Source of the DNA: Pseudomonas silvicola
GTDB lineage: Bacteria > Pseudomonadota > Gammaproteobacteria > Pseudomonadales > Pseudomonadaceae
Direction of reading: 5' to 3'
Assembly (NCBI RefSeq): GCF_026651855.1
Contig: NZ_CP093280.1
Location: 6,532,501-6,596,500 of the forward strand
DNA length: 64,000 nucleotides
Positions 1 to 64,000 of this stretch are shown piece by piece; within the stretch, counting starts at the first letter, position 1, and the number at the start of each line of letters is the position of its first letter. The notes under the pieces were generated by a model. The model saw only the letters and a program-made list of their open reading frames with translations. It made no database searches and was not told the DNA's origin. The position numbers and the translations under genes are program-made.

Positions 1-645
1 GAAGTTGTACATGCGGAAGCAACCGTGGCTGGTGCGCATGCCAATGCCGAACTTCTTGTTGGAACCGTGAATCAGGTAACCCGGCAGGCCAAGGGTGAAC
101 TTGAACGGCCCCAGGGGGTTGTCCGGGCCGGCCGGTACCACGTTGGGCAACGGGTCGCCGTCGGCGGCATGCTCGGCCTTGATCGACGCCGGCGGCGTCC
201 AGGTAGGGTTGGGGATCTTGCCGGTGACCTTGGTCTGGGAAATGGGCGACCCCCAGCCCTCACGGCCAATGCCGATGGGGTAGGTGTACACCACGTTCTG
301 GCCCTTGGGGAAGTAGTACATGCGGTACTCGGGCAGGTTGATCACGATGCCTTCGCGCGGGCCCGGGGGCAGAATGAAACGCGTGGGCAACACGATCTCG
401 GTGCCGGCGCCCGGCAACCAGGCATCGACGCCAGGGTTGGCGGCGATCATTTCCAGGTAGCCCAGGTCATTGGCCTCGCCCAGGTCGGCAAAGGTGTCTT
501 CGTACTTGGCCTTGATCACCTGGACCTGGCCGACGATGTCTTCGCCTGGCGGCGGCAGCGGGTATTCGGTAGCGCCAGCCGAGCCGGCAGCGATCGCGGC
601 GGTCAGGGCCAGGCAACGGGTGACGACGGAAAAGCGCGGCAACAT
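1..645 (-). CDS. L,D-transpeptidase (YkuD domain), 3' end cut by window edge
   Basis: Reverse-strand reading from ATG at 645 gives 215 codons without a stop before the window edge, so the C-terminus is missing. A hydrophobic N-terminus (about residues 5-25) looks like a Sec signal. A short region with LysM-like wording (about 65-80, ANPGVDAWLPG) follows, then a YkuD domain from about residue 95. The catalytic signature HGSNKKFGIGMRTSHGCFRM is visible near the truncated end, with the nucleophile Cys in SHGC. The family makes 3-3 peptidoglycan crosslinks or anchors lipoproteins such as Lpp in the periplasm. Which of these roles applies cannot be told. A long opposite-strand open frame over the same bases is a shadow. 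Confidence 0.9.
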   Translation of the reverse strand, partial: MLPRFSVVTRCLALTAAIAAGSAGATEYPLPPPGEDIVGQVQVIKAKYEDTFADLGEANDLGYLEMIAANPGVDAWLPGAGTEIVLPTRFILPPGPREGIVINLPEYRMYYFPKGQNVVYTYPIGIGREGWGSPISQTKVTGKIPNPTWTPPASIKAEHAADGDPLPNVVPAGPDNPLGPFKFTLGLPGYLIHGSNKKFGIGMRTSHGCFRMYNF

Positions 646-754
646 CCGAGGATCCTTTGCAAAACGGGAGGGATAATCGGCCGATTGTACACTGGCGTTC
701 CGCCGACCGGGAGGCATCCCGGCGGTTGATGGATGAGCAGTTGTTCAGGAATGC

Positions 755-1036
755 CTAGAGCTGGGGCCACACTGGCCGGGTGCCCTGTTTTTGCGCATGA
801 AGGATGGCCTTGCACAGGGGGCAAAGGCGCTTGTCGCGAAAGATAGAGGGCGCCACCCCGGACCAGCGCGGTTGCGCGGGCAACAGGGTGCCGCACAGGG
901 TCCGGTCGGCGGAGCCACCGAGTTCCAGTTGGCGTGCGATCAGGTGCACGCGAATTTCCTGGCACGCGAACAGATCGAGCTGCTCATCGGGCTCGATAAG
1001 TTGGTAGGCAAACAGGGACCAGGCAGGACGCGGCAT
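755..1036 (-). CDS. small conserved-looking protein of unknown function
   Basis: A 93-aa protein starting MPRPAWSLFAYQLIEPDEQ. I chose ATG at 1036 because GGAG lies about 6 nt upstream; an in-frame ATG at 1063 would add nine residues. It has no signal peptide or membrane segment. A C-terminal CPLCKA pair of cysteines plus another Cys in the middle could bind a metal, but I recognise no named domain. It lies on the same strand between tesA and the L,D-transpeptidase and could be cotranscribed with them. Confidence 0.6.
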   Translation of the reverse strand: MPRPAWSLFAYQLIEPDEQLDLFACQEIRVHLIARQLELGGSADRTLCGTLLPAQPRWSGVAPSIFRDKRLCPLCKAILHAQKQGTRPVWPQL

Positions 1037-1093
1037 TGGGGGCTCCAGATCGGGGGGCGCCACATTAGCCGAAAGGCGGTCACTAGAAAAGCG

Positions 1094-1699
1094 TCAAAGC
1101 AGCGGTTTGAGCTGCGGCCAGACATTTTCCAGCAACTTGCCCTGGGCATTCACCGCCGGGTGAATGCCATCAGCCTGCATCAGCGACGGCACACCCCCTA
1201 CCCCTTCGAGGAAAAACGGCACCAGCGGCACCTGTTTCTGCTCGCCCAACTGGCTGTAGACCTGGGCAAAGGCATGGGTGTAGCGCGCACCGTAGTTGGG
1301 GGGCAGCTTCATGCCCAGCAACAGAACCTTGGCACCGGCTGCGCGGGACGCGTCGATCATCGCCGCAAGATTTTGTTGCATTTGCGCCGGAGGGTGCCCC
1401 TGCAAGCCGTCATTGCCGCCCAGTTCCACGATCACCACGCTTGGCTTGTTGGCTGCAAGCAACGCCGGCAGCCGCGCCTGGCCGTTCGCGGTGGTGTCGC
1501 CGGAGATCGAGGCATTGACCACCGAATCCTTGAAACCCTCGTGCTCAAGCCGTTGTCGCAGTAACGACACCCACCCCTTGCTGGTATCCAGGCCCAAACC
1601 GGCGCTGATACTATCGCCCACGACCAGCACGGTACCCGCCGCTGCGTTTTGCGCCATCAGCATCAGCGCCAGACCAGCACTCAACCACCACACTCGCAT
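1094..1699 (-). CDS. tesA: arylesterase / acyl-CoA thioesterase I (SGNH hydrolase)
   Basis: A 201-aa protein beginning MRVWWLSAGLALMLMAQNAA, with a cleavable signal peptide (cleavage near AAAG), so it is periplasmic. The four SGNH blocks are visible: GDSISAGLG (nucleophile Ser), the Gly of SGDTT, GGND (oxyanion Asn) and DGIHP (catalytic Asp/His). Length and motifs match TesA/Pseudomonas arylesterase, which hydrolyses acyl thioesters, aryl esters and lysophospholipids. I used ATG 1699 rather than the in-frame ATG at 1729 because the signal peptide starts there. The start lies only 10 bp from the divergent ABC-transporter ATG, so each gene's promoter must lie within or beyond the other's coding start. 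Confidence 0.95.
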   Translation of the reverse strand: MRVWWLSAGLALMLMAQNAAAGTVLVVGDSISAGLGLDTSKGWVSLLRQRLEHEGFKDSVVNASISGDTTANGQARLPALLAANKPSVVIVELGGNDGLQGHPPAQMQQNLAAMIDASRAAGAKVLLLGMKLPPNYGARYTHAFAQVYSQLGEQKQVPLVPFFLEGVGGVPSLMQADGIHPAVNAQGKLLENVWPQLKPLL

Positions 1700-1709
1700 C
1701 GGATTCTCC

Positions 1710-2393
1710 ATGGGCCCAAGCATCCTCAAAGCTCAGAACCTTAGCAAAGTGGTTCCCAGCGCGGAAGGTGAACTCACCATCCTTCATGAATTGTCACTGG
1801 ACCTGAACAAGGGCGACAGCCTGGCCATCGTCGGCGCTTCGGGCTCCGGCAAATCCACCTTGCTGGGCCTGCTGGCCGGCCTGGACCTGCCCAGCGGCGG
1901 CAACGTGACCCTGGCCGGGCGCGACCTCAGCCAACTGGACGAAGACCAGCGCGCCCGGGTGCGGGCCGAGCACGTGGGCTTCGTGTTCCAGTCCTTCCAG
2001 TTGCTGGACAGCCTCAACGCGCTGGAAAACGTGATGCTGCCGCTGGAGCTCGACGGCCGCGCCGACGCCCGCGACATTGCCCGTGGCCTGCTGGAGCGCG
2101 TGGGCCTGGGCCAGCGCCTGAGCCATGCACCCCGCCAACTGTCCGGCGGTGAGCAGCAACGGGTAGCCATTGCCCGTGCCTTCGCGGCCGAACCTGACGT
2201 GCTGTTCGCCGATGAGCCTACCGGCAACCTCGACAGCCACACCGGGGAGCGTATCAGCGACCTGTTGTTCGAACTGAACAAGGAACGCGGTACCACCCTG
2301 GTGCTGGTGACCCACGACGAACGCCTGGCGCACCGTTGCCGGCGCCTGATCCGCCTCGATGCCGGCCGCCTGGTCGGCCCCCTGGAGCCCTGA
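1710..2393 (+). CDS. ybbA: ABC transporter ATP-binding protein, YbbA/LolD type
   Basis: A 227-aa nucleotide-binding subunit. Walker A is GASGSGKST, the Q-loop lies in VFQSFQLL, the signature is LSGGEQQRVAIARA, Walker B is VLFADEPTGNLD and the H-loop is VTHD. The LSGGEQQRVAIARA/DEPTGNLD wording is typical of the MacB/LolD/YbbA class. It pairs with the FtsX-type permease that follows, with stop and start overlapping as TGATG (2391-2395). The pair adjoining divergent tesA is a recurring gammaproteobacterial arrangement. The substrate is unknown; transport of lipidic or hydrophobic compounds across the inner membrane is inferred from the family. Confidence 0.93.
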   Translation: MGPSILKAQNLSKVVPSAEGELTILHELSLDLNKGDSLAIVGASGSGKSTLLGLLAGLDLPSGGNVTLAGRDLSQLDEDQRARVRAEHVGFVFQSFQLLDSLNALENVMLPLELDGRADARDIARGLLERVGLGQRLSHAPRQLSGGEQQRVAIARAFAAEPDVLFADEPTGNLDSHTGERISDLLFELNKERGTTLVLVTHDERLAHRCRRLIRLDAGRLVGPLEP

Positions 2394-4897
2394 TGGCTGG
2401 TTTGCCACTCTCGCGCCTGATGTCGCTGTCGGTGCGCCAGTTGCTTCGCGATGCCCGCGCGGGTGAACTGCGCGTACTGTTTTTCGCCCTGCTGGTGGCC
2501 GTGGCCGCCAGCACTGCCATCGGCTATTTCGGTGCTCGCCTGAACGCCGCGATGCTGCTGCGCGCCACCGAGTTTCTCGGTGCCGACCTGGTGCTGCAGG
2601 GCACGACGCCAGCACGCCCGGAGCAGATACGCCTGGGCCGCGAGCAAGCCCTGAACCATGCGCGGGTCGTGGAGTTCGCCAGCGTGGTGGCCACCGACAA
2701 CGGTATCCAGCTGTCGAGCATCAAGGCGGTGGATGACAATTACCCCCTGCGCGGCCAGCTCAAGAGCGCTGCCCAGCCCTATGGCGAAGAAACCGCCGGT
2801 GGGCGCCCCGAGCCCGGGCAGGCCTGGGTGGAGTCTCGATTGCTGGCGGCACTGAACCTGAAGATCGGTGACAGCATCGATGTAGGCAACAAGACCCTGC
2901 GCCTGGCGCGGGTGCTGACCTATGAGCCAGACCGCGCCGGCAACTTCTACAGCCTGACCCCGCGGGTCATGATCAACGAGGCTGACCTGGCGGCCACCGG
3001 CGTGATCCAGCCCGGCAGCCGCGTCACCTTCCGTGAACTGTGGAGCGGCAAGCCCACGGCCCTGGCCGCCTACGCCCAGACGGTGCACGCGGGCCTGGCA
3101 CCCAACCAGCGGTTGCAGGATGCGCGGGACGGCAACCAGCAGATCGGCGGGGCCCTGAGCAAGGCCGAGCGCTACCTGAACATGGCCAGCCTGGTGGCGG
3201 TGCTGTTGTCCGGCGTGGCCGTGGCCCTGTCGGCCAGCCGCTTTGCCAGCCGGCGCTTCGATGCCAGCGCATTGCTGCGCTGCCTGGGCCTGTCGCGTCG
3301 GGAAGTGCTGTTGTCGTTCTGCATTCAACTGACCGTGCTGGGCGTGCTGGCCTGCGTCAGTGGCGCGGTGCTGGGCTGGCTGGCGCAACTGGGGCTGTTC
3401 AAGCTGCTTCAGGGCCTGCTACCCAGCGTGGTGCCTGGCGGCGGCGCACTGCCGGCACTGGCCGGTATCGGTACCGGGCTGGTGGCCCTGGCCGGCTTCG
3501 CCTTGCCGCCGCTGGCCGCCCTGGGCCGGGTGCCGCCGCTGCGGGTACTGCGCCGCGACCTGCTGCCCGTTCCCCCGAGCACCTGGTTGGTGTACGGCCT
3601 GGCGGTGCTGGCCCTGGGCCTGATCATGTGGCGCTTGAGCCTGGACCTGCTGCTGACCTTCGCACTGCTGGCCGGCGGCGGGGTGGCGGCGGTGCTACTG
3701 GGCGGCGTGTTGCTGCTGGCTCTGCAAAGCCTGCGACGCGTGCTGGCGGGCGCCACCCTGCCCTGGCGTCTGGGCCTGGGACAACTGTTGCGCCACCCCC
3801 TGGCGGCAGCCGGCCAGTCCCTGGCATTCGGCCTGATCCTGCTGTCCATGGCCTTGATCGCGCTGCTGCGCGGCGAACTGCTGGACACCTGGCAGAACCA
3901 GTTGCCCAAGGATGCCCCGAACTATTTCGCGCTCAATATCCTGCCAGCCGAAAAGGACAGTTTCGCCCAGCGCCTGAGTAGCTACTCCGCCCGCTCGGCG
4001 CCCCTTTACCCGGTGATCCCGGGGCGCCTGACCGCCGTCAACGGCGAAGCGGTGCGCCAACTGGTGACCAGGGACTCACGCGGCGCGCAGGCCACGGAAC
4101 GCGACCTGAGCCTGACCTGGTCGGCCGACGTGCCGCCGGGCAACAGCCTCAGCCAGGGCCAATGGTGGGGCGCCAGCCCGGAAGCCGGCCTGCCGGGCGT
4201 ATCAGTGGAGGCCAAGCTGGCCGACAGCCTGAAACTCAAACTGGGTGACACCCTGACCTTCAACATCGGCGGCAGCGAGCGCCAGGCCAAGGTCACCAGC
4301 CTGCGGGACGTGCATTGGGACAGCTTTCAGCCCAACTTCTACATGATCTTCCAGCCCGGCACCCTCACCGACCTGCCCACCACCTACCTGACCAGCTTCT
4401 ACCTGGCCCCAGGGCACGACCAGCAGGTGGTGGAACTGGCCCGAGCCTTCCCGGCCGTGACCTTGCTGCAGGTCGAGGCGTTGCTGGAGCAACTGCGCAG
4501 CATTCTCGCCCAGGTCACCCTGGCGGTGGAATATGTGCTGCTGTTCGTGCTGGCCGCGGGCATGGCCGTGCTGTTCTCCGGCCTGCAGGCCACGCTGGAC
4601 GAACGCATCCGTCAAGGCGCCCTGCTGCGCGCCCTGGGCGCCGAGCGCCGGCTGCTGGTCAAGGCGCGGCGCATCGAATTCGGGCTGCTGGGGGCGGCCA
4701 GCGGCGTGCTGGCGGCGGTAGGCACCGAACTGATCAGCCTGGTGCTGTACCGCTATGCCTTCAATCTGCAGTGGCACCCGCACCCGTGGTTGCTGCTGCT
4801 ACCGCTGGTGGGGGCCCTGCTGATTGGTGGCGCGGGGGTATTTGGGACCCGCCGTGCCTTGAACGCCAGCCCGCTGGCCGTGTTGCGCGACAGTTGA
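2393..4897 (+). CDS. ybbP: ABC transporter permease, FtsX/YbbP family
   Basis: An 834-aa inner-membrane protein. It has a TM segment near residue 25-45 (FFALLVAVAASTAIGYFGA) and a large periplasmic domain. A first FtsX block of helices lies around residues 265-470 and a second periplasmic domain follows. The C-terminal FtsX block (about 700-830) ends in the family-typical RRALNASPLAVLRDS. It is translationally coupled to the ATPase through overlapping TGATG. The length and two-FtsX layout fit YbbP/DUF214 permeases. No export substrate is established for this family member from sequence. Confidence 0.92.
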   Translation: MAGLPLSRLMSLSVRQLLRDARAGELRVLFFALLVAVAASTAIGYFGARLNAAMLLRATEFLGADLVLQGTTPARPEQIRLGREQALNHARVVEFASVVATDNGIQLSSIKAVDDNYPLRGQLKSAAQPYGEETAGGRPEPGQAWVESRLLAALNLKIGDSIDVGNKTLRLARVLTYEPDRAGNFYSLTPRVMINEADLAATGVIQPGSRVTFRELWSGKPTALAAYAQTVHAGLAPNQRLQDARDGNQQIGGALSKAERYLNMASLVAVLLSGVAVALSASRFASRRFDASALLRCLGLSRREVLLSFCIQLTVLGVLACVSGAVLGWLAQLGLFKLLQGLLPSVVPGGGALPALAGIGTGLVALAGFALPPLAALGRVPPLRVLRRDLLPVPPSTWLVYGLAVLALGLIMWRLSLDLLLTFALLAGGGVAAVLLGGVLLLALQSLRRVLAGATLPWRLGLGQLLRHPLAAAGQSLAFGLILLSMALIALLRGELLDTWQNQLPKDAPNYFALNILPAEKDSFAQRLSSYSARSAPLYPVIPGRLTAVNGEAVRQLVTRDSRGAQATERDLSLTWSADVPPGNSLSQGQWWGASPEAGLPGVSVEAKLADSLKLKLGDTLTFNIGGSERQAKVTSLRDVHWDSFQPNFYMIFQPGTLTDLPTTYLTSFYLAPGHDQQVVELARAFPAVTLLQVEALLEQLRSILAQVTLAVEYVLLFVLAAGMAVLFSGLQATLDERIRQGALLRALGAERRLLVKARRIEFGLLGAASGVLAAVGTELISLVLYRYAFNLQWHPHPWLLLLPLVGALLIGGAGVFGTRRALNASPLAVLRDS

Positions 4898-4948
4898 GCC
4901 AGTACCCCAGCTGGGCCAGCCGATATTTATCACAGTCAGGAGAAAGCG

Positions 4949-5422
4949 TTGGCCACCAACATCATCACCCGCAAAGGCCATGAGGCGCTCAAGAGCGAAC
5001 TTGACCACCTGTGGCGCGTGTACCGTCCGGAAATTACCCAGAAGGTGGCGTGGGCAGCGTCGCTGGGTGACCGTAGCGAGAACGCCGATTACCAGTACAA
5101 CAAAAAACTGCTGCGCGAGATCGACCGCCGGGTGCGTTACCTGCGCAAGCGCCTGGAAGACGTCAAGGTGGTCGACTACGCCCCCGAGCAGGAGGGCAAG
5201 GTGTTCTTTGGCGCGTGGGTCGAGATTGAAAACGAGGAAGGGGAAACGAAAAAATTCCGCATCGTGGGCTACGACGAGATCTACGGCCGCAACGACTACA
5301 TCTCCATCGACTCGCCCATGGCGCGCGCCCTTCTGAAGAAAGAGCAGGATGATGAAGTACGCGTTCAGACCCCCTCGGGTGAAGCCACCTGGTACGTGAA
5401 CAGCATCACTTACGAAGGGTGA
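4949..5422 (+). CDS. greB: transcript cleavage factor GreB
   Basis: A 157-aa GreA/GreB family factor that enters the RNA polymerase secondary channel and stimulates cleavage of backtracked RNA. The N-terminal coiled coil includes the acidic tip context SLGDRSENADYQYNKK, and a C-terminal FKBP-like domain follows (VFFGAWVEIENEEGETKKF onward). The start is TTG at 4949, preceded by CAGGAG at the right distance; no nearby ATG keeps the conserved N-terminus. It is the last core gene before the accessory island. The gap after it contains a tight palindrome (5446-5460) but no U-tract terminator. Confidence 0.95.
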   Translation: MATNIITRKGHEALKSELDHLWRVYRPEITQKVAWAASLGDRSENADYQYNKKLLREIDRRVRYLRKRLEDVKVVDYAPEQEGKVFFGAWVEIENEEGETKKFRIVGYDEIYGRNDYISIDSPMARALLKKEQDDEVRVQTPSGEATWYVNSITYEG

Positions 5423-5510
5423 CTCTGCAGGCCGCGTCGGCAGTGCAGGCACTGTGCCTGAAGCTGCGAGCGCGCGCAGAAGAACACGATGATGGGCCAA
5501 TGATGGCCTA

Positions 5511-5538
5511 TTGACCTATACATACCGGTCTGTATACT
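5511..5538 (+). promoter_or_regulatory. Unit 1 promoter with overlapping TetR-type operator
   Basis: A -35 TTGACC (5511-5516) and -10 TATACT (5533-5538) are separated by 16 bp. The 20-bp near-perfect palindrome TATACATACCGGTCTGTATA (5517-5536; 9 of 10 pairs match) fills the spacer and covers most of the -10, so a bound repressor would block RNA polymerase. The same element with the identical right half GGTCTGTATA lies at 20017-20036. The island encodes one TetR-family protein (34454-35059), the obvious candidate binder. Promoter function and regulator identity are inferred. Confidence 0.75.
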
Positions 5539-5567
5539 TCGCGCCATTCAGCTCGGAGATACCGCAC

Positions 5568-7328
5568 ATGGACGTGTTCTGTCCTTCCTCACCCCTCGAG
5601 GAAGCGCCACCGCTTGCTCGGCCCACGGCCTTTGAGACACTTGTCGACCTGTTGCGCTGGCGCGCCCTCTACATGCCCGAGCGCCTGGCCTTTTCGTTTG
5701 CCGTGAATGCCGACGACGCGCAACGCTTTACCTACCTGCAGCTCGACCAGGCGGCCCGCGCCCTGGCCCATGCCATGCAGCAGCGCGGGCTCGCCGCGGG
5801 GCGGGCAGTGATATTGCTGCAGCCGGGGGCCGACTACATTATCGCGCTGGTGGGCTGCTGGTACGCAGGCATCACCGCGGTACCGGTCTACGCGCCACGC
5901 AACAACACCTCCAACCAGCGCGTGCGGCTCATTGTGCAGGACGCCCAGGCCAGTGTGGTCATCAGCACGGCCAGCGCTCTTGAAGCGTTCGAGCCCGATG
6001 ACTATCAGGTGCAAGCACCCCTGTCGCTGGTCCCCATCGACCAGATTCCGGCCAGCGGGGCGGACCTCTGGACAGCACCGGCGATCCATGGCCAGACCCT
6101 CGCGGTGCTGCAGTACACTTCCGGCTCCACTGGCGCGCCCAAAGGCGTTCGCCTGCAGCATCGGCACCTGTTGAAAAACTCGGAAATGATTCGCCGAGCC
6201 ATGGGCCACGACGAGCACGATATCGGCGTGGCATGGCTGCCGCCCTACCACGACATGGGCCTGATCGGCAGCATCGTGCAACCGTTCTACAGCGGCTACC
6301 CGGTTCACCTGTTGGCCCCGGCGACTTTCCTGCAACGGCCGCTACGCTGGCTGGAAATGATCTCCTCATACCGGGCGACCGTGAGCGCAGCCCCCAACTT
6401 CGCCTATGACCTATGCACCCGCCGGGTCAAGCCCGAGCAGTTGGCCCGCCTGGACCTGTCCCACTGGCGCTTGACGGCCAATGGCGCCGAGCCTGTGCGC
6501 CAACAGACGCTGGATGCATTCCAGGCCTGCTTCGCCGCGGCTGGCCTGCGCCCCTCGGCCTTTCAGCCCTGCTATGGCATGGCCGAGACCACGTTGCTGG
6601 TCAGCGCCGCCGACCCTGCGCGCGTCTATCACCAGGTGGCCGTTGACCGCGAGCAGCTCAAGCGTGGCCGCTTGCTGCGCACCGAAGCCGCGGCCAACAC
6701 GCAGACGCTGATCAGCAGCGGCCGCGCCGACCGGGACGTGACCTTGCGCATAGTGGCCCCGCACACCCTCACGCCGCTACCCGAAGGCGAGGTCGGCGAG
6801 ATCTGGCTGGCTGGCCCCATGGTCGCCGACGGTTACTGGAACAACCCCCAGGCCACGGCTGAAACCTTCCATGCCCACTTGCCAGGCGATGACCGGGCGT
6901 GGCTGCGCACCGGTGACCTCGGCGCACTATTGGATGAGGAACTGTTCGTGACCGGGCGTATCAAGGACGTAATCATCATGGCCGGCCATAACCATTACCC
7001 CACCGATATCGAGGCCACCGTCATGCAAGCGCACCCGGCCGTGCGGCCCGACGGCGTGGCCGCCCTGGCCCTCGATGACGGCAGCCAGGAGCACCTTACC
7101 CTGGTGGTGGAACTGGAGCGTGGCTGGCGTGACCTGGACTTGCAGGGCGTACGCCAGGCCATCATCAGCCACGTCTCGCAACACCACCAACTGCGGGTGG
7201 ACCGGCTGGTGCTGGTGCCGGGCAACACCCTGCCGAAAACCTCCAGCGGCAAGATCCAGCGGGCCTTGACCCGCGAGTTGCTGGCCAAGGACATGATCCA
7301 GGCGCTGGGCACGGAGCCTTGCCCATGA
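5568..7328 (+). CDS. fatty-acyl-AMP ligase (FAAL), first island gene
   Basis: A 586-aa ANL-superfamily ligase. P-loop TSGSTGAPKG (about residues 184-193), YHDMG (227), YGMAETT (336), RTGDLG (about 447) and the C-terminal lysine motif KTSSGK (about 558) are all intact. Pairing with a free ACP downstream, plus YHDMG and GMAETT wording, points to a FAAL that adenylates a fatty acid and loads it onto ACP rather than CoA. Start ATG 5568 is chosen because GGAGA precedes it and because the paralogue at 20069 starts identically (MDV after CACATGGAC); upstream in-frame codons would lie in the promoter. Its stop overlaps the next start (ATGA). Confidence 0.9.
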   Translation: MDVFCPSSPLEEAPPLARPTAFETLVDLLRWRALYMPERLAFSFAVNADDAQRFTYLQLDQAARALAHAMQQRGLAAGRAVILLQPGADYIIALVGCWYAGITAVPVYAPRNNTSNQRVRLIVQDAQASVVISTASALEAFEPDDYQVQAPLSLVPIDQIPASGADLWTAPAIHGQTLAVLQYTSGSTGAPKGVRLQHRHLLKNSEMIRRAMGHDEHDIGVAWLPPYHDMGLIGSIVQPFYSGYPVHLLAPATFLQRPLRWLEMISSYRATVSAAPNFAYDLCTRRVKPEQLARLDLSHWRLTANGAEPVRQQTLDAFQACFAAAGLRPSAFQPCYGMAETTLLVSAADPARVYHQVAVDREQLKRGRLLRTEAAANTQTLISSGRADRDVTLRIVAPHTLTPLPEGEVGEIWLAGPMVADGYWNNPQATAETFHAHLPGDDRAWLRTGDLGALLDEELFVTGRIKDVIIMAGHNHYPTDIEATVMQAHPAVRPDGVAALALDDGSQEHLTLVVELERGWRDLDLQGVRQAIISHVSQHHQLRVDRLVLVPGNTLPKTSSGKIQRALTRELLAKDMIQALGTEPCP

Positions 7329-9124
7329 GCCCCGCACAGTACTTACCCGCACTGGTGCTGGAACAATCCCTGGGCGACCCCTGGCTGGCCGACAACTCGC
7401 TGTCGTACGCCACGGCGTTGCAGCTGGACGAGGAGGACGCGTTTCCCGAGGCTCAGGTAACCACCCTGAACGCATTGGGCCTGCACAAAGGCTACGTGCC
7501 GCACGGCTACGGCGGCAGCTTTCGCAACAGCGAAACCTTCCTGGCCCTGGGCCGGGTGCTTGCACGCCGCAACATGTCAGTGGCGGTCGCCTACAGCACC
7601 ATGCTGTGGAGCACCCTGGGCTGGCTGGGCGGCAACGAACGGCAGAAACACGAGATGGCCCGCTGGATCATGCAGGCTGGCAGCTTTCCTTGCCTGGCCT
7701 ATTCAGAAGCCGATCACGGTGCCGATCTGAGCGCCAACCAATTGACCGCCACCCTCAACGACGATGGCTCGTACACCTTGAACGGCGAGAAATGGCCGAT
7801 CAACCGCGCCATCCGTTCAGGGTTCCTGGTGCTGCTGGCACGCACTGAGCAAGGCGCGCATCTGCGCAACCACTCCCTGTTCATCGTCGCCAAGGACCAG
7901 CTCGACAGCCAGTGCTACTACCACTTGCCGCGCATCAAGACCCACGGCCTCAAGGGCTGCGACATCAGCGGCATCGGTTTTCGCCACTGCGTCATTCCCG
8001 CCAGTTGCCGGGTAGGCCTGGAAGGGCACGGCCTTGAGCTGGCACTCAGGGGTTTCCAGGTCACGCGCACGTACTGCACCGCGCTGTCGCTGGGCGTCGG
8101 TGATGGCGCCCTGCGCGTGGCCGCCGAGCACGCGGCAAACCGCCAGCTCTACGGCACCACCATCGACCAACTGCCGCACACCCGGGACGTGCTCGCCAAC
8201 GCCTACCTGTCGCAACGGCTTGCCGAATGCCTGTCGATCGTCACGGCGCGTGGCCTGCACGTGTTCCCCGAGCTGTATTCGTCGTGGTCATCGATCGCCA
8301 AGGTGCAGGCCAGCCAACTGGTGGACTTTGCCTGCAAGGAGCTCAGCGGTGTGCTCGGCGCGCGCTTCTACATGCGCGATCAGCACGGTGTGGGAATGTT
8401 CCAGAAGTTCGTTCGGGACGGCGCCGTGGTCTCGATCTTCGACGGCAGCACCGCCGTGTGCCTGGACAGCCTGGCGACGCTGCTCGATACCCTGACCCGC
8501 GATGGCGAGCCGCCGCCCACCCAGGACATGCTGCGGGCCTTGTTCGACCTGGAGCACGACCTGCCGGACCTGGACTACGACCGGGTAAAAATCTACTCGC
8601 GCGCCAGCGACCCGCTGCTGCGCGCCCTGCCCCAGCTGGTGCAGCGCCTGGAGACCCTGGCGGCGTGCAACGACTGCGACACCGCGACACTGTACCGCCT
8701 GCAGGCAAGCACCCGACGCTTCATGGCCAGGGTGGACGGCCTGAAAGTGCAGATCGCCCAGGCGCGCCAGCGCGGCGGGCGCAACAGTGCATTGCGCTTT
8801 GCCCAGGCCCAGAGCTATTGCGCCGTCTTCACGGTCGCCGCCTGCCTGGGCTTGTGGTTGTTCAACCGCGAAAAGTTCGGCAGGGCCTTCAAGACCGGCC
8901 AATGGCTGGAAGCGGCGCTGAACCGCGAACTGGGGGCGACGTTTCGCACCGGCGCCCTGGACCCGACGCTGACCGATGCGCTGTTTGCCCAGTTGGACGC
9001 GCAGCGCCGTCGCGGTGACATGTTCTCGTTGCTCAACTGGCCACTGGCCGAGCCTGGGCAACGGGAGCATCTACATGGATTCGACCTGGACAAGGAATAC
9101 CGTTTTGAACCTCTCGCACGCTGA
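7325..9124 (+). CDS. acyl-CoA dehydrogenase-like flavoenzyme, probably acting on acyl-ACP
   Basis: A 599-aa protein of the acyl-CoA dehydrogenase fold. Visible signatures are AYSEADHGADLSANQLTAT (the SEP.AGSD-like FAD/substrate loop), NGEKWPINRA, a middle beta domain and a helical C-terminal domain, plus about 150 extra C-terminal residues. Its place between a FAAL and an ACP suggests it desaturates or oxidises an ACP-bound acyl chain, as TamT does in tambjamine biosynthesis. I could not place the catalytic glutamate with confidence. ATG 7325 (ATGA overlap with the FAAL stop) is preferred over TTG 7319. The 3' end overlaps the ACP start by 50 bp. Confidence 0.85.
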   Translation: MSPAQYLPALVLEQSLGDPWLADNSLSYATALQLDEEDAFPEAQVTTLNALGLHKGYVPHGYGGSFRNSETFLALGRVLARRNMSVAVAYSTMLWSTLGWLGGNERQKHEMARWIMQAGSFPCLAYSEADHGADLSANQLTATLNDDGSYTLNGEKWPINRAIRSGFLVLLARTEQGAHLRNHSLFIVAKDQLDSQCYYHLPRIKTHGLKGCDISGIGFRHCVIPASCRVGLEGHGLELALRGFQVTRTYCTALSLGVGDGALRVAAEHAANRQLYGTTIDQLPHTRDVLANAYLSQRLAECLSIVTARGLHVFPELYSSWSSIAKVQASQLVDFACKELSGVLGARFYMRDQHGVGMFQKFVRDGAVVSIFDGSTAVCLDSLATLLDTLTRDGEPPPTQDMLRALFDLEHDLPDLDYDRVKIYSRASDPLLRALPQLVQRLETLAACNDCDTATLYRLQASTRRFMARVDGLKVQIAQARQRGGRNSALRFAQAQSYCAVFTVAACLGLWLFNREKFGRAFKTGQWLEAALNRELGATFRTGALDPTLTDALFAQLDAQRRRGDMFSLLNWPLAEPGQREHLHGFDLDKEYRFEPLAR

Positions 9125-9380
9125 CCTGCCGTACCTGCGCGACAAGCTCCTGGCCATGGTGCACCGCGAAATGCGCCTGGCCGATGTCGTCGTGGCCGCC
9201 GACCGCAACCTGGCCGAGTACGGCCTGGACTCCATCGTCGCGCTGACCATCGCCGGCGACCTCGAAGAAGAGTTGGGTATTGAACTGCCGCCCACCTTGT
9301 TGTGGGACTACCCCACCATCAACGACCTGGCCGGCTACCTCGCCAGCCTGGCGCCCCGCCCTGCCGGAGATGCAGCATGA
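9075..9380 (+). CDS. acyl carrier protein of unit 1
   Basis: A 101-aa carrier protein. The phosphopantetheine site is Ser53 in EYGLDSIVAL, followed by the usual helix II/III sequence (DLEEELGIELPPTLLWDYPTI). ATG 9075 has GGGAG about 8 nt upstream and overlaps the dehydrogenase end by 50 bp. A TTG at 9105 would drop ten residues and still keep the domain. It is the probable acceptor of the acyl group activated by the 5568 FAAL and the donor to the NRPS condensation domain. Its stop overlaps the NRPS start (ATGA). No phosphopantetheinyl transferase is present in the window, so a chromosomal one elsewhere is needed. Confidence 0.92.
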   Translation: MDSTWTRNTVLNLSHADLPYLRDKLLAMVHREMRLADVVVAADRNLAEYGLDSIVALTIAGDLEEELGIELPPTLLWDYPTINDLAGYLASLAPRPAGDAA

Positions 9381-12300
9381 GCACCGCCGTACCGGTGGCC
9401 GCCTGGCCCATTGCCGAAGAGCAGAAAGGCTTGTGGTACCTGCAACAGGCCCACCCCCAACTGGGTGCCTACAACCTGCTGTTCAGCTGCACGGTGGAGA
9501 AAACCGGCGAAGCATGGCCTTCGACCGAGTTCGTCCAGCGCATGATCAACGACTACCCGCTGCTGCGCACCGCGTTCGTCAGCCAGCCAGGAGGGGCGGT
9601 GGAGCAACAGGTCGTGGCCCATCTGCGGCCCAGGGTAGTGCACCATGATGCCCGCGACCTAACCGACGACAACTTGCGCGAGCGCGCACGCCAGGACAGC
9701 CGCGCCCCCCTGGACCTGAACGAACCGGGTGCCTGGCGCATTCACCTGTACCGCCGCACGCCGGACTGTTACCTGCTGGTGGTGGTCATGCACCACATCG
9801 CTTTCGATTTCTGGTCCATGGGGCTGCTGCTCAAGGACGCCATGGCGCGATGGCAGGGCCAACCGAGCACCTTGCCCGCTGAACAGGCCAATGGGTACGA
9901 ACAACACGCGCGCCAGCCCCTTGACCCTCAACGTCATCAGCAACTGACCCGCTACTGGACAGCCAGCCTGCTCGATGCCCCTGCCTTGCATAGCCTGCCG
10001 TTGGACCACCCGCGGCCCGGTACCCAGGCGTTTCAAGGCGCATCATGGTCATTTCGGCTTGACCCGGCCACCAGCGCCGGCATTCAGGCGCTGGGGCGCT
10101 CATTGCACGCGACCCCCTACATGGTGATGCTGGCGATCTACACCGGTTTCCTCGGGTACTGGTCATCCAGCAGCGACGTGGTGGTGAGTACCCCCGTCGC
10201 CAACCGCACGGCCAGGCGTCTGCGCAATACCCTGGGGCAGTTCGTCAACACCCTGTGCCTGCGCACGTACCCCGCGCCGGACGCGACCTTCGCCACACTG
10301 GTAGGCGATATCAAAACCACGGTCACCGAGGCCATCCGCCATCAGGACCTGCCCTTTTACCGCCTGGTGGAAGCCCTGGTCCCCAAGCGCGATTCCAGCT
10401 ACCAGGCCATCGCCCAGTTGGGCTTTTCATGGGAACACCTGCCTGTGCTGGAGGACTTCGCGGCCTTCTACGGCCAGGAAGCCTCAAGCGTGGGGCCGAC
10501 CGCCGGCAATGTGCGGCTGAGCCCCTTCCCCGTGCCGCAACAGGAAGGGCAACTGGACCTGCTGCTGGAAATGGGCGGCCAGACTCAGGGCGGCTATGAC
10601 GCCACCCTGAAATACAACCCGCACCTGTTCGACCTTGCCACGGTCCGGCAAATGGCCGAGCACCTGGCGGCCATGGCAGCCCGCATGGTCGCCAACCCGG
10701 CGCTGCCCCTGGCCGAACTGGCCCAGGCCAACGCTCACCAACAGGCCCGCTGGCAAGCACTGGGCCGGGGCCAGCCGCTGATCCTGGGTAACCGGACACT
10801 GCTGCACTTCATTGGCCAGCATGCCCGCGCCCGCGCTAATAGCCCCGCCGTCGCCGACGCCCACCACACCTACGGTTACCAGCAATTGTGGCAACGCAGC
10901 CAGCAGTGGGCGCAGGCCTTGCACAGCCGCGGTGTGGTCAAGGGTGCCCGGGTAGGGTTCAAACTGGAGCGTTGCGCCGACCTGGTACCGTTGATCATTG
11001 GCATCTGGCGGCTGGGGGCCTGTTACGTGCCCCTGGACCCGCACTTTCCTGCTGAGCGCCTGGCCTACATCGCCCAGGACGCGCAATTGACCCTGGTGGT
11101 GACGGAGCCCGAACTGGACGATTTCCCCAGCGCCATACCGCGGCTGCTTACCCAGGAGGTGGGTGAAACGGGGCCCATTGCCCTGCCCGAACCCGCCCAG
11201 GCTGATGACACAGCGTACATTCTCTACACCTCCGGCTCCACCGGCCAGCCCAAGGGCGTGGAGGTGAGCCACCTGGCCTTGCTGAACTTCATGCTGGCCC
11301 TGCACGACGAGCTGGCGTTCGACAGCCAGACTCGCCTGCTGGCCGTGACCACGCCGTCCTTCGATATTTCGCTGCTGGAGCTGTTTTTGCCACTGGTGGC
11401 CGGCGGCCTGGTGCAGGTCGCCGATTTCGCCAGTACCCGTGACGGCGCAAGCCTGGCGGGGTTGATCGAGCAGCACGCGATCAACACCCTGCAGGCAACC
11501 CCTGCCACCTGGCAGATGCTGCTTGAACAGACCGCGCCTGGCGCCCTGGAAACGCTGACGGCGCTGTGTGGTGGCGACGCGTTGCCACAGGCGTTGGCAG
11601 ACCGCCTGCTGGCCCGCACCGCTGCCGTGTGGAACCTGTACGGGCCAACGGAGACCACCATCTGGTCATCGCTGGCCCGGCTGCAGTGCGGCGTACCGGT
11701 TAGCCTCGGCAAGCCGATCGCCAATACCGAGTTCATCGTGCTGGACGATCAGCAGCGCCTGGTGCCACCGGGCATGCTCGGCGAACTGTGGATTGGTGGC
11801 GCAGGCTTGGCCAAGGGTTATTTGCACCGCCCGGAGCTGACCCGGGAGCGCTTTTGCGTGCTGCCTCGGTTGGGCACGCAGCGCTGGTACAGAACCGGCG
11901 ACCAGGTTCGCTGGAACAGCCGCGGTGAACTGGAGCACCACGGCCGCCTGGACTTTCAGGTCAAGCTGCGCGGCTACCGCATCGAGCTGGAAGAAGTGCA
12001 GGCCCGCCTTTTAGCCCTGCACGGCGTGCAGCAAGCGGTGGCGGCCGTGGTCGACCATGAGCTGGGCAGCGCGCTGGTGGCCTACCTGGTGACCGAAGCG
12101 GGTGCCGAGCCGGCCATCGGCTGGCTCAAAAGCCAACTCAAGGCACAACTGCCGGCTTACATGGTGCCCACCGAATTCGTGTTTCTGGCACGGCTGCCTC
12201 TGACCCCCAACAACAAAGTCGATCGCCAGCGGCTGCCTGCCCCGGGCCCACGCGCCACCCGCGTGGGCATCACTGCCCCACGCGACGATCTGGAAGGCCA

Positions 12301-13339
12301 GTTGCTCGAGATTTTCCAGCGCACCCTGCGTGCGGAGGCGCTCTGTATCCATGATGACTTCTTCGACATGGGAGGCCATTCATTGCTGGCCGTGGACGTC
12401 ATCAGCCAGGCCAACCGCACGCTCGGTACCTCGCTGAGCGTCGCTGACCTGCTCGGCACGCCAACCGTCGCCGGGCTGGGCGACAGGGTTCGCAGCGGCA
12501 CCGCGAACGCCTCGGGCACCTTGATTACCCTGCGCCCGGGCCACGGGCGCCCCGTGTGGCTGTTCCACCCCATCGGCGGCAACGTCCTGAGTTACCGCGA
12601 ACTGGGCCGTCACCTGTCGGGTAACCGGCCGGTGATCGCCGTGCAGTCACCCGGCCTTGAAAACCCCGAAGCCGTCGAGGTGACCGTCGAAGCCATGGCG
12701 ACCCGCTACGTGGAAGACATTCGCCAGGTACAGCCCGAAGGCCCTTACCTGGTGGGGGGCTGGTGCTTCGGCGGTGCCATCGCCTATGAAGTGGCCAGCC
12801 AGTTGCAGGCCATGGGCCAGGGGCTGGAAGGCGTATTCCTGATCGACACCCGTGCACCGATTGCCCAGAACGTACCCAGCGACGCCGACGATTCGACCCT
12901 GTTGTCCTGGTTCGCCCGCGACCTGGCCACGCCTCACGGCGTGCAGTGGGACCTGGACCCGAGCCTGTTGCGCAGCCGCGCCAGCGAGGACGCGTTTGCC
13001 TACGTTCTCACTCAGGCCAAGCAGCGCGGCCTGTTGGGCGAGCACGCCGATGACGAGCAATTGGCGCGCTACTTCGAAACCTACCTGGCCAATGGCATCG
13101 CCTTGCAACTGTATGCACCGCCCGCCACCACCCTGCCCCTGTTGCTGGTGCTGGCGCGGGACGAGCCCGCCGATTACGGCCCCCTGCTGGGCTGGCAACA
13201 CCTGGCCCTGGGCCCATTGACCGCGGTACCGGTAGCCGGTGACCACAACACGGTCATGTACCGGCCGCAGGTCGCCGCGGTGGCCGAACTGATCAACCAC
13301 CACTTTATCCGTACTGTCGAGCTGGAGCCGCAACCATGA
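9377..13339 (+). CDS. monomodular NRPS C-A(Gly)-T-TE with cysteine thioesterase
   Basis: A 1320-aa protein. The condensation domain (about 10-440) has HHIAFDF at 139-145 (the HHxxxD core is kept, but the usual final Gly is Phe). The adenylation domain (about 500-960) has YTSGSTGQPKG (617), YGPTETT, RTGDQ and NNKVDR. Reading the ten specificity positions against GrsA gives D663 I664 L667 Q706 L730 G732 L754 I762 W763 K947, i.e. DILQLGLIWK, the standard glycine code. The carrier domain has GGHSLL with Ser1002. In the thioesterase (about 1050-1320) the nucleophile elbow is GWCFGG, so Cys1130 replaces Ser; His1290 in GDHNT is the likely catalytic His. A starter condensation domain fed by the ACP would make N-acylglycine. 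No MbtH gene is seen. Confidence 0.95.
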   Translation: MSTAVPVAAWPIAEEQKGLWYLQQAHPQLGAYNLLFSCTVEKTGEAWPSTEFVQRMINDYPLLRTAFVSQPGGAVEQQVVAHLRPRVVHHDARDLTDDNLRERARQDSRAPLDLNEPGAWRIHLYRRTPDCYLLVVVMHHIAFDFWSMGLLLKDAMARWQGQPSTLPAEQANGYEQHARQPLDPQRHQQLTRYWTASLLDAPALHSLPLDHPRPGTQAFQGASWSFRLDPATSAGIQALGRSLHATPYMVMLAIYTGFLGYWSSSSDVVVSTPVANRTARRLRNTLGQFVNTLCLRTYPAPDATFATLVGDIKTTVTEAIRHQDLPFYRLVEALVPKRDSSYQAIAQLGFSWEHLPVLEDFAAFYGQEASSVGPTAGNVRLSPFPVPQQEGQLDLLLEMGGQTQGGYDATLKYNPHLFDLATVRQMAEHLAAMAARMVANPALPLAELAQANAHQQARWQALGRGQPLILGNRTLLHFIGQHARARANSPAVADAHHTYGYQQLWQRSQQWAQALHSRGVVKGARVGFKLERCADLVPLIIGIWRLGACYVPLDPHFPAERLAYIAQDAQLTLVVTEPELDDFPSAIPRLLTQEVGETGPIALPEPAQADDTAYILYTSGSTGQPKGVEVSHLALLNFMLALHDELAFDSQTRLLAVTTPSFDISLLELFLPLVAGGLVQVADFASTRDGASLAGLIEQHAINTLQATPATWQMLLEQTAPGALETLTALCGGDALPQALADRLLARTAAVWNLYGPTETTIWSSLARLQCGVPVSLGKPIANTEFIVLDDQQRLVPPGMLGELWIGGAGLAKGYLHRPELTRERFCVLPRLGTQRWYRTGDQVRWNSRGELEHHGRLDFQVKLRGYRIELEEVQARLLALHGVQQAVAAVVDHELGSALVAYLVTEAGAEPAIGWLKSQLKAQLPAYMVPTEFVFLARLPLTPNNKVDRQRLPAPGPRATRVGITAPRDDLEGQLLEIFQRTLRAEALCIHDDFFDMGGHSLLAVDVISQANRTLGTSLSVADLLGTPTVAGLGDRVRSGTANASGTLITLRPGHGRPVWLFHPIGGNVLSYRELGRHLSGNRPVIAVQSPGLENPEAVEVTVEAMATRYVEDIRQVQPEGPYLVGGWCFGGAIAYEVASQLQAMGQGLEGVFLIDTRAPIAQNVPSDADDSTLLSWFARDLATPHGVQWDLDPSLLRSRASEDAFAYVLTQAKQRGLLGEHADDEQLARYFETYLANGIALQLYAPPATTLPLLLVLARDEPADYGPLLGWQHLALGPLTAVPVAGDHNTVMYRPQVAAVAELINHHFIRTVELEPQP

Positions 13340-13800
13340 TTCGTGCCCAATACAGCCGCCTGTTCAACCTGTCGCGCTCAACGCTGTTCGACTACCTGCG
13401 CAACCCCCTCAACGATCGGCACTGGCAGGGCTCCTGCGCGCAGGTTGAATTGCTCGATGGCAGCATCGAGCCCGGCAGCCGCTACGCGATCGTCTTCAGT
13501 TTCCTGGGGCGGCGGATGAACTTCGAATGCCAGATCACGGCGCTTGAGCCGCCCGCGCGCTATGCCTTCAAGGTACTGCAGGGGCCCTTCCTGTACGAAG
13601 GCGAGTACGGCCTCGAAGCCGTGCCCGAGGGTACCCGCCTGAGCTGGCAGTTCGACGTGGAGCCAGGCCGGTTCTTCGGCATCTTGCCAGTCTCGCTGCT
13701 GAAAAAAGTATTGATCTCGCAAGTCGAGAAGGACCTCTCCCGCCTGGCGACGTTGCTGCAGGACGACGCAGCCCTTTCAAAGGAATGGATTCATGAATAA
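13336..13800 (+). CDS. SRPBCC (START/Bet v1-like) family protein
   Basis: A 154-aa protein with the pattern of an SRPBCC hydrophobic-cavity fold: an N-terminal helix after RAQYSRLFNLSRSTLFDYL, alternating beta strands (ECQITALEPPARYAFKVLQG; LEAVPEGTRLSWQFDVEP) and a long C-terminal helix (ISQVEKDLSRLATLLQ). Members bind lipids or act as polyketide cyclases/aromatases. With no aromatic polyketide machinery here, lipid binding, or helping release or cyclise the acylglycine product, is more likely. Both ends overlap neighbours (ATGA with the NRPS, 8 bp with the transporter), implying coupled translation. There is no signal peptide, so it is cytoplasmic. Confidence 0.75.
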   Translation: MIRAQYSRLFNLSRSTLFDYLRNPLNDRHWQGSCAQVELLDGSIEPGSRYAIVFSFLGRRMNFECQITALEPPARYAFKVLQGPFLYEGEYGLEAVPEGTRLSWQFDVEPGRFFGILPVSLLKKVLISQVEKDLSRLATLLQDDAALSKEWIHE

Positions 13801-16800
13801 GTACGCCCACTTCATCCTTCGCTACCGAGTGTGGGTCATCGCCCTGACGGTGGCGATCACGGCGGTGCTGGGAACGTTCGGCGCAGGCCTGAAGGTGGTC
13901 ATCGACCCGGCGGCGCTGGCCCCCCAGGGCCACCCGCTGATCCAGGCCACCAACCATGTGGAGCAGGTGTTCGGCTCCAAGTACCTGATGATCATCGGCA
14001 TCACCCCCAAACAGGGTGACCTCTACCAGCCCGCGGTGCTCAAGGCCGTGGCCGATATCACCCGGGAACTGCAAACCACCCCCGGCGTGGTGCGCTCCAC
14101 GCTGCTGAGCCTGGCCAGCCATCAGGCCAAAGGTATCAAGGGCACCGCTGAAGGCTTCGAGGCGCGCGCGCTGCTGCCCGACACCCTGACACCGCAGGAT
14201 TATGCCGCCCTCAAGCAGGCCTTGGCAGACAACCCGGTGTACCAGAACACCGTGGTTTCTCCCGACGGAAAAACCGCGGCGATTCTGGTGGAACTCAAGG
14301 AGCGCGCGGATGGCTTTACCCAGATGGTGGCCCCGATCCATCAGGTGGTGGATGCCCACCTTTCCGATCAGTACACCGTCAGCTACGGCGGCAACCCGGT
14401 GTACCTGGAGAAGACCGAGCAGTTTGCCAACCGCATCAACGTCCTCTTCCCCATTGCGATCCTGGTTATCGGCCTGCTGCACTTCGAAGCCTTTCGCACC
14501 CGCCAGGGGCTGATTCTGCCGCTGGTCACCGCCCTGATGTCGGTGATGTGGGGTACCGGTTTCATGGGCGTGCTGGGCCAGTCCATGGATATTTTCAACT
14601 CGCCCACGCCCATCCTGATCCTGGCGGTGGCCGCCGGGCACGCGGTGCAGTTGCTCAAACGCTACTACGAGGACTACGCGCGCCTTCGTCAGGCTGGCAC
14701 GCTCAGCGCCGAGCAGGCGAACCGCGATGCGGTGGTCAGCTCCCTGGTAGCAGTCGGCCCGGTCATGCTGATCGCTGGCAGCATCGCCGCCATCGGCTTC
14801 TTCTCCCTGCTGGTGTTCGACATCGCCACCATCCGCGCCTTCGGCATTTTCACCGGCATCGGCATTCTCAGCGCCATGCTGCTGGAGATGACCTTCATTC
14901 CGGCCATCCGCTCGCTGCTCAAACCGCCCAATGAGAAGGCGCTGCACATCGAGCGCAAGGTACGCATCTGGGACCGCATTCCCGCCGCGGCCGCCGAGTG
15001 GGTCATCCGCCCGGGGCGCCGCACGCTGATGTTCGTCGTATATGGCCTGGTCACGGCGGGCCTGGTACTGGCCATGCAGAGTGTGGTCATCGATAACGCC
15101 AGCAAAAACTTCTTCGCCGCCAACCTGGACATCCAGAAGGACGATGCCTTCCTCAACCAGCAATTGGGTGGCACCAACAGCCTGTACGTGATGATCGAAG
15201 GCCAGCAGGCCGATGCCATGAAGCAACCTGCTGTGCTGGCAGCCATCGCCAACCTGCAGCGCTTCGCCGAAACCCAGCCGGAGGTTGGCAAGACCTTGTC
15301 GATCGTCGACTTCCTGAGTCGCATGAACCAGGCCATGAACGCCGATGACCGTGCCTTCGACCGCCTGCCCACCGACGGCAACCTTATCTCCCAGTACCTG
15401 CTGCTCTACTCCATGTCGGGCGAGCCAGGTGACTTCGACGCCTACGTCGACTATGGCTACCAGCGTGCGAAAGTGACGATACTGCTCAAGACCGGCAACA
15501 ACGCTGTGGTCAAGGCCCTGCTGACCAAACTTCAGGCCGAAGCCGACCGTACCTTCGCACCCGGCGTGAAGGTGTCTTTCGGGGGCGACGTCGCACAGAC
15601 CGTGGCGCTGACCGAAACCCTGGTCAACGGCAAGCTGCGCAACATCGCGCAGGTCGGCCTGGCGATCTTCCTGATCTCGGCGCTGGTGTTCCGCTCGCCG
15701 TTCGCCGGTCTCATCGTGCTGACCCCTCTGGCGTTGTCGGTGGTGGCAGTGTTCGGTGTCATGGGCCTGCTGCACATTCCCCTGAACATTCCCAACTCGC
15801 TGATTTCCGCCATGGCGGTGGGCATTGGCGCGGACTACGCGATCTACATTCTGTACCGGCTGCGCGAGCAGGTACGCGGGGGCGATGAACCGGCCGTGGC
15901 CGTGCGCGCCACCTTGGCCAGCGCTGGCAAGGCCTGCCTGTTCGTGGCCACCGCAGTGGCCGGTGGTTATGGGGTACTGGCGTTGTCGCTGGGTTACAAC
16001 GTGCACCTGTGGCTATCGATGTTCATCGTCATCGCGATGCTGGTCAGCGTCTGCGCCTCGCTGACCCTGGTGCCGGCCCTGGCGCTGGCCTTCAGGCCAG
16101 CGTTCATTTTCAGCGACAAGCGCCGCTATACCACGCAGCTCAACGCCGTGGTGGTCCTGCTTGGCTGCCTCGGCGCACTGGCCCAGGTGCCCACCGCCAA
16201 GGCGGACGACCTCACACCTGAACAGGTGATGCAGCACAGCTATGAAGTGACCAAGGTACTGGACTCGTCCACCGACGCCACGTTCACGCTGATCAACGCC
16301 ACGGGCGAACAACGTGTGCGCAAGACCGAAGGCCTGACCAAGCTGCAAGCCGGCAGCCAGGACAACATGCGCTACGTCAAATTTGTTTCCCCACCGGACA
16401 TCAAGGGCACCGCGACCCTGCTGGTCGAGCACGCCGGCAGTGACGACGACATGTGGATTTTCCTCCCGGCACTGAACAAGGTGCGCCGCCTGTCTGCCTC
16501 CAACAAGCGTGACAGTTTTGTCGGCACCGACTTCAGCTACGGCGACATCATCGGCCACAACCCCGCCCAGTGGAACCAGCGCCTGGTGCGCATGGAAACG
16601 CTCGCGGACGGCTCCCGGGCTTATGTCATCGAGTCGACCCCAAAAACCGAACAGGTGGGCAAAGACACCGGGTATTCGAAAATGCGCAGTTGGGTAAGGG
16701 CTGACAATTTCGTCGCCACTCGGGTGGAGTTCGACGACCTCAGCGGCCAACCGCTCAAGCGCCTGGAGGCCGATGATCTGCAACCGGTGGGCAAACAGGG

Positions 16801-16933
16801 CAAATGGCAACCCATGCGTTCCGAGGCCCGGAACCTGCAGAACGGCCATAGCACCGTGATCGCGTTCGAGCACTTCAAGGCCGACGAGGGCGTGTCCGAC
16901 CAGCACTTCAAGCCGCAGGCACTGGATCGATGA
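13793..16933 (+). CDS. MMPL/RND lipid exporter fused to a LolA-like periplasmic domain
   Basis: A 1046-aa two-part protein. Residues 1 to about 775 are an MMPL/HpnN-type RND permease: TM1 near residues 12-35, two periplasmic loops, and duplicated TM blocks with motifs such as DYAIYILYRLREQ. After FIFSDKRRY a hydrophobic stretch (about 782-803) ends in AKADD, looking like an embedded signal peptide. It is followed by a LolA-like/outer-membrane-lipoprotein-sorting domain (about 805-1046, e.g. DDMWIFLPALNKVRRL). In other clusters the two parts are usually separate genes. The fusion would place the lipid-chaperone domain in the periplasm beside the permease, perhaps still cleaved at AKA. The next gene is an outer-membrane barrel, and starts and stops overlap. 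Confidence 0.9.
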   Translation: MNKYAHFILRYRVWVIALTVAITAVLGTFGAGLKVVIDPAALAPQGHPLIQATNHVEQVFGSKYLMIIGITPKQGDLYQPAVLKAVADITRELQTTPGVVRSTLLSLASHQAKGIKGTAEGFEARALLPDTLTPQDYAALKQALADNPVYQNTVVSPDGKTAAILVELKERADGFTQMVAPIHQVVDAHLSDQYTVSYGGNPVYLEKTEQFANRINVLFPIAILVIGLLHFEAFRTRQGLILPLVTALMSVMWGTGFMGVLGQSMDIFNSPTPILILAVAAGHAVQLLKRYYEDYARLRQAGTLSAEQANRDAVVSSLVAVGPVMLIAGSIAAIGFFSLLVFDIATIRAFGIFTGIGILSAMLLEMTFIPAIRSLLKPPNEKALHIERKVRIWDRIPAAAAEWVIRPGRRTLMFVVYGLVTAGLVLAMQSVVIDNASKNFFAANLDIQKDDAFLNQQLGGTNSLYVMIEGQQADAMKQPAVLAAIANLQRFAETQPEVGKTLSIVDFLSRMNQAMNADDRAFDRLPTDGNLISQYLLLYSMSGEPGDFDAYVDYGYQRAKVTILLKTGNNAVVKALLTKLQAEADRTFAPGVKVSFGGDVAQTVALTETLVNGKLRNIAQVGLAIFLISALVFRSPFAGLIVLTPLALSVVAVFGVMGLLHIPLNIPNSLISAMAVGIGADYAIYILYRLREQVRGGDEPAVAVRATLASAGKACLFVATAVAGGYGVLALSLGYNVHLWLSMFIVIAMLVSVCASLTLVPALALAFRPAFIFSDKRRYTTQLNAVVVLLGCLGALAQVPTAKADDLTPEQVMQHSYEVTKVLDSSTDATFTLINATGEQRVRKTEGLTKLQAGSQDNMRYVKFVSPPDIKGTATLLVEHAGSDDDMWIFLPALNKVRRLSASNKRDSFVGTDFSYGDIIGHNPAQWNQRLVRMETLADGSRAYVIESTPKTEQVGKDTGYSKMRSWVRADNFVATRVEFDDLSGQPLKRLEADDLQPVGKQGKWQPMRSEARNLQNGHSTVIAFEHFKADEGVSDQHFKPQALDR

Positions 16934-18150
16934 GACACCTGGCATTTTTGCTCATGTGGGTGGCCCCGGTGGCCGCCCTGGCCAATGTAGACGTGGACAA
17001 TGCCGTGTCGCTGCGCGCCGGCGCCTGGAGCAGCGACCGCTCGCTGACCAGCGAGACCGGCTTGGGCAATGCCTCGGCCTGGGCGCACACGCGGCTTGAT
17101 ACCGACTCGCTCGGCCAGGGGGTATTCGATGGCTGGGTGCAGGCACAGAGCAGCACCCGCCCGCGGCACGGGCTGGTGCGCGAAGCCTATTGGCGTACTG
17201 ACCTGGGCCCGGTGACCGTCAAGGCGGGCCGACAGATCATCGTGTGGGGCCGCGCCGACGGCCTCAACCCCACGGACAATCTCAGCCCCCGGGATTTCAC
17301 CCTGCTGACTGCCGAGGATGGCGACCAGCGGTACGGCAACACGGCGCTCAATGTCAGCTACCAGTGGGATACCAGCACGCTCACCGCACTATGGTTTCCC
17401 CAGGCCGCGGTGGACACTATCCCGCTTATACCGCTGGACCATGTGCACTATGACGTGCGCAAGCCGGGGCAATCGCAATGGGCGTTGAAGTGGGACATGA
17501 GCGGTGACAACCTCGACGGCTCTCTGTCGTACTTCGACGGCGTCGACCCCATGCCGGATCTGGTGCCTGGCCTGCTCACGGCCACCGGCGCCATCGTGCA
17601 GGTCAAGGCCCAGCGCACCCGCTTCTGGGGCGCCGACATGAGCATGACCCGGGACGGCACCGTCTGGCGCGCCGAAACGGCGCTTTCGGACACCGACAGC
17701 AGCGGCTCGGATGACTTCCGTCACAAGAAGCCCCAGCTGTGGTTCGTCGGCGGCGGGGAATGGCGGCTGTTCGACACGGCCACCCTGGGGTTGCAGCTGA
17801 CCTACACCCATGTTTTCGACTACACCGACCCGCGCGACCTGGCCCCAGGCTTCGAGCGCGAGGTCGCCATCCGCCAGGCGGCCACCAGCGCGCAGACCTC
17901 ACGCGACCAGGCCGGCTTCACCTGGCGGCTGGCCGATACCTGGCTCAATGACCTGCTGCGGGTAGAGTTCAGTGGCGTCGCCGCCCAGACCTCGGGCAGC
18001 GGCATCGCGCGGCTCAAGACCGACTACGCCGTCACCGACCACCTCAAGCTGATTACCGGCCTGGATTACTACTACGGGCCCGAGAATACGTTTTTCGGCC
18101 AACTGAGTGACAACCGCACGGTGTACGTCCAACTGCAATACGGCCTGTAG
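16930..18150 (+). CDS. outer-membrane beta-barrel protein of the export unit
   Basis: A 406-aa protein with a short signal peptide (MRHLAFLLMWVAPVAALA) and then alternating amphipathic strands rich in aromatic and Asp/Gly turns. It ends VYVQLQYGL, consistent with a barrel C-terminal strand. It resembles the DUF1302-like barrels that commonly sit next to MMPL and LolA-like genes. It overlaps the transporter stop by ATGA and is the last gene of unit 1. A role in receiving or passing the lipid product at the outer membrane is inferred from context alone. Confidence 0.8.
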   Translation: MRHLAFLLMWVAPVAALANVDVDNAVSLRAGAWSSDRSLTSETGLGNASAWAHTRLDTDSLGQGVFDGWVQAQSSTRPRHGLVREAYWRTDLGPVTVKAGRQIIVWGRADGLNPTDNLSPRDFTLLTAEDGDQRYGNTALNVSYQWDTSTLTALWFPQAAVDTIPLIPLDHVHYDVRKPGQSQWALKWDMSGDNLDGSLSYFDGVDPMPDLVPGLLTATGAIVQVKAQRTRFWGADMSMTRDGTVWRAETALSDTDSSGSDDFRHKKPQLWFVGGGEWRLFDTATLGLQLTYTHVFDYTDPRDLAPGFEREVAIRQAATSAQTSRDQAGFTWRLADTWLNDLLRVEFSGVAAQTSGSGIARLKTDYAVTDHLKLITGLDYYYGPENTFFGQLSDNRTVYVQLQYGL

Positions 18151-18198
18151 CAGCGGCCGCTTCCCAGACGCCGCGTAGCGCCAGGCTGACGCGGGCCT

Positions 18199-18770
18199 AT
18201 GGGAGCACAGCTTGCTGGCGAAGGGTGCAACGCGGTCCATCAGGTACACCGCGCTGCCTTTTTCGCTAGCAAGCTACGCTCCCACCAGAACACCAAGGAG
18301 CGCCAGGTGACGCAACCTGTAGGAGCACAGCTTGCTGGCGAAGGGTGCAACGCGGTCCATCAGGTACACCGCGCTGCCTTGTTCGCTAGCAGGCTACGCT
18401 CCCACCAGGACACCAAGGAGCGCCAGGTGACGCAACCTGTAGGAGCACAGCTTGCTGGCGAAGGGTGCAACGCGGTCCATCAGGTACACCGCGCTGCCTT
18501 GTTCGCTAACAAGCTACGCTCCCACCAGGACACCAAGGAGCGCCAGGTGACGCAACCTGTAGGAGCACAGCTTGCTGGCGAAGGGTGCAACGCGGTCCAT
18601 CAGGTACACCGCGCTGCCTTTTTCGCTAGCAAGCTACGCTCCCACCAGGACACCAAGGAGCGCCAGGTGACGCAACCTGTAGGAGCACAGCTTGCTGGCG
18701 AAGGGTGCAACGCGGTCCATCAGGTACACCGCGCTGCCTTGTTCGCTAGCAAGCTACGCTCCCACCAGAA
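18199..18770. repeat. five tandem 120-bp units of paired inverted REP elements (BIME-like)
   Basis: Five near-identical copies with exact 120-bp spacing (the GGAGCACAG motif recurs at about 18202, 18322, 18442, 18562 and 18682). Each unit holds a REP-like arm GGAGCACAGCTTGCTGGCGAA and, about 60 bp on, an inverted partner TTCGCTAGCAAGCTACGCTC, with a second nested inverted pair CGCGGT/ACCGCG. Each unit could therefore fold into a long stem-loop. Copies differ at only a few bases (e.g. CTTTTTCG/CTTGTTCG, AGCAAGC/AGCAGGC/AACAAGC). The last unit is cut short by unrelated sequence. It fills the gap between unit 1 and the convergent SDR gene and may act as a terminator or mRNA 3' stabiliser. Confidence 0.95.
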
Positions 18771-18799
18771 CGTGCAAGCGGCACTCCTGGCGCTTTGCT

Positions 18800-19864
18800 T
18801 CAAGCCAGCAATGAATGCCGGACAAAGCGGGCGGTATTGTCCAGGGCCAGGCCGATGTCCGGGTGGCGCAGCGCGTAGCGGCGGTCCAATCGCCGCGTGT
18901 TGCTCATGTCGAAACGCGTGGTCTGAATGAAGTCCAGCGATTCGGGGCTGGTCTTGAGCAAAGCTGACACACCCGGCACCCTCAACAACCCCCTGAGCAC
19001 CCCCAACGCGACGTACCGATGCGGCGCCCGCACCCCCAGGATCGGCGCGACGCGCTCCAGCAAACCGCCCAGGGCGGGGGTATCGGCATCCAGTGCCAGC
19101 ACCTGTTGGTTGACCATGTCGGGGTCGATGGCCACGGCGCCCATCAAGGCCACCAGGTAATCGACACTGACCAGCGGCAACCAATGGTCAGGGGAACCCG
19201 GGATGGCCTTGAGCCGGCCACCGGCCAGGTTGCGCATCAGCGCGACCAGCGGCTGCCCGGCCAGGATGTGCCCCGTGCGGCTATGACCGCAGACCGTGGC
19301 AGGGTGCACAATGGTGTAGTGGCCGCCCACCTGTCGCAGGTACTGAAGCACAGCGAAATGGGCTTCCATCTTGCTGCCTTCGTAACCACCGGCTCGCCGA
19401 TATACACGAGGCCAATCCGTGGCGTCCACCGCCTCGAGGTCGATACCCAATGCCTTCATGTGCTCATGGTTTTCCAGCATGTAGCCCCCCACCATGAGCA
19501 ATCGGCACCCTCGTTCGGCTGCCCAGCGAGCAACGTTCAACGGACCCTGAACATTCACCGCCCGCGCCTGATCCAGGGTCAGCCCCCAGGCAAACTGCAC
19601 CGCCAGGTGAAACACCAGCCGCACGCTCGCCATGGCTTGCTGGTCGGCGGTACTCAAGCCCAGCCCCGGTTGGCTGATGTCACCCCGCACAAACACCAAC
19701 CGCGAAGCCTCCCCGCCCAGCAAACCCACCTGCTCGGCTAACCGCCCCTGGGCCTGGGCCGAGCGCATCAGCACCTGGCAGCGGTGCCCCCGGGCCGTGA
19801 GGTGCGCCAGCAAATGCTGGCCGATGAAACCGCTGCCGCCGGTGACGAAACATTCCATTTGCAT
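18800..19864 (-). CDS. extended SDR / NAD(P)-dependent epimerase-reductase
   Basis: A 354-aa Rossmann protein. The N-terminal cofactor motif is TGGSGFIGQHL and the catalytic motif YEGSK (YxxxK) lies about residue 165. C-terminal wording (GHILAGQP..., IPGSPDHWLPLVSVDYL) resembles thioester-reductase/FAR-like extended SDRs. Start ATG 19864 has AGGGA upstream; ATG 19858 is possible. It lies between the two units on the opposite strand and is divergent from unit 2, so the 19865-20068 region may drive both. A redox step on the lipid (aldehyde, ketone or thioester) is plausible, but substrate and direction cannot be read from sequence. Confidence 0.8.
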   Translation of the reverse strand: MQMECFVTGGSGFIGQHLLAHLTARGHRCQVLMRSAQAQGRLAEQVGLLGGEASRLVFVRGDISQPGLGLSTADQQAMASVRLVFHLAVQFAWGLTLDQARAVNVQGPLNVARWAAERGCRLLMVGGYMLENHEHMKALGIDLEAVDATDWPRVYRRAGGYEGSKMEAHFAVLQYLRQVGGHYTIVHPATVCGHSRTGHILAGQPLVALMRNLAGGRLKAIPGSPDHWLPLVSVDYLVALMGAVAIDPDMVNQQVLALDADTPALGGLLERVAPILGVRAPHRYVALGVLRGLLRVPGVSALLKTSPESLDFIQTTRFDMSNTRRLDRRYALRHPDIGLALDNTARFVRHSLLA

Positions 19865-19980
19865 TGTTCATTCCCTGAAAAACGGTGGGTGGAGGGCTAA
19901 GAGTCCCCCTGCCTGCGCGCAGACTCTACTCTCGCCGCCTACCTCATGGAAGCCGATGCCAGCAGCGTGACGGGTCCGCC

Positions 19981-20013
19981 AAAGATGATGGCATTTTGAT
20001 CCAGATCATCTTT
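19981..20013. promoter_or_regulatory. inverted repeat upstream of unit 2 promoter
   Basis: Perfect 9-bp arms AAAGATGAT (19981-19989) and ATCATCTTT (20005-20013) with a 15-nt spacer touch the -35 box of the unit 2 promoter. No counterpart is present ahead of unit 1. It could be a second, unit 2-specific operator or serve the divergent SDR gene; this is speculative. Confidence 0.4.
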
Positions 20014-20038
20014 ACATATACAGAACGGTCTGTATAAT
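20011..20038 (+). promoter_or_regulatory. Unit 2 promoter with the same TetR-type operator
   Basis: A -35 TTTACA (20011-20016), a 16-bp spacer and a perfect -10 TATAAT (20033-20038). The palindrome TATACAGAACGGTCTGTATA (20017-20036; 9 of 10 pairs) occupies the same place as in the unit 1 promoter. Beyond it both leaders share CGCGCCA and CACATGGACGTG, so the whole promoter-leader has been duplicated with the FAAL gene. The two sites suggest co-regulation by one repressor. Confidence 0.75.
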
Positions 20039-20068
20039 CGCGCCACTTCATCTTCCGAGATGCTCCAC

Positions 20069-22642
20069 ATGGACGTGACATACACCGCCCCCCTCTTGCC
20101 CGAGTTGCGCCCGCAGGTACCCGCGCACGCCGGTCAGACCCTCGTCGATGTACTGCGCCGGCGCGCCGTGCAGACACCGGATCGGTTGGCCATTAGCCTA
20201 ACCACCGACAAAGGGGCGGTGGCGACCTTTACCTATGGCGAACTGGACCGGCATGCGCGAGCGCTGGCCCAGCGCTTGCAACAACAGCGGTGCGTGGGCG
20301 CCCGGGCGCTGATCATGCTGCCCCCAGGCCCTGACTATCTGGTGGCGTTGCTGGGGTGCTGGTACGCCCGCGTCACCGCGGTGCCCATCAGCCAGCCCAG
20401 CGGCGACCTGTGCCCAGCCGGCACACTGCGCCTGATCGACACGGTGGGCGCCCGGATCCTCCTCTGCGCCCATGCTGCCCGCCAGCAGATGCGCCAGGCC
20501 GCCTGGCGTGCCGTCAGCCGCACCGCCGCGACGATCGTGAACATTGACCGCCTGCCCCTGACGGATGCCGACGCGTGGCTGGCACCCGATGTTCAGCCCC
20601 ATACACTGGCCCTGCTGCAATTCGCCCCCACGGCCGCTGACGCCACTCGTGGCGTGCGTATTCAGCACGGCCACCTGATGGCAGGCTTGCAGACGCGCCA
20701 TCAGGCCATGGCCGTCACGCCTGAAGACATCGCCGTCGCCTGCCTGCCCGCTGACCACCCGATGCACCTGACGCGGGAATTGTTGCAGCCTTTGTACAGT
20801 GGCTACCCCGCCCACCTGCTCTGCGCAGGTGCAGTGGCGCAACGCCCATGGCGCTGGCTGGAGACGATCTGCGCACGGCGGGCAACCCTGGCCAGCGCAC
20901 CCGCCTGGCTCTACGCCCGGTGCAGCACCGAGCATTCTGAACGGTCCGCACCACTGGACCTGTCCTGCTGGCGCCTGGCCGCGACCGGCGACGAACTGCT
21001 TCCCCCCGCCGCCATGGCCGCGTTCGACGCATGCTTCACCACCATGGGGTGGCCGGGCAAGGTCTTCTTCACCGCCTACGAGCCAGGCGAAAGCAGCGGC
21101 GCCGTCACCGCCAGCAAGCCGCACCGGCCACCCCATCGCCTGGTGGTCGACCGCGACCAACTCGATGCAGGCCGCTTGCAACCCGCTGCCTCAGGCCAGG
21201 GCATTGAATTGCTCAGCAGCGGCATGCCAGTGGCGCAGGCAACGCTGTGCATTGTCGACCCGCACACGCGCGAGCCGCTGCGCGAAGGCCAGGTGGGCGA
21301 AATCTGGGTGGCGGGTCCCACCGTGGCGGATGGGTACTGGAAAAATCCCGAGGCGACCTGGGAAAACTTCCAGGCCACCCTGCGTGATGGTGAACGCCGC
21401 TGGCTGCGCACCGGCGATCGTGGCGCGATGCTGGACCATCACTTGTACACGCTTGGCCGCCTTGCCCCAGGCCCTGACTATCTGGTGGCGTTGCTGGGGT
21501 GCTGGTACGCCCGCGTCACCGCGGTGCCCATCAGCCAGCCCAGCGGCGACCTGTGCCCAGCCGGCACACTGCGCCTGATCGACACGGTGGGCGCCCGGAT
21601 CCTCCTCTGCGCCCATGCTGCCCGCCAGCAGATGCGCCAGGCCGCCTGGCGTGCCGTCAGCCGCACCGCCGCGATGATCGTGAACATTGACCGCCTGCCA
21701 CTGATGGATGCCGACGCGTGGCTGGCACCCGATGTTCAGCCCCATACACTGGCCCTGCTGCAATTCGCCCCCACGGCCGCTGACGCCACTCGTGGCGTGC
21801 GTATTCAGCACGGCCACCTGATGGCAGGCTTGCAGACGCGCCATCAGGCCATGGCCGTCACGCCTGAAGACATCGCCGTCGCCTGCCTGCCCGCTGACCA
21901 CCCGATGCACCTGACGCGGGAATTGTTGCAGCCTTTGTACAGTGGCTACCCCGCCCACCTGCTCTGCGCAGGTGCAGTGGCGCAACGCCCATGGCGCTGG
22001 CTGGAGACGATCTGCGCACGGCGGGCAACCCTGGCCAGCGCACCCGCCTGGCTCTACGCCCGGTGCAGCACCGAGCATTCTGAACGGTCCGCACCACTGG
22101 ACCTGTCCTGCTGGCGCCTGGCCGCGACCGGCGACGAACTGCTTCCCCCCGCCGCCATGGCCGCGTTCGACGCATGCTTCACCACCATGGGGTGGCCGGG
22201 CAAGGTCTTCTTCACCGCCTACGAGCCAGGCGAAAGCAGCGGCGCCGTCACCGCCAGCACGCCGCACCGGCCACCCCATCGCCTGGTGGTCGACCGCGAC
22301 CAACTCGATGCAGGCCGCTTGCAACCCGCTGCCTCAGGCCAGGGCATTGAATTACTCAGCAGCGGCATGCCAGTGGCGCAGGCAACGCTGTGCATTGTCG
22401 ACCCGCACACGCGCGAGCCGCTGCGCGAAGGCCAGGTGGGCGAAATCTGGGTGGCGGGTCCCACCGTGGCGGATGGGTACTGGAAAAATCCCGAGGCGAC
22501 CTGGGAAAACTTCCAGGCCACCCTGCGTGATGGTGAACGCCGCTGGCTGCGCACCGGCGATCGTGGCGCGATGCTGGACCATCACTTGTACACGCTTGGC
22601 CGCCTTGCCCCAGGCCCTGCAAGCGAGCCGCCGCACGGGTAG
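20069..22642 (+). CDS. degenerate, C-truncated FAAL-like protein with in-frame internal duplication
   Basis: An 857-aa open frame, a paralogue of the 5568 FAAL. Residues about 85-465 are repeated as a second 381-residue copy. Catalytic motifs are lost in both copies: the P-loop reads APTAADATRG instead of TSGSTGAPKG, YHDMG has become DHPMH, and YGMAETT reads YEPGESS. RTGD survives. The frame ends soon after LYTLGRLAPGP, so the C-terminal lid domain (with the GRIKD hinge and KTSSGK lysine) is absent. Adenylation is therefore unlikely. Yet the frame is fully open, has a good RBS (CGAGA) and a strong operator-controlled promoter. It may be a scaffold or decoy pseudo-enzyme, or a decaying gene not yet frameshifted. 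Start ATG 20069 parallels the 5568 gene. Confidence 0.75.
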   Translation: MDVTYTAPLLPELRPQVPAHAGQTLVDVLRRRAVQTPDRLAISLTTDKGAVATFTYGELDRHARALAQRLQQQRCVGARALIMLPPGPDYLVALLGCWYARVTAVPISQPSGDLCPAGTLRLIDTVGARILLCAHAARQQMRQAAWRAVSRTAATIVNIDRLPLTDADAWLAPDVQPHTLALLQFAPTAADATRGVRIQHGHLMAGLQTRHQAMAVTPEDIAVACLPADHPMHLTRELLQPLYSGYPAHLLCAGAVAQRPWRWLETICARRATLASAPAWLYARCSTEHSERSAPLDLSCWRLAATGDELLPPAAMAAFDACFTTMGWPGKVFFTAYEPGESSGAVTASKPHRPPHRLVVDRDQLDAGRLQPAASGQGIELLSSGMPVAQATLCIVDPHTREPLREGQVGEIWVAGPTVADGYWKNPEATWENFQATLRDGERRWLRTGDRGAMLDHHLYTLGRLAPGPDYLVALLGCWYARVTAVPISQPSGDLCPAGTLRLIDTVGARILLCAHAARQQMRQAAWRAVSRTAAMIVNIDRLPLMDADAWLAPDVQPHTLALLQFAPTAADATRGVRIQHGHLMAGLQTRHQAMAVTPEDIAVACLPADHPMHLTRELLQPLYSGYPAHLLCAGAVAQRPWRWLETICARRATLASAPAWLYARCSTEHSERSAPLDLSCWRLAATGDELLPPAAMAAFDACFTTMGWPGKVFFTAYEPGESSGAVTASTPHRPPHRLVVDRDQLDAGRLQPAASGQGIELLSSGMPVAQATLCIVDPHTREPLREGQVGEIWVAGPTVADGYWKNPEATWENFQATLRDGERRWLRTGDRGAMLDHHLYTLGRLAPGPASEPPHG
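20322..22619 (+). repeat. 1143-bp direct tandem duplication inside the FAAL-like gene
   Basis: The 12-mer CCCCAGGCCCTG occurs at 20322, 21465 and 22608, exactly 1143 bp (381 codons) apart. The middle copy is chimeric: its left flank matches the third and its right flank the first, as expected from recombination across a 12-bp microhomology. The two units (20322-21464 and 21465-22607) differ at only a handful of positions that I found (five, three of them changing amino acids: T to M twice and K to T). The duplication is therefore recent and happened after the gene had already lost its C-terminus. Confidence 0.93.
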
Positions 22643-22746
22643 GCGGGCCTTGGCCCGCCAGCCCCGTGGCCTGGCAAACGCTGTACTGGCGCCTTACACA
22701 CTAAAAACAACACTTTCCGCAGCTTCCTGAAGCCGCTGGAAGCTGC
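22642..22746 (+). other. two strong hairpins between the FAAL-like gene and the next ligase
   Basis: Immediately after the stop is GGCGGGCC-TT-GGCCCGCC (22642-22659). Further on, GCAGCTTCC and GGAAGCTGC (22719-22727 / 22738-22746) form a 9-bp stem with a 10-nt loop, ending 17 nt before the next ATG. Neither is followed by a T-run, so they are not classic terminators. They may reduce read-through, stabilise mRNA or tune translation of the downstream genes. Confidence 0.55.
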
Positions 22747-22763
22747 ACTGTGCGAGAACCGTA

Positions 22764-24413
22764 ATGGACACGATCAATACCCGCTTTCAGCTGCTCGTTC
22801 ATGACAACCAGGCCACTTGGCACTTTGCCGACGCCGACCAGTACCATTCGCCACAGGACATCGATGACCGCGTCGAAGACTATGCCCAGGCACTGCGCCG
22901 CCAAGGCCTGAAGGCTCAGGACACGGTCGGGCTGGTGCTCAACAACGGCCTGGACATGGTCAGTTGCCTGCTGGCGTGCTGGCGGTTGAACCTGGTCGCC
23001 ATTCCCCTGCGCACCAAAGCCGGCAAATACCTGAACTACGCCGAGTTCCTTCAGGGCTGTGACCGTACCTGCCATTTCAAACTGGTGTTGTGCGATGCCT
23101 CCATCAGCCAGCAGGATATCCAGCAGTGGCGGGCACAAACCGGCCTGGCCATTTTCCCCCAGGCCGAGTTCGCCACGCCTCACACCCTGCCCGTCATCAC
23201 GCCAGCGACGCCACGGCTCGAAGACATGGCGATCATCCAGTTCTCATCAGGCAGCACGGGTTTTCCCAAGGGCGTGATCGTGACCCACGGCATGATCATC
23301 AACCAGCTCAAGCACATTGTCGCCGCGCACCGGGCGACCATTCGGCATACCGCCTGCTGGACGCCCATGCACCACGACATGGGGCTGTTCACCGGGGTCT
23401 TGCTACCGGTGTTCGCAGGCAATGACCACACGGTAGCCACCCCGGAGTTCTACATGCGCAACCCGGCGCGCTGGTTCCGCATGCTGGCCGACAGCGGCGT
23501 CGACCTCACGTTCAGCACCAACTCGGCCATGGTGGCGGCACTGCGCACGGTCAAGCGCTTGTACAGCGGCGAAACCGTAAACCTCTCACGGCTGCACCTT
23601 TACCTGTCGGCGGAAAAGGTGAGCCCGGTGGTGCTGGCCAGAATCCACGACCGGTTCGGCCCGCTGGGCCTGGGCCCTGCACAGGTCCACAGCGCCTACG
23701 GCATGGCCGAGAACAGCCTGGGCGCCAGCATCAGCGGGCCTGGCGAACTGCAGACCCTGTGCGTGCAGATCGACCCCCAGGGCAAGGTCCACCTCGCCGA
23801 GGCTGGCAGCGACACCCCGACCATCGAGCTGGTCAGCGCCGGGGTTGCCAATGCCCACCACCGCATCACCATCCGCGATGACCAGGACCAGCCCCTGGGC
23901 GAACTCGAACTGGGCGAGATCAGCCTGGAAAGCGATTGCCTCACCCCCGGCTACCTGAACATGCCACACGCCACCGAGGCCAGGTTGCAGGGAGCCCGGC
24001 TGCGCACGGGTGACCTGGGTTTCCTCCACCAGCAGCAGCTTTACTTCTACAGCCGCAAGGACGACCTGATCATCGTCGGCGGCCGCAACATCGTCCCCGA
24101 TGATGTCGAGGAAACGGTCGAGGGCCTGGCATTCGTCCGCGCTTCGGGCAGCGCCCTGCTGTGCATCGAAAATGACAATACTGGTTTGATGGAGCTGCAC
24201 CTGGTGCTCGAGGGCGATGCCAACGTCGCCCAGGCCGAGAGCCTGCACAGGCGCGAAACCCTCATGAAGGTGGTGCTCGACCACCATGATGTGGTGCTCA
24301 ACCAGTGCCATTTCTGCGCCCGCGGCACCATTGAAAAGACCTCAAGCGGCAAGAAGCGTCGCAGCGTGATTCGCCGCCGATTGCTCGACAGGCAGATCGA
24401 CCTGATCGCCTGA
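22764..24413 (+). CDS. fatty-acyl-AMP ligase (second, intact)
   Basis: A 549-aa ANL ligase with intact motifs: SSGSTGFPKG (P-loop), HHDMG, AYGMAEN, RTGDLG and a C-terminal KTSSGKKRR lysine motif. It is only distantly similar to the 5568 enzyme, so it is not a product of the same recent duplication. It probably loads a second acyl chain onto the ACP at 29383, ready for the reductase-aminotransferase fusion that follows. Start ATG 22764 gives MDTINTRFQLLVHD. The Shine-Dalgarno sequence is weak and the hairpin at 22719-22746 is close, so translation may be regulated. Confidence 0.88.
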   Translation: MDTINTRFQLLVHDNQATWHFADADQYHSPQDIDDRVEDYAQALRRQGLKAQDTVGLVLNNGLDMVSCLLACWRLNLVAIPLRTKAGKYLNYAEFLQGCDRTCHFKLVLCDASISQQDIQQWRAQTGLAIFPQAEFATPHTLPVITPATPRLEDMAIIQFSSGSTGFPKGVIVTHGMIINQLKHIVAAHRATIRHTACWTPMHHDMGLFTGVLLPVFAGNDHTVATPEFYMRNPARWFRMLADSGVDLTFSTNSAMVAALRTVKRLYSGETVNLSRLHLYLSAEKVSPVVLARIHDRFGPLGLGPAQVHSAYGMAENSLGASISGPGELQTLCVQIDPQGKVHLAEAGSDTPTIELVSAGVANAHHRITIRDDQDQPLGELELGEISLESDCLTPGYLNMPHATEARLQGARLRTGDLGFLHQQQLYFYSRKDDLIIVGGRNIVPDDVEETVEGLAFVRASGSALLCIENDNTGLMELHLVLEGDANVAQAESLHRRETLMKVVLDHHDVVLNQCHFCARGTIEKTSSGKKRRSVIRRRLLDRQIDLIA

Positions 24414-24551
24414 GCTGGCGCCGGACCTACGGCACCCCTTCGCTGATGTTCGTCACTCGTACCGAGGCCCCATGGGGCCTGGGCGCGAACGGGCCCGTGC
24501 GCCCGGGCCACCGGCACGGCATGAATCCATGAACAATGAACAGGAGTCCCC

Positions 24552-27485
24552 ATGAGTCTTTATGAGCAGTTCTGCCGCCCCAAACTGGGCGATCTGTTGT
24601 CGAGCCTGAAACTCGACAAGACCTACGACCGCGGCAAGGATCAATACCTTTACGCCAACGCTACCGCCTATACCGACTTTGTCGCCGGTTTCGGCTCCAT
24701 CGTGCTGGGGCACAACGACGAGGACATGGTGCAGGCGCTGCGCGACTTCCTTGACGGCCAGCACGCGGTCCACGCCCAAGGCAGTACCCGAGGCACTTCG
24801 GGGGAACTGGCCCACTTGCTCAGCGAGCTGACCCCCGGGGCGCACGACTATGTCTCGCACTTCGCCAACACGGGCGCCGAAGGCGTCGAGGCCGCCATCA
24901 AGCACTCCTACAAATTCATGCTCGATGCAGTCAACGATCTGTACGAAGACGTGAGCAAACGGCTCAACGACTTTTTCCATCAGCACAACCTCGATGAAGA
25001 ACGGCTGATCATCCCCAACGGCAAATCGCTGATCGACTTTCGCGACTCGCTGGACGAGTACAACCTGGCGGAATTCGAGAAGGCCCAGAATCAGCCTGTT
25101 TACCTGGCCCTCAAAGGGTCTTACCACGGCAAGCTCACGTCGGCCCTGAAGATCACGTCCAACAAGTCCTACCGCGAAGCCTTCGAGGGCCTCAGTGGCA
25201 TCCAGCCGTATTTTCTGGATGAGGCAGCCCTGGACACATTCGACGTGCTGCTCGATGACCTGACCTGCACCTTCCTGTACCCGGTGCGGGTCAACGACAC
25301 CATCGAATTTCGGGAAAAACGCATCCTGCGCGTGGGTGGCTTTTTCTGCGAGCTGATTCAGGGTGAAGGTGGCATCCACGTGATCCCCGCCTCGACGCTG
25401 GCAAAGATCAAAGCCCTGCGCGCACGTCACGGGGTGCCGCTGATCATCGATGAAGTGCAGACCGGCTGCGGCCGGTTGGGGTCGGTCTATCATTTCGCCC
25501 ACACGCCCCTGGCGGACGCCAGCCCCGAGTACATCGTGGTCAGCAAGGCCTTGGGAGGCGGCCTGGTAAAGCTGTCGGCGACCTTGATACGCCGAGACCT
25601 CTATGACCAGGATTTCGGCATCCTGCACACCTCCACGTTCTCCGAGGATGACCTGTCCGCGGCGGTGGCCCTGGCGTTCCTGCGCAAAATCACCCGGCCG
25701 GGCACTTTCGCACGCTTCGACACCATCAGCCACTACCTGGCAGACGGCCTGCGAGCGCTGCAGCAGCGCCACCCTCACATCATCAAGGAAGTGCGTGGCG
25801 CCGGGTTGATGTTCGGTATCGAGTTCCACGGGCTGGATGCTTTTTCGCCGTTTTTCCGCACGGCGGGCAAACAGGGAATGCTGTCACTGATCATCGCTTC
25901 CTACTTGTTGAACTACCACCAGATTCGCGTGCTGGCACCGTTGTCCACCATTCTGAAAGGCAACCACGGACGCAAACGCAGCTCCGTGATGCGCATCCAG
26001 CCGCCTTTGTGCATCACAGAGCAGGATTGCGACCGGCTGTTCGCCGCCCTGGACGAAGTGTGCGCAGTGGTCGAGTGCCAGAACGAATACCTGATGGTCA
26101 CCCACCTGCTCGACCGCCCTGCCACGGCCGCGCAGCGCGCGGCGCCGCAAGCGTTCGAGAACAAATACCCGATCCGCCTGGCCGGCGCCCAGGGCCATAT
26201 CGATGCACGCACCGGCTTCGTGCTGCACCCCACGCACGTGAACTACCTGATCGACTATTTCTTCACCTCGTTCAACGGCTACACCTGGGACACCGACGCC
26301 TTCACAGGCTGGTGGAACCGCGTCAGCCGCTTCTTCGATCCCGCCCTGGTGCAGCAGGACTGCGTCACCTCCAACGACTACGTCGTGCAGAACAGCATGC
26401 TGATGGTTCCCTACCTGCCTGAATACTTCAAGAAAGCCCAGGGTTACGAACTCAAGGAGCTGCGCACCAGGATCCAGGACGCCGTCACCATGGCCAAGGA
26501 GCTGGGCGATGACAACATTCCGGTTTCCATGGTCGGGTTGGGCGCCTACACCTCGATCTACACCGATAACGGCCAGTTCCTCAGGGACTACGAAGTGCCC
26601 ATCACCACTGGCAACAGTTACACCGCCGCCCTGATGGTGCAGTCCGTGATCAAGGCCGCCGGCGCCCGGCAACTGGATGTCAGCCAGGCACGCGTCGCCG
26701 TGGTGGGCGCGGCGGGCAATATCGGCATGGCTTCCACGGTGATCCTGTCCAGCGTGTTCGGCAACATGACCATCGTGGGCCGTGACGAGAACACCTCGCA
26801 GCTGCGGCTCAAGGCCTCGCAACGCCAGATCCTCAAGGATATGGTCGAACTGCTCGGCTTCCTGCTCCAAGAAGGTGACGAACCCTCGCCGGGCAGCCTG
26901 ATGGCCAGTGTCCAAGAGACGCTGCAGGACGCCGGTTTCCTGCCCCAAGGCCGGCTGCCCGAGCAGGCGCACCAGGATAGCGCCCTGGTCGATCACCTGC
27001 TTGCCAGCCAGTTGCCGTTGCACCTGGGTGGCTTTACCGACCTGGCCAGCGCCGATGTGGTGATCGTTTCCACCAACTCCCCTGACCCGGAACTGATCAA
27101 ACCGCACATGGTACGCCCCGACGCCATCGTCGCCTGCGTGTCGGTGCCGTCGAACCTCAGCCGCGAATTCAACGAGCTGCGCCGCCAGGGCGGGGACCAC
27201 CAGCATGTCTTCGACTCCGGCCTGGCCAAGCTGCCCGAAGGCTCGCTGATCCGCTTCGTCGGTTTCCCCGAGGGCACGAACGCATTCGGCTGCCTTTCGG
27301 AAACCATCATGCTCGGTTTCGAAGGTGCCAATGCCTCCTACAGCAAAGGCAACATCCGTCCGCGCCAGGTCTACGAATTGATCCGCATGCAGAGCACCCA
27401 CGGTTTCCAGCTCGGTGACCAGGAGCTCAACCACCAACTGCTGAGCGATGACGCTCGCGTACAGGAACACGACCATGCTCTCTAA
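24552..27485 (+). CDS. class III aminotransferase fused to an acyl-ACP-reductase-like domain (TamH-like)
   Basis: A 977-aa fusion. Residues 1 to about 470 are a class III PLP aminotransferase: LIIDEVQTGCGRLG is the PLP-contacting Asp region and Lys332 in VVSKALGGG is the Schiff-base lysine. Residues about 530-960 contain a second catalytic unit with a Rossmann motif VGAAGNIGMAS (719 onward). Its closing region (FPEGTNAFGCLSETIMLGFEG) recalls cyanobacterial long-chain acyl-ACP reductase. Predicted reaction: NADPH reduction of an acyl-ACP thioester to aldehyde, then transamination to a terminal fatty amine. The tambjamine enzyme TamH is the nearest logic I know. ATG 24552 has CAGGAG upstream. 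The 3' end overlaps the next gene by 11 bp. Confidence 0.85.
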   Translation: MSLYEQFCRPKLGDLLSSLKLDKTYDRGKDQYLYANATAYTDFVAGFGSIVLGHNDEDMVQALRDFLDGQHAVHAQGSTRGTSGELAHLLSELTPGAHDYVSHFANTGAEGVEAAIKHSYKFMLDAVNDLYEDVSKRLNDFFHQHNLDEERLIIPNGKSLIDFRDSLDEYNLAEFEKAQNQPVYLALKGSYHGKLTSALKITSNKSYREAFEGLSGIQPYFLDEAALDTFDVLLDDLTCTFLYPVRVNDTIEFREKRILRVGGFFCELIQGEGGIHVIPASTLAKIKALRARHGVPLIIDEVQTGCGRLGSVYHFAHTPLADASPEYIVVSKALGGGLVKLSATLIRRDLYDQDFGILHTSTFSEDDLSAAVALAFLRKITRPGTFARFDTISHYLADGLRALQQRHPHIIKEVRGAGLMFGIEFHGLDAFSPFFRTAGKQGMLSLIIASYLLNYHQIRVLAPLSTILKGNHGRKRSSVMRIQPPLCITEQDCDRLFAALDEVCAVVECQNEYLMVTHLLDRPATAAQRAAPQAFENKYPIRLAGAQGHIDARTGFVLHPTHVNYLIDYFFTSFNGYTWDTDAFTGWWNRVSRFFDPALVQQDCVTSNDYVVQNSMLMVPYLPEYFKKAQGYELKELRTRIQDAVTMAKELGDDNIPVSMVGLGAYTSIYTDNGQFLRDYEVPITTGNSYTAALMVQSVIKAAGARQLDVSQARVAVVGAAGNIGMASTVILSSVFGNMTIVGRDENTSQLRLKASQRQILKDMVELLGFLLQEGDEPSPGSLMASVQETLQDAGFLPQGRLPEQAHQDSALVDHLLASQLPLHLGGFTDLASADVVIVSTNSPDPELIKPHMVRPDAIVACVSVPSNLSREFNELRRQGGDHQHVFDSGLAKLPEGSLIRFVGFPEGTNAFGCLSETIMLGFEGANASYSKGNIRPRQVYELIRMQSTHGFQLGDQELNHQLLSDDARVQEHDHAL

Positions 27486-29325
27486 ACTGTTCAGCCTTGG
27501 CCGCGCCGAGCCTTTCAAATCCTACGACCGGATCGACTCGATCAGTGATGTGGTCGACCTGTGCTTCGACGCTTACGCCAGCCGGCCAGCCATCGTCCAT
27601 GACACTGGCGCCGGTTATGAAAAGATCCATTTCGGCGAGTACGCCCATGCGGTGAAGGCCATGGTGCGCTTCCTGCAGGCGCGGCCTGGCAGTGGCAAGG
27701 TGCTGGGCACCTTCTGCAAGAACCGCTTCGAATGGGACGTCTACGCCCACGCCTCGTTCTATACCGCCAACCGCCTCTTTCCCATCGATACCAAGATCAA
27801 TGACGTCGAGATGCTGCACATCCTGGGCATCAGTCCACTGGACACGGTGCTGGTCAGCATGGGCCAGTACGCTCGGCTCAAGGACGTCTGCGACCAGGCC
27901 GGCCAGAGCCCGCTGTTCGTGATCGCCGACCTGCTGGTCACCTTCGAAGACCAGGGTGTCGACCCGCGCGCGTTCAGGCAGCAGCACCCCGAACTGCTGT
28001 ATGTCAGCCAGGTGGTCGAGCAGTACGGCAACGGGCCTGCAGTCAGCCCGAACCCGCTGCTGAGCGAGCCTGACGTGGTGCTGGGCCTGTACCCCACTTC
28101 GGGTACCACCAGCCTGCCCAAGGTGGTGCAGATCACCCAGCGCAACATCGTGCACCAGGTCAACGAGTCGGTGGACGTGCTCAACCTGCGCCCCAACGAA
28201 GCGATCCTCAATATCGGCCCCTATACCCACATCGCCACGCTGGTCGAATTCCTCCTGACCAAGACTCGGGGCTTTACCGTCATATACTTCACCCGCGAGC
28301 CGGATGAAGACGGTGTGCTGGAAAACGAAATCAAACGGTTGAAGAACGCCGGTTTCCGCATCAAGGCACTGATGGCAGTGCCCAAGTTCTGGATCTACGT
28401 GCTCAAGGAAGTGCTGGAAGAGATGCGCGTGAAGCCGGTGATGAACACGGTCTACAACCACCTCACGCAGATCGAGCTGAAAGGCGATACCTATGACCTG
28501 GGCACACTGGACAAGGCCAAGCTGACCGCCGCCAGTATCCTGCTGCGAAACAAGCTGGGCGGCTACTTCAGCTACGGCGTGTCGTCGTCGATGAAGCTGG
28601 ACCCGGCCATCATCGAGATTTTCGGCAAGCTGGGGGTGACCATCATGGACATCTACGGCGCCACGGAATGCTCGGGCATCATCTCGCGCAACAAGCTCAA
28701 CGACATCGTGCTGGGTTCCACCGGCCGTATCATCGACGGCCTGGCGTTCCGCCTGGAGGGCCTGCACAGCATTCCGGGCCTGCCTCGCCCGGCCGGCAAT
28801 CTGCTGCTCAAGGGGCCAACCATCAGCGCAGGCTACTTGGGCATGGAGCTGCCGCTGTCGGACGATGGCTATTACGACACGGGCGACGTGGCCTACGTCG
28901 ATGAGCAACGTTCCCTGTATATCGTGGGCCGCAAGAAGGAGTTGCTGCGCTGGCACGACGGCAGTTACGTCGACCCGCAGAAAATGTCCAACCTGATGGT
29001 GCGCAGCCTCTACATCAAGGACGCCATGGTCATCCACGCCGCCCCCGAGGATGACTGCCTGACGGCGTACCTGTACCCGGACTACGCGCGTATCGAGAAA
29101 GACCCCGACTACATCAGCGCGCGGCAGCAAGGCATCGCCCAGGCCACCGTGCTGCGCCAGTTGTTCGGCCGGGCCGTCGACTTCGCCAACGCGACATCGG
29201 GCATCACGGCAACCATTTCCAGAACCCGCATCTACTTGTTGCCGCGCAAGCTGGAGCGTACGCCCACGCACAAGATCAAGTTCATCTTCGAACTTCAGCG
29301 CCTGCACGAATCCACTGCCCTTTGA
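27475..29325 (+). CDS. AMP-binding ligase, long-chain acyl-CoA synthetase-like
   Basis: A 616-aa ANL protein of the long-chain acyl-CoA synthetase type. The P-loop is YPTSGTTSLPKVV, with two canonical glycines changed (usual TSGTTGxPKG). Further motifs are IYGATECSG, DTGD and GRKKELLRWHDGSYVDP, with a C-terminal lysine-containing KLERTPTHKIKF. Adenylation therefore looks possible, but the altered loop makes activity less certain. ATG 27475 has CAGGA upstream and overlaps the preceding stop by 11 bp. It might activate another acid, ligate an amine to an acyl group, or load the ACP at 29383. It is followed by a strong hairpin. Confidence 0.8.
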   Translation: MLSKLFSLGRAEPFKSYDRIDSISDVVDLCFDAYASRPAIVHDTGAGYEKIHFGEYAHAVKAMVRFLQARPGSGKVLGTFCKNRFEWDVYAHASFYTANRLFPIDTKINDVEMLHILGISPLDTVLVSMGQYARLKDVCDQAGQSPLFVIADLLVTFEDQGVDPRAFRQQHPELLYVSQVVEQYGNGPAVSPNPLLSEPDVVLGLYPTSGTTSLPKVVQITQRNIVHQVNESVDVLNLRPNEAILNIGPYTHIATLVEFLLTKTRGFTVIYFTREPDEDGVLENEIKRLKNAGFRIKALMAVPKFWIYVLKEVLEEMRVKPVMNTVYNHLTQIELKGDTYDLGTLDKAKLTAASILLRNKLGGYFSYGVSSSMKLDPAIIEIFGKLGVTIMDIYGATECSGIISRNKLNDIVLGSTGRIIDGLAFRLEGLHSIPGLPRPAGNLLLKGPTISAGYLGMELPLSDDGYYDTGDVAYVDEQRSLYIVGRKKELLRWHDGSYVDPQKMSNLMVRSLYIKDAMVIHAAPEDDCLTAYLYPDYARIEKDPDYISARQQGIAQATVLRQLFGRAVDFANATSGITATISRTRIYLLPRKLERTPTHKIKFIFELQRLHESTAL

Positions 29326-29331
29326 CCCTGC

Positions 29332-29356
29332 CAAGCCGAGCGTGACGCTCGGCTTG
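29332..29356 (+). other. perfect 11-bp stem-loop ahead of the second ACP gene
   Basis: CAAGCCGAGCG - TGA - CGCTCGGCTTG forms an uninterrupted 11-bp stem with a 3-nt loop, placed 6 nt after the ligase stop and 26 nt before the ACP start. It is followed by CCCCTAG, with no U-tract, so it is not a standard intrinsic terminator. It may protect or separate the ACP-MMPL part of the message. Confidence 0.7.
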
Positions 29357-29382
29357 CCCCTAGCTGCCAGAGCCTGAACACC

Positions 29383-29652
29383 ATGATGCAAGAACAACTC
29401 CTGACTGAACTGTCTTCCCTGCTGGGCGAACTGGAAATGACCGATGGCGGGCAACGCCCCGCCGATTTCGACGTGCGCGCCTGTGACAATTTCGACTCCA
29501 TGGCCCTGTCGCTGTTCGTCTGCGCCATCGAAGACAACTACAACATCAGCCTCACCCTGGCAGAACTGTCGGAAGCCGGCACTCGCTTGTCGAACGTGGT
29601 CGGGCTGATCCTCGGCAAGCTCGGGCGGGCACCTGCCCCCCTCCCGGCCTGA
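29383..29652 (+). CDS. acyl carrier protein of unit 2
   Basis: An 89-aa carrier protein. Ser39 in CDNFDSMALSLFV is the phosphopantetheine site (D-S-M in place of D-S-L), and the region after it (IEDNYNISLTLAELSE) fits helix II-III. Two adjacent ATGs (29383, 29386) make the exact start uncertain. It is the only carrier in unit 2 and the likely partner of the 22764 FAAL and the aminotransferase-reductase. It differs clearly from the unit 1 ACP, suggesting two non-interchangeable acyl channels. Confidence 0.88.
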   Translation: MMQEQLLTELSSLLGELEMTDGGQRPADFDVRACDNFDSMALSLFVCAIEDNYNISLTLAELSEAGTRLSNVVGLILGKLGRAPAPLPA

Positions 29653-29683
29653 CTCCCCCAGTACCCGCCCAAGGACTCGACCC

Positions 29684-32086
29684 ATGTACAAGTACGCGAC
29701 GTTCATCCTGCGCCAGCGCGTGTTGATCATTCTGGTCACGCTGGTCATCACTGCCGTGCTGGGGACATTCGGTGCCAGCGTCAGGATCGCTATCAACCCG
29801 GCGACCCTGGCACCCCAGGACCACCCTCTGATCAAGACCACCAACTACCTGGAATCGGTATTCGGCTCCAAGTACCTGATGCTGATCGGCATCACGCCCA
29901 AGACCGGTGATGTCTACCAGCCCCAGGTGCTGCAAGCCGTACAGAAAATCACCGAGCAATTGAGCGTCGCCCCCGGTGTCGTGCATTCGACTCTGCTGAG
30001 CCTGGCCAGCCGCTCGTCCAAAGGCATCAAAGGCACCGAGGAAGGTTTCGAGGCCCGGCCGTTGCTGCCCGACGACCTTGGCGAAGTGGATTACGCGGCA
30101 CTCAAGCAGGCCCTGGCGCAAAACCCGGCCTACCAGAAAACCGTGATCTCCGCTGACGGACGCACCGCCGCCATCCTGGTGGAACTCAAGGAGCGCACCG
30201 ACGGCTTCACTGCGATGGTCGAACCCATACGCGCCATTGCCGATGCCCAGGCCTCCCCCGACCTGACCATCACCTATGGCGGCGACCCGGTGTACCTGGA
30301 GAAGACCGAGCAATACGCCAAGCGCATCAACATCCTGTTTCCCATCGCCATCCTGGTCATCGGCCTGTTGCACCTCGAGGCTTTCCGAACCTGGCAGGGC
30401 TTGGTGCTGCCATTGGTGACGGCGTTGATGGCCGTGGTGTGGGGTATCGGCTTCATGGGCGCGCTGCACCAACCCATGGACATTTTCAACTCGGCCACAC
30501 CGATTCTGATCCTGGCCGTGGCGGCTGGCCATGCGGTGCAACTGCTCAAGCGTTATTACGAAGCGTATGGCCAATTGCGCGGGACAGATGTGAGCCCCGT
30601 GCAGGCCAACCGCGAAGCGGTGATACGCTCGCTGACGGGCGTCGGCCCGGTGATGCTGATTGCCGGCAGCATTGCCGCCGTCGGCTTTTTCTCGCTGCTG
30701 GTGTTCGACATTCCCACCATTCGCTCGTTCGGCGTGTTCACTGGCATTGGCATTCTCAGCGCCATGCTGCTGGAAATGACCTTCATCCCGTCCATCCGCT
30801 CCCTGCTCAAGCCACCGTCTGACAAGGCCATGCAGAAGGAGACGCGCCCGCGCGCGTGGGACCGCTTGCCGGCCGCCGCCGCGCGCCTGGTCATCCAGCC
30901 ACGTAGCCGCGCCCTGCTGCTGGCCGGTGTCACGGTGGCGACCCTGGGGATGGTCTATGGCATGCAGCAGGTGGTCATCAACAACGCCAGCAAGAATTAC
31001 TTCTCGGCCAACCTCGATATCCAGAAGGATGATGCCTTCCTGAATGCCGGCCTCGGCGGCACCAACAGCCTGTACGTGATGGTTGAAGGTGACCAGCCCG
31101 ATACCATCAAGCGCCCGGACGTCATGGGCGCCATCGACCAGTTGCAGCAGTTCGCCGAAGCCCGGCCGGATGTCGGCAAGACCCTGTCCATCGCCACGTT
31201 TGTGCGGCGCATGAACAAGGCCATGCACGCCGACCAGCCAGCGTTCGACCAGGTGCCCGATAACCAGAACCTGATTTCCCAGTACCTGCTGCTCTACTCG
31301 ATGTCCGGGGAACCCGGCGACTTCGATGCCTACGTGGACTACAACTACCGTCGGGCGAAGGTCACGCTACTGCTCAAGACCGGTGACAACCAGGCTATCC
31401 AGACCTTGCTGACCCAGTTGCGCGGCGAGGCCACCAAGGTGTTCCCCGCCGACGTGAAAGTGACCTTCGGTGGCTCCGCGGCCCAGACCCTGGCCATGAC
31501 CGACACCCTGGTCCACGGCAAGATCCGCAACATCATCCAGGTGGCACTGGCCATTTTCGTGATTTCCACGCTGGTGTTCCGCTCCCCGTTCGCCGGGCTG
31601 ATCATCCTCACGCCACTGGCGTTGGCGGTGGTGGCGATCTTCGGCATCATGGGCCTGGCTCACATTCCGTTGAACATTCCCAACTCGTTGATCTCGGCCA
31701 TGGCCGTCGGGATTGGCGCCGACTACGCGATCTATATCCTCTACCGGCTGCGTGAGCAGATTCGTACGGGCCAGGACGCCATAAACGCCGTGCACACCAC
31801 TTTGGCCACCGCCGGCAAGGCCTCATTGTTCGTGGCCACTGCGGTCGCCGGTGGCTACGGCGTGCTGGCGTTATCCTTCGGTTATAACGTGCACCTGTGG
31901 CTGTCGATGTTCATCGTGGTAGCGATGCTGGTCAGCGTGCTGGCTGCGCTGACTCTCGTGCCCGCGCTGGCCCTGATGTTCAGGCCTCGGTTCATCTTCA
32001 ACCCACGCGTGGGCGGCAAGGCGCAGGGGGCGCCGCAGCCGACGCCTGCCACACAGGCGGTACCTGCCGGGAAACTGGATAATTGA
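29684..32086 (+). CDS. MMPL/RND-family lipid transporter (second)
   Basis: An 800-aa paralogue of the permease half of the 13793 protein. It has the same opening (FILRQRV..., TAVLGTFGA), the same loop segments (VFGSKYLMLIGITPK, LLYSMSGEPGDFDAYVDY) and the same TM block with DYAIYILYRLREQ. It has no LolA-like domain and ends with a short Pro/Ala-rich cytosolic tail. Twelve TM segments are expected. It may work with the LolA-like domain and barrel of unit 1, or export an intermediate. Its 3' end overlaps the convergent MBL-fold gene by 89 bp. Confidence 0.92.
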   Translation: MYKYATFILRQRVLIILVTLVITAVLGTFGASVRIAINPATLAPQDHPLIKTTNYLESVFGSKYLMLIGITPKTGDVYQPQVLQAVQKITEQLSVAPGVVHSTLLSLASRSSKGIKGTEEGFEARPLLPDDLGEVDYAALKQALAQNPAYQKTVISADGRTAAILVELKERTDGFTAMVEPIRAIADAQASPDLTITYGGDPVYLEKTEQYAKRINILFPIAILVIGLLHLEAFRTWQGLVLPLVTALMAVVWGIGFMGALHQPMDIFNSATPILILAVAAGHAVQLLKRYYEAYGQLRGTDVSPVQANREAVIRSLTGVGPVMLIAGSIAAVGFFSLLVFDIPTIRSFGVFTGIGILSAMLLEMTFIPSIRSLLKPPSDKAMQKETRPRAWDRLPAAAARLVIQPRSRALLLAGVTVATLGMVYGMQQVVINNASKNYFSANLDIQKDDAFLNAGLGGTNSLYVMVEGDQPDTIKRPDVMGAIDQLQQFAEARPDVGKTLSIATFVRRMNKAMHADQPAFDQVPDNQNLISQYLLLYSMSGEPGDFDAYVDYNYRRAKVTLLLKTGDNQAIQTLLTQLRGEATKVFPADVKVTFGGSAAQTLAMTDTLVHGKIRNIIQVALAIFVISTLVFRSPFAGLIILTPLALAVVAIFGIMGLAHIPLNIPNSLISAMAVGIGADYAIYILYRLREQIRTGQDAINAVHTTLATAGKASLFVATAVAGGYGVLALSFGYNVHLWLSMFIVVAMLVSVLAALTLVPALALMFRPRFIFNPRVGGKAQGAPQPTPATQAVPAGKLDN

Positions 32087-32858
32087 ACGCCAGTGCCTGA
32101 CCATCGGCCGGAATATGCAAGCGCTCGCCCAGGCCGACCTGTTCGGCCCGGGCAGCCAGTTCGCGTCGGGTGACCGGGCAATGATTGAGGGCCTCCAGGT
32201 GGTTGGCTACCACCTGGCCGGTAGCCAGCTGAGCGAACTGCAGCGCTTCGTCGATGCCCATGATGATTTCGCTGCCGATGTCCAACTGTGCCCCGCCGGC
32301 CGGGATCACCGAGACCTGCGGTTGGTGCTGGAGGACGAAATCGCGCACCGTGTCGGTCAACACGGTATCGCCTGCCAGGTACAGGCTGGGTTCGCCCGGC
32401 ATCTGCAGGAAATAGCCGACACCGTGTTCCATGAACCCGCCGATCAGGCCCAGGCCATGGGTACAGCGCACCGTGGTGACCGTACCGCCCAACCACCCTT
32501 CGGGCTCGCCAGGCACGGCGGCCAATGGCTCGACGTTCAGGCCCTGGCGTGCCAGGTAGCGTGCATCGTGTGGGGTGCATATCACCGGGATGCCGCGCTC
32601 ACGCAGCCATTTGGCACCCGGCCGGTCGAGATGGTCGAAGTGGCCTCGCTGGCAGTGGGTGATCAGGCAGTGCGTCACCGTGTCCAGCAACGCCGCGGCC
32701 TCACTGGGCAAGTCGACCACGGGGTTTCGGCTGCAGTGGCTGAAGAGCCGCAAGGGGGGGTGCGCGAATCGCTGCCCCAGCATGGGGTCGACGAGGATTC
32801 GATGACCGGCCAGCTCACACACGAGGGTGGCATTTCTGATCTGGTGGATTTTCATCAT
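31998..32858 (-). CDS. MBL-fold (metallo-beta-lactamase-like) hydrolase
   Basis: A 286-aa protein of the UlaG/lipid-hydrolase-like MBL type. Strands typical of the fold are seen (HILVDPMLG; LYLAGDTVLTD; NHLEALNH). The metal motif reads THCQRGHFDHLD: GHFDH is kept, but the first histidine of HxHxDH is Arg, with another His two residues further upstream. Metal binding may therefore differ. Adjacent starts 32858 and 32855 are possible. The last roughly 29 codons lie antisense to the MMPL transporter end. The gene is divergent from the Lnt-like gene across 92 bp. Hydrolysis of a lipid ester, thioester or lactone product is a guess from context. Confidence 0.8.
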   Translation of the reverse strand: MMKIHQIRNATLVCELAGHRILVDPMLGQRFAHPPLRLFSHCSRNPVVDLPSEAAALLDTVTHCLITHCQRGHFDHLDRPGAKWLRERGIPVICTPHDARYLARQGLNVEPLAAVPGEPEGWLGGTVTTVRCTHGLGLIGGFMEHGVGYFLQMPGEPSLYLAGDTVLTDTVRDFVLQHQPQVSVIPAGGAQLDIGSEIIMGIDEALQFAQLATGQVVANHLEALNHCPVTRRELAARAEQVGLGERLHIPADGQALAFNYPVSRQVPPVWQASAAAPPAPCRPRVG

Positions 32859-32950
32859 GACCCTGCAAACGTCCTGTAGACCCTCAGCCTAGCTGAAAAC
32901 AGAGCTGGCATCGGGCCGCTATCGGTGTCCGACTGGATCAAGGAGTTTCG

Positions 32951-34495
32951 ATGTTTCCGATCACTTGCCGTCCCTGCAACGGTTATCTCCTGGCGCTGGC
33001 AGCAGGCGCACTGATGCCGCTCGCCCTGGCGCCCTTCAATCTCTGGCCCCTGGCGCTGCTGTCCGCCGCGCTGTTCTACCATGGCTTGAAAACCCTGCCT
33101 GCCCGGCTGGCCTTCCGGCAGGGCTGGTGCTATGGGTTCGGCAGCTTCGGGGCAGGCACCAGCTGGGTCTACGTCAGCATCCGCGATTTCGGTGACGCGC
33201 CCTTGCCACTGGCCCTCGCGCTGACCGTTGGGTTTTGCGCGGGGCTAGCGCTGCTTTTTGCCGTGCACGCTTATCTGTGGGCGCGCTACTTCAGGCGCGA
33301 CCAGGCCCCTGTGGCTGATGCCCTGGCCTTCGCGGCGCTATGGCTGGCCATGGAAGTGCTGCGCAGTGTGCTGCTGGGTGGTTTCCCCTGGCTGCTGCTG
33401 GGCTATTCACAGCTGGACGGCCCCCTCGCCGCGCTGGCTCCGCTGGGTGGGGTGTGGCTGATTTCGGCCGCGCTGGCGCTGACGGCGGCCCTGCTTGCCA
33501 GCGCCCGCGCCTGGCACCGCCGCCCCCGGCAAGCGCTAAGGGCGGTGGCCTTGTTGTTCGCACCCTGGGCCACGGGCTTGCTGGCCAACGGCTACGCCTG
33601 GACCCAACCGGCAGGCCCGGCACTGAAAATAGCGGCAGTACAAGGCAATGTGGCGCAGCAACTCAAATGGGACCCGGCCTATGCGCGTTCGACGCTTGAC
33701 CATTATCGCCAATTGACGGCGCCCCATGGCGACGCCGATCTGGTGGTGTGGCCGGAAAACGCCATCGCACTGCTGCGCGAGGACGTGGGGCCACCGTTGC
33801 GTGCGATGGATGAAGCGTTCAAGGGCCGCCATCAGGCGTTGATCACCGGCATTCCGGTGAGCCAAGCCGATGGCCACGGGGGCCAGCGTTTCTATAACAG
33901 CCTGATGGTGATCGGCGCCGGCACCGGCACCTACTTCAAGCAAAAGCTGGTTCCCTTTGGTGAATATGTGCCGCTGCAGCAATACCTGAGGGCGGTAATG
34001 GGGTTGTTCGACCTGCCCATGTCGAACTTCAGCCCAGGGCCTCCCCGGCAACCGCCGCTGCTGGCCAAAGGCATCACCGTCGCTCCGCTGATCTGTTATG
34101 AAGGGGTGTTCCCGCAATTGTCGGCCGAGCAGGCCAGCCATGGCCAACTCATCGTCACGGTCAGCAACGATACCTGGTTCGGCCGCTCGATCGGGCCGGC
34201 CCAGCACCTGCAGATAGCCAGAATGCGCGCGCTGGAAAGCGGGCGGTGGATGGTCAGGGCCACCAACAGCGGCATCACCGTGCTGGTCGACCCATTGGGG
34301 CATGTACAGGCCCGCCTCGCGTCATTCCAGAGCGGTGTACTGCGTGGCGATGTCGTGCCCATGACAGGCTCGCCCCCTTACCTCAGGTGGCGCCTCTGGC
34401 CCCTGGGCAGTGGCTGTGCGCTGGTACTGGCGTTGGCCGCGGTCCTTGGACGCTCAAGCCGACGCCGCCACCGCCACGCGGTGATGCTGCAATAG
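32951..34495 (+). CDS. second apolipoprotein N-acyltransferase-like protein (Lnt paralogue)
   Basis: A 514-aa protein. N-terminal membrane segments (about residues 10-205) are followed by a periplasmic nitrilase-fold domain. The Lnt triad is intact: Glu269 in VWPENAI, Lys330 in YFKQKLVPFGEYVP and Cys382 in LICYEGVFP. The known enzyme moves an acyl chain from phospholipid to the N-terminal amine of lipoproteins. The housekeeping lnt of Pseudomonas normally sits beside corC/ybeX, so this looks like an extra copy dedicated to the island, perhaps acylating an amine- or glycine-containing lipid in the periplasm. RBS AAGGAG precedes ATG 32951. The 3' end overlaps the convergent tetR-type gene by 42 bp. 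Confidence 0.9.
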   Translation: MFPITCRPCNGYLLALAAGALMPLALAPFNLWPLALLSAALFYHGLKTLPARLAFRQGWCYGFGSFGAGTSWVYVSIRDFGDAPLPLALALTVGFCAGLALLFAVHAYLWARYFRRDQAPVADALAFAALWLAMEVLRSVLLGGFPWLLLGYSQLDGPLAALAPLGGVWLISAALALTAALLASARAWHRRPRQALRAVALLFAPWATGLLANGYAWTQPAGPALKIAAVQGNVAQQLKWDPAYARSTLDHYRQLTAPHGDADLVVWPENAIALLREDVGPPLRAMDEAFKGRHQALITGIPVSQADGHGGQRFYNSLMVIGAGTGTYFKQKLVPFGEYVPLQQYLRAVMGLFDLPMSNFSPGPPRQPPLLAKGITVAPLICYEGVFPQLSAEQASHGQLIVTVSNDTWFGRSIGPAQHLQIARMRALESGRWMVRATNSGITVLVDPLGHVQARLASFQSGVLRGDVVPMTGSPPYLRWRLWPLGSGCALVLALAAVLGRSSRRRHRHAVMLQ

Positions 34496-35059
34496 CACGG
34501 TCAGTACCTGGGTGGCGGCATCCAGGGAGTCGCCGGTGATGCCGATCGCGGAGAGATTGCGCGCGCCTTCGAACAGAATCAGGCACTGCAGCGCCAGCGC
34601 CTGAGGGTTGGCATAGCCGAACATCTGCAGTAACCGGGAGAAGAGCTCGATCAAGGTCTGCTTGTGCAGTTGGCACACCTGATGAATAGGGTGCTCGGGC
34701 TCGCTGTACAGGTTGGCGGCACTGACGAAAAGGCAGCCGCGCACCGAGGTGTCAATGAATTTGGCCCGGTACCACGCCAGCAGCCCTGCTATCTGTGGTT
34801 CCATGACTAACGGCGACTGGGCAACCCGCTGCTGGATCTCCGCGATGATCTCGGCGTGATAACGCTTGAGGCACTCTTCGATCAGATCGTCCTTCGAAGA
34901 GAAATACTTGTACAGCGTCATTTTACTGATGCCGGAACACTTGATGACACGATCTACGCCGACGGATTGGAAACCTTCATACAGAAAAAGCTCCAAGGCC
35001 GTGGTCAACAGCTTTTCTCTCGCCAAGGACATTAAGCGCTCACTTATCCGATCTTCCAT
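34454..35059 (-). CDS. TetR/AcrR-family regulator, probable island repressor
   Basis: A 201-aa protein. The N-terminal helix-turn-helix (about 28-60: SVGVDRVIKCSGISKMTLYKYFSSKDDL) is a textbook TetR DNA-binding domain, and the C-terminal domain is all-helical. It is the only regulator in the island. The two island promoters carry a 20-bp palindrome of the length TetR dimers bind, so it is the best candidate to repress both units until a lipid ligand binds. I see no matching palindrome upstream of this gene, so autoregulation is not evident. ATG 35059 is used; the 3' end overlaps the Lnt-like gene antisense by 42 bp. Confidence 0.88.
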   Translation of the reverse strand: MEDRISERLMSLAREKLLTTALELFLYEGFQSVGVDRVIKCSGISKMTLYKYFSSKDDLIEECLKRYHAEIIAEIQQRVAQSPLVMEPQIAGLLAWYRAKFIDTSVRGCLFVSAANLYSEPEHPIHQVCQLHKQTLIELFSRLLQMFGYANPQALALQCLILFEGARNLSAIGITGDSLDAATQVLTVLLQHHRVAVAASA

Positions 35060-35237
35060 TTAGGCCGCACTGCCCACCCGCCCTGCATCTTCAGGGCAAA
35101 CGCCGGACCCCTGTCCTTGGATGCAGCCCCGCAGAGGTCCGGGGGTGCAGGGCCGCGCACGTGCGCTGGGCAGCCTGTACACGGGGTAGACAGCGACCCG
35201 CGCCAGTGTGCTAGCACATTATCAAACCTGGGCGCGA

Positions 35238-35555
35238 TCAGCGAGCCTGACGCAAGGTCACCAACCCCTGACGTGCTACCCGGGTCAGGTGGCCAATGAC
35301 GTGGGCCGCCTGATCGGGGCGCGGCGAATGCACCACGGCCAGGTCGAACCGATCGTTTGCCAGATGCGCCAGCGACTCGCCGGGCGAGACAAACTGGATC
35401 AGCGATGCACAGGCCTTGCCTGCACGCCGCGGCCAGCCATCGAGGTAACGCAGCAACGTGGGTTGGTGCTGGCCAACCAGCAGAATGCGTGGAGTACGCA
35501 CTGCACCGTTTGCCGGAAGCGGCGCCAGGCACACGATAGGACGGGGGCAACTCAT
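35238..35555 (-). CDS. hypothetical protein
   Basis: A 105-aa frame from ATG 35555. A central stretch RILLVGQHQPTLLRYL ... RFDLAVVHSP ... HVIGHLTRVARQGLVTL has the strand-helix rhythm of a small Rossmann-like protein and recalls short uncharacterised Pseudomonas proteins of that style. The frame stays open upstream to 35732, so the start is uncertain. The RBS is poor. No function is proposed. It could still be a chance frame. Confidence 0.4.
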   Translation of the reverse strand: MSCPRPIVCLAPLPANGAVRTPRILLVGQHQPTLLRYLDGWPRRAGKACASLIQFVSPGESLAHLANDRFDLAVVHSPRPDQAAHVIGHLTRVARQGLVTLRQAR

Positions 35556-35866
35556 GGTGGTGTTTTTCCAAGCCTCGCAAGTCCCGCTGGGCTGCGGTGG
35601 GAGGCAACACCGAACCAGCGTTTTAGCGGTATTTCGGCGTTTCCCTGGGAAACCCCTGCGCCCCGCAAGTAGCTGTCTTAAATCGGCGCTTGAATGCCAT
35701 CCTAGTGAAGCGATGGCATTTGTGTCAATCACACCAAGGCAAAATTGCCATCACGGCCGGGGGGGGGGCAAGCTTTCCGGCTCGGCCCGCCGCCACCCCA
35801 GCCTTAGCATGGTCGGGTATCGCGCATCGATACGCCACTCACGAGCATTGCCAAGGAAGGGTCATC
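35556..35866. other. 311-bp gap upstream of the PI-PLC-like gene
   Basis: It holds a stem-loop with perfect 9-bp arms AATGCCATC / GATGGCATT (35693-35720, 10-nt loop) and a run of ten G at about 35759-35768. An AAGGAAGG Shine-Dalgarno sequence precedes ATG 35867. No clear promoter was found. The hairpin could be an operator for the phospholipase-like gene. Confidence 0.4.
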
Positions 35867-36730
35867 ATGAGAGTCAACAATCAAGACCGTCTGCACGCCT
35901 GGATGGGCAACAACGCCATCATCGGCAACCTGTCCATCGACAAACTGGTGTTGCCTGGCAGCCATGATTCGGGCAGCAATAAAGAACACTACGTCCAGAT
36001 GCAACTGCCCCACGAGGTTACTCAGGACGTGTCGCTGATCAAGCAGATTCGCGGGGGCATCCGGGTACTGGACCTGCGCGTGCAGTGCTGTGAACAGTTC
36101 CGGGTCGGCGACCCCAGGCGCTTCCAACTGACGCATTTCACCACCACCGGCGTGAGCCTGGAAGCCGACCTCCTCGGGCCGTTGCTGGACTTCTACAGCG
36201 CCGCCGATACCCAGAAGGAAATCATCGTCCTCGATTTCCACGAGCTGCACGGCTTCACGCCCGCCATACACCAGGAGTTCCAGGCCATGCTCATGGACCG
36301 CGTGGGGCACCGCTGCCTGCCAGCCGATGTGCTGGGCAAAAACCTTGTCCACCTGTGGTTGAACCACCCGGGCAAGAACCTGGTGCTGGCCTATGACGGC
36401 CCCGCGTGGCACCCGCCGTTCTGCGACCGCGTGAAGCAGTGCTGGAGCGGCAGCAACACCAATACCGCTGCCACCCTCAAGATCTTCATGGACGACGTCG
36501 CCGAAGAGTACAAGCCCGACGGCCAGTTGCGTGCCATTCAGTGCGCCAAGTACGCGCTGCCGCTGTTCGTGCCGGACGACTTCAGTGACAAGATCGACCA
36601 GTGGTTCCACTCCGAGGACGAGAACAGCTATATCCAGAAGTTCTACATCATCAATACCGACTGGAGCCTGCGCAGCCGTATCGTCGCCAACTGCATTCAT
36701 GCCAGCGTTGTCCGTGCCATGAATGCATGA
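35867..36730 (+). CDS. phosphatidylinositol-specific phospholipase C-like protein (PLC X domain)
   Basis: A 287-aa protein with the bacterial PI-PLC X-domain order. LVLPGSHDSG (residues about 28-37) carries the first catalytic His, GGIRVLDLRVQ the Arg/Asp region, QLTHFTT the second His, and EIIVLDFHELHGF follows. The family cleaves the headgroup of PI or GPI lipids, or acts on other phosphodiesters. No signal peptide is evident, which is unusual for a secreted phospholipase; export by another route or a cytosolic role is possible. Start ATG 35867 has AAGGAAGG upstream. It lies just outside the island and may not belong to it. Confidence 0.85.
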   Translation: MRVNNQDRLHAWMGNNAIIGNLSIDKLVLPGSHDSGSNKEHYVQMQLPHEVTQDVSLIKQIRGGIRVLDLRVQCCEQFRVGDPRRFQLTHFTTTGVSLEADLLGPLLDFYSAADTQKEIIVLDFHELHGFTPAIHQEFQAMLMDRVGHRCLPADVLGKNLVHLWLNHPGKNLVLAYDGPAWHPPFCDRVKQCWSGSNTNTAATLKIFMDDVAEEYKPDGQLRAIQCAKYALPLFVPDDFSDKIDQWFHSEDENSYIQKFYIINTDWSLRSRIVANCIHASVVRAMNA

Positions 36731-36769
36731 ACCCCGGAGGGGCGTTGATGCGACCCGACGAAATGGCCC

Positions 36770-37213
36770 TTAACGCCCTGGCGGGTTCTCGCCCAGCGGC
36801 ACCACGGCCACGGTCAGCCGCGAGATGCAGTTGAGCTTGCCGCGCTCGTCGCTCAGGCGAATGTCCCACACGTGAGTGGTACGGCCGATGTGCACCGCCC
36901 GCGCCACGCCGGTGACCCGGCCACTGCGCACACCGCGTACATGGTTGGCGTTCACCTCCAGCCCCACGCAGTAATGGGTGCTGGGGTCGATGCACAGGTA
37001 GCTCGCCATGGAGCCCAGGGTTTCGGCCAGCACCACCGAGGCACCGCCATGCAGCAGGCCGTAGGGCTGGTGAGTGCGATGATCGACGGCCATGCTGGCG
37101 GTGAGCGACTCGGCGTCGACGGCTTCGAAGCGAATGTCGAGTACTTCGCCGATGGTGTTTTTCTGCGCCTCGTTGAACTGCGCGAGGTTGGGTTCGGTGC
37201 GCCATAGGGTCAT
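36770..37213 (-). CDS. hotdog-fold thioesterase (PaaI/YdiI-like)
   Basis: A 147-aa single-hotdog protein. The HGGASVVLAETLGSMAS segment is the characteristic central helix region with the active acidic residue (Glu in LAETLG), after the loop HQPYGLLHGG. The family hydrolyses acyl- or aroyl-CoA thioesters (e.g. YdiI/MenI). It follows the sixA-DUF4389-gpsA group on the same strand after a 159-bp gap. The substrate is not determined. The start ATG 37213 gives MTLWRTEPNLAQFNEAQ. Confidence 0.9.
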   Translation of the reverse strand: MTLWRTEPNLAQFNEAQKNTIGEVLDIRFEAVDAESLTASMAVDHRTHQPYGLLHGGASVVLAETLGSMASYLCIDPSTHYCVGLEVNANHVRGVRSGRVTGVARAVHIGRTTHVWDIRLSDERGKLNCISRLTVAVVPLGENPPGR

Positions 37214-37287
37214 GGAAGTGTCCTTGTACCGGAATATTCATGGCGGCCCTGGCGCCCGGCGATGCCGGGGTCTGAGCTGCCGCAATC

Positions 37288-37339
37288 AACCGCCCCACTA
37301 TCTTTGCCGCCCACGAGGGAGGCAAGCGACGGGGCGGTT
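37288..37339. other. 52-nt nested hairpin between sixA and the thioesterase gene
   Basis: Perfect 9-bp outer arms AACCGCCCC (37288-37296) and GGGGCGGTT (37331-37339) enclose inner partial pairing (TTTGCC / GGCAAG). There is no T-run on either strand. It may be a structured spacer, mRNA processing element or protein-binding site. Confidence 0.5.
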
Positions 37340-37372
37340 CCAGGCGGGCATTTGGCCGTTCCGCCATCGGTC

Positions 37373-37828
37373 TCAGGCGTGATGCACGGCCTTGACGCTG
37401 AGCAGGCCGGCCAGCGGCCACTCCCCTTCCAGAACCGCCAGGCTGGCGGTGTCCATGCCTCGTGGGGTTTTCAGGTGGCCGTTCTCCAGCAGGCCCACCA
37501 GGGCCCCTACCAACGGCTGATGGCTCACCAGCAGTACGTTGTCCTGGGCCAGCGCATCCAACCGGCTGATCACCTCGGCAGGGTCGGTCTCGGGCGTCAA
37601 CCACGGCACGGTGACGATGGGCTGCTCCAGGGCCAGGGCTTCATGAACGATACCCGCGGTCTGCTGCGCGCGTACATACGGGCTGGCGTAGAGGGCGGTG
37701 ACCGGTTCACCCAGCAGGTGCGCGGCGCTGCGCAACACCTGTTCACGGCCATGGTCGGTCAGTTCGCGCAGGCTGTCACTGGCCGCATGGCCCTGTGCCT
37801 CGCCATGACGCAGGATCCATAGCTTCAC
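37373..37828 (-). CDS. sixA: phosphohistidine phosphatase SixA
   Basis: A 151-aa member of the histidine phosphatase (branch 1) family. LWILRHGEA carries the RHG catalytic signature, and SHQPLVGAL near the C-terminus supplies the second His. SixA removes phosphate from phosphohistidine, e.g. on HPt domains or NPr. The start is GTG at 37828, overlapping the stop of the upstream DUF4389 gene by 4 bp. The longer open frame upstream is out of context because it runs through that gene. Confidence 0.93.
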   Translation of the reverse strand: MKLWILRHGEAQGHAASDSLRELTDHGREQVLRSAAHLLGEPVTALYASPYVRAQQTAGIVHEALALEQPIVTVPWLTPETDPAEVISRLDALAQDNVLLVSHQPLVGALVGLLENGHLKTPRGMDTASLAVLEGEWPLAGLLSVKAVHHA

Positions 37829-38172
37829 AGTTTGGGCTCCTCGTCGTGCGCCGGGTGAGGTGCCGGTGGCACGCTGTGCGGCGCCTCGCCTTCCGGCGGG
37901 CGGGCACTGGGCCAATCGGCGAAGGGCCAGGGTTTCTGCTCGGTATGGAAGCAGCCGAAACGACCGATCTGGGCCATGAACTGGCTCAGGCTATCGCCGA
38001 AGTTCATCAGGCTCAGGTTCGGTGCGCCATAGACCAGGCGGTAGATCAACTGGATCAGCACCACGGCGCCCAGCAGCAATTGCGCCACTTGCCACACCAG
38101 TACATACAGCACCATCCACAGCACCCGCAGCAGGATTGATTCCTGGCTGGGTTTGAGAGGCGAATCACTCAT
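37825..38172 (-). CDS. DUF4389 membrane protein
   Basis: A 115-aa protein with one or two hydrophobic segments (about residues 14-45, LLRVLWMVLYVLVWQVAQLLLGAVV region). It also has the family pattern RLVYGAPN...FGDSLSQFMAQIGRF...TEQKPWPFADWP. The C-terminus is Pro-rich. The function is unknown. It is translationally coupled to sixA (4-bp overlap) and lies 18 bp after gpsA on the same strand. Confidence 0.88.
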   Translation of the reverse strand: MSDSPLKPSQESILLRVLWMVLYVLVWQVAQLLLGAVVLIQLIYRLVYGAPNLSLMNFGDSLSQFMAQIGRFGCFHTEQKPWPFADWPSARPPEGEAPHSVPPAPHPAHDEEPKL

Positions 38173-38190
38173 GTCCGTTGCTCCTGCGTA

Positions 38191-39216
38191 TCAGTTGAAA
38201 CCACTGATGGAAATGAAATCGACGTCGGTCTTGGGTTCGGCGCGCATCAGCAGCTCGATCACCTGGGCCAGGGTACGCCCTTCGAACAGGATCGCGTGCA
38301 ACCCGGCTACCAGCGGCATGTACACATTCAGTTCCTGCGCCTTGGCCTTGAGCACCTTGAGGGTATTGACGCCCTCGGCGACTTCGCCCAGGCGCGTCAC
38401 CGCTTCTTCCAGGCTCAACCCCTGCCCCAGCGCATGGCCGACCTGGTAGTTGCGGCTCTTGGGCGAGGAGCAGGTGACGATCAGGTCGCCCACCCCGGCC
38501 AGGCCCAGGAAGGTCATGGGGTTGGCGCCCTGGCTCACGGCGAAGCGGGTCATTTCCGCCAGCGCCCGGGTGATCAGCATGCTCTTGGTGTTCTCGCCCA
38601 TGCCCAGTGCCACCGCCATGCCGGCGATGATGGCGTAGACGTTCTTCAGCGCCCCGCCCAGCTCGACGCCGAAGCGGTCACTGCTGGCGTACACGCGAAA
38701 CGTAGGCCCGTGCAGCGCGGCCTGCACCTCGGCGCACAGCCCCTCGTCCTCGCTGGCCACCACCGTGGCGGTCAGCGCATGCTCGGCCACTTCGCGGGCC
38801 AGGTTCGGCCCCGACAGCACGCCGATGCGCGCAGCGGGGGCGATATCGGTGAGGATCTCGCTCATGAGCTTGAACGTCTGGGCTTCGATGCCCTTGGTCA
38901 GGCTGACCAGCATGCGCCCGGCCAGCAACTGCGCGTGGGGCGCCAGCACACTGCGCAAGGCGCTGGAAGGCAGGGCCACGAAGATCAGCTGGCTGCCTTG
39001 CAGGGTGGCCAGCAGGTCGGTGACCGGCTCGACATTGGGGTGGATCCTGATGCCCTTGAGGTAACGCGGATTCTCGCGCTGGGTGCGGATCGCCTCGGCC
39101 TGCTGCGGGTCGCGCATCCATTGGCGCACGGCATGGCCATTCTCGGCCAGCAAGTTCGCCACGGCGGTGCCGAAACTCCCGCCCCCCAGCACTGCGACAG
39201 GCTGCTGTTCAGTCAT
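38191..39216 (-). CDS. gpsA: NAD(P)-dependent glycerol-3-phosphate dehydrogenase
   Basis: A 341-aa enzyme making sn-glycerol-3-phosphate from dihydroxyacetone phosphate for phospholipid synthesis. The N-terminal Rossmann motif is [16 protein letters not shown], and [13 protein letters not shown] and [14 protein letters not shown] (catalytic Lys) are family blocks. Start ATG 39216 is where homologues begin; the frame is open for 45 codons further upstream. It is divergent from the hybrid kinase gene. Confidence 0.96.
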
Positions 39217-39414
39217 ATCCAATCCATCAAAACCAAAAAAGTGGGCGACGCCTGCATTATACGGAGCATGGCCGCCGCGGCCAGTCCCACGGGCGAACCC
39301 GTGCAGGCAAAGCGTAGCCGCGTGTGTAGACATCACTGGAAATGTTGACACATGCGGTTAAAATGTTCGGCTTTTGCTTACCCACCAAGGCCGCACCGTG
39401 CGAGATAGCCCCCA

Positions 39415-41301
<1,887 letters not shown>

Positions 41302-41399
41302 ATGCGCCCCAGAGGCAGCCGGGGCTGGCGATAAATGTTAAAGTGCGGCAGTCTTAGACGTTATGTCAGGCAAAATGAACAGCCTGGATAAAAAATTTC

Positions 41400-41415
41400 A
41401 GTGCACAGGTGTACT
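41400..41415. promoter_or_regulatory. palindrome in the fabA upstream region
   Basis: AGTGCACAGGTGTACT is a 16-bp inverted repeat (6 of 8 pairs) within the 248-bp fabA upstream region. Fatty-acid regulators of the DesT/FabR type bind palindromes of broadly this kind near fabA, but the spacing does not clearly match the site I remember, so the regulator is left open. Confidence 0.35.
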
Positions 41416-41549
41416 TCTTTGTCCCTGGCGCTGTGACTTTCACTACAACGCAATAGTCTATGTGTAGGCTGCCTTGCCAAAGGCGCAATCGCTTTGGCAC
41501 GGCCGGGAGAATTTGCCCCACTGCCACACGGGACTATTGAGGAGCTCGC

Positions 41550-42065
41550 ATGACCAAACAACACGCCTTTACTCGGGATGAACTACTGAGCTGCAGCCGC
41601 GGCGAAATGTTCGGCCCCGGTAACGCGCAATTGCCCGCCGGTAACATGCTGATGGTCGATCGCATCGTCCACATCAGCAACGAAGGCGGCAAGTACGGCA
41701 AAGGTGAATTGGTCGCCGAGCTGGATATCAACCCGGACCTGTGGTTCTTCGCCTGCCACTTCGAAGGTGATCCGGTGATGCCAGGTTGCCTGGGCCTCGA
41801 CGCCATGTGGCAGCTGGTCGGCTTCTTCCTGGGCTGGCAAGGCCTGCCGGGCCGTGGCCGGGCACTGGGTTCGGGCGAAGTGAAGTTCTTCGGCCAGGTG
41901 CTGCCAACCGCCAAGAAAGTCACGTACAACATTCAGATCAAGCGCGTCCTCAAGGGCAAGCTGAACCTGGCCATCGCCGACGGTTCCGTCAGCGTTGACG
42001 GCAAAGAGATCTACACCGCCGAAGGCCTCCGGGTCGGCGTGTTCACATCCACCGAAAATTTCTAA
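41550..42065 (+). CDS. fabA: 3-hydroxydecanoyl-ACP dehydratase/isomerase
   Basis: A 171-aa hotdog enzyme that dehydrates 3-hydroxydecanoyl-ACP and isomerises trans-2 to cis-3-decenoyl-ACP, the branch point to unsaturated fatty acids. Catalytic His lies in [16 protein letters not shown] and Asp in [20 protein letters not shown] precedes ATG 41550. It forms the fabAB operon with fabB, 11 bp downstream. Confidence 0.98.
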
Positions 42066-42076
42066 GGGTTATCCGC

Positions 42077-43297
42077 ATGCGCCGCGTCGTTATCACTGGT
42101 CTGGGCATTGTTTCCTGCTTGGGCAATGACAAAGACACCGTCTCCGCAAACCTGCGTGCAAACCGCCCTGGCATCCGCTTCAACCCGGAATATGCCGAAA
42201 TGGGTCTGCGCAGCCAGGTTTCCGGCTCCATCGACCTCAACCTCGAAGAACTGATCGACCGCAAGGTGTACCGCTTCGTCGGCCACGCCGCCGCCTACGC
42301 CTACCTGGCCATGGCTGATGCCATCAAGGACTCGGGCCTGACCGAAGAGCAGGTCTCGAACCCGCGTACCGGCCTGATCGCCGGCTCCGGCGGTGCGTCG
42401 ACCCTGAACCAGATGGAAGCGCTGGACATCCTGCGCGAGAAAGGCGTCAAGCGCGTCGGCCCCTACCGCGTCACCCGCACCATGAGCAGCACCGTGTCGG
42501 CGTGCCTGGCCACCCCCTTCAAGATCAAGGGCCTGAACTACTCCATCGCTTCCGCCTGCGCCACCAGTGCTCACTGCATCGGTACCGCCATGGAACAGAT
42601 CCAGATGGGCAAGCAGGACATCGTCTTCGCCGGCGGCGGTGAAGAAGAGCACTGGAGCCAGTCGTTCCTGTTCGACGCCATGGGCGCCCTGTCCAGCAAG
42701 CGCAACGACAGCCCGGAAAAAGCTTCCCGCGCCTACGACAACGACCGTGATGGCTTCGTCATCGCCGGCGGTGGCGGCATGGTGGTGGTCGAGGAGCTGG
42801 AACACGCCCTGGCCCGTGGCGCCAAGATCTACGCGGAAATCGTCGGTTACGGCGCCACTTCCGACGGTTACGACATGGTTGCCCCGAGCGGCGAAGGCGC
42901 CATCCGCTGCATGCAGCAGGCGCTGTCCACCGTCGACACGCCTATCGATTACCTGAACACCCACGGCACCTCGACCCCGGTCGGCGACGTCGCGGAAATG
43001 AAAGGTGTTCGCGAAGTGTTCGGTGACAAGGCCCCGGCCATCAGCTCCACCAAGAGCCTGTCGGGTCACTCCCTGGGCGCCGCTGGCGTTCACGAAGCGA
43101 TCTACTGCATGCTGATGATGGAAGGCAACTTCATTGCCGGCTCCGCCAACATCGACGAGCTGGACCCAGCCGTCGCCGACATGCCGATCCTGCGCCAGAC
43201 CCAGGAAAACGCCAAGATCGACACCGTGATGAGCAACAGCTTCGGTTTCGGCGGCACCAACGCCACGCTGGTACTCAAGCGCTGGCAGGGCAAGTAA
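42077..43297 (+). CDS. fabB: 3-oxoacyl-ACP synthase I
   Basis: A 406-aa condensing enzyme that elongates cis-3-decenoyl-ACP in unsaturated fatty acid synthesis. Catalytic Cys is in [14 protein letters not shown], with His in [11 protein letters not shown] and [11 protein letters not shown], and the closing FGFGGTNA is typical. It is cotranscribed with fabA and followed by a strong terminator. Confidence 0.98.
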
Positions 43298-43320
43298 GGG
43301 CTCACCCCCTTGCTGCAAGG

Positions 43321-43348
43321 AACGGCACCTTCGGGTGCCGTTTTTTTT
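43321..43348 (+). terminator. intrinsic terminator of fabAB
   Basis: AACGGCACC-TTCG-GGTGCCGTT hairpin with a UUCG-type tetraloop runs into a run of eight T (43341-43348), 24 bp after the fabB stop. Confidence 0.95.
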
Positions 43349-43448
43349 GGTTTTGCGGCGCCTGTTTCCCGGGCAAGCCCGGGAAGCAGGCGACACAAAT
43401 CCCAAAAAGGTTATGCTGCCTGTTCCCATCACGCCCAAGGACAGCCCG

Positions 43449-43865
43449 ATGACCATCACCCTCAACACCGAATCCGCCGACAGCTACCGCCATAGTCTGC
43501 AAATCGACGACCATCAGCTGTTCACCGACCTGCCCCAGGCCTTGGGCGGTGACGACTCAGCACCCTCCCCCCACGACTACTTCGACGCAGCCCTGGGCGC
43601 CTGCAAGGCCCTGACGCTCAAGTACTACGCCCGGAAGAAAGGCATTCCCCTGACCGGCGTCTCGGTCGACATACAGCGTGATGACAGCCAGGAGCAGAAA
43701 GGCAAATACGCCATCAACGTGACCCTGACCCTCAAGGGCGTGCTCACCGCCGAACAGCGCGCCGAACTGCACCGCGTGGCCGATCGCTGCCCCGTGCACA
43801 AACTCATGACCACCACCGAAGTCACCATCACCACCACCCTGGCTGAAGGCGCGTTCAGCCAGTGA
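43449..43865 (+). CDS. OsmC-family peroxiredoxin-like protein
   Basis: A 138-aa OsmC/YhfA-type protein. The two reactive cysteines are in ALGACKALTLKYYARKKG and DRCPVHKLM. Family members reduce organic hydroperoxides, although the YhfA branch is less defined. ATG 43449 (MTITLNTESADSYRH) is used; the open frame extends upstream into the fabB terminator and is ignored there. It is followed 13 bp later by the pirin gene. Confidence 0.9.
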   Translation: MTITLNTESADSYRHSLQIDDHQLFTDLPQALGGDDSAPSPHDYFDAALGACKALTLKYYARKKGIPLTGVSVDIQRDDSQEQKGKYAINVTLTLKGVLTAEQRAELHRVADRCPVHKLMTTTEVTITTTLAEGAFSQ

Positions 43866-43878
43866 CAGGAGCCTCGCC

Positions 43879-44739
43879 ATGCCGCACCTGGTGATCAAGC
43901 CACCCGCCGAACACGTCGAAGGCCAGCCGATCCTGCGCCCGCTGCCGTCACGCCAGCGCCGTGCGGTGGGGCCCTTCGTGTTTTTCGACCACATGCTGGC
44001 CACCTCCTACGCACCCGGTGACGGCGTGAACATCCGCCAGCACCCGCATATCGGCCTGTCGACCCTGACCTACCTGTTCGAAGGCGCGCTGCTGCACAAG
44101 GACAGCCTGGGTTCGGACCAGCGCGTGGGGCCGGGCGACGTGAGCTGGATGACCGCCGGCAAGGCCATTGCCCATGTGGAACGCACACCGGACGACCTGC
44201 GCGCCAGCGGCTCGCGCCTGCACGGCCTGCAAGTGTGGCTGGCATCGCCCCAGCGCCACGAACAGGGCGAGAGCCACTACAGCTACCACCCAGAAGACCA
44301 ATTGCCCGTCAGCGAAGCCCTGGGGGTTCGAATTCGCTTGATTGCAGGAGCGGGCTTTTGCCTGGCGTCACCGGTGCCGGTGCTCTCCCCCACCCTGTAT
44401 GCCGAGGTGCACATGGCCGCAGGCAGCACGCTATCGATTCCGGACGAGCATCAGGAACGGGCGCTGTATGTACTGGAGGGCGAGGTTGAACTGGAGGACG
44501 AAGCGGTGCAGCCGCTGACGCTGCTGGTACTGAACGCGGGCGAAACACCCACGCTGCTGGCACAGACCGATTGCCACCTGGTGCTGCTTGGCGGTGCGCC
44601 ACTGGACGGGCCACGCCGGATGAACTGGAATTTCGTGGCCAGCGACGTGAAGCTGATCGAGCAGGCGCGTAGCCGGTGGGCGGCACGGGACTGGCCCACG
44701 GTGCCCGGCGAAACCGAGCGCATCGAATTGCCCGGATGA
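43879..44739 (+). CDS. pirin family protein
   Basis: A 286-aa bicupin. The N-terminal pirin motifs RRAVGPFVFFDHM, HPHIGLSTLTYLFEGALLHKDSLG and GDVSWMTAGKAIAHVERT provide the metal-binding His/Glu. The second cupin carries ALYVLEGEVELEDE. Bacterial pirins include quercetinase-like dioxygenases and regulators of central metabolism; no specific role can be assigned. RBS CAGGAG precedes ATG 43879. It probably forms an operon with the OsmC gene. Confidence 0.93.
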   Translation: MPHLVIKPPAEHVEGQPILRPLPSRQRRAVGPFVFFDHMLATSYAPGDGVNIRQHPHIGLSTLTYLFEGALLHKDSLGSDQRVGPGDVSWMTAGKAIAHVERTPDDLRASGSRLHGLQVWLASPQRHEQGESHYSYHPEDQLPVSEALGVRIRLIAGAGFCLASPVPVLSPTLYAEVHMAAGSTLSIPDEHQERALYVLEGEVELEDEAVQPLTLLVLNAGETPTLLAQTDCHLVLLGGAPLDGPRRMNWNFVASDVKLIEQARSRWAARDWPTVPGETERIELPG

Positions 44740-44867
44740 TGCCGCTAGCGTCCGCTGCCACCCCGTAGCAGCGAACCTGGCCGCGTCACGAACGCCGCGC
44801 AGCATCAGGAAAACCCCATGCACCGGCGACGCGCCCAGGCCCGCTACAGCGAAGCGCGGCGCACCGA

Positions 44868-45599
44868 TCAGACGACTGGCTTGAACACTTCTTCCAGCAA
44901 GTTGTGCATGGCCTTGAACGCCCGGTCGGCCACGGTCTTGTTGTACATCTGCACGCCAGGGTTGTTGGCTTCAACGTCGGTGAACGAGTGGTAGGCACCC
45001 CCGTAGCTGGTCAGCTGCCAATCCACGCCGGCGGCGTTCATTTCTTCTTCGAACGCCGGCAGTTGCTCTTTCGGTACCAGCGGGTCGCTGGCGCCGTGCA
45101 GCACCAGTACCTTGCCGACGATGTTCTTGCCATCGGCCGGGTTCGGGGTGTCCAGGGTGCCGTGGAACGACACGGCCGCTTTCAGCGGCGCGCCGGTGCG
45201 GGCCAGCTCCAGGGAGCAGCAACCCCCGAAGCAGAAACCGAAAGTGGCCAGCTGGTCCTTGTCCACCGATGCCGTGGTCTGCGCTTGCAGCTGTTCGAAC
45301 GCCACTTGCATGCGCTTGCGCAGCAAGGCACGGTCCGTCTTGAGCGGCATCATGGCGGCCAGGCATTCTTCATTGCCCTTGGGGCGCACGCCCTGGCCGT
45401 ACAGGTCGGCCAGCAGCACCACATAGCCTTCGGCTGCCACGGACTGGGCGATCCGCTCGGCTCCCTCACTGATACCTGCCCAGTTAGGCGCCATCAGCAG
45501 ACCCGGACGCGGGGATACCACCGCATCGTCATACACCAGACGGCTTTCATACGGCTTGCCATCGATCTGATAGACCACGGATTGAACGGTAACAGTCAT
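44868..45599 (-). CDS. dienelactone hydrolase family protein
   Basis: A 243-aa alpha/beta hydrolase. The nucleophile elbow is GFCFGGC (Cys nucleophile, as in dienelactone hydrolases), Asp is in HGASDPLVP and His in GGAYHSFTD. Start ATG 45599 with GGGGAAA upstream is preferred over the longer frame. It lies downstream of htpG on the same strand but beyond the htpG terminator, so it likely has its own promoter. The physiological substrate is unknown; a chlorocatechol role is not implied. Confidence 0.9.
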   Translation of the reverse strand: MTVTVQSVVYQIDGKPYESRLVYDDAVVSPRPGLLMAPNWAGISEGAERIAQSVAAEGYVVLLADLYGQGVRPKGNEECLAAMMPLKTDRALLRKRMQVAFEQLQAQTTASVDKDQLATFGFCFGGCCSLELARTGAPLKAAVSFHGTLDTPNPADGKNIVGKVLVLHGASDPLVPKEQLPAFEEEMNAAGVDWQLTSYGGAYHSFTDVEANNPGVQMYNKTVADRAFKAMHNLLEEVFKPVV

Positions 45600-45634
45600 G
45601 TGATTTCCCCAATACAAAGAGATAGGACTTAAAC

Positions 45635-45662
45635 GCAAAAACCCGCCGAAGCGGGCTTTTGC
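45635..45662 (-). terminator. intrinsic terminator of htpG
   Basis: Read on the reverse strand, GCAAAAgCCCGC-TTCG-GCGGGTTTTTGC forms a hairpin ending in a T-run, 10 bp past the htpG stop. Confidence 0.9.
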
Positions 45663-45671
45663 TGCAACAGA

Positions 45672-47576
45672 TTAAACGGACAACTCAACCAACAGCTTGT
45701 TCAGGCGGCGCACATAGGCGGCCGGGTCCTTGAGGCTGTCGCCAGCGGCCAGTGCCGCCTGGTCGAAGAGGATGTGCGAGAAGTCGGCGAAACGGTCTTC
45801 GCTCTGCTCGTGGTCCAGCTTCTCGATCAGCGGGTGGCTTGGGTTGAATTCGAAGATGGGCTTGGAGTCCGGTACTTTCTGGCCGCTGGCCTCCAGGATC
45901 TGGCGCATCTGCAGGCCCAGGTCCTGCTCTCCGATGGCCAGGATCGCTGGCGAATCAGTCAGGCGGTGCGAGACCCGGACTTCGCTGACGCTATCACCCA
46001 GGGCGGCTTTCAGGCGCTCGACCAGGCCTTCCTTGTCCTTGGCGATTTCTTCCTGGGCTTTCTTGTCTTCTTCCGAATCCAGTTTGCCCAAGTCCAGGTC
46101 GCCACGGGCGACGTCGACAAAACCCTTGCCGTCGAAGTCGGTCAGGTAGCTCATCAGCCATTCGTCGATGCGGTCGGTCAGCAGCAGCACTTCGATGCCT
46201 TTCTTGCGGAAGACTTCCAGGTGCGGGCTGTTCTTGACCTGCGCATACGACTCGCCGGTGAGGAAGTAGATCTTGTCCTGACCTTCTTTCGCGCGGCCCA
46301 GGTAGTCGGCCAGCGATACCGTCTGCTCGCCACTGTCGTCGTGGGTGGAAGCAAAGCGCAGCAGGCCGGCGATCTTTTCCTTGTTGGCGAAATCTTCGGC
46401 CGGGCCTTCCTTCAGCACCTGGCCGAAGTTTTTCCAGAAACCCTTGTACTGCTCAGGCTCGTTCTTGGCCAGCTTCTCCAGCATGTCCAGCACGCGCTTG
46501 GTCAGGGCGGTCTTCATCGAGTCGATGATCGGGTCTTTCTGCAGGATTTCGCGCGACACGTTCAGGGACAGGTCGTTGGAATCGACCACACCCTTGATGA
46601 AGCGCAGGTACAGGGGCAGGAACGACTCGGCCTGGTCCATGACGAACACGCGCTGCACGTACAGCTTCAAGCCGCGTGGCGCTTCGCGCTGGTACAGGTC
46701 GAACGGCGCGCGGGCCGGCACGTACAGCAGCGAGTTGTATTCGAGCTTGCCTTCGACCTTGTTGTGGCTCCAGGTCAGCGGGTTCTCGTAATCGTGAGCG
46801 ATGTGCTTGTAGAACTCCTGGTATTCCTCGTCCTTGACTTCAGTACGCGGACGGGTCCACAGGGCGCTGGCACGGTTGACGGTTTCCCATTCGACGGCTG
46901 GCTGCTCCTCGCCTTCGGCCGCTTCCTGTTCTTTCGGCAGTTCGATCGGCAAGGCGATGTGGTCGGAGTACTTCTTGATGATATTGCGCAGGCGCCAGCC
47001 ATCGGCGAACTCGCTTTCAGCCGCCTTCAGGTGCAGGACAATGCGGGTGCCACGGTCGGCCTTGTCGAGGGTCGCGACTTCGAAGTCGCCCTCGCCCTTG
47101 GAGGACCAGTGAACGCCTTCGCTGGCGGCGGTGCCGGCACGACGGCTGTACACGTCGACCTGGTCGGCGACGATGAACGCGGAGTAGAAGCCCACGCCGA
47201 ACTGGCCGATCAGGTGCGAGTCTTTCTTCTGGTCACCGGTCAGGTTCTTCATGAAGTCGGCGGTGCCGGACTTGGCGATGGTACCCAGGTGGGTGATCAC
47301 GTCGTCACGGTTCATGCCGATGCCGTTATCTTCGAGGGTGACGGTGTTGGCCGCCTTGTCGAAGCTCACACGGATTTTCAGTTCTGCGCCGCCTTCCAGC
47401 AGCTCTGGCTTGGCCAGGGCTTCGAAACGCAGCTTGTCGACAGCGTCGGATGCGTTGGAGATCAATTCGCGAAGGAAGATTTCCTTGTTGGAATACAGCG
47501 AATGGATCATGAGGTGCAGCAGTTGCTTCACCTCGGTCTGGAAGCCCAGGGTTTCTTTTTGAGTTTCCACACTCAT
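45672..47576 (-). CDS. htpG: molecular chaperone HtpG (Hsp90)
   Basis: A 634-aa bacterial Hsp90. The N-terminal GHKL ATPase carries [31 protein letters not shown] and [15 protein letters not shown]. The middle domain includes [14 protein letters not shown] and the C-terminal dimerisation domain follows. ATG 47576 ([13 protein letters not shown]) is the family start; the frame is open a little further upstream. Its own terminator follows. Confidence 0.98.
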
Positions 47577-47666
47577 GGTCATCAAACTCCAATCAGATGG
47601 CACAGGCCGCGGGCTCAAGCGCATTTGCGGCGGGATGACAACGAGATGGGGGCTCGGGAAGTGATT

Positions 47667-48122
47667 TCAAGGGGCAGTACGTTCATCAATTTTGAAATGC
47701 GCCCGCGCAGTGGCGATCGGCTCATCGGCACTGACCTGCCAGGCCGTGATGGCCACGTTGGTCACCCGTCGGCCCTGGCGCCACAGCTGACAGCGCGCAT
47801 AGGTGTCGCGGTAGAGCCCGGCGCGCAGATAGTCGATGGAGAAGTCGATGATTTTGGGCACCTGCCCGGTGTCGGTGAACAGCATCAGTTGCAAGGCGGC
47901 AGCCAACTCCATGAACCCGGCGATCACCCCACCATGAATGGCCGGCAACAAGGGGTTGCCGATGTTGCCGCGCTTGGCCGGCAGGCAATAGAGCACGCCC
48001 TCCTCCTCGCGACGGCATTGAATGCCGATCAATGTCGCGTAGGGGATCAGCGCCAGCAGCGCCGCGTAATCGTTCTGCGCGTGGGCCACGCGCAGCTGTT
48101 CGCGCAGTGCCGGGTCGATCAT
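47667..48122 (-). CDS. PaaI-family thioesterase (hotdog fold)
   Basis: A 151-aa hotdog protein. NPLLPAIHGGVIAGFMELAAALQLM is the active-site loop and helix. Beta strands such as KIIDFSIDYLRAG and VTNVAITAWQ follow. It overlaps the upstream thioesterase by ATGA (48119-48122), so the two are coupled and may form a heteromer. The substrate is unknown. Confidence 0.88.
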   Translation of the reverse strand: MIDPALREQLRVAHAQNDYAALLALIPYATLIGIQCRREEEGVLYCLPAKRGNIGNPLLPAIHGGVIAGFMELAAALQLMLFTDTGQVPKIIDFSIDYLRAGLYRDTYARCQLWRQGRRVTNVAITAWQVSADEPIATARAHFKIDERTAP

Positions 48123-48598
48123 GGCTGCCCTCCTTGGGCCAGGGCGCCGGTGAACGCGGCACCCCCCTTGATCCCGGCGCCCAGGCGCATGAACGTGCCC
48201 ATGACCTGGGCGATGGGTTGTTCGGGGTCGTCCTGGTAAGCGAAGCCGCGGGTAAAGATGACATCGCGGGTCACCCGGTAACACTGGGCATGGCCATGAA
48301 TGGCCTTGTGCGCCTGGGCAGGGTGAATGTAGTCGATGCGCAGGTCCAGCGTGGGGCACACTTCGAACGTCGGCAGCACACATAGCGTGGCGATACCGCA
48401 CGTGGTGTCCATCAGCGTGGTGACCGCCCCGCCATGAATCACGCCCGTAAAAGGGTTGCCGACAATCGCTGAAGAATAAGGCAGCATCAGCGTCACGCCC
48501 TGGGCATCAATAGCCATGACACTCAAGCCGATGGCCTGACAGTGGGGCAAGGCACCGAGAAACCGTCGAGCCTGCTGTAACAACGGTGTTTCAGTCAT
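48119..48598 (-). CDS. PaaI-family thioesterase (hotdog fold), first of a coupled pair
   Basis: A 159-aa hotdog protein with GNPFTGVIHGGAVTTLMDTTCG (HGG motif, Asp as the likely acid) and LRIDYIHPA. It has the same architecture as the downstream neighbour, indicating tandem duplication of an acyl-CoA/ACP thioesterase gene. A Cys-rich C-terminal half is not seen. Confidence 0.88.
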   Translation of the reverse strand: MTETPLLQQARRFLGALPHCQAIGLSVMAIDAQGVTLMLPYSSAIVGNPFTGVIHGGAVTTLMDTTCGIATLCVLPTFEVCPTLDLRIDYIHPAQAHKAIHGHAQCYRVTRDVIFTRGFAYQDDPEQPIAQVMGTFMRLGAGIKGGAAFTGALAQGGQP

Positions 48599-48689
48599 GT
48601 GTCAGGCCTTGGTTATTATTTTTCGAAACAGCATAACGCGTACGAAAAGTCTATATGGATCCATCACTTATATATCGTACTGAGCGATG

Positions 48690-48717
48690 GAACTTAAATT
48701 GAACGGCAACGCTCGAA
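48690..48717 (+). promoter_or_regulatory. candidate AlgU (sigma-22/RpoE-type) promoter
   Basis: GAACTT (48690-48695), a 17-bp spacer and TCGAA (48713-48717) fit the AlgU consensus GAACTT-N16/17-TCnnA. It lies 36 bp before the lipoprotein start, a natural distance, and a strong RBS (AAGGAG) follows. This suggests envelope-stress control of the lipoprotein. No experiment supports it here. Confidence 0.65.
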
Positions 48718-48753
48718 GGGGGAGTAGATATCTTCAATAAGGAGAAACACCCC

Positions 48754-49047
48754 ATGCGTAAAACTTTAGCTTATGCCCTGATGCTGGCTGCCTCCCTCGG
48801 CCTGGCCGCTTGCGACAAGAAATCCGAAGATAAAGCCCAGGATGCGCAGCAACATGCCGAGCAAGCACAACAGAAGATGGACGACGCTCAGGATAAAATG
48901 AACGACGCCGCTAAAGAAAACGCCGAAGCTGCCAAATCCAACGACGAAGCCAACCAGGCACGCGCCAAGGAGAACTCCGACGGTGCTTCCAACGTGCAAC
49001 AGCCGGCGCCACAGGCCACCACGCCTAGCGAGCCTGCCAAGAACTGA
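48754..49047 (+). CDS. small outer-membrane lipoprotein, coiled-coil rich
   Basis: A 97-aa protein with signal peptide MRKTLAYALMLAASLGLAAC; LAAC is a lipobox with lipidated Cys20. The mature part is a continuous charged Ala/Lys/Glu/Gln-rich helix (about 25-75) with Ala-X-Asp repeats, then a Pro/Thr-rich tail. This recalls Lpp-type lipoproteins, although it lacks the terminal Lys-Tyr-Arg crosslink end. Asp after Cys (CDKK) could favour inner-membrane retention by the Lol +2 rule in enterics, but Pseudomonas rules differ. RBS AAGGAGAAAC. Confidence 0.85.
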   Translation: MRKTLAYALMLAASLGLAACDKKSEDKAQDAQQHAEQAQQKMDDAQDKMNDAAKENAEAAKSNDEANQARAKENSDGASNVQQPAPQATTPSEPAKN

Positions 49048-49066
49048 GTTGCCTCTGGCGTCAAAC

Positions 49067-49093
49067 AAAGCCCGGCCAATTGCCGGGCTTTTT
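49067..49093 (+). terminator. intrinsic terminator of the lipoprotein gene
   Basis: AAAGCCCGGC-CAATT-GCCGGGCTTT with a following T-run (49089-49093), 20 bp after the stop; possibly bidirectional with the convergent MAPEG gene. Confidence 0.92.
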
Positions 49094-49109
49094 CATGGGC
49101 GCTGTTTGC

Positions 49110-49523
49110 TTATTGAAGCGTCGACAATACCCAGTACCGATACACCGGCGTCAACATCAACAACAATGAACACACCAGCCCCACCGTCCACACCAGCGAA
49201 CGCATCGACGCCTTGTCATTCAGGTACAAGTACAGATAAACAATGCGCGCAATGATGAACACAATCGCCAGCAGGTCGACGAACCAACCCTGGGTCTGGG
49301 TGGTATGGGCCATCAACACCCCCACGGCAAACAGGATGAACGCCTCGAAGCTGTTCTGATGGGCCGCCACGGCCCTGGCGCCCAACCCGGTGAGGCGCGC
49401 CTGCTGGGCACGGGGATTGTGGTTGTCGTAGCCGCCCTGCTCTTTCATGGCTTTGGAAACAGGAACGCGGGCAACGTAGATGAGGATGGCGGCGATGAAC
49501 ACGCACCAGAATGGGATACTCAT
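49110..49523 (-). CDS. MAPEG family membrane protein
   Basis: A 137-aa protein with four hydrophobic segments (about 3-20, 62-80, 82-100, 110-130). It carries the MAPEG signature around NPRAQQARLTGLGARAVAAHQNSFEAFILFA. Members are glutathione-dependent or related small integral membrane enzymes; bacterial YecN-like proteins have no settled role. ATG 49523 (MSIPFWCVFIAA) is used. Confidence 0.85.
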   Translation of the reverse strand: MSIPFWCVFIAAILIYVARVPVSKAMKEQGGYDNHNPRAQQARLTGLGARAVAAHQNSFEAFILFAVGVLMAHTTQTQGWFVDLLAIVFIIARIVYLYLYLNDKASMRSLVWTVGLVCSLLLMLTPVYRYWVLSTLQ

Positions 49524-49659
49524 GGAGGGATTCCTGCAAGGGTTCGCGGCGCGAACGATCAGGAGGGGTATAGCACTCCTTGCGGGAACTGGCAGGCCGC
49601 CGAGCCAGGGAGATCGAGCAGCTCGCTGGCAAGCCAGCACCAGGCCGCTAGGCGCCCAT

Positions 49660-49694
49660 GAAAAATGCCCTGCATCCGTCGATGCAGGGCATTG
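49660..49694 (-). terminator. intrinsic terminator of brnQ
   Basis: On the reverse strand AATGCCCTGCATC-GACG-GATGCAGGGCATT is a 13-bp perfect stem followed by a short T-run, 48 bp beyond the brnQ stop. Confidence 0.85.
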
Positions 49695-49741
49695 GGTGTG
49701 TGGCCTGGCTTTTGGCCTGGCCGCACCGGTTCAGCGTTGAA

Positions 49742-51055
49742 TCAGGCGACCGCTTCGGCAGGCTTGCCGATCATGCGATCCACGACCACGGCGGCCGCCA
49801 GGGCCACCACCGACGGCACCAGCCAGGCCAGGCCCTGGTCGCTCAGCGGCAGGTGGGCCAGGGAAGCTGGCAACCAGTCACCGAAACCCGCGCCTTTCAG
49901 GGCGTCTACCAGGCCAAAGGCCAGGGAAACAGCCATCACCGGGGCAAACACGCGGGCCGGCGAGCGGAAGAACTCCTTGCAGAAGCTCAGGGCTACCAGC
50001 GCGATGCACGGCGGGTAAATGGCCGTCAGCACCGGAATCGAGAAGGCGATCAGCTTGGTCAGGCCCAGGTTTGACACCAGCAGCGAGAAGCCGGCCAGCA
50101 ATACGACCAGGGTCTTGTACGACAGCGGCAGGCAGCGGCTGAAGTACTCGGCACACGCGCAGGTCAGGCCCACGGCGGTGACCAGGCAGGCCAGGGAAAT
50201 CAGCACAGCCAGGAAACCGCTGCCCAGGGAGCCAAAGGTGTGTTGCACGTAGGCGTGCAGCACCATGGCGCCGTTGGTGGCGTCGGCGGCGATGACGTGG
50301 CTGCCCTCGCCCAGGCGGAACAGGCTGACGTACACCAGGGCCAGGCCGACACCGGCGATCAGGCCGGCGATGATGGCATACCGGGTGATCAGCTTCGGCG
50401 ACTCCACGCCACGCGAGCGAATGGCGTTGACGATGACGATACCGAATACCAGCGCGCCCAGGGTATCCATGGTCAGGTAACCATTGATGAAGCCTTGGGA
50501 GAACGGCGCGGCCTGGTACACCGGCTGTGCATCACCCACCGGGCCGGCAGGCAGCGCGAACGCGGCGATACCCAACGCCGCCAGGGCGATGATCTTCAGC
50601 GGCGCCAGGAAGCGGCCCACGGTGTCCAGCAGCTTGCCCGGGTACATCGACACCGCCAGCACGACGATGAAGTACACCAGGCTGTAGCAGAACAGTGCGG
50701 TAGGGCTGTCACCGGTCAACGGCGCCAGGCCCACCTCGAACGACACGGTGGCCGTACGCGGCGTGGCGAACAGCGGGCCCACGGCCAGGTAGCTGACCGC
50801 CGCCAGCAAGCCGCCAGCGACTTTGCCGATGGGGCTGCTGAGCGCGTCCATGCCGCCACCGACCTTCGCCAGGGCAACCACGGTGACCACGGGCAGGCCC
50901 ACCGCGGTGATCAGGAAGCCAAAGGCGGCCATCCACGCGTGGGGGCCGGCCTGCAAACCGACGATGGGTGGGAAGATGATGTTGCCAGCACCCACGAACA
51001 ACGCGAACGTCATGAAACCAAGTGCCAGAATGTCCTGGCCTTTCAACACTTTCAT
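49742..51055 (-). CDS. brnQ: branched-chain amino acid transport system II carrier protein
   Basis: A 437-aa LIVCS-family Na+-coupled symporter for Leu, Ile and Val, with 12 hydrophobic segments. It begins [30 protein letters not shown] and has the family-typical [13 protein letters not shown] region. ATG 51055 is preferred over the upstream frame start because homologues begin with the [10 protein letters not shown] segment. Confidence 0.95.
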
Positions 51056-51393
51056 TAAGGAATCCACACTACTGAATCGGAATTTAGAGAGGGATCTCCC
51101 CATGGGTCAGGGAAATGCGGCCAGGCGGGATAAAGCCGGGCCCTTGCAGCGTGCGGCTACCCCTTTTGAGGGCAAATCGCAGAGATGGCGGGTAGCGTAT
51201 CGGATTCGGGCGATAAACGCACTGTTATTGCACGTACCGTCCGATGAACGCGCGGTAATGTCGCAGAAAAGACATTTTTTGCCTGTTTTATCAGGTGAAA
51301 CGCTTCATCTCCAGGTAATCCATTACCCGCGAGCAGAAACGACAAAGGCCACCCGAAGGTGGCCTTTGTGGGGTTCAGCTAATCAGGAAAGGC
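51056..51393. other. 338-bp spacer between sucD and brnQ
   Basis: It contains the sucD terminator (51342-51369) and the brnQ leader. Nothing else was recognised: no tRNA, small ORF or clear operator. Confidence 0.5.
51342..51369 (-). terminator. terminator-like hairpin of the sdh-suc operon
   Basis: ACAAAGGCCACC-CGAA-GGTGGCCTTTGT, a 12-bp perfect stem with a weak T-rich tail on the reverse strand, 25 bp after the sucD stop. Confidence 0.8.
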
Positions 51394-52281
51394 TCAGGCC
51401 TTCTTGATTTCCCAACCGGTCAGCTCGGCCAGGGCCTTGCCGATGTCGGCCAGCGAACGCACGGTTTTCACGCCGGCGTCCTGCAGGGCAGCGAACTTCT
51501 CGTCCGCAGTGCCCTTGCCGCCGGAGATGATCGCGCCAGCATGGCCCATGCGCTTGCCTGGAGGGGCAGTCACACCAGCAATGTAGGAAACAACCGGCTT
51601 GGTCACATTGGCCTTGATGTAAGCCGCCGCTTCTTCTTCAGCCGAACCGCCGATCTCGCCGATCATCACGATCGCCTCGGTCTTCGGGTCTTCCTGGAAC
51701 AGCTTCAGGATGTCGATGAAGTTGGAGCCCGGGATCGGGTCACCACCGATGCCCACGCAGGTCGACTGGCCGAAACCGGCGTCGGTGGTCTGCTTCACGG
51801 CTTCATAGGTCAGGGTGCCGGAACGCGACACGATGCCTACCTTGCCTGGCAAGTGGATGTGGCCTGGCATGATGCCGATCTTGCACTCGCCCGGGGTGAT
51901 GACGCCTGGGCAGTTCGGGCCGATCAGGGTAACACCCAGCTCGTCGCACTTGACCTTGGCATCCAGCATGTCCAGGGTAGGAATGCCTTCGGTGATGCAG
52001 ATGATCAGCTTGATGCCGCCGAACGCCGCTTCAAGGATGGAGTCCTTGCAGAACGGGGCCGGAACGTAGATCACGCTGGCGGTGGCGCCGGTGGCTTTCA
52101 CAGCCTCGGCGACAGTGTTGAACACTGGCAGGTTCAGGTGGGTGGTGCCACCCTTGCCTGGGGTCACGCCGCCAACCATCTTGGTGCCGTAGGCGATGGC
52201 TTGTTCGGAGTGGAAAGTACCCTGCGAGCCGGTGAAGCCCTGGCAGATGACTTTGGTATCTTTATTGATCAGGACGCTCAT
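51394..52281 (-). CDS. sucD: succinyl-CoA synthetase alpha subunit
   Basis: A 295-aa CoA-binding and phosphohistidine subunit. The N-terminal Rossmann motif is [34 protein letters not shown] follows, and the phospho-His loop is [14 protein letters not shown]. It pairs with SucC and makes ATP/GTP from succinyl-CoA. Stop and start overlap as TAATG with sucC, ensuring equal synthesis. Confidence 0.98.
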
Positions 52282-53447
52282 TACTTGCCCTCCGCAGCTT
52301 TAACGACTTGTTGAGCAGCGTCGGTCAGGCTGGTGGCCGCGATGATGTTCAGACCGCTTTCTGCCAGTACTTTGGCGCCCAGGTCAGCGTTGTTGCCTTC
52401 AAGGCGAACAACAACCGGGATTTTCACGCCGACTTCTTTCACGGCGCCGATGATGCCTTCGGCAATCATGTCGCAGCGAACGATGCCGCCGAAGATGTTG
52501 ACCAGTACTGCGGCGACGTTGGAGTCGGACAGGATGATCTTGAACGCTTCAGTCACGCGTTCCTTGGTTGCGCCGCCACCCACGTCGAGGAAGTTGGCAG
52601 GCTTGCCGCCGTGCAGGTTGACGATGTCCATGGTACCCATGGCCAGGCCGGCACCGTTGACCATGCAGCCGATGTTGCCTTCCAGGGCCACGTAGTTCAG
52701 TTCGAACTTGGCGGCATGGGCTTCACGGGCGTCGTCTTGCGACGGGTCATGGAACGTCTTCAGCTTGGGCTGACGGTACATGGCGTTGGCGTCGATGTTG
52801 ATCTTGGCATCGAGGCAGTGCAGATCGCCGTCGGCCTTGATCACCAGCGGGTTGACTTCCAGCAGGGCCAGGTCGTGGTCCTGGAACAGCTTGGCCAGGC
52901 CTACGAAGATCTTGGCGAACTGGGCAACCTGCTTGCCTTCCAGACCCAGCTGGAACGCCAGGTCGCGACCCTGGAACGGCTGTGCGCCAACCAGTGGGTC
53001 GATGGTAGCTTTCAGAATCTTTTCAGGAGTGTCGTGAGCGATCTTCTCGATGTCCACGCCACCTTCGGTGGAGGCCATGAACACGATGCGACGGCTGGAG
53101 CGGTCCACGACTGCGCCCAGATACAGCTCTTTGGCGATATCGGTGCAGGATTCGACCAGGATCTTGGTAACAGGCTGACCATTGGCGTCAGTCTGGTAGG
53201 TCACCAGGCGCTTGCCCAGCCACTGTTGGGCGAAGGCCTTGGCGTCTTCCTTGCTGCGAACCAGCTTGACGCCGCCCGCTTTACCGCGACCACCGGCGTG
53301 GACCTGGGCCTTGACGACCCATTCGGACCCGCCGATTTTTTCGCAAGCTTCTGCTGCTTCTTCCGGGGTGTCTACCGCGTAACCCTTGGATACTGGCAGG
53401 CCGTACTCAGCGAACAGCTGCTTACCCTGATACTCGTGAAGATTCAT
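52281..53447 (-). CDS. sucC: succinyl-CoA synthetase beta subunit
   Basis: A 388-aa ATP-grasp subunit ([20 protein letters not shown]...) that binds nucleotide and succinate. [25 protein letters not shown] and [13 protein letters not shown] are family blocks. It is upstream partner of sucD, with a 1-bp overlap. A 204-bp gap with a hairpin separates it from lpdG. Confidence 0.98.
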
Positions 53448-53613
53448 GCTTATTACCGTCTTCGTTAGGTACTGCGCTTCGGCGCTGCGCTCTCTGTGGA
53501 GTGCCGCGCCACCTGTGACTGCTGCTCGTGGTGCTTCAGGGGATGCGTGGTCCCTTGAAGCGCCGAGAGGTGAGTCCGACGAACTTTCCGCGGTGAGTCA
53601 TGCACGCAGGACT

Positions 53614-53634
53614 CACGACGGGCGGCCCGTCGTG
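53614..53634 (-). other. hairpin in the lpdG-sucC intergenic region
   Basis: CACGACGGG-CGG-CCCGTCGTG, a perfect 9-bp stem 18 bp beyond the lpdG stop, without a T-run. Probably an mRNA processing or partial-termination element separating lpdG from sucCD. Confidence 0.55.
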
Positions 53635-53651
53635 GTTTCTTATTGTTTAAC

Positions 53652-55169
<1,518 letters not shown>

Positions 55170-55190
55170 TTACAGCTTTCGGCTGCTTTG

Positions 55191-56438
55191 TCAGATGTCC
55201 AGCAGCAGACGAGCTGGATCTTCGAGCAGGTTCTTGATGGTCACCAGGAAGGTCACGGCTTCTTTACCGTCGATCAGGCGGTGGTCATAGGACAGTGCCA
55301 GGTACATCATCGGACGAATCACCACCTGGCCATTGACGGCCATCGGGCGCTGGATGATGTTGTGCATGCCCAGGATAGCGGCCTGTGGCGGGTTGACGAT
55401 CGGGGTCGACATCATCGAACCGAAGGTACCACCGTTGGTGATGGTGAAGGTGCCACCGGTCATTTCTTCCATCGACAGCTTGCCGTCGCGGGCTTTCTTG
55501 CCGAAGGTGGCGATGCCGTTCTCGATCTCGGCCAGGCTCATCAGCTCGGCGTTGCGCAGTACCGGCACCACCAGGCCACGGTCGCTGGACACGGCCACGC
55601 CGACGTCAGCGTAGCCGTGGTAGACGATGTCGGCGCCGTCGATCGAGGCGTTGACGGCCGGGAAGCGTTTCAGCGCTTCGGTGGCAGCCTTGACGAAGAA
55701 CGACATGAAGCCCAGGCGCACGCCGTTGTGGGTCTTCTCGAAGAGGTCCTTGTACTTCGAACGCAAGGCCATGACTTCGGTCATGTCCACTTCGTTGAAG
55801 GTGGTCAGCATGGCCATGTTCGACTGGGCTTCGACCAGACGCTCGGCGACCTTGGCACGCAGGCGGGTCATCGGCACGCGCTTCTCGACGCGGTCACCGG
55901 CAGCCAGCACCGGGGCGGCAGCGGCAGGCGCGGCGGGCTTGGCGGCAGGCGCGGCGGGCTTGGCGGCAGGCGCGGCAGCCGGGGCGGATTTCTTCGCTTC
56001 GATGGCGGCGACCACGTCTTCCTTGGTGACACGGCCGTCCTTGCCGGTGCCCTTGATGCTGCCCAGGGCAATGCCGTTTTCTTCAGCCAGCTTGCGCGCG
56101 GCCGGGGCGCCGATGGCGTCCTCGTCGGCGGCAGCCGGGGCTGCGGCAGGGGCTGCGGCGCCAGCGGCCGGTGCGGCAGCAGGAGCAGCGGCGGCAGCGC
56201 CGCCTTCAACGATGGAGCCCAGGACTTCGTCGGACAGCACGGTTTCGCCTTCGCCCTTGACGATGTCGCCCAGGACGCCATCAGCGGTGGCCAGTACTTC
56301 CAGCACTACTTTGTCGGTTTCGATGTCGACGATCAGTTCGTCGCGCTTGACCGCTTCGCCCGGTTGCTTGTGCCAGGTGGCGACGGTGCCATCGGCAACC
56401 GATTCCGGGAAAGTAGGGGCTTTGATCTCGATAGCCAT
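55191..56438 (-). CDS. sucB: dihydrolipoyllysine succinyltransferase (E2)
   Basis: A 415-aa E2 protein. The lipoyl domain (1-80) has Lys in [11 protein letters not shown]. It is followed by an Ala/Pro-rich linker, the E3/E1-binding domain ([14 protein letters not shown]), a second Ala/Pro linker with three AAKPAAP repeats, and the catalytic domain ending [15 protein letters not shown] (catalytic His). The 102-bp gap to lpdG contains short AGCTTCAAGC-type repeats and a CAAGCCG/CGGCTTG pair, with no gene. Confidence 0.97.
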
Positions 56439-56480
56439 TATCAGTGGTTCCTTAAATTCGGTTTCTTGTGCGCGATGGCA

Positions 56481-59312
56481 TCAAACGGTAAATGCGTCTT
56501 TCAGCAGTTTTTCCTGCTGCTCGGCGTGCATCGAAGCGTAACCACAGGCTGGCGCGGCCGAAGCATCGCGACCGGCGTACTCCAGGACCAGGCCCTTCTT
56601 GTGGTTGTTGAAGCTGCGACGCATGTGGTGCTGGCTGCTGTACCAGGCGCCCTGGTTCATAGGCTCTTCCTGGCACCACACCACGTGTTCGAGGTTGGTG
56701 TAGGGGGCGAGCGTTTCCATCAGGTCGTCTTCAGGGAACGGGTACAGTTGCTCCAGACGCACGATCGCGATGTCATCACGGCCTTCGGCGCGGCGTTTCT
56801 CCAGCAGGTCGTAGTAGACCTTGCCGCTGCACAGCACCAGGCGCTTGACCTTGGCCGGTTCCAGCACGTCGATTTCCGGGATCACGGTCTGGAACGAGCC
56901 TTCGGCCAGATCTTCCAGGGTCGAGACCGCCAGCTTGTGACGCAACAGCGACTTGGGTGTCAGCACGATCAGCGGCTTGCGCAGCGGACGGATGACCTGG
57001 CGACGCAGCAGGTGGTAGATCTGTGCCGGCGTGGTCGGTACGCAGACCTGGATGTTGTGCTCGGCGCACAGCTGCAGGTAACGCTCCAGACGTGCCGAGG
57101 AGTGCTCAGGCCCCTGCCCTTCATAACCGTGCGGCAGCAGCATGGTCAGACCGCACAGGCGGCCCCACTTGTGCTCGCCGCTGGTGATGAACTGGTCGAT
57201 CACCACTTGGGCGCCGTTGGCGAAGTCGCCGAACTGGGCTTCCCAGATCACCAGCGCATTCGGCATGGTGGTGGAATAGCCGTATTCGAACGCCAGTACC
57301 GCTTCTTCCGACAGGAACGAATCGTACAGGTCGAAACGTGGCTGGCCGGCGTACAGGTTCTGCAGCGGCACGTAGGTCGAGGCGTCTTTCTGGTTGTGCA
57401 GCACGGCATGACGGTGCGAGAACGTACCGCGGCCGATGTCCTGGCCGGTCATGCGCACAGGGTGACCTTCGAACGCCAGGGTCGCGTACGCCATGGTTTC
57501 AGCGTAACCCCAGTTGATCGGCAGGCCGCCGGCTTGCATCTTCTGACGGTCTTCGTAGATCTTGGCGACCTGGCGCTGAACCACGAAGCCTTCCGGAATT
57601 TCCAGCAGCTTGGCGGACAGTTCCTGCAGGGTCTTGAGGTCGAAACGCGTATCGTGGCGCGCGGTCCAGGCGTGGCCCAGGTAGGGACGCCAGTCCACGA
57701 ACAATTCCTTGTTCGGCTCCTTGACCAGGCTTTTCACCACGTGCAGGCCGTTGTCCAGCGCGTTGCGGTACTCGTCGACCTGGGCCTGGACGGCATCGGC
57801 GTTCAGGCTGCCGGCCTGGATCAGGCGCTCGGCGTACAGCTCGCGGGTGGTGCGCTGCTTGGTGATCTGCTGGTACATCAGCGGCTGGGTGCCGCTAGGC
57901 TCGTCGGCCTCGTTGTGGCCGCGGCGGCGGTAGCAGACCAGGTCGATGACGATGTCGCGCTTGAACTGCATGCGATAGTCGACAGCCAGCTGGGTCACGA
58001 ACAGCACCGCTTCCGGGTCATCGCCGTTCACGTGCAGGATCGGCGCCTGGATCATCTTGGCAACGTCGGTGGCGTACTCGGTGGAACGCGAGTCCAGCGG
58101 GTTGCTGATGGTGAAGCCGACCTGGTTGTTGATGACGATGTGCACCGTGCCGCCGGTCTTGAAACCGCGGGTCTGGGACATCTGGAAGGTTTCCATGACC
58201 ACGCCCTGACCGGCGAATGCCGCGTCACCGTGGATGGAAATCGGTAGTACCTTGTCGCCGACCGCGTCGTTGCGGCGGTCCTGACGGGCGCGCACGGAAC
58301 CCTCGACCACCGGGGAAACGATTTCCAGGTGGGACGGGTTGAACGCCATGGCCAGGTGCACTTCGCCACCGGTGGTCATCACGTTGGACGAGAAGCCCTG
58401 GTGGTATTTCACGTCACCGGAGCCCAGCTCGACCTTCTTCTTGCCTTCGAACTCGTCGAACAGCTCGCGCGGGTTCTTGCCGAAGGTGTTCACCAGCACG
58501 TTCAGGCGGCCACGGTGGGCCATGCCGATGACGACTTCCTTGGTGCCATAGGAGCCGGAACGCTGGATCATCTCGTCCAGCATCGGGATCAGGCTCTCGC
58601 CGCCTTCCAGGCCGAAGCGCTTGGTGCCCGGGTATTTGGTGCCCAGGTATTTTTCCAGGCCCTCTGCCGCGGTCACACGCTCCAGCACATGGCCTTTGAC
58701 GTCAGCGGAGTACACCGGACGGCCGCGCACGCTTTCCAGACGCTGCTGGAACCACTGGCGCTGCTCGGAATCGACGATGTGAGTGAACTCGGCGCCGATG
58801 GTGCGACAATATGTCTGCTGCAGCGCTTCGAGAATTTCGCGTAGGCTCGCTTCCTCCTTGCCGATGTACAGGTCGCCGGCACGGAAGGTTGTATCGAGAT
58901 CGGCATTGGTCATGCCGTAATGATTGATTGACAGGTCTGCCGGTGCAGGTCGCTGCCACAGCCCCAGCGGGTCCAGCTGGGCCGCCTGATGGCCGCGCAT
59001 GCGGTAGGCCTGGATCAGTCGCAGCACTTCAACTTGCTTCTTCTCGTGCTCGCTGCTCACGCTTCCGGCGGAAACCGGTTGGGCGCGACGCTGGTTTTTG
59101 GCCAGCAGCACGAAATGATCGCGAATGGTGGAGTGCGAAACGTCGGTCGCTGCGCCGCCATCGGCAGGCAGCTTCTGGAAGTAGGTGCGCCACTCTTCTG
59201 GCACAGCGTTAGGGTCGTGCAGGTAGAGTTCGTAGAGCTCTTCCACATAGGCAGCGTTACCACCGGAAAGGTAGGCACTGCTCCACATGCGCTGCATCAC
59301 GCTTTCTTGCAT
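56481..59312 (-). CDS. sucA: 2-oxoglutarate dehydrogenase E1
   Basis: A 943-aa thiamine diphosphate enzyme. It begins MQESVMQRMWSSAYLSGGNAAYVEELYELYL. The TPP motif region is GDAAFAGQGVVMETFQMSQ, preceded by GMAHRGRLNVLVN, with PHGYEGQGPEHSSARLER near the C-terminal part. Decarboxylates 2-oxoglutarate and reductively succinylates SucB. Confidence 0.98.
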   Translation of the reverse strand: MQESVMQRMWSSAYLSGGNAAYVEELYELYLHDPNAVPEEWRTYFQKLPADGGAATDVSHSTIRDHFVLLAKNQRRAQPVSAGSVSSEHEKKQVEVLRLIQAYRMRGHQAAQLDPLGLWQRPAPADLSINHYGMTNADLDTTFRAGDLYIGKEEASLREILEALQQTYCRTIGAEFTHIVDSEQRQWFQQRLESVRGRPVYSADVKGHVLERVTAAEGLEKYLGTKYPGTKRFGLEGGESLIPMLDEMIQRSGSYGTKEVVIGMAHRGRLNVLVNTFGKNPRELFDEFEGKKKVELGSGDVKYHQGFSSNVMTTGGEVHLAMAFNPSHLEIVSPVVEGSVRARQDRRNDAVGDKVLPISIHGDAAFAGQGVVMETFQMSQTRGFKTGGTVHIVINNQVGFTISNPLDSRSTEYATDVAKMIQAPILHVNGDDPEAVLFVTQLAVDYRMQFKRDIVIDLVCYRRRGHNEADEPSGTQPLMYQQITKQRTTRELYAERLIQAGSLNADAVQAQVDEYRNALDNGLHVVKSLVKEPNKELFVDWRPYLGHAWTARHDTRFDLKTLQELSAKLLEIPEGFVVQRQVAKIYEDRQKMQAGGLPINWGYAETMAYATLAFEGHPVRMTGQDIGRGTFSHRHAVLHNQKDASTYVPLQNLYAGQPRFDLYDSFLSEEAVLAFEYGYSTTMPNALVIWEAQFGDFANGAQVVIDQFITSGEHKWGRLCGLTMLLPHGYEGQGPEHSSARLERYLQLCAEHNIQVCVPTTPAQIYHLLRRQVIRPLRKPLIVLTPKSLLRHKLAVSTLEDLAEGSFQTVIPEIDVLEPAKVKRLVLCSGKVYYDLLEKRRAEGRDDIAIVRLEQLYPFPEDDLMETLAPYTNLEHVVWCQEEPMNQGAWYSSQHHMRRSFNNHKKGLVLEYAGRDASAAPACGYASMHAEQQEKLLKDAFTV

Positions 59313-59502
59313 GCTTGGTCACCCTCGTTTGGGGACTCCACTGGCGTTGACGCCACAGCAAGCTTGAATAAGTCCGAATGCAGCGACTACAACAAGCCAC
59401 CGAGTATCACGCAAGTAGTCCGGGTACCAGCCCGGATGCCCCTGCTGGTCTCATTGCTTCAAAGTAAAAGCGACAGCCTTGTGGGCCACGCTCGGGTTGT
59501 CA

Positions 59503-59538
59503 CCTGAGGCACAGGTTGAAGAAGACCTGTGCCCCAGG
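59503..59538 (-). other. stem-loop between sdhB and sucA
   Basis: CCTGaGGCACAGGT and ACCTGTGCCcCAGG (one mismatch) form a 13-bp stem with an 8-nt loop, 22 bp after the sdhB stop, without a U-tract. It is likely a partial terminator or stability element between the sdh and suc parts of the operon. Confidence 0.65.
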
Positions 59539-59559
59539 GGTTTACGGTGTTGCGGTCAA

Positions 59560-60264
59560 TCAGACGCCGCTTTGCAGCAGCATGTTACGTACATGGCCGA
59601 TTGCCTTGGTCGGATTGAGACCCTTGGGGCAAACGTTCACGCAGTTCATGATGCCCCGGCAACGGAACACGCTGAACGGGTCATCCAGGGACGCCAGACG
59701 CTCGTTGGTCTTGGTGTCACGGCTGTCAGCCAGGAAACGGTAGGCTTGCAGCAGTGCGGCAGGGCCCAGGAACTTGTCCGGGTTCCACCAGAAGGACGGG
59801 CAGGAAGTCGAGCAGCAAGCGCACAGGATGCACTCGTACAGGCCGTCCAGCTTCTCGCGCTCTTCCGGCGACTGCAGACGCTCGATGGCCGGAGCCGGCG
59901 TGTCGTTCTGGAGGAAAGGCTTCACCTTCTCGTACTGCTTGTAGAAGATGCTCATGTCGACGACCAGGTCACGGATAACCGGCAAACCTGGCAGCGGACG
60001 CACCACCAACTTGTTACCCTTTACAACAGAAGACAGCGGCGTGATGCACGCCAGGCCGTTCTTGCCGTTGATGTTCATGCCGTCGGAGCCGCAAACGCCC
60101 TCACGGCAGGAGCGACGGTACGAGAAACCCTCGTCCTGCTCCTTGATCAGCGCCAGGACGTCCAGGACCATCAGGTCCTTGCCGCCGGTATCGACCTGAA
60201 AGGTCTGCATGGACGGTGCGGTGTCAACGTCCGGGTTGTAGCGATAAACACTGACTTGCAACAT
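59560..60264 (-). CDS. sdhB: succinate dehydrogenase iron-sulfur subunit
   Basis: A 234-aa subunit with [2Fe-2S] ligands in SCREGVCGSDGMNINGKNGLAC, [4Fe-4S] ligands in CILCACCSTSCPS and [3Fe-4S] ligands in CRGIMNCVNVCPKGLNP. It carries electrons from SdhA to quinone at the membrane. ATG 60264 (MLQVSVYRYNPD) is used; the frame continues upstream into sdhA. Confidence 0.97.
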   Translation of the reverse strand: MLQVSVYRYNPDVDTAPSMQTFQVDTGGKDLMVLDVLALIKEQDEGFSYRRSCREGVCGSDGMNINGKNGLACITPLSSVVKGNKLVVRPLPGLPVIRDLVVDMSIFYKQYEKVKPFLQNDTPAPAIERLQSPEEREKLDGLYECILCACCSTSCPSFWWNPDKFLGPAALLQAYRFLADSRDTKTNERLASLDDPFSVFRCRGIMNCVNVCPKGLNPTKAIGHVRNMLLQSGV

Positions 60265-60275
60265 GGCGGCCACCC

Positions 60276-62048
60276 TTAGTAAGTCCGGACTTTCGGTTCG
60301 AACATGGGAACGGTTTTCGGCGCGAAGTTCACAGCGCGCTTGGCGACGCGTTTCCCACCCGGGAAGTACAGGGTGTGGCACAGCCAGTTTTCGTCGTCGC
60401 GGTCTTCGTAGTCTTCACGGGCGTGGGCGCCGCGGGACTCTTTGCGATGCTCGGCGGCGATCGCCGTGGCCTCGGCCACTTCCAGCAGGTTCTGCAACTC
60501 AAGCGCTTCGATGCGAGCCGTGTTGAAACCCTGGCTCTTGTCGTTGATCTTGACGTTGGCGATACGCTCGCGCAGGGTCGCCAGTTGGGCGATGCCCTTC
60601 TGCATGTATTCACCGGTACGGAACACGCCGAAGTAGTTCTGCATGCACTGCTGCAGCTCTTTGCGCAGGGTAGCGACGTCTTCGCCGGTAGTACGGGTGT
60701 TCAAGCCATTCAGGCGAGCCAGGGCGACCTCGATGTCGGTGTCGCTGGCGCGGCTGTATTCGACGCCTTCGCTCAGGGCCTGCTCCAGGTGCAGACCTGC
60801 GGCGCGACCGAATACCACCAGGTCGAGCAGCGAGTTGCCGCCCAGGCGGTTGGCACCGTGAACCGATACGCACGCCACTTCACCGACCGCGAACAGGCCA
60901 GGGATGATGGTGTCGTTGCCGTCGGCGTCCTGGGTGATGGCCTGGCCATGAATGTTGGTGGCGATGCCGCCCATCATGTAGTGGCAGGTTGGAACGACCG
61001 GCACCGGCGCGACCACTGGGTCGACGTGGGCAAAGGTCTTGGACAGCTCGCAGATACCAGGCAGGCGGCTGTGCAGCACTTCCTCGCCCAGGTGGTCGAG
61101 CTTGAGCATCACGTGGTCGCCATCAGGGCCGCAACCGTTGCCGGCGATGATTTCCTTCACCATCGAACGGGCAACCACGTCACGACCTGCCAGGTCTTTC
61201 GCGTTCGGAGCATAACGCTCCATGAAACGCTCGCCGTGCTTGTTGATGAGGTAACCACCTTCACCACGGCAACCTTCGGTCACCAGTACGCCGGCGCCGG
61301 CGATGCCGGTGGGGTGGAACTGCCACATCTCGATGTCCTGCACCGGCACGCCGGCACGCAGGGCCATGCCCACGCCGTCGCCGGTGTTGATCAGGGCGTT
61401 GGTGGTGGAGGAGTAGATACGGCCGGCACCACCGGTAGCCAGTACGGTCGCGTCGGCGCGGATGTACGAGGTTTCACCGGTTTCGATGCAGATGGCGATC
61501 ACACCGACGAACTGGCCGTCGGCGTTCTTCACCAGGTCAACGGCATAGTATTCGTTCAGGAACACGGTACCGGCCTTCAGGTTGGCCTGGTACAGGGTGT
61601 GCAGCAGCGCGTGACCGGTGCGGTCGGCCGCGGCGCAGGTACGGGCAGCCTGGCCACCTTTGCCGAAGTCCTTGGACTGGCCACCGAACGGACGCTGGTA
61701 GATGCGGCCCTGCTCGGTACGGGAGAACGGCAGGCCCATGTGTTCCAGCTCGAAGACCGCTTCCGGACCTACGGAGCACATGTATTCGATAGCGTCCTGG
61801 TCGCCGATGTAGTCGGAACCCTTGACGGTATCGTACATGTGCCAGCGCCAGTCATCGTTCGGGTCGGCCGAAGCGATGGCGCAGGTGATGCCACCCTGGG
61901 CCGATACAGTGTGCGAGCGCGTCGGGAACACCTTGGTGACCACGGCAGTCTTGTGACCGCCCTGCGCCAGTTGCAGCGCGGCACGCATGCCCGCGCCGCC
62001 GCCACCGATGATGATGGCGTCGAAAGTCATTGAATTGATGCTAGCCAT
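60276..62048 (-). CDS. sdhA: succinate dehydrogenase flavoprotein subunit
   Basis: A 590-aa subunit. FAD is bound at [17 protein letters not shown] and covalently at the His in SHTVSAQGG; active-site blocks are [21 protein letters not shown] and [19 protein letters not shown]. Oxidises succinate to fumarate. It is cotranscribed with sdhCD upstream and sdhB downstream (11-bp gap). Confidence 0.98.
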
Positions 62049-62051
62049 GAA

Positions 62052-62420
62052 TCAGATACCCCAAAGAATCTGCACACCCCAGACGAAGTAAGCGAACATT
62101 GCTACGCCGCATACTGCCTGGAACAGGAAACGCACTGCTGTCGCGGACTTGCCCAGCGCCATCGGCGTCAGGTAGTCGGTCGCGATCGTCCACATGCCGA
62201 CCCAGGCGTGAGCACTGAGGGCAACCAGCGCCAGCAAACTGAAAATGCGCATGGCGTTGTGGGCGAACAGCGCATGCCATTGGTCGTAGCCAATGCCTGG
62301 ATGCGCAACGAGGTATCCGATCAGGAAAATGAAATAAGCCGCGAGAACAACCGCCGACACACGCTGTGCCATCCAGTCGTAGAGGCCCGAACGCGAAAGA
62401 TTCGTAACGCTGGTTACCAT
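62052..62420 (-). CDS. sdhD: succinate dehydrogenase membrane anchor subunit
   Basis: A 122-aa membrane protein with three TM helices (about 22-42, 56-76, 98-118). ALSAHAWVGMWTIATDYL carries the heme-b His region and the conserved DY. ATG 62420 is chosen over TTG 62426. Overlaps the 3' end of sdhC by 7 bp. Confidence 0.95.
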   Translation of the reverse strand: MVTSVTNLSRSGLYDWMAQRVSAVVLAAYFIFLIGYLVAHPGIGYDQWHALFAHNAMRIFSLLALVALSAHAWVGMWTIATDYLTPMALGKSATAVRFLFQAVCGVAMFAYFVWGVQILWGI

Positions 62421-62788
62421 ATCCAAACTCCTGCCAGAACAATCAGCACCACGGAAACGCCGATGATGATTTTGGAGCCTCGGCGACCGCCTTCCAGCGT
62501 CTCACCGACACCCGCATCCATGATCAGATGGCGCACACCGGCCACCAGGTGATACAGCAGGGAGGACAAAAGACCCCACGCAACGAATTTGGCCAGTGGA
62601 CTGGTCAAGGTGTCCTTCACGTCGGCAAAACCTTCTTCCGAACCCAGGGATTTGCCCAATGCATAAAGCAGGAAGCCGATACCCAGGAACAGGATGATGC
62701 CCGATACGCGATGAAGGAACGACGTTACGCCGGTTATGGGGAGTTTGATGGTCCTTAGGTCTAGGTTTACAGGTCGTTGGCTATTCAC
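62414..62788 (-). CDS. sdhC: succinate dehydrogenase cytochrome b556 subunit
   Basis: A 124-aa protein with three TM helices. RPVNLDLRTIKLPITGVTSFLHRVSG contains the quinone-site Ser/Arg region, and HLVAGVRHLIMD the heme His. The start is GTG 62788, because an alternative upstream GTG runs through a 7-A tract and meets a stop in that frame. First gene of the sdhCDAB-sucAB-lpdG-sucCD operon. Confidence 0.95.
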   Translation of the reverse strand: MNSQRPVNLDLRTIKLPITGVTSFLHRVSGIILFLGIGFLLYALGKSLGSEEGFADVKDTLTSPLAKFVAWGLLSSLLYHLVAGVRHLIMDAGVGETLEGGRRGSKIIIGVSVVLIVLAGVWIW

Positions 62789-62922
62789 GGCTTTTTTTCA
62801 CACTGAAGAGCCCCTAGCAAGCAGGGCAAGTTGTCGGGAAGTGTACTGGTCAGGTACCCACCACCCAGGGAGTGACGACGCCAGCGGAAACGGGCTGAAA
62901 AGCCCCTGACGGTCGGCTGCCG

Positions 62923-62951
62923 AGTATAGACAGTTAGGATACTAATGACAA
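62923..62951 (-). promoter_or_regulatory. sdhC promoter
   Basis: On the reverse strand, -35 TTGTCA (62951-62946), 17-bp spacer, -10 TATACT (62928-62923), leaving about a 130-nt leader before the sdhC GTG. Confidence 0.7.
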
Positions 62952-63065
62952 CGCGCCGGCCTACCCCGAAGAGCTGATTGCGCTATGGGGAAAAAAGGCG
63001 TAAATGGCAGGGAACAGCGATGAAAAACCAGGCTAAAAGCCTTGTACAGCCTGACTTTAAGCAAA

Positions 63066-63093
63066 TTGACATTCGGATTTATCACACTATAGT
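63066..63093 (+). promoter_or_regulatory. gltA promoter
   Basis: -35 TTGACA (63066-63071), 16-bp spacer, -10 TATAGT (63088-63093), then a leader of about 50 nt with RBS TAGGAGG before ATG 63152. The two promoters in the 363-bp sdhC-gltA gap point outward. Confidence 0.8.
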
Positions 63094-63151
63094 GGTGCGG
63101 GCCCTGCGTGGGGGGTCTGTCTGATGATTTCAAGCATTAATAGGAGGCCAC

Positions 63152-64000
63152 ATGGCTGACAAAAAAGCGCAGTTGATCATCGAGGGCGCAGCCCCCGTCG
63201 AGCTGCCCATTTTAACCGGCACCGTTGGTCCCGATGTTATCGATGTCAGGAGCCTGACTTCCACGGGCCGCTTCACCTTTGACCCCGGCTTCATGTCGAC
63301 CGCCTCGTGCGAGTCGAAGATCACCTATATCGACGGTGACAACGGCATCCTGCTGCACCGCGGCTATCCGATCGAACAGCTGGCCGAGAAATCCGACTAC
63401 CTGGAAACCTGCTACCTGCTGCTCAACGGCGAACTGCCGACCGCCGAGCAGAAGGCCCAGTTCGTCAGCACCGTGAAGAACCACACCATGGTGCACGAGC
63501 AGTTGAAGACGTTCTTCAACGGCTTTCGCCGCGACGCCCACCCCATGGCCGTGATGTGCGGCGTGGTCGGCGCCCTGTCGGCGTTCTACCATGACTCGCT
63601 GGACATCAATAACCCGCAGCACCGCGAGATTTCCGCCGTGCGCCTGGTCGCCAAGATGCCGACCCTGGCGGCGATGGTGTACAAGTACTCCATGGGCCAG
63701 CCCATGATGTACCCGCGCAACGACCTGACGTACGCGGAAAACTTCCTGCACATGATGTTCAACACCCCGTGCGAGATCAAACCGATCAGTCCAATCCTGG
63801 CCAAGGCCATGGACCGCATCTTCATCCTGCACGCCGACCACGAGCAGAATGCCTCGACGTCCACCGTGCGCCTGGCGGGCTCCTCGGGTGCCAACCCGTT
63901 CGCCTGTATCGCCGCCGGCATCGCCGCGCTGTGGGGCCCTGCCCACGGCGGTGCGAACGAAGCCGTGCTGACCATGCTCGACGAAATTGGCGATGTGTCC
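63152..64000 (+). CDS. gltA: citrate synthase, 3' end cut by window edge
   Basis: 283 codons of the type II (hexameric, NADH-sensitive) citrate synthase, starting [12 protein letters not shown]. The visible motifs are [20 protein letters not shown], the His-containing [21 protein letters not shown], and [12 protein letters not shown] with the catalytic His. The C-terminal Asp region lies beyond the window. Divergent from sdhC, as in other Pseudomonas. Confidence 0.98.

What the first reader, a model, noticed from the sequence alone, without database searches (positions are those of the whole stretch)
5511..35059. Two-arm lipid biosynthesis and export island with fatty-amine and acyl-glycine branches
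Seen: unit 1 has FAAL, flavoenzyme, ACP, glycine-type NRPS, SRPBCC protein, MMPL-LolA fusion and barrel. Unit 2 has FAAL, aminotransferase-acyl-ACP reductase fusion, ligase, a second ACP and a second MMPL. An SDR, an MBL protein, an Lnt paralogue and a TetR gene accompany them. Family knowledge: FAAL + TamT-like dehydrogenase + TamH-like fusion makes fatty amines in tambjamine biosynthesis. Inference: the two arms meet, giving an N-acylglycine released by, or later joined to, a fatty amine: a two-tailed glycine lipid placed in the outer membrane or secreted. I know of no described system with this gene set.
Basis: partly seen in the sequence, partly recalled or inferred. Interest (0 to 1): 0.9.

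Follow-up and report, generated by a model that had tools for sequence, protein, structure and literature searches.

The report
Acinetin-type and fatty-amine lipid operons
A 30-kb island in a Pseudomonas carries two neighbouring lipid-making operons, one a relative of an operon known from Acinetobacter and one a less familiar fatty-amine cassette; each also occurs without the other elsewhere, so the idea that they jointly build one two-tailed lipid is not required.

Summary
In detail: the genes listed are there, in a ~30-kb stretch (about 5374-35255). In 7 of 7 relatives its two borders lie only 0.8-5.6 kb apart. Two points were missed. The first FAAL of unit 2 (20060-22642) lacks its catalytic motifs and is internally duplicated. 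The unit 2 MMPL has lost the LolA tail and barrel that its closest relative keeps.

Unit 1 is not an undescribed gene set. Its seven genes match, in order, the Acinetobacter baumannii A1S_0112-0119 (acinetin-505) operon, whose NRPS was crystallised with glycine. It is a new Pseudomonas member of a known kind.

Unit 2 is a TamH/KecF-type fatty-amine cassette (FAAL, aminotransferase-reductase, second ligase, ACP), conserved in order in three other genomes. In Pseudomonas its outer genes (FAAL, MMPL) descend from a unit-1-type operon. I found no description of it.

Unit 1 occurs without unit 2 in 5 of 6 genomes tested, unit 2 without unit 1 in 2 of 3. One genome (G604) has both, on different contigs. 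The joined two-tailed glycine lipid is therefore not supported, though not excluded. Most likely there are two products, possibly sharing unit 1's LolA and barrel, or unit 2 is partly decayed.

The parts
5374..35255 (.). island (approximate limits; right border not settled)
   Evidence: borders 0.8-5.6 kb apart in 7 of 7 relatives
5511..7328 (+). unit 1 FAAL (an in-frame ATG lies near 5568), A1S_0112-like
   Evidence: PF00501 1.2e-64 and FAAL subfamilies; 36% to A. baumannii, 55-59% to G736/G169
7319..9124 (+). unit 1 acyl-CoA-dehydrogenase-type flavoenzyme, A1S_0113-like
   Evidence: Pfam; 37% A. baumannii, 58-66% G736/G169/G079
9114..9380 (+). unit 1 free-standing ACP, A1S_0114-like (start uncertain)
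   Evidence: PF00550 2.6e-18; 48% A. baumannii
9377..13339 (+). unit 1 single-module NRPS C-A(Gly)-T-TE with Cys-type TE (GWCFGG)
   Evidence: Pfam; motifs and glycine code; AB3403 1121 bits against 649 for the next chain
13336..13800 (+). unit 1 SRPBCC (Polyketide_cyc2) protein
   Evidence: kept in G079, G169, G736, G479, G708 and A. baumannii
13793..16933 (+). unit 1 MMPL transporter fused to periplasmic LolA-like domain
   Evidence: PF03176, PF17131; 54% A. baumannii, 66-76% G736/G079/G169
16930..18150 (+). unit 1 outer-membrane barrel (DUF1302-like)
   Evidence: same position in G079, G169, G736, A. baumannii
18177..18768 (.). 4.9 tandem copies of a 120-bp unit, REP-like by recall
18800..19864 (-). 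SDR/NAD-binding_4 protein, distant relative of the A1S_0118-like ORF
   Evidence: PF07993 1.3e-29; 28% over 316 aa to the A. baumannii ORF
20060..22642 (+). degenerate FAAL relic of unit 2: internal tandem duplication (period 1143 bp), no catalytic motifs
22764..24413 (+). unit 2 FAAL-like ligase, motifs intact
   Evidence: 69% to 36C6
24552..27485 (+). unit 2 TamH/KecF-type fusion: class-III aminotransferase then acyl-ACP reductase
   Evidence: 81% to 36C6
27448..29325 (+). unit 2 second AMP-forming ligase (likely start near 27475)
   Evidence: 81% to 36C6
29383..29652 (+). unit 2 ACP (DSM site; PF00550 16.1 bits, below cut-off)
   Evidence: ACP-like ORF (by eye) at same place in G595 and G604
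29684..32086 (+). unit 2 MMPL transporter without LolA tail
31998..32858 (-). metallo-beta-lactamase-fold protein of unit 2
   Evidence: 21.5 bits, below Pfam cut-off; 68% to 36C6
32951..34495 (+). second apolipoprotein N-acyltransferase (Lnt) gene
   Evidence: G000 has two, four other genomes one each
34454..35059 (-). TetR regulator of unit 2
   Evidence: 65% to 36C6

Best explanation
The island carries two separable lipid operons. Unit 1 (5511-18150) is a Pseudomonas version of the A. baumannii A1S_0112-0119 (acinetin-505) operon. The FAAL activates a fatty acid and loads the ACP; the flavoenzyme probably oxidises the acyl chain or the later glycine intermediate; the NRPS joins it to glycine; a Cys-type TE releases it; SRPBCC, MMPL-LolA and barrel move it to the outer membrane or outside. 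Unit 2 (20060-35059) is a fatty-amine operon. The intact FAAL loads the second ACP; the TamH-type fusion reduces acyl-ACP to aldehyde and transaminates it to a fatty amine; the second ligase activates another acid, perhaps to amidate the amine; an MMPL exports the product. Unit 2's outer genes (first FAAL, MMPL) derive from a unit-1-type operon, into which the amine cassette was probably placed. In this strain the first FAAL is dead and unit 2's LolA and barrel are gone, so unit 2 either uses those of unit 1 or exports less well. Shown: gene content, homology, motifs, separability. Inferred: every chemical step, the order of events and the export route.
For: Seven-gene order of unit 1 in G079, G169, G736 and A. 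baumannii; five of the seven (FAAL to SRPBCC) in G479/G708, which have a distant MMPL upstream (23-26%) and no barrel match. AB3403 is the best solved relative of the NRPS by far; DILQLG in 7 of 7; passages of PMC5376624. Unit 2 core FAAL-fusion-ligase-ACP in the same order in 36C6, G595, G604. PLP Lys, GxxG and Cys in 31 of 31 fusions aligned, three loci left out; AAR structures 6jzq/6jzu match the C-terminal part. Measured TamA-TamH cascade, acid to amine (PMC9594044, passages). Independence. Trees place the unit 2 FAAL and MMPL as pairs (100/99 and 100/100) inside the Pseudomonas unit 1 group (100/100 and 93/99). dN/dS 0.12-0.20 for 22764-24413, fusion, ligase and MMPL against 36C6.
Against: G604 carries both units; chance of at least one such overlap is about 0.02 in the class sample, so some coupling is possible. 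Acinetin 505 as interpreted in PMC5376624 has a non-standard link between acyl chain and glycine part and no acyl unsaturation, so the simple 'desaturate, then N-acylate glycine' route may be wrong. dS is near 1 or above, so the ratios are rough and say nothing on recent inactivation. The second ligase has no close solved relative (best 64.7 bits, a luciferase). The barrel tree gave no starred branch, so the history of the barrel is open. The SDR, the MBL protein and the extra Lnt are unexplained.
Confidence: 0.66

Rival explanations
1. One reading: the arms converge in this strain. The NRPS thioesterase hands acyl-glycine to the fatty amine of unit 2, giving a two-tailed N-acylglycyl alkylamide, exported by the shared MMPL/LolA/barrel set.
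For: Units adjacent in one island; unit 2 lost its own LolA and barrel while unit 1 keeps them; TE has the less common Cys nucleophile, a type tied to non-hydrolytic release in ObiF (PMC6668435, passages); G604 has both units; zeamines are a printed case of two arms joined (PMC13291983, passages).
Against: Units live apart in most genomes examined. The same Cys-TE motif is in 7 of 7 unit 1 NRPSs; of the six other carriers, five lack the unit 2 ligase and the A. baumannii record has no match to it either, so the Cys-TE is no adaptation to unit 2. About 1.9 kb with an opposite-strand gene lies between the units.
Confidence: 0.13
2. Unit 2 is decaying: a relic operon that makes little or nothing in this strain.
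For: First FAAL dead and duplicated; LolA and barrel deleted; the first FAAL is also C-terminally truncated in 36C6.
Against: FAAL 22764-24413, fusion and second ligase keep open frames and catalytic motifs, ACP and MMPL keep open frames; dN/dS against 36C6 is 0.12-0.30 for the five.
Confidence: 0.22
3. Unit 2 alone makes a two-tailed lipid: the second ligase (27448-29325) activates a second fatty acid and amidates the fatty amine. (Not exclusive of the best explanation.)
For: Two ligases, one ACP and one amine-forming fusion kept together in 4 of 4 loci (window, 36C6, G595, G604).
Against: No sequence test here separates amide ligase from acyl-CoA or acyl-ACP ligase; best solved relatives are weak.
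Confidence: 0.3

Closest known systems
A. baumannii A1S_0112-A1S_0119 operon (acinetin 505; NRPS AB3403, PDB 4zxh/4zxi)
   Same: Same seven genes in the same order as unit 1, 36-54% identity; glycine code (7 of 9 positions) and Cys-TE shared
   Different: A. baumannii has a 621-aa A1S_0118-type ORF and, by PMC5376624, a PPTase downstream; here only a distant, oppositely oriented SDR; quorum-sensing control not tested
Tambjamine TamA-TamH cascade (Pseudoalteromonas tunicata)
   Same: Fusion with N-terminal aminotransferase and C-terminal AAR-like reductase, catalytic residues kept
   Different: FAAL and ACP are separate genes; extra ligase and MMPL; no bipyrrole genes among the proteins scanned
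Koreenceine (kec) clusters of Pseudomonas
   Same: KecF is described as the same kind of fusion; suspected export genes follow it (PMC6498172, passages)
   Different: Unit 2 has FAAL/ligase starters instead of the ketosynthases and ketoreductases of kec
Zeamine/fabclavine pathways
   Same: Precedent for an amine lipid arm and a peptide arm in one cluster (PMC13291983, passages)
   Different: No PUFA-type synthase among the island proteins scanned (a PfaC-like one stands beside unit 2 in 36C6)

Membership tests
A1S_0112-0119 (acinetin-505) operon, unit 1 | FAAL-ACAD-ACP-NRPS-SRPBCC-MMPL/LolA-barrel in this order | tested here: met
A1S_0112-0119 (acinetin-505) operon, unit 1 | glycine-activating single C-A-T-TE NRPS | tested here: met
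   sequence level only; glycine in 4ZXI from PMC5376624
A1S_0112-0119 (acinetin-505) operon, unit 1 | A1S_0118-type protein and PPTase at the end of the operon | tested here: inconclusive
   SDR related at 28% to half of it but on the other strand; no PPTase family among the proteins scanned, but not every ORF was scanned
A1S_0112-0119 (acinetin-505) operon, unit 1 | product acinetin 505 | not testable with these tools
   -
TamH/KecF-type aminotransferase-reductase | N-terminal class-III aminotransferase with PLP lysine, C-terminal AAR-like domain with GxxG and Cys | tested here: met
TamH/KecF-type aminotransferase-reductase | makes fatty amine from acyl-ACP | not testable with these tools
Koreenceine (kec) cluster, unit 2 | paired ketosynthases and ketoreductases around the fusion | tested here: not met
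   none among the unit 2 proteins scanned; such a layout with LolA and MMPL is at 18 of 30 other Pseudomonas fusion loci
Tambjamine cluster, unit 2 | bipyrrole (MBC) pathway alongside | not tested
   no such gene seen among proteins scanned; genome not searched for it
Single two-arm pathway | both units always kept together | tested here: not met

The most novel reading that the evidence does not exclude
In this strain, and perhaps in G604, the two operons have become one pathway: the Cys-type thioesterase of the glycine NRPS transfers acyl-glycine to the fatty amine made by unit 2, and unit 2, having lost its own LolA and barrel, exports through those of unit 1, giving a two-tailed glycine lipid of the outer membrane.
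Probability: 0.1. Interest if true: 0.75.

Novelty: new variant of a known kind. Interest (0 to 1): 0.42.

Why it matters
It puts the still poorly understood acinetin-505 operon, tied to surface motility and biofilm in A. baumannii (passages), into Pseudomonas and other Gammaproteobacteria, where the lipid can be studied outside that pathogen. It shows a fatty-amine cassette (FAAL, TamH-type fusion, second ligase, ACP), undescribed as far as my searches go, that has borrowed the entry enzyme and exporter of that operon. Among 30 other Pseudomonas loci with a TamH-type fusion, 26 have a LolA-like gene nearby (no background rate was measured), so amine-ended products and LolA-type export seem to go together; that link is testable.

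Tried and rejected
Rejected: that the gene set of unit 1 is undescribed. Rejected: that unit 2's LolA or barrel survives elsewhere in the window; only unit 1's are found. Rejected: that the glycine NRPS has an orthologue in 36C6 (best-scoring match 33%). Rejected: that 36C6's PfaC-like synthase is in the window's genome; only ketosynthase-level matches of 28-34%. Led nowhere: plasmid search with the second ligase (no match at 1e-30); paper searches for a described fatty-amine/LolA system or an N-acylglycine NRPS of Pseudomonas, whose listed rows gave, of use here, only the tambjamine, zeamine-related and koreenceine papers; tRNA and Rfam scans at the right border (none); terminator scan between the units at chance level, one promoter-like site upstream of 20060. 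The genome-contig scan found one relative only; it works from short exact peptides. The barrel tree resolved nothing. A first motif count with wrong-strand ORFs was replaced, where three loci (L011, L014, L021) gave no ORF with the motif and were left out. A first reading of the flanks in 5 relatives was widened to 7 and found weaker on the right side than I had taken it to be. No structure prediction was run.
Full report
Setting. The window lies in a genome of 8.65 Mb in 3 contigs, completeness 99.99, contamination 8.04. I take it for a Pseudomonas from the 81% match of the fusion to Pseudomonas frederiksbergensis 36C6 and the many 'same genus' genomes. In 7 of 7 relatives (G002, G003, G004, G005, G007, G010, G011) the FtsX gene left of the island and a conserved stretch at 35256-35711 right of it lie 0.8-5.6 kb apart; here they are about 30 kb apart. 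The FtsX gene was found in 18 of 19 genomes, own included. The genes further right in the window (4HBT, SixA, GpsA) do not follow in the relatives over the stretches fetched, so the right side is rearranged too and the right border is not settled.

Unit 1. FAAL, flavoenzyme, ACP, NRPS, SRPBCC, MMPL-LolA and barrel follow one another with overlaps or small gaps. The flavoenzyme was sought in 398 Pseudomonas genomes: 6 matches at 1e-60, of them own, G079 and G169 close (100, 65, 63%) and three at 34-35%; two of those three were looked at and lie beside large NRPS genes. In the class sample it is in 5 of 360 at 1e-90: own, G736, G604, G479, G708. All seven genes stand in the same order in G079, G169 and G736; in G169 the barrel runs off the fetched stretch and in G079 the FAAL lies in two frames. 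G479 and G708 keep five (FAAL to SRPBCC), with a distant MMPL (23-26%) upstream and no barrel match; G604 is of the same type, its NRPS cut by the contig end. A plasmid search with the MMPL-LolA protein returned three A. baumannii records of chromosome size, 54% over the full length; the one fetched carries all seven genes in order. This is the arrangement described for A1S_0112-0119 in PMC5376624 (passages read). That paper reports that loss of A1S_0114 removes acinetin 505, a 505-Da compound with a hydroxylated C15 acyl part, a glycine-derived part and Cys-Gly, with an acyl linkage that is neither N- nor O-linked and no unsaturation seen in the acyl chain, and that the NRPS crystal 4ZXI holds glycine. 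PMC7997844 (passages) links the operon to surface motility and pellicle. Our NRPS matches that crystal chain at 1121 bits, the next chain at 649. The nine specificity residues read DILQLGLIW here and DILQLGVVW in A. baumannii; the thioesterase motif GWCFGG, with Cys, is in 7 of 7. That this code means glycine is recalled and backed by the 4ZXI report. A Cys-type thioesterase (GXCXG) makes a beta-lactone in ObiF (PMC6668435, passages), so release need not be plain hydrolysis.

Unit 2. The fusion has an aminotransferase domain first and a reductase domain second, the order reported for TamH (PMC9594044, passages). The reductase part matches cyanobacterial acyl-ACP reductase structures at 6e-11. 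PLP lysine, the first two glycines of the nucleotide motif and the cysteine are present in 31 of 31 aligned sequences, own included (third glycine in 14); three loci were left out for want of an ORF with the motif. The second ligase is the best marker of this cassette: 1 of 398 Pseudomonas genomes (own), 3 of 369 in the class (own, G595, G604), none in the plasmid set. FAAL, fusion, ligase and an ACP lie in the same order in 36C6, G595 and G604 (the ACPs of the last two by eye). G595 and G604 continue with a separate LolA-like gene and another MMPL, 36C6 with an MMPL-LolA fusion and barrel of unit 1 type. In 36C6 the cassette stands beside a PfaC-like ketosynthase gene and tandem ACPs, not beside an NRPS, and that genome has neither the flavoenzyme at 1e-20 nor a close NRPS (33%).

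How unit 2 was put together. In trees the unit 2 FAAL relics (first copy of 20060-22642 and its 36C6 partner) pair with 100/99 support and fall in a Pseudomonas unit 1 group with 100/100; the unit 2 MMPLs pair with 100/100 in a group with 93/99; the barrel tree is unresolved. The amine cassette proper is not of unit 1 origin (its FAAL is 23-27% to the unit 1 FAALs). So the simplest history is an acinetin-type operon whose middle was replaced by the amine cassette before the split from 36C6. Since then the window strain lost the LolA tail and barrel of unit 2, and the first FAAL lost its P-loop, A5 motif and C-terminal part and was duplicated internally at 99%. The remaining genes look maintained: dN/dS against 36C6 is 0.20, 0.12, 0.13, 0.30 and 0.14 for FAAL, fusion, ligase, ACP and MMPL, with dS near 1, so roughly measured.

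Do the arms meet? Direct tests: the ligase has no orthologue in G079, G169, G479, G708, G736 (0 of 5; best 59.6 bits over part of the protein), and the flavoenzyme is absent from 36C6 and G595 but present in G604 (1 of 3). Unit 1 is thus without unit 2 in 5 of 6 genomes tested and unit 2 without unit 1 in 2 of 3. The units are therefore not one obligatory pathway; a strain-specific join remains possible.

Wider pattern. All 30 other Pseudomonas loci with a TamH-type fusion (31 of 398 genomes with own) were read over up to 20 kb, one over 13 kb only: a LolA-like gene lies near in 26, with an MMPL in 18 of these and an FtsX-type transporter in 8; a ketosynthase lies near in 27. No background rate for random loci was measured. 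The 18 share the layout of koreenceine clusters as described in PMC6498172 (passages), where KecF is the same kind of fusion and kecIJK are suspected export genes. By that layout they are probably koreenceine-like; I did not compare them with the koreenceine genes themselves. LolA-type genes are thus common beside such fusions, and do not by themselves show an outer-membrane lipid.

Other genes. The Lnt gene is a true second copy: the window's genome has two, four other genomes one each, 53-55% to it. It was not seen in the 36C6 locus. The SDR is 28% identical over 316 residues to half of the A1S_0118-type ORF. The MBL and TetR genes are shared with 36C6 and so belong to unit 2.

Print. Searches for a described fatty-amine gene set with LolA/MMPL, the acinetin operon or an N-acylglycine NRPS of Pseudomonas (some lists were capped) showed the tambjamine, acinetin, zeamine-related and koreenceine papers and, in the rows listed, none on unit 2; only openly licensed papers are held. 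Reading: unit 1 is a new member of a known kind, unit 2 a new variant of a known kind, and their adjacency was seen in this strain alone.

Noticed in passing
L009 26-5594; L073 13651-19499: In P. frederiksbergensis 36C6 the unit 2 cassette is preceded by an SDR, an AMP ligase, a HAD-like and an FAD monooxygenase-like ORF (these four named by eye), tandem ACPs and a KS-AfsA-hotdog (PfaC-like) protein: a possible amine-ended secondary-lipid pathway.
   Followed up: partly
window 18177-18768: 4.9 near-identical tandem copies of a 120-bp unit that look like paired REP elements (REP by recall).
   Followed up: partly
window 4974-5373: This stretch at the left border lies in the opposite orientation to FtsX in G002, G003, G004 and G007, compared with the window: a local inversion next to the island.
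   Followed up: no
window 35711-39351: Genes right of the island (4HBT, SixA, GpsA) do not follow the border stretch in the relatives fetched: a second rearrangement.
   Followed up: partly
window 32951-34495: Extra apolipoprotein N-acyltransferase gene, second in this genome; role in the island unknown.
   Followed up: partly
L083 and L084: Two genomes outside Pseudomonas carry FAAL-TamH-ligase-ACP-LolA-MMPL as a compact six-gene cassette.
   Followed up: partly
L048, L049, L052, L097, L100, L102, L104, L106: Eight Pseudomonas loci with FAAL, desaturase-like (by eye), TamH-type fusion, FtsX permease, LolA-like and KS matches: another amine-lipid type.
   Followed up: no
L075 and L076: FAAL followed by two different acyl-CoA-dehydrogenase-type genes and an ACP after a large NRPS.
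   Followed up: no
G000 C1 about 1764919-1783146: Multi-ketosynthase, multi-ACP stretch elsewhere in the same genome.
   Followed up: no
NZ_CP064203.1, NZ_CP077849.1, NZ_CP104448.1: Records of 3.7-4.1 Mb in the plasmid collection that look like A. baumannii chromosomes.
   Followed up: no
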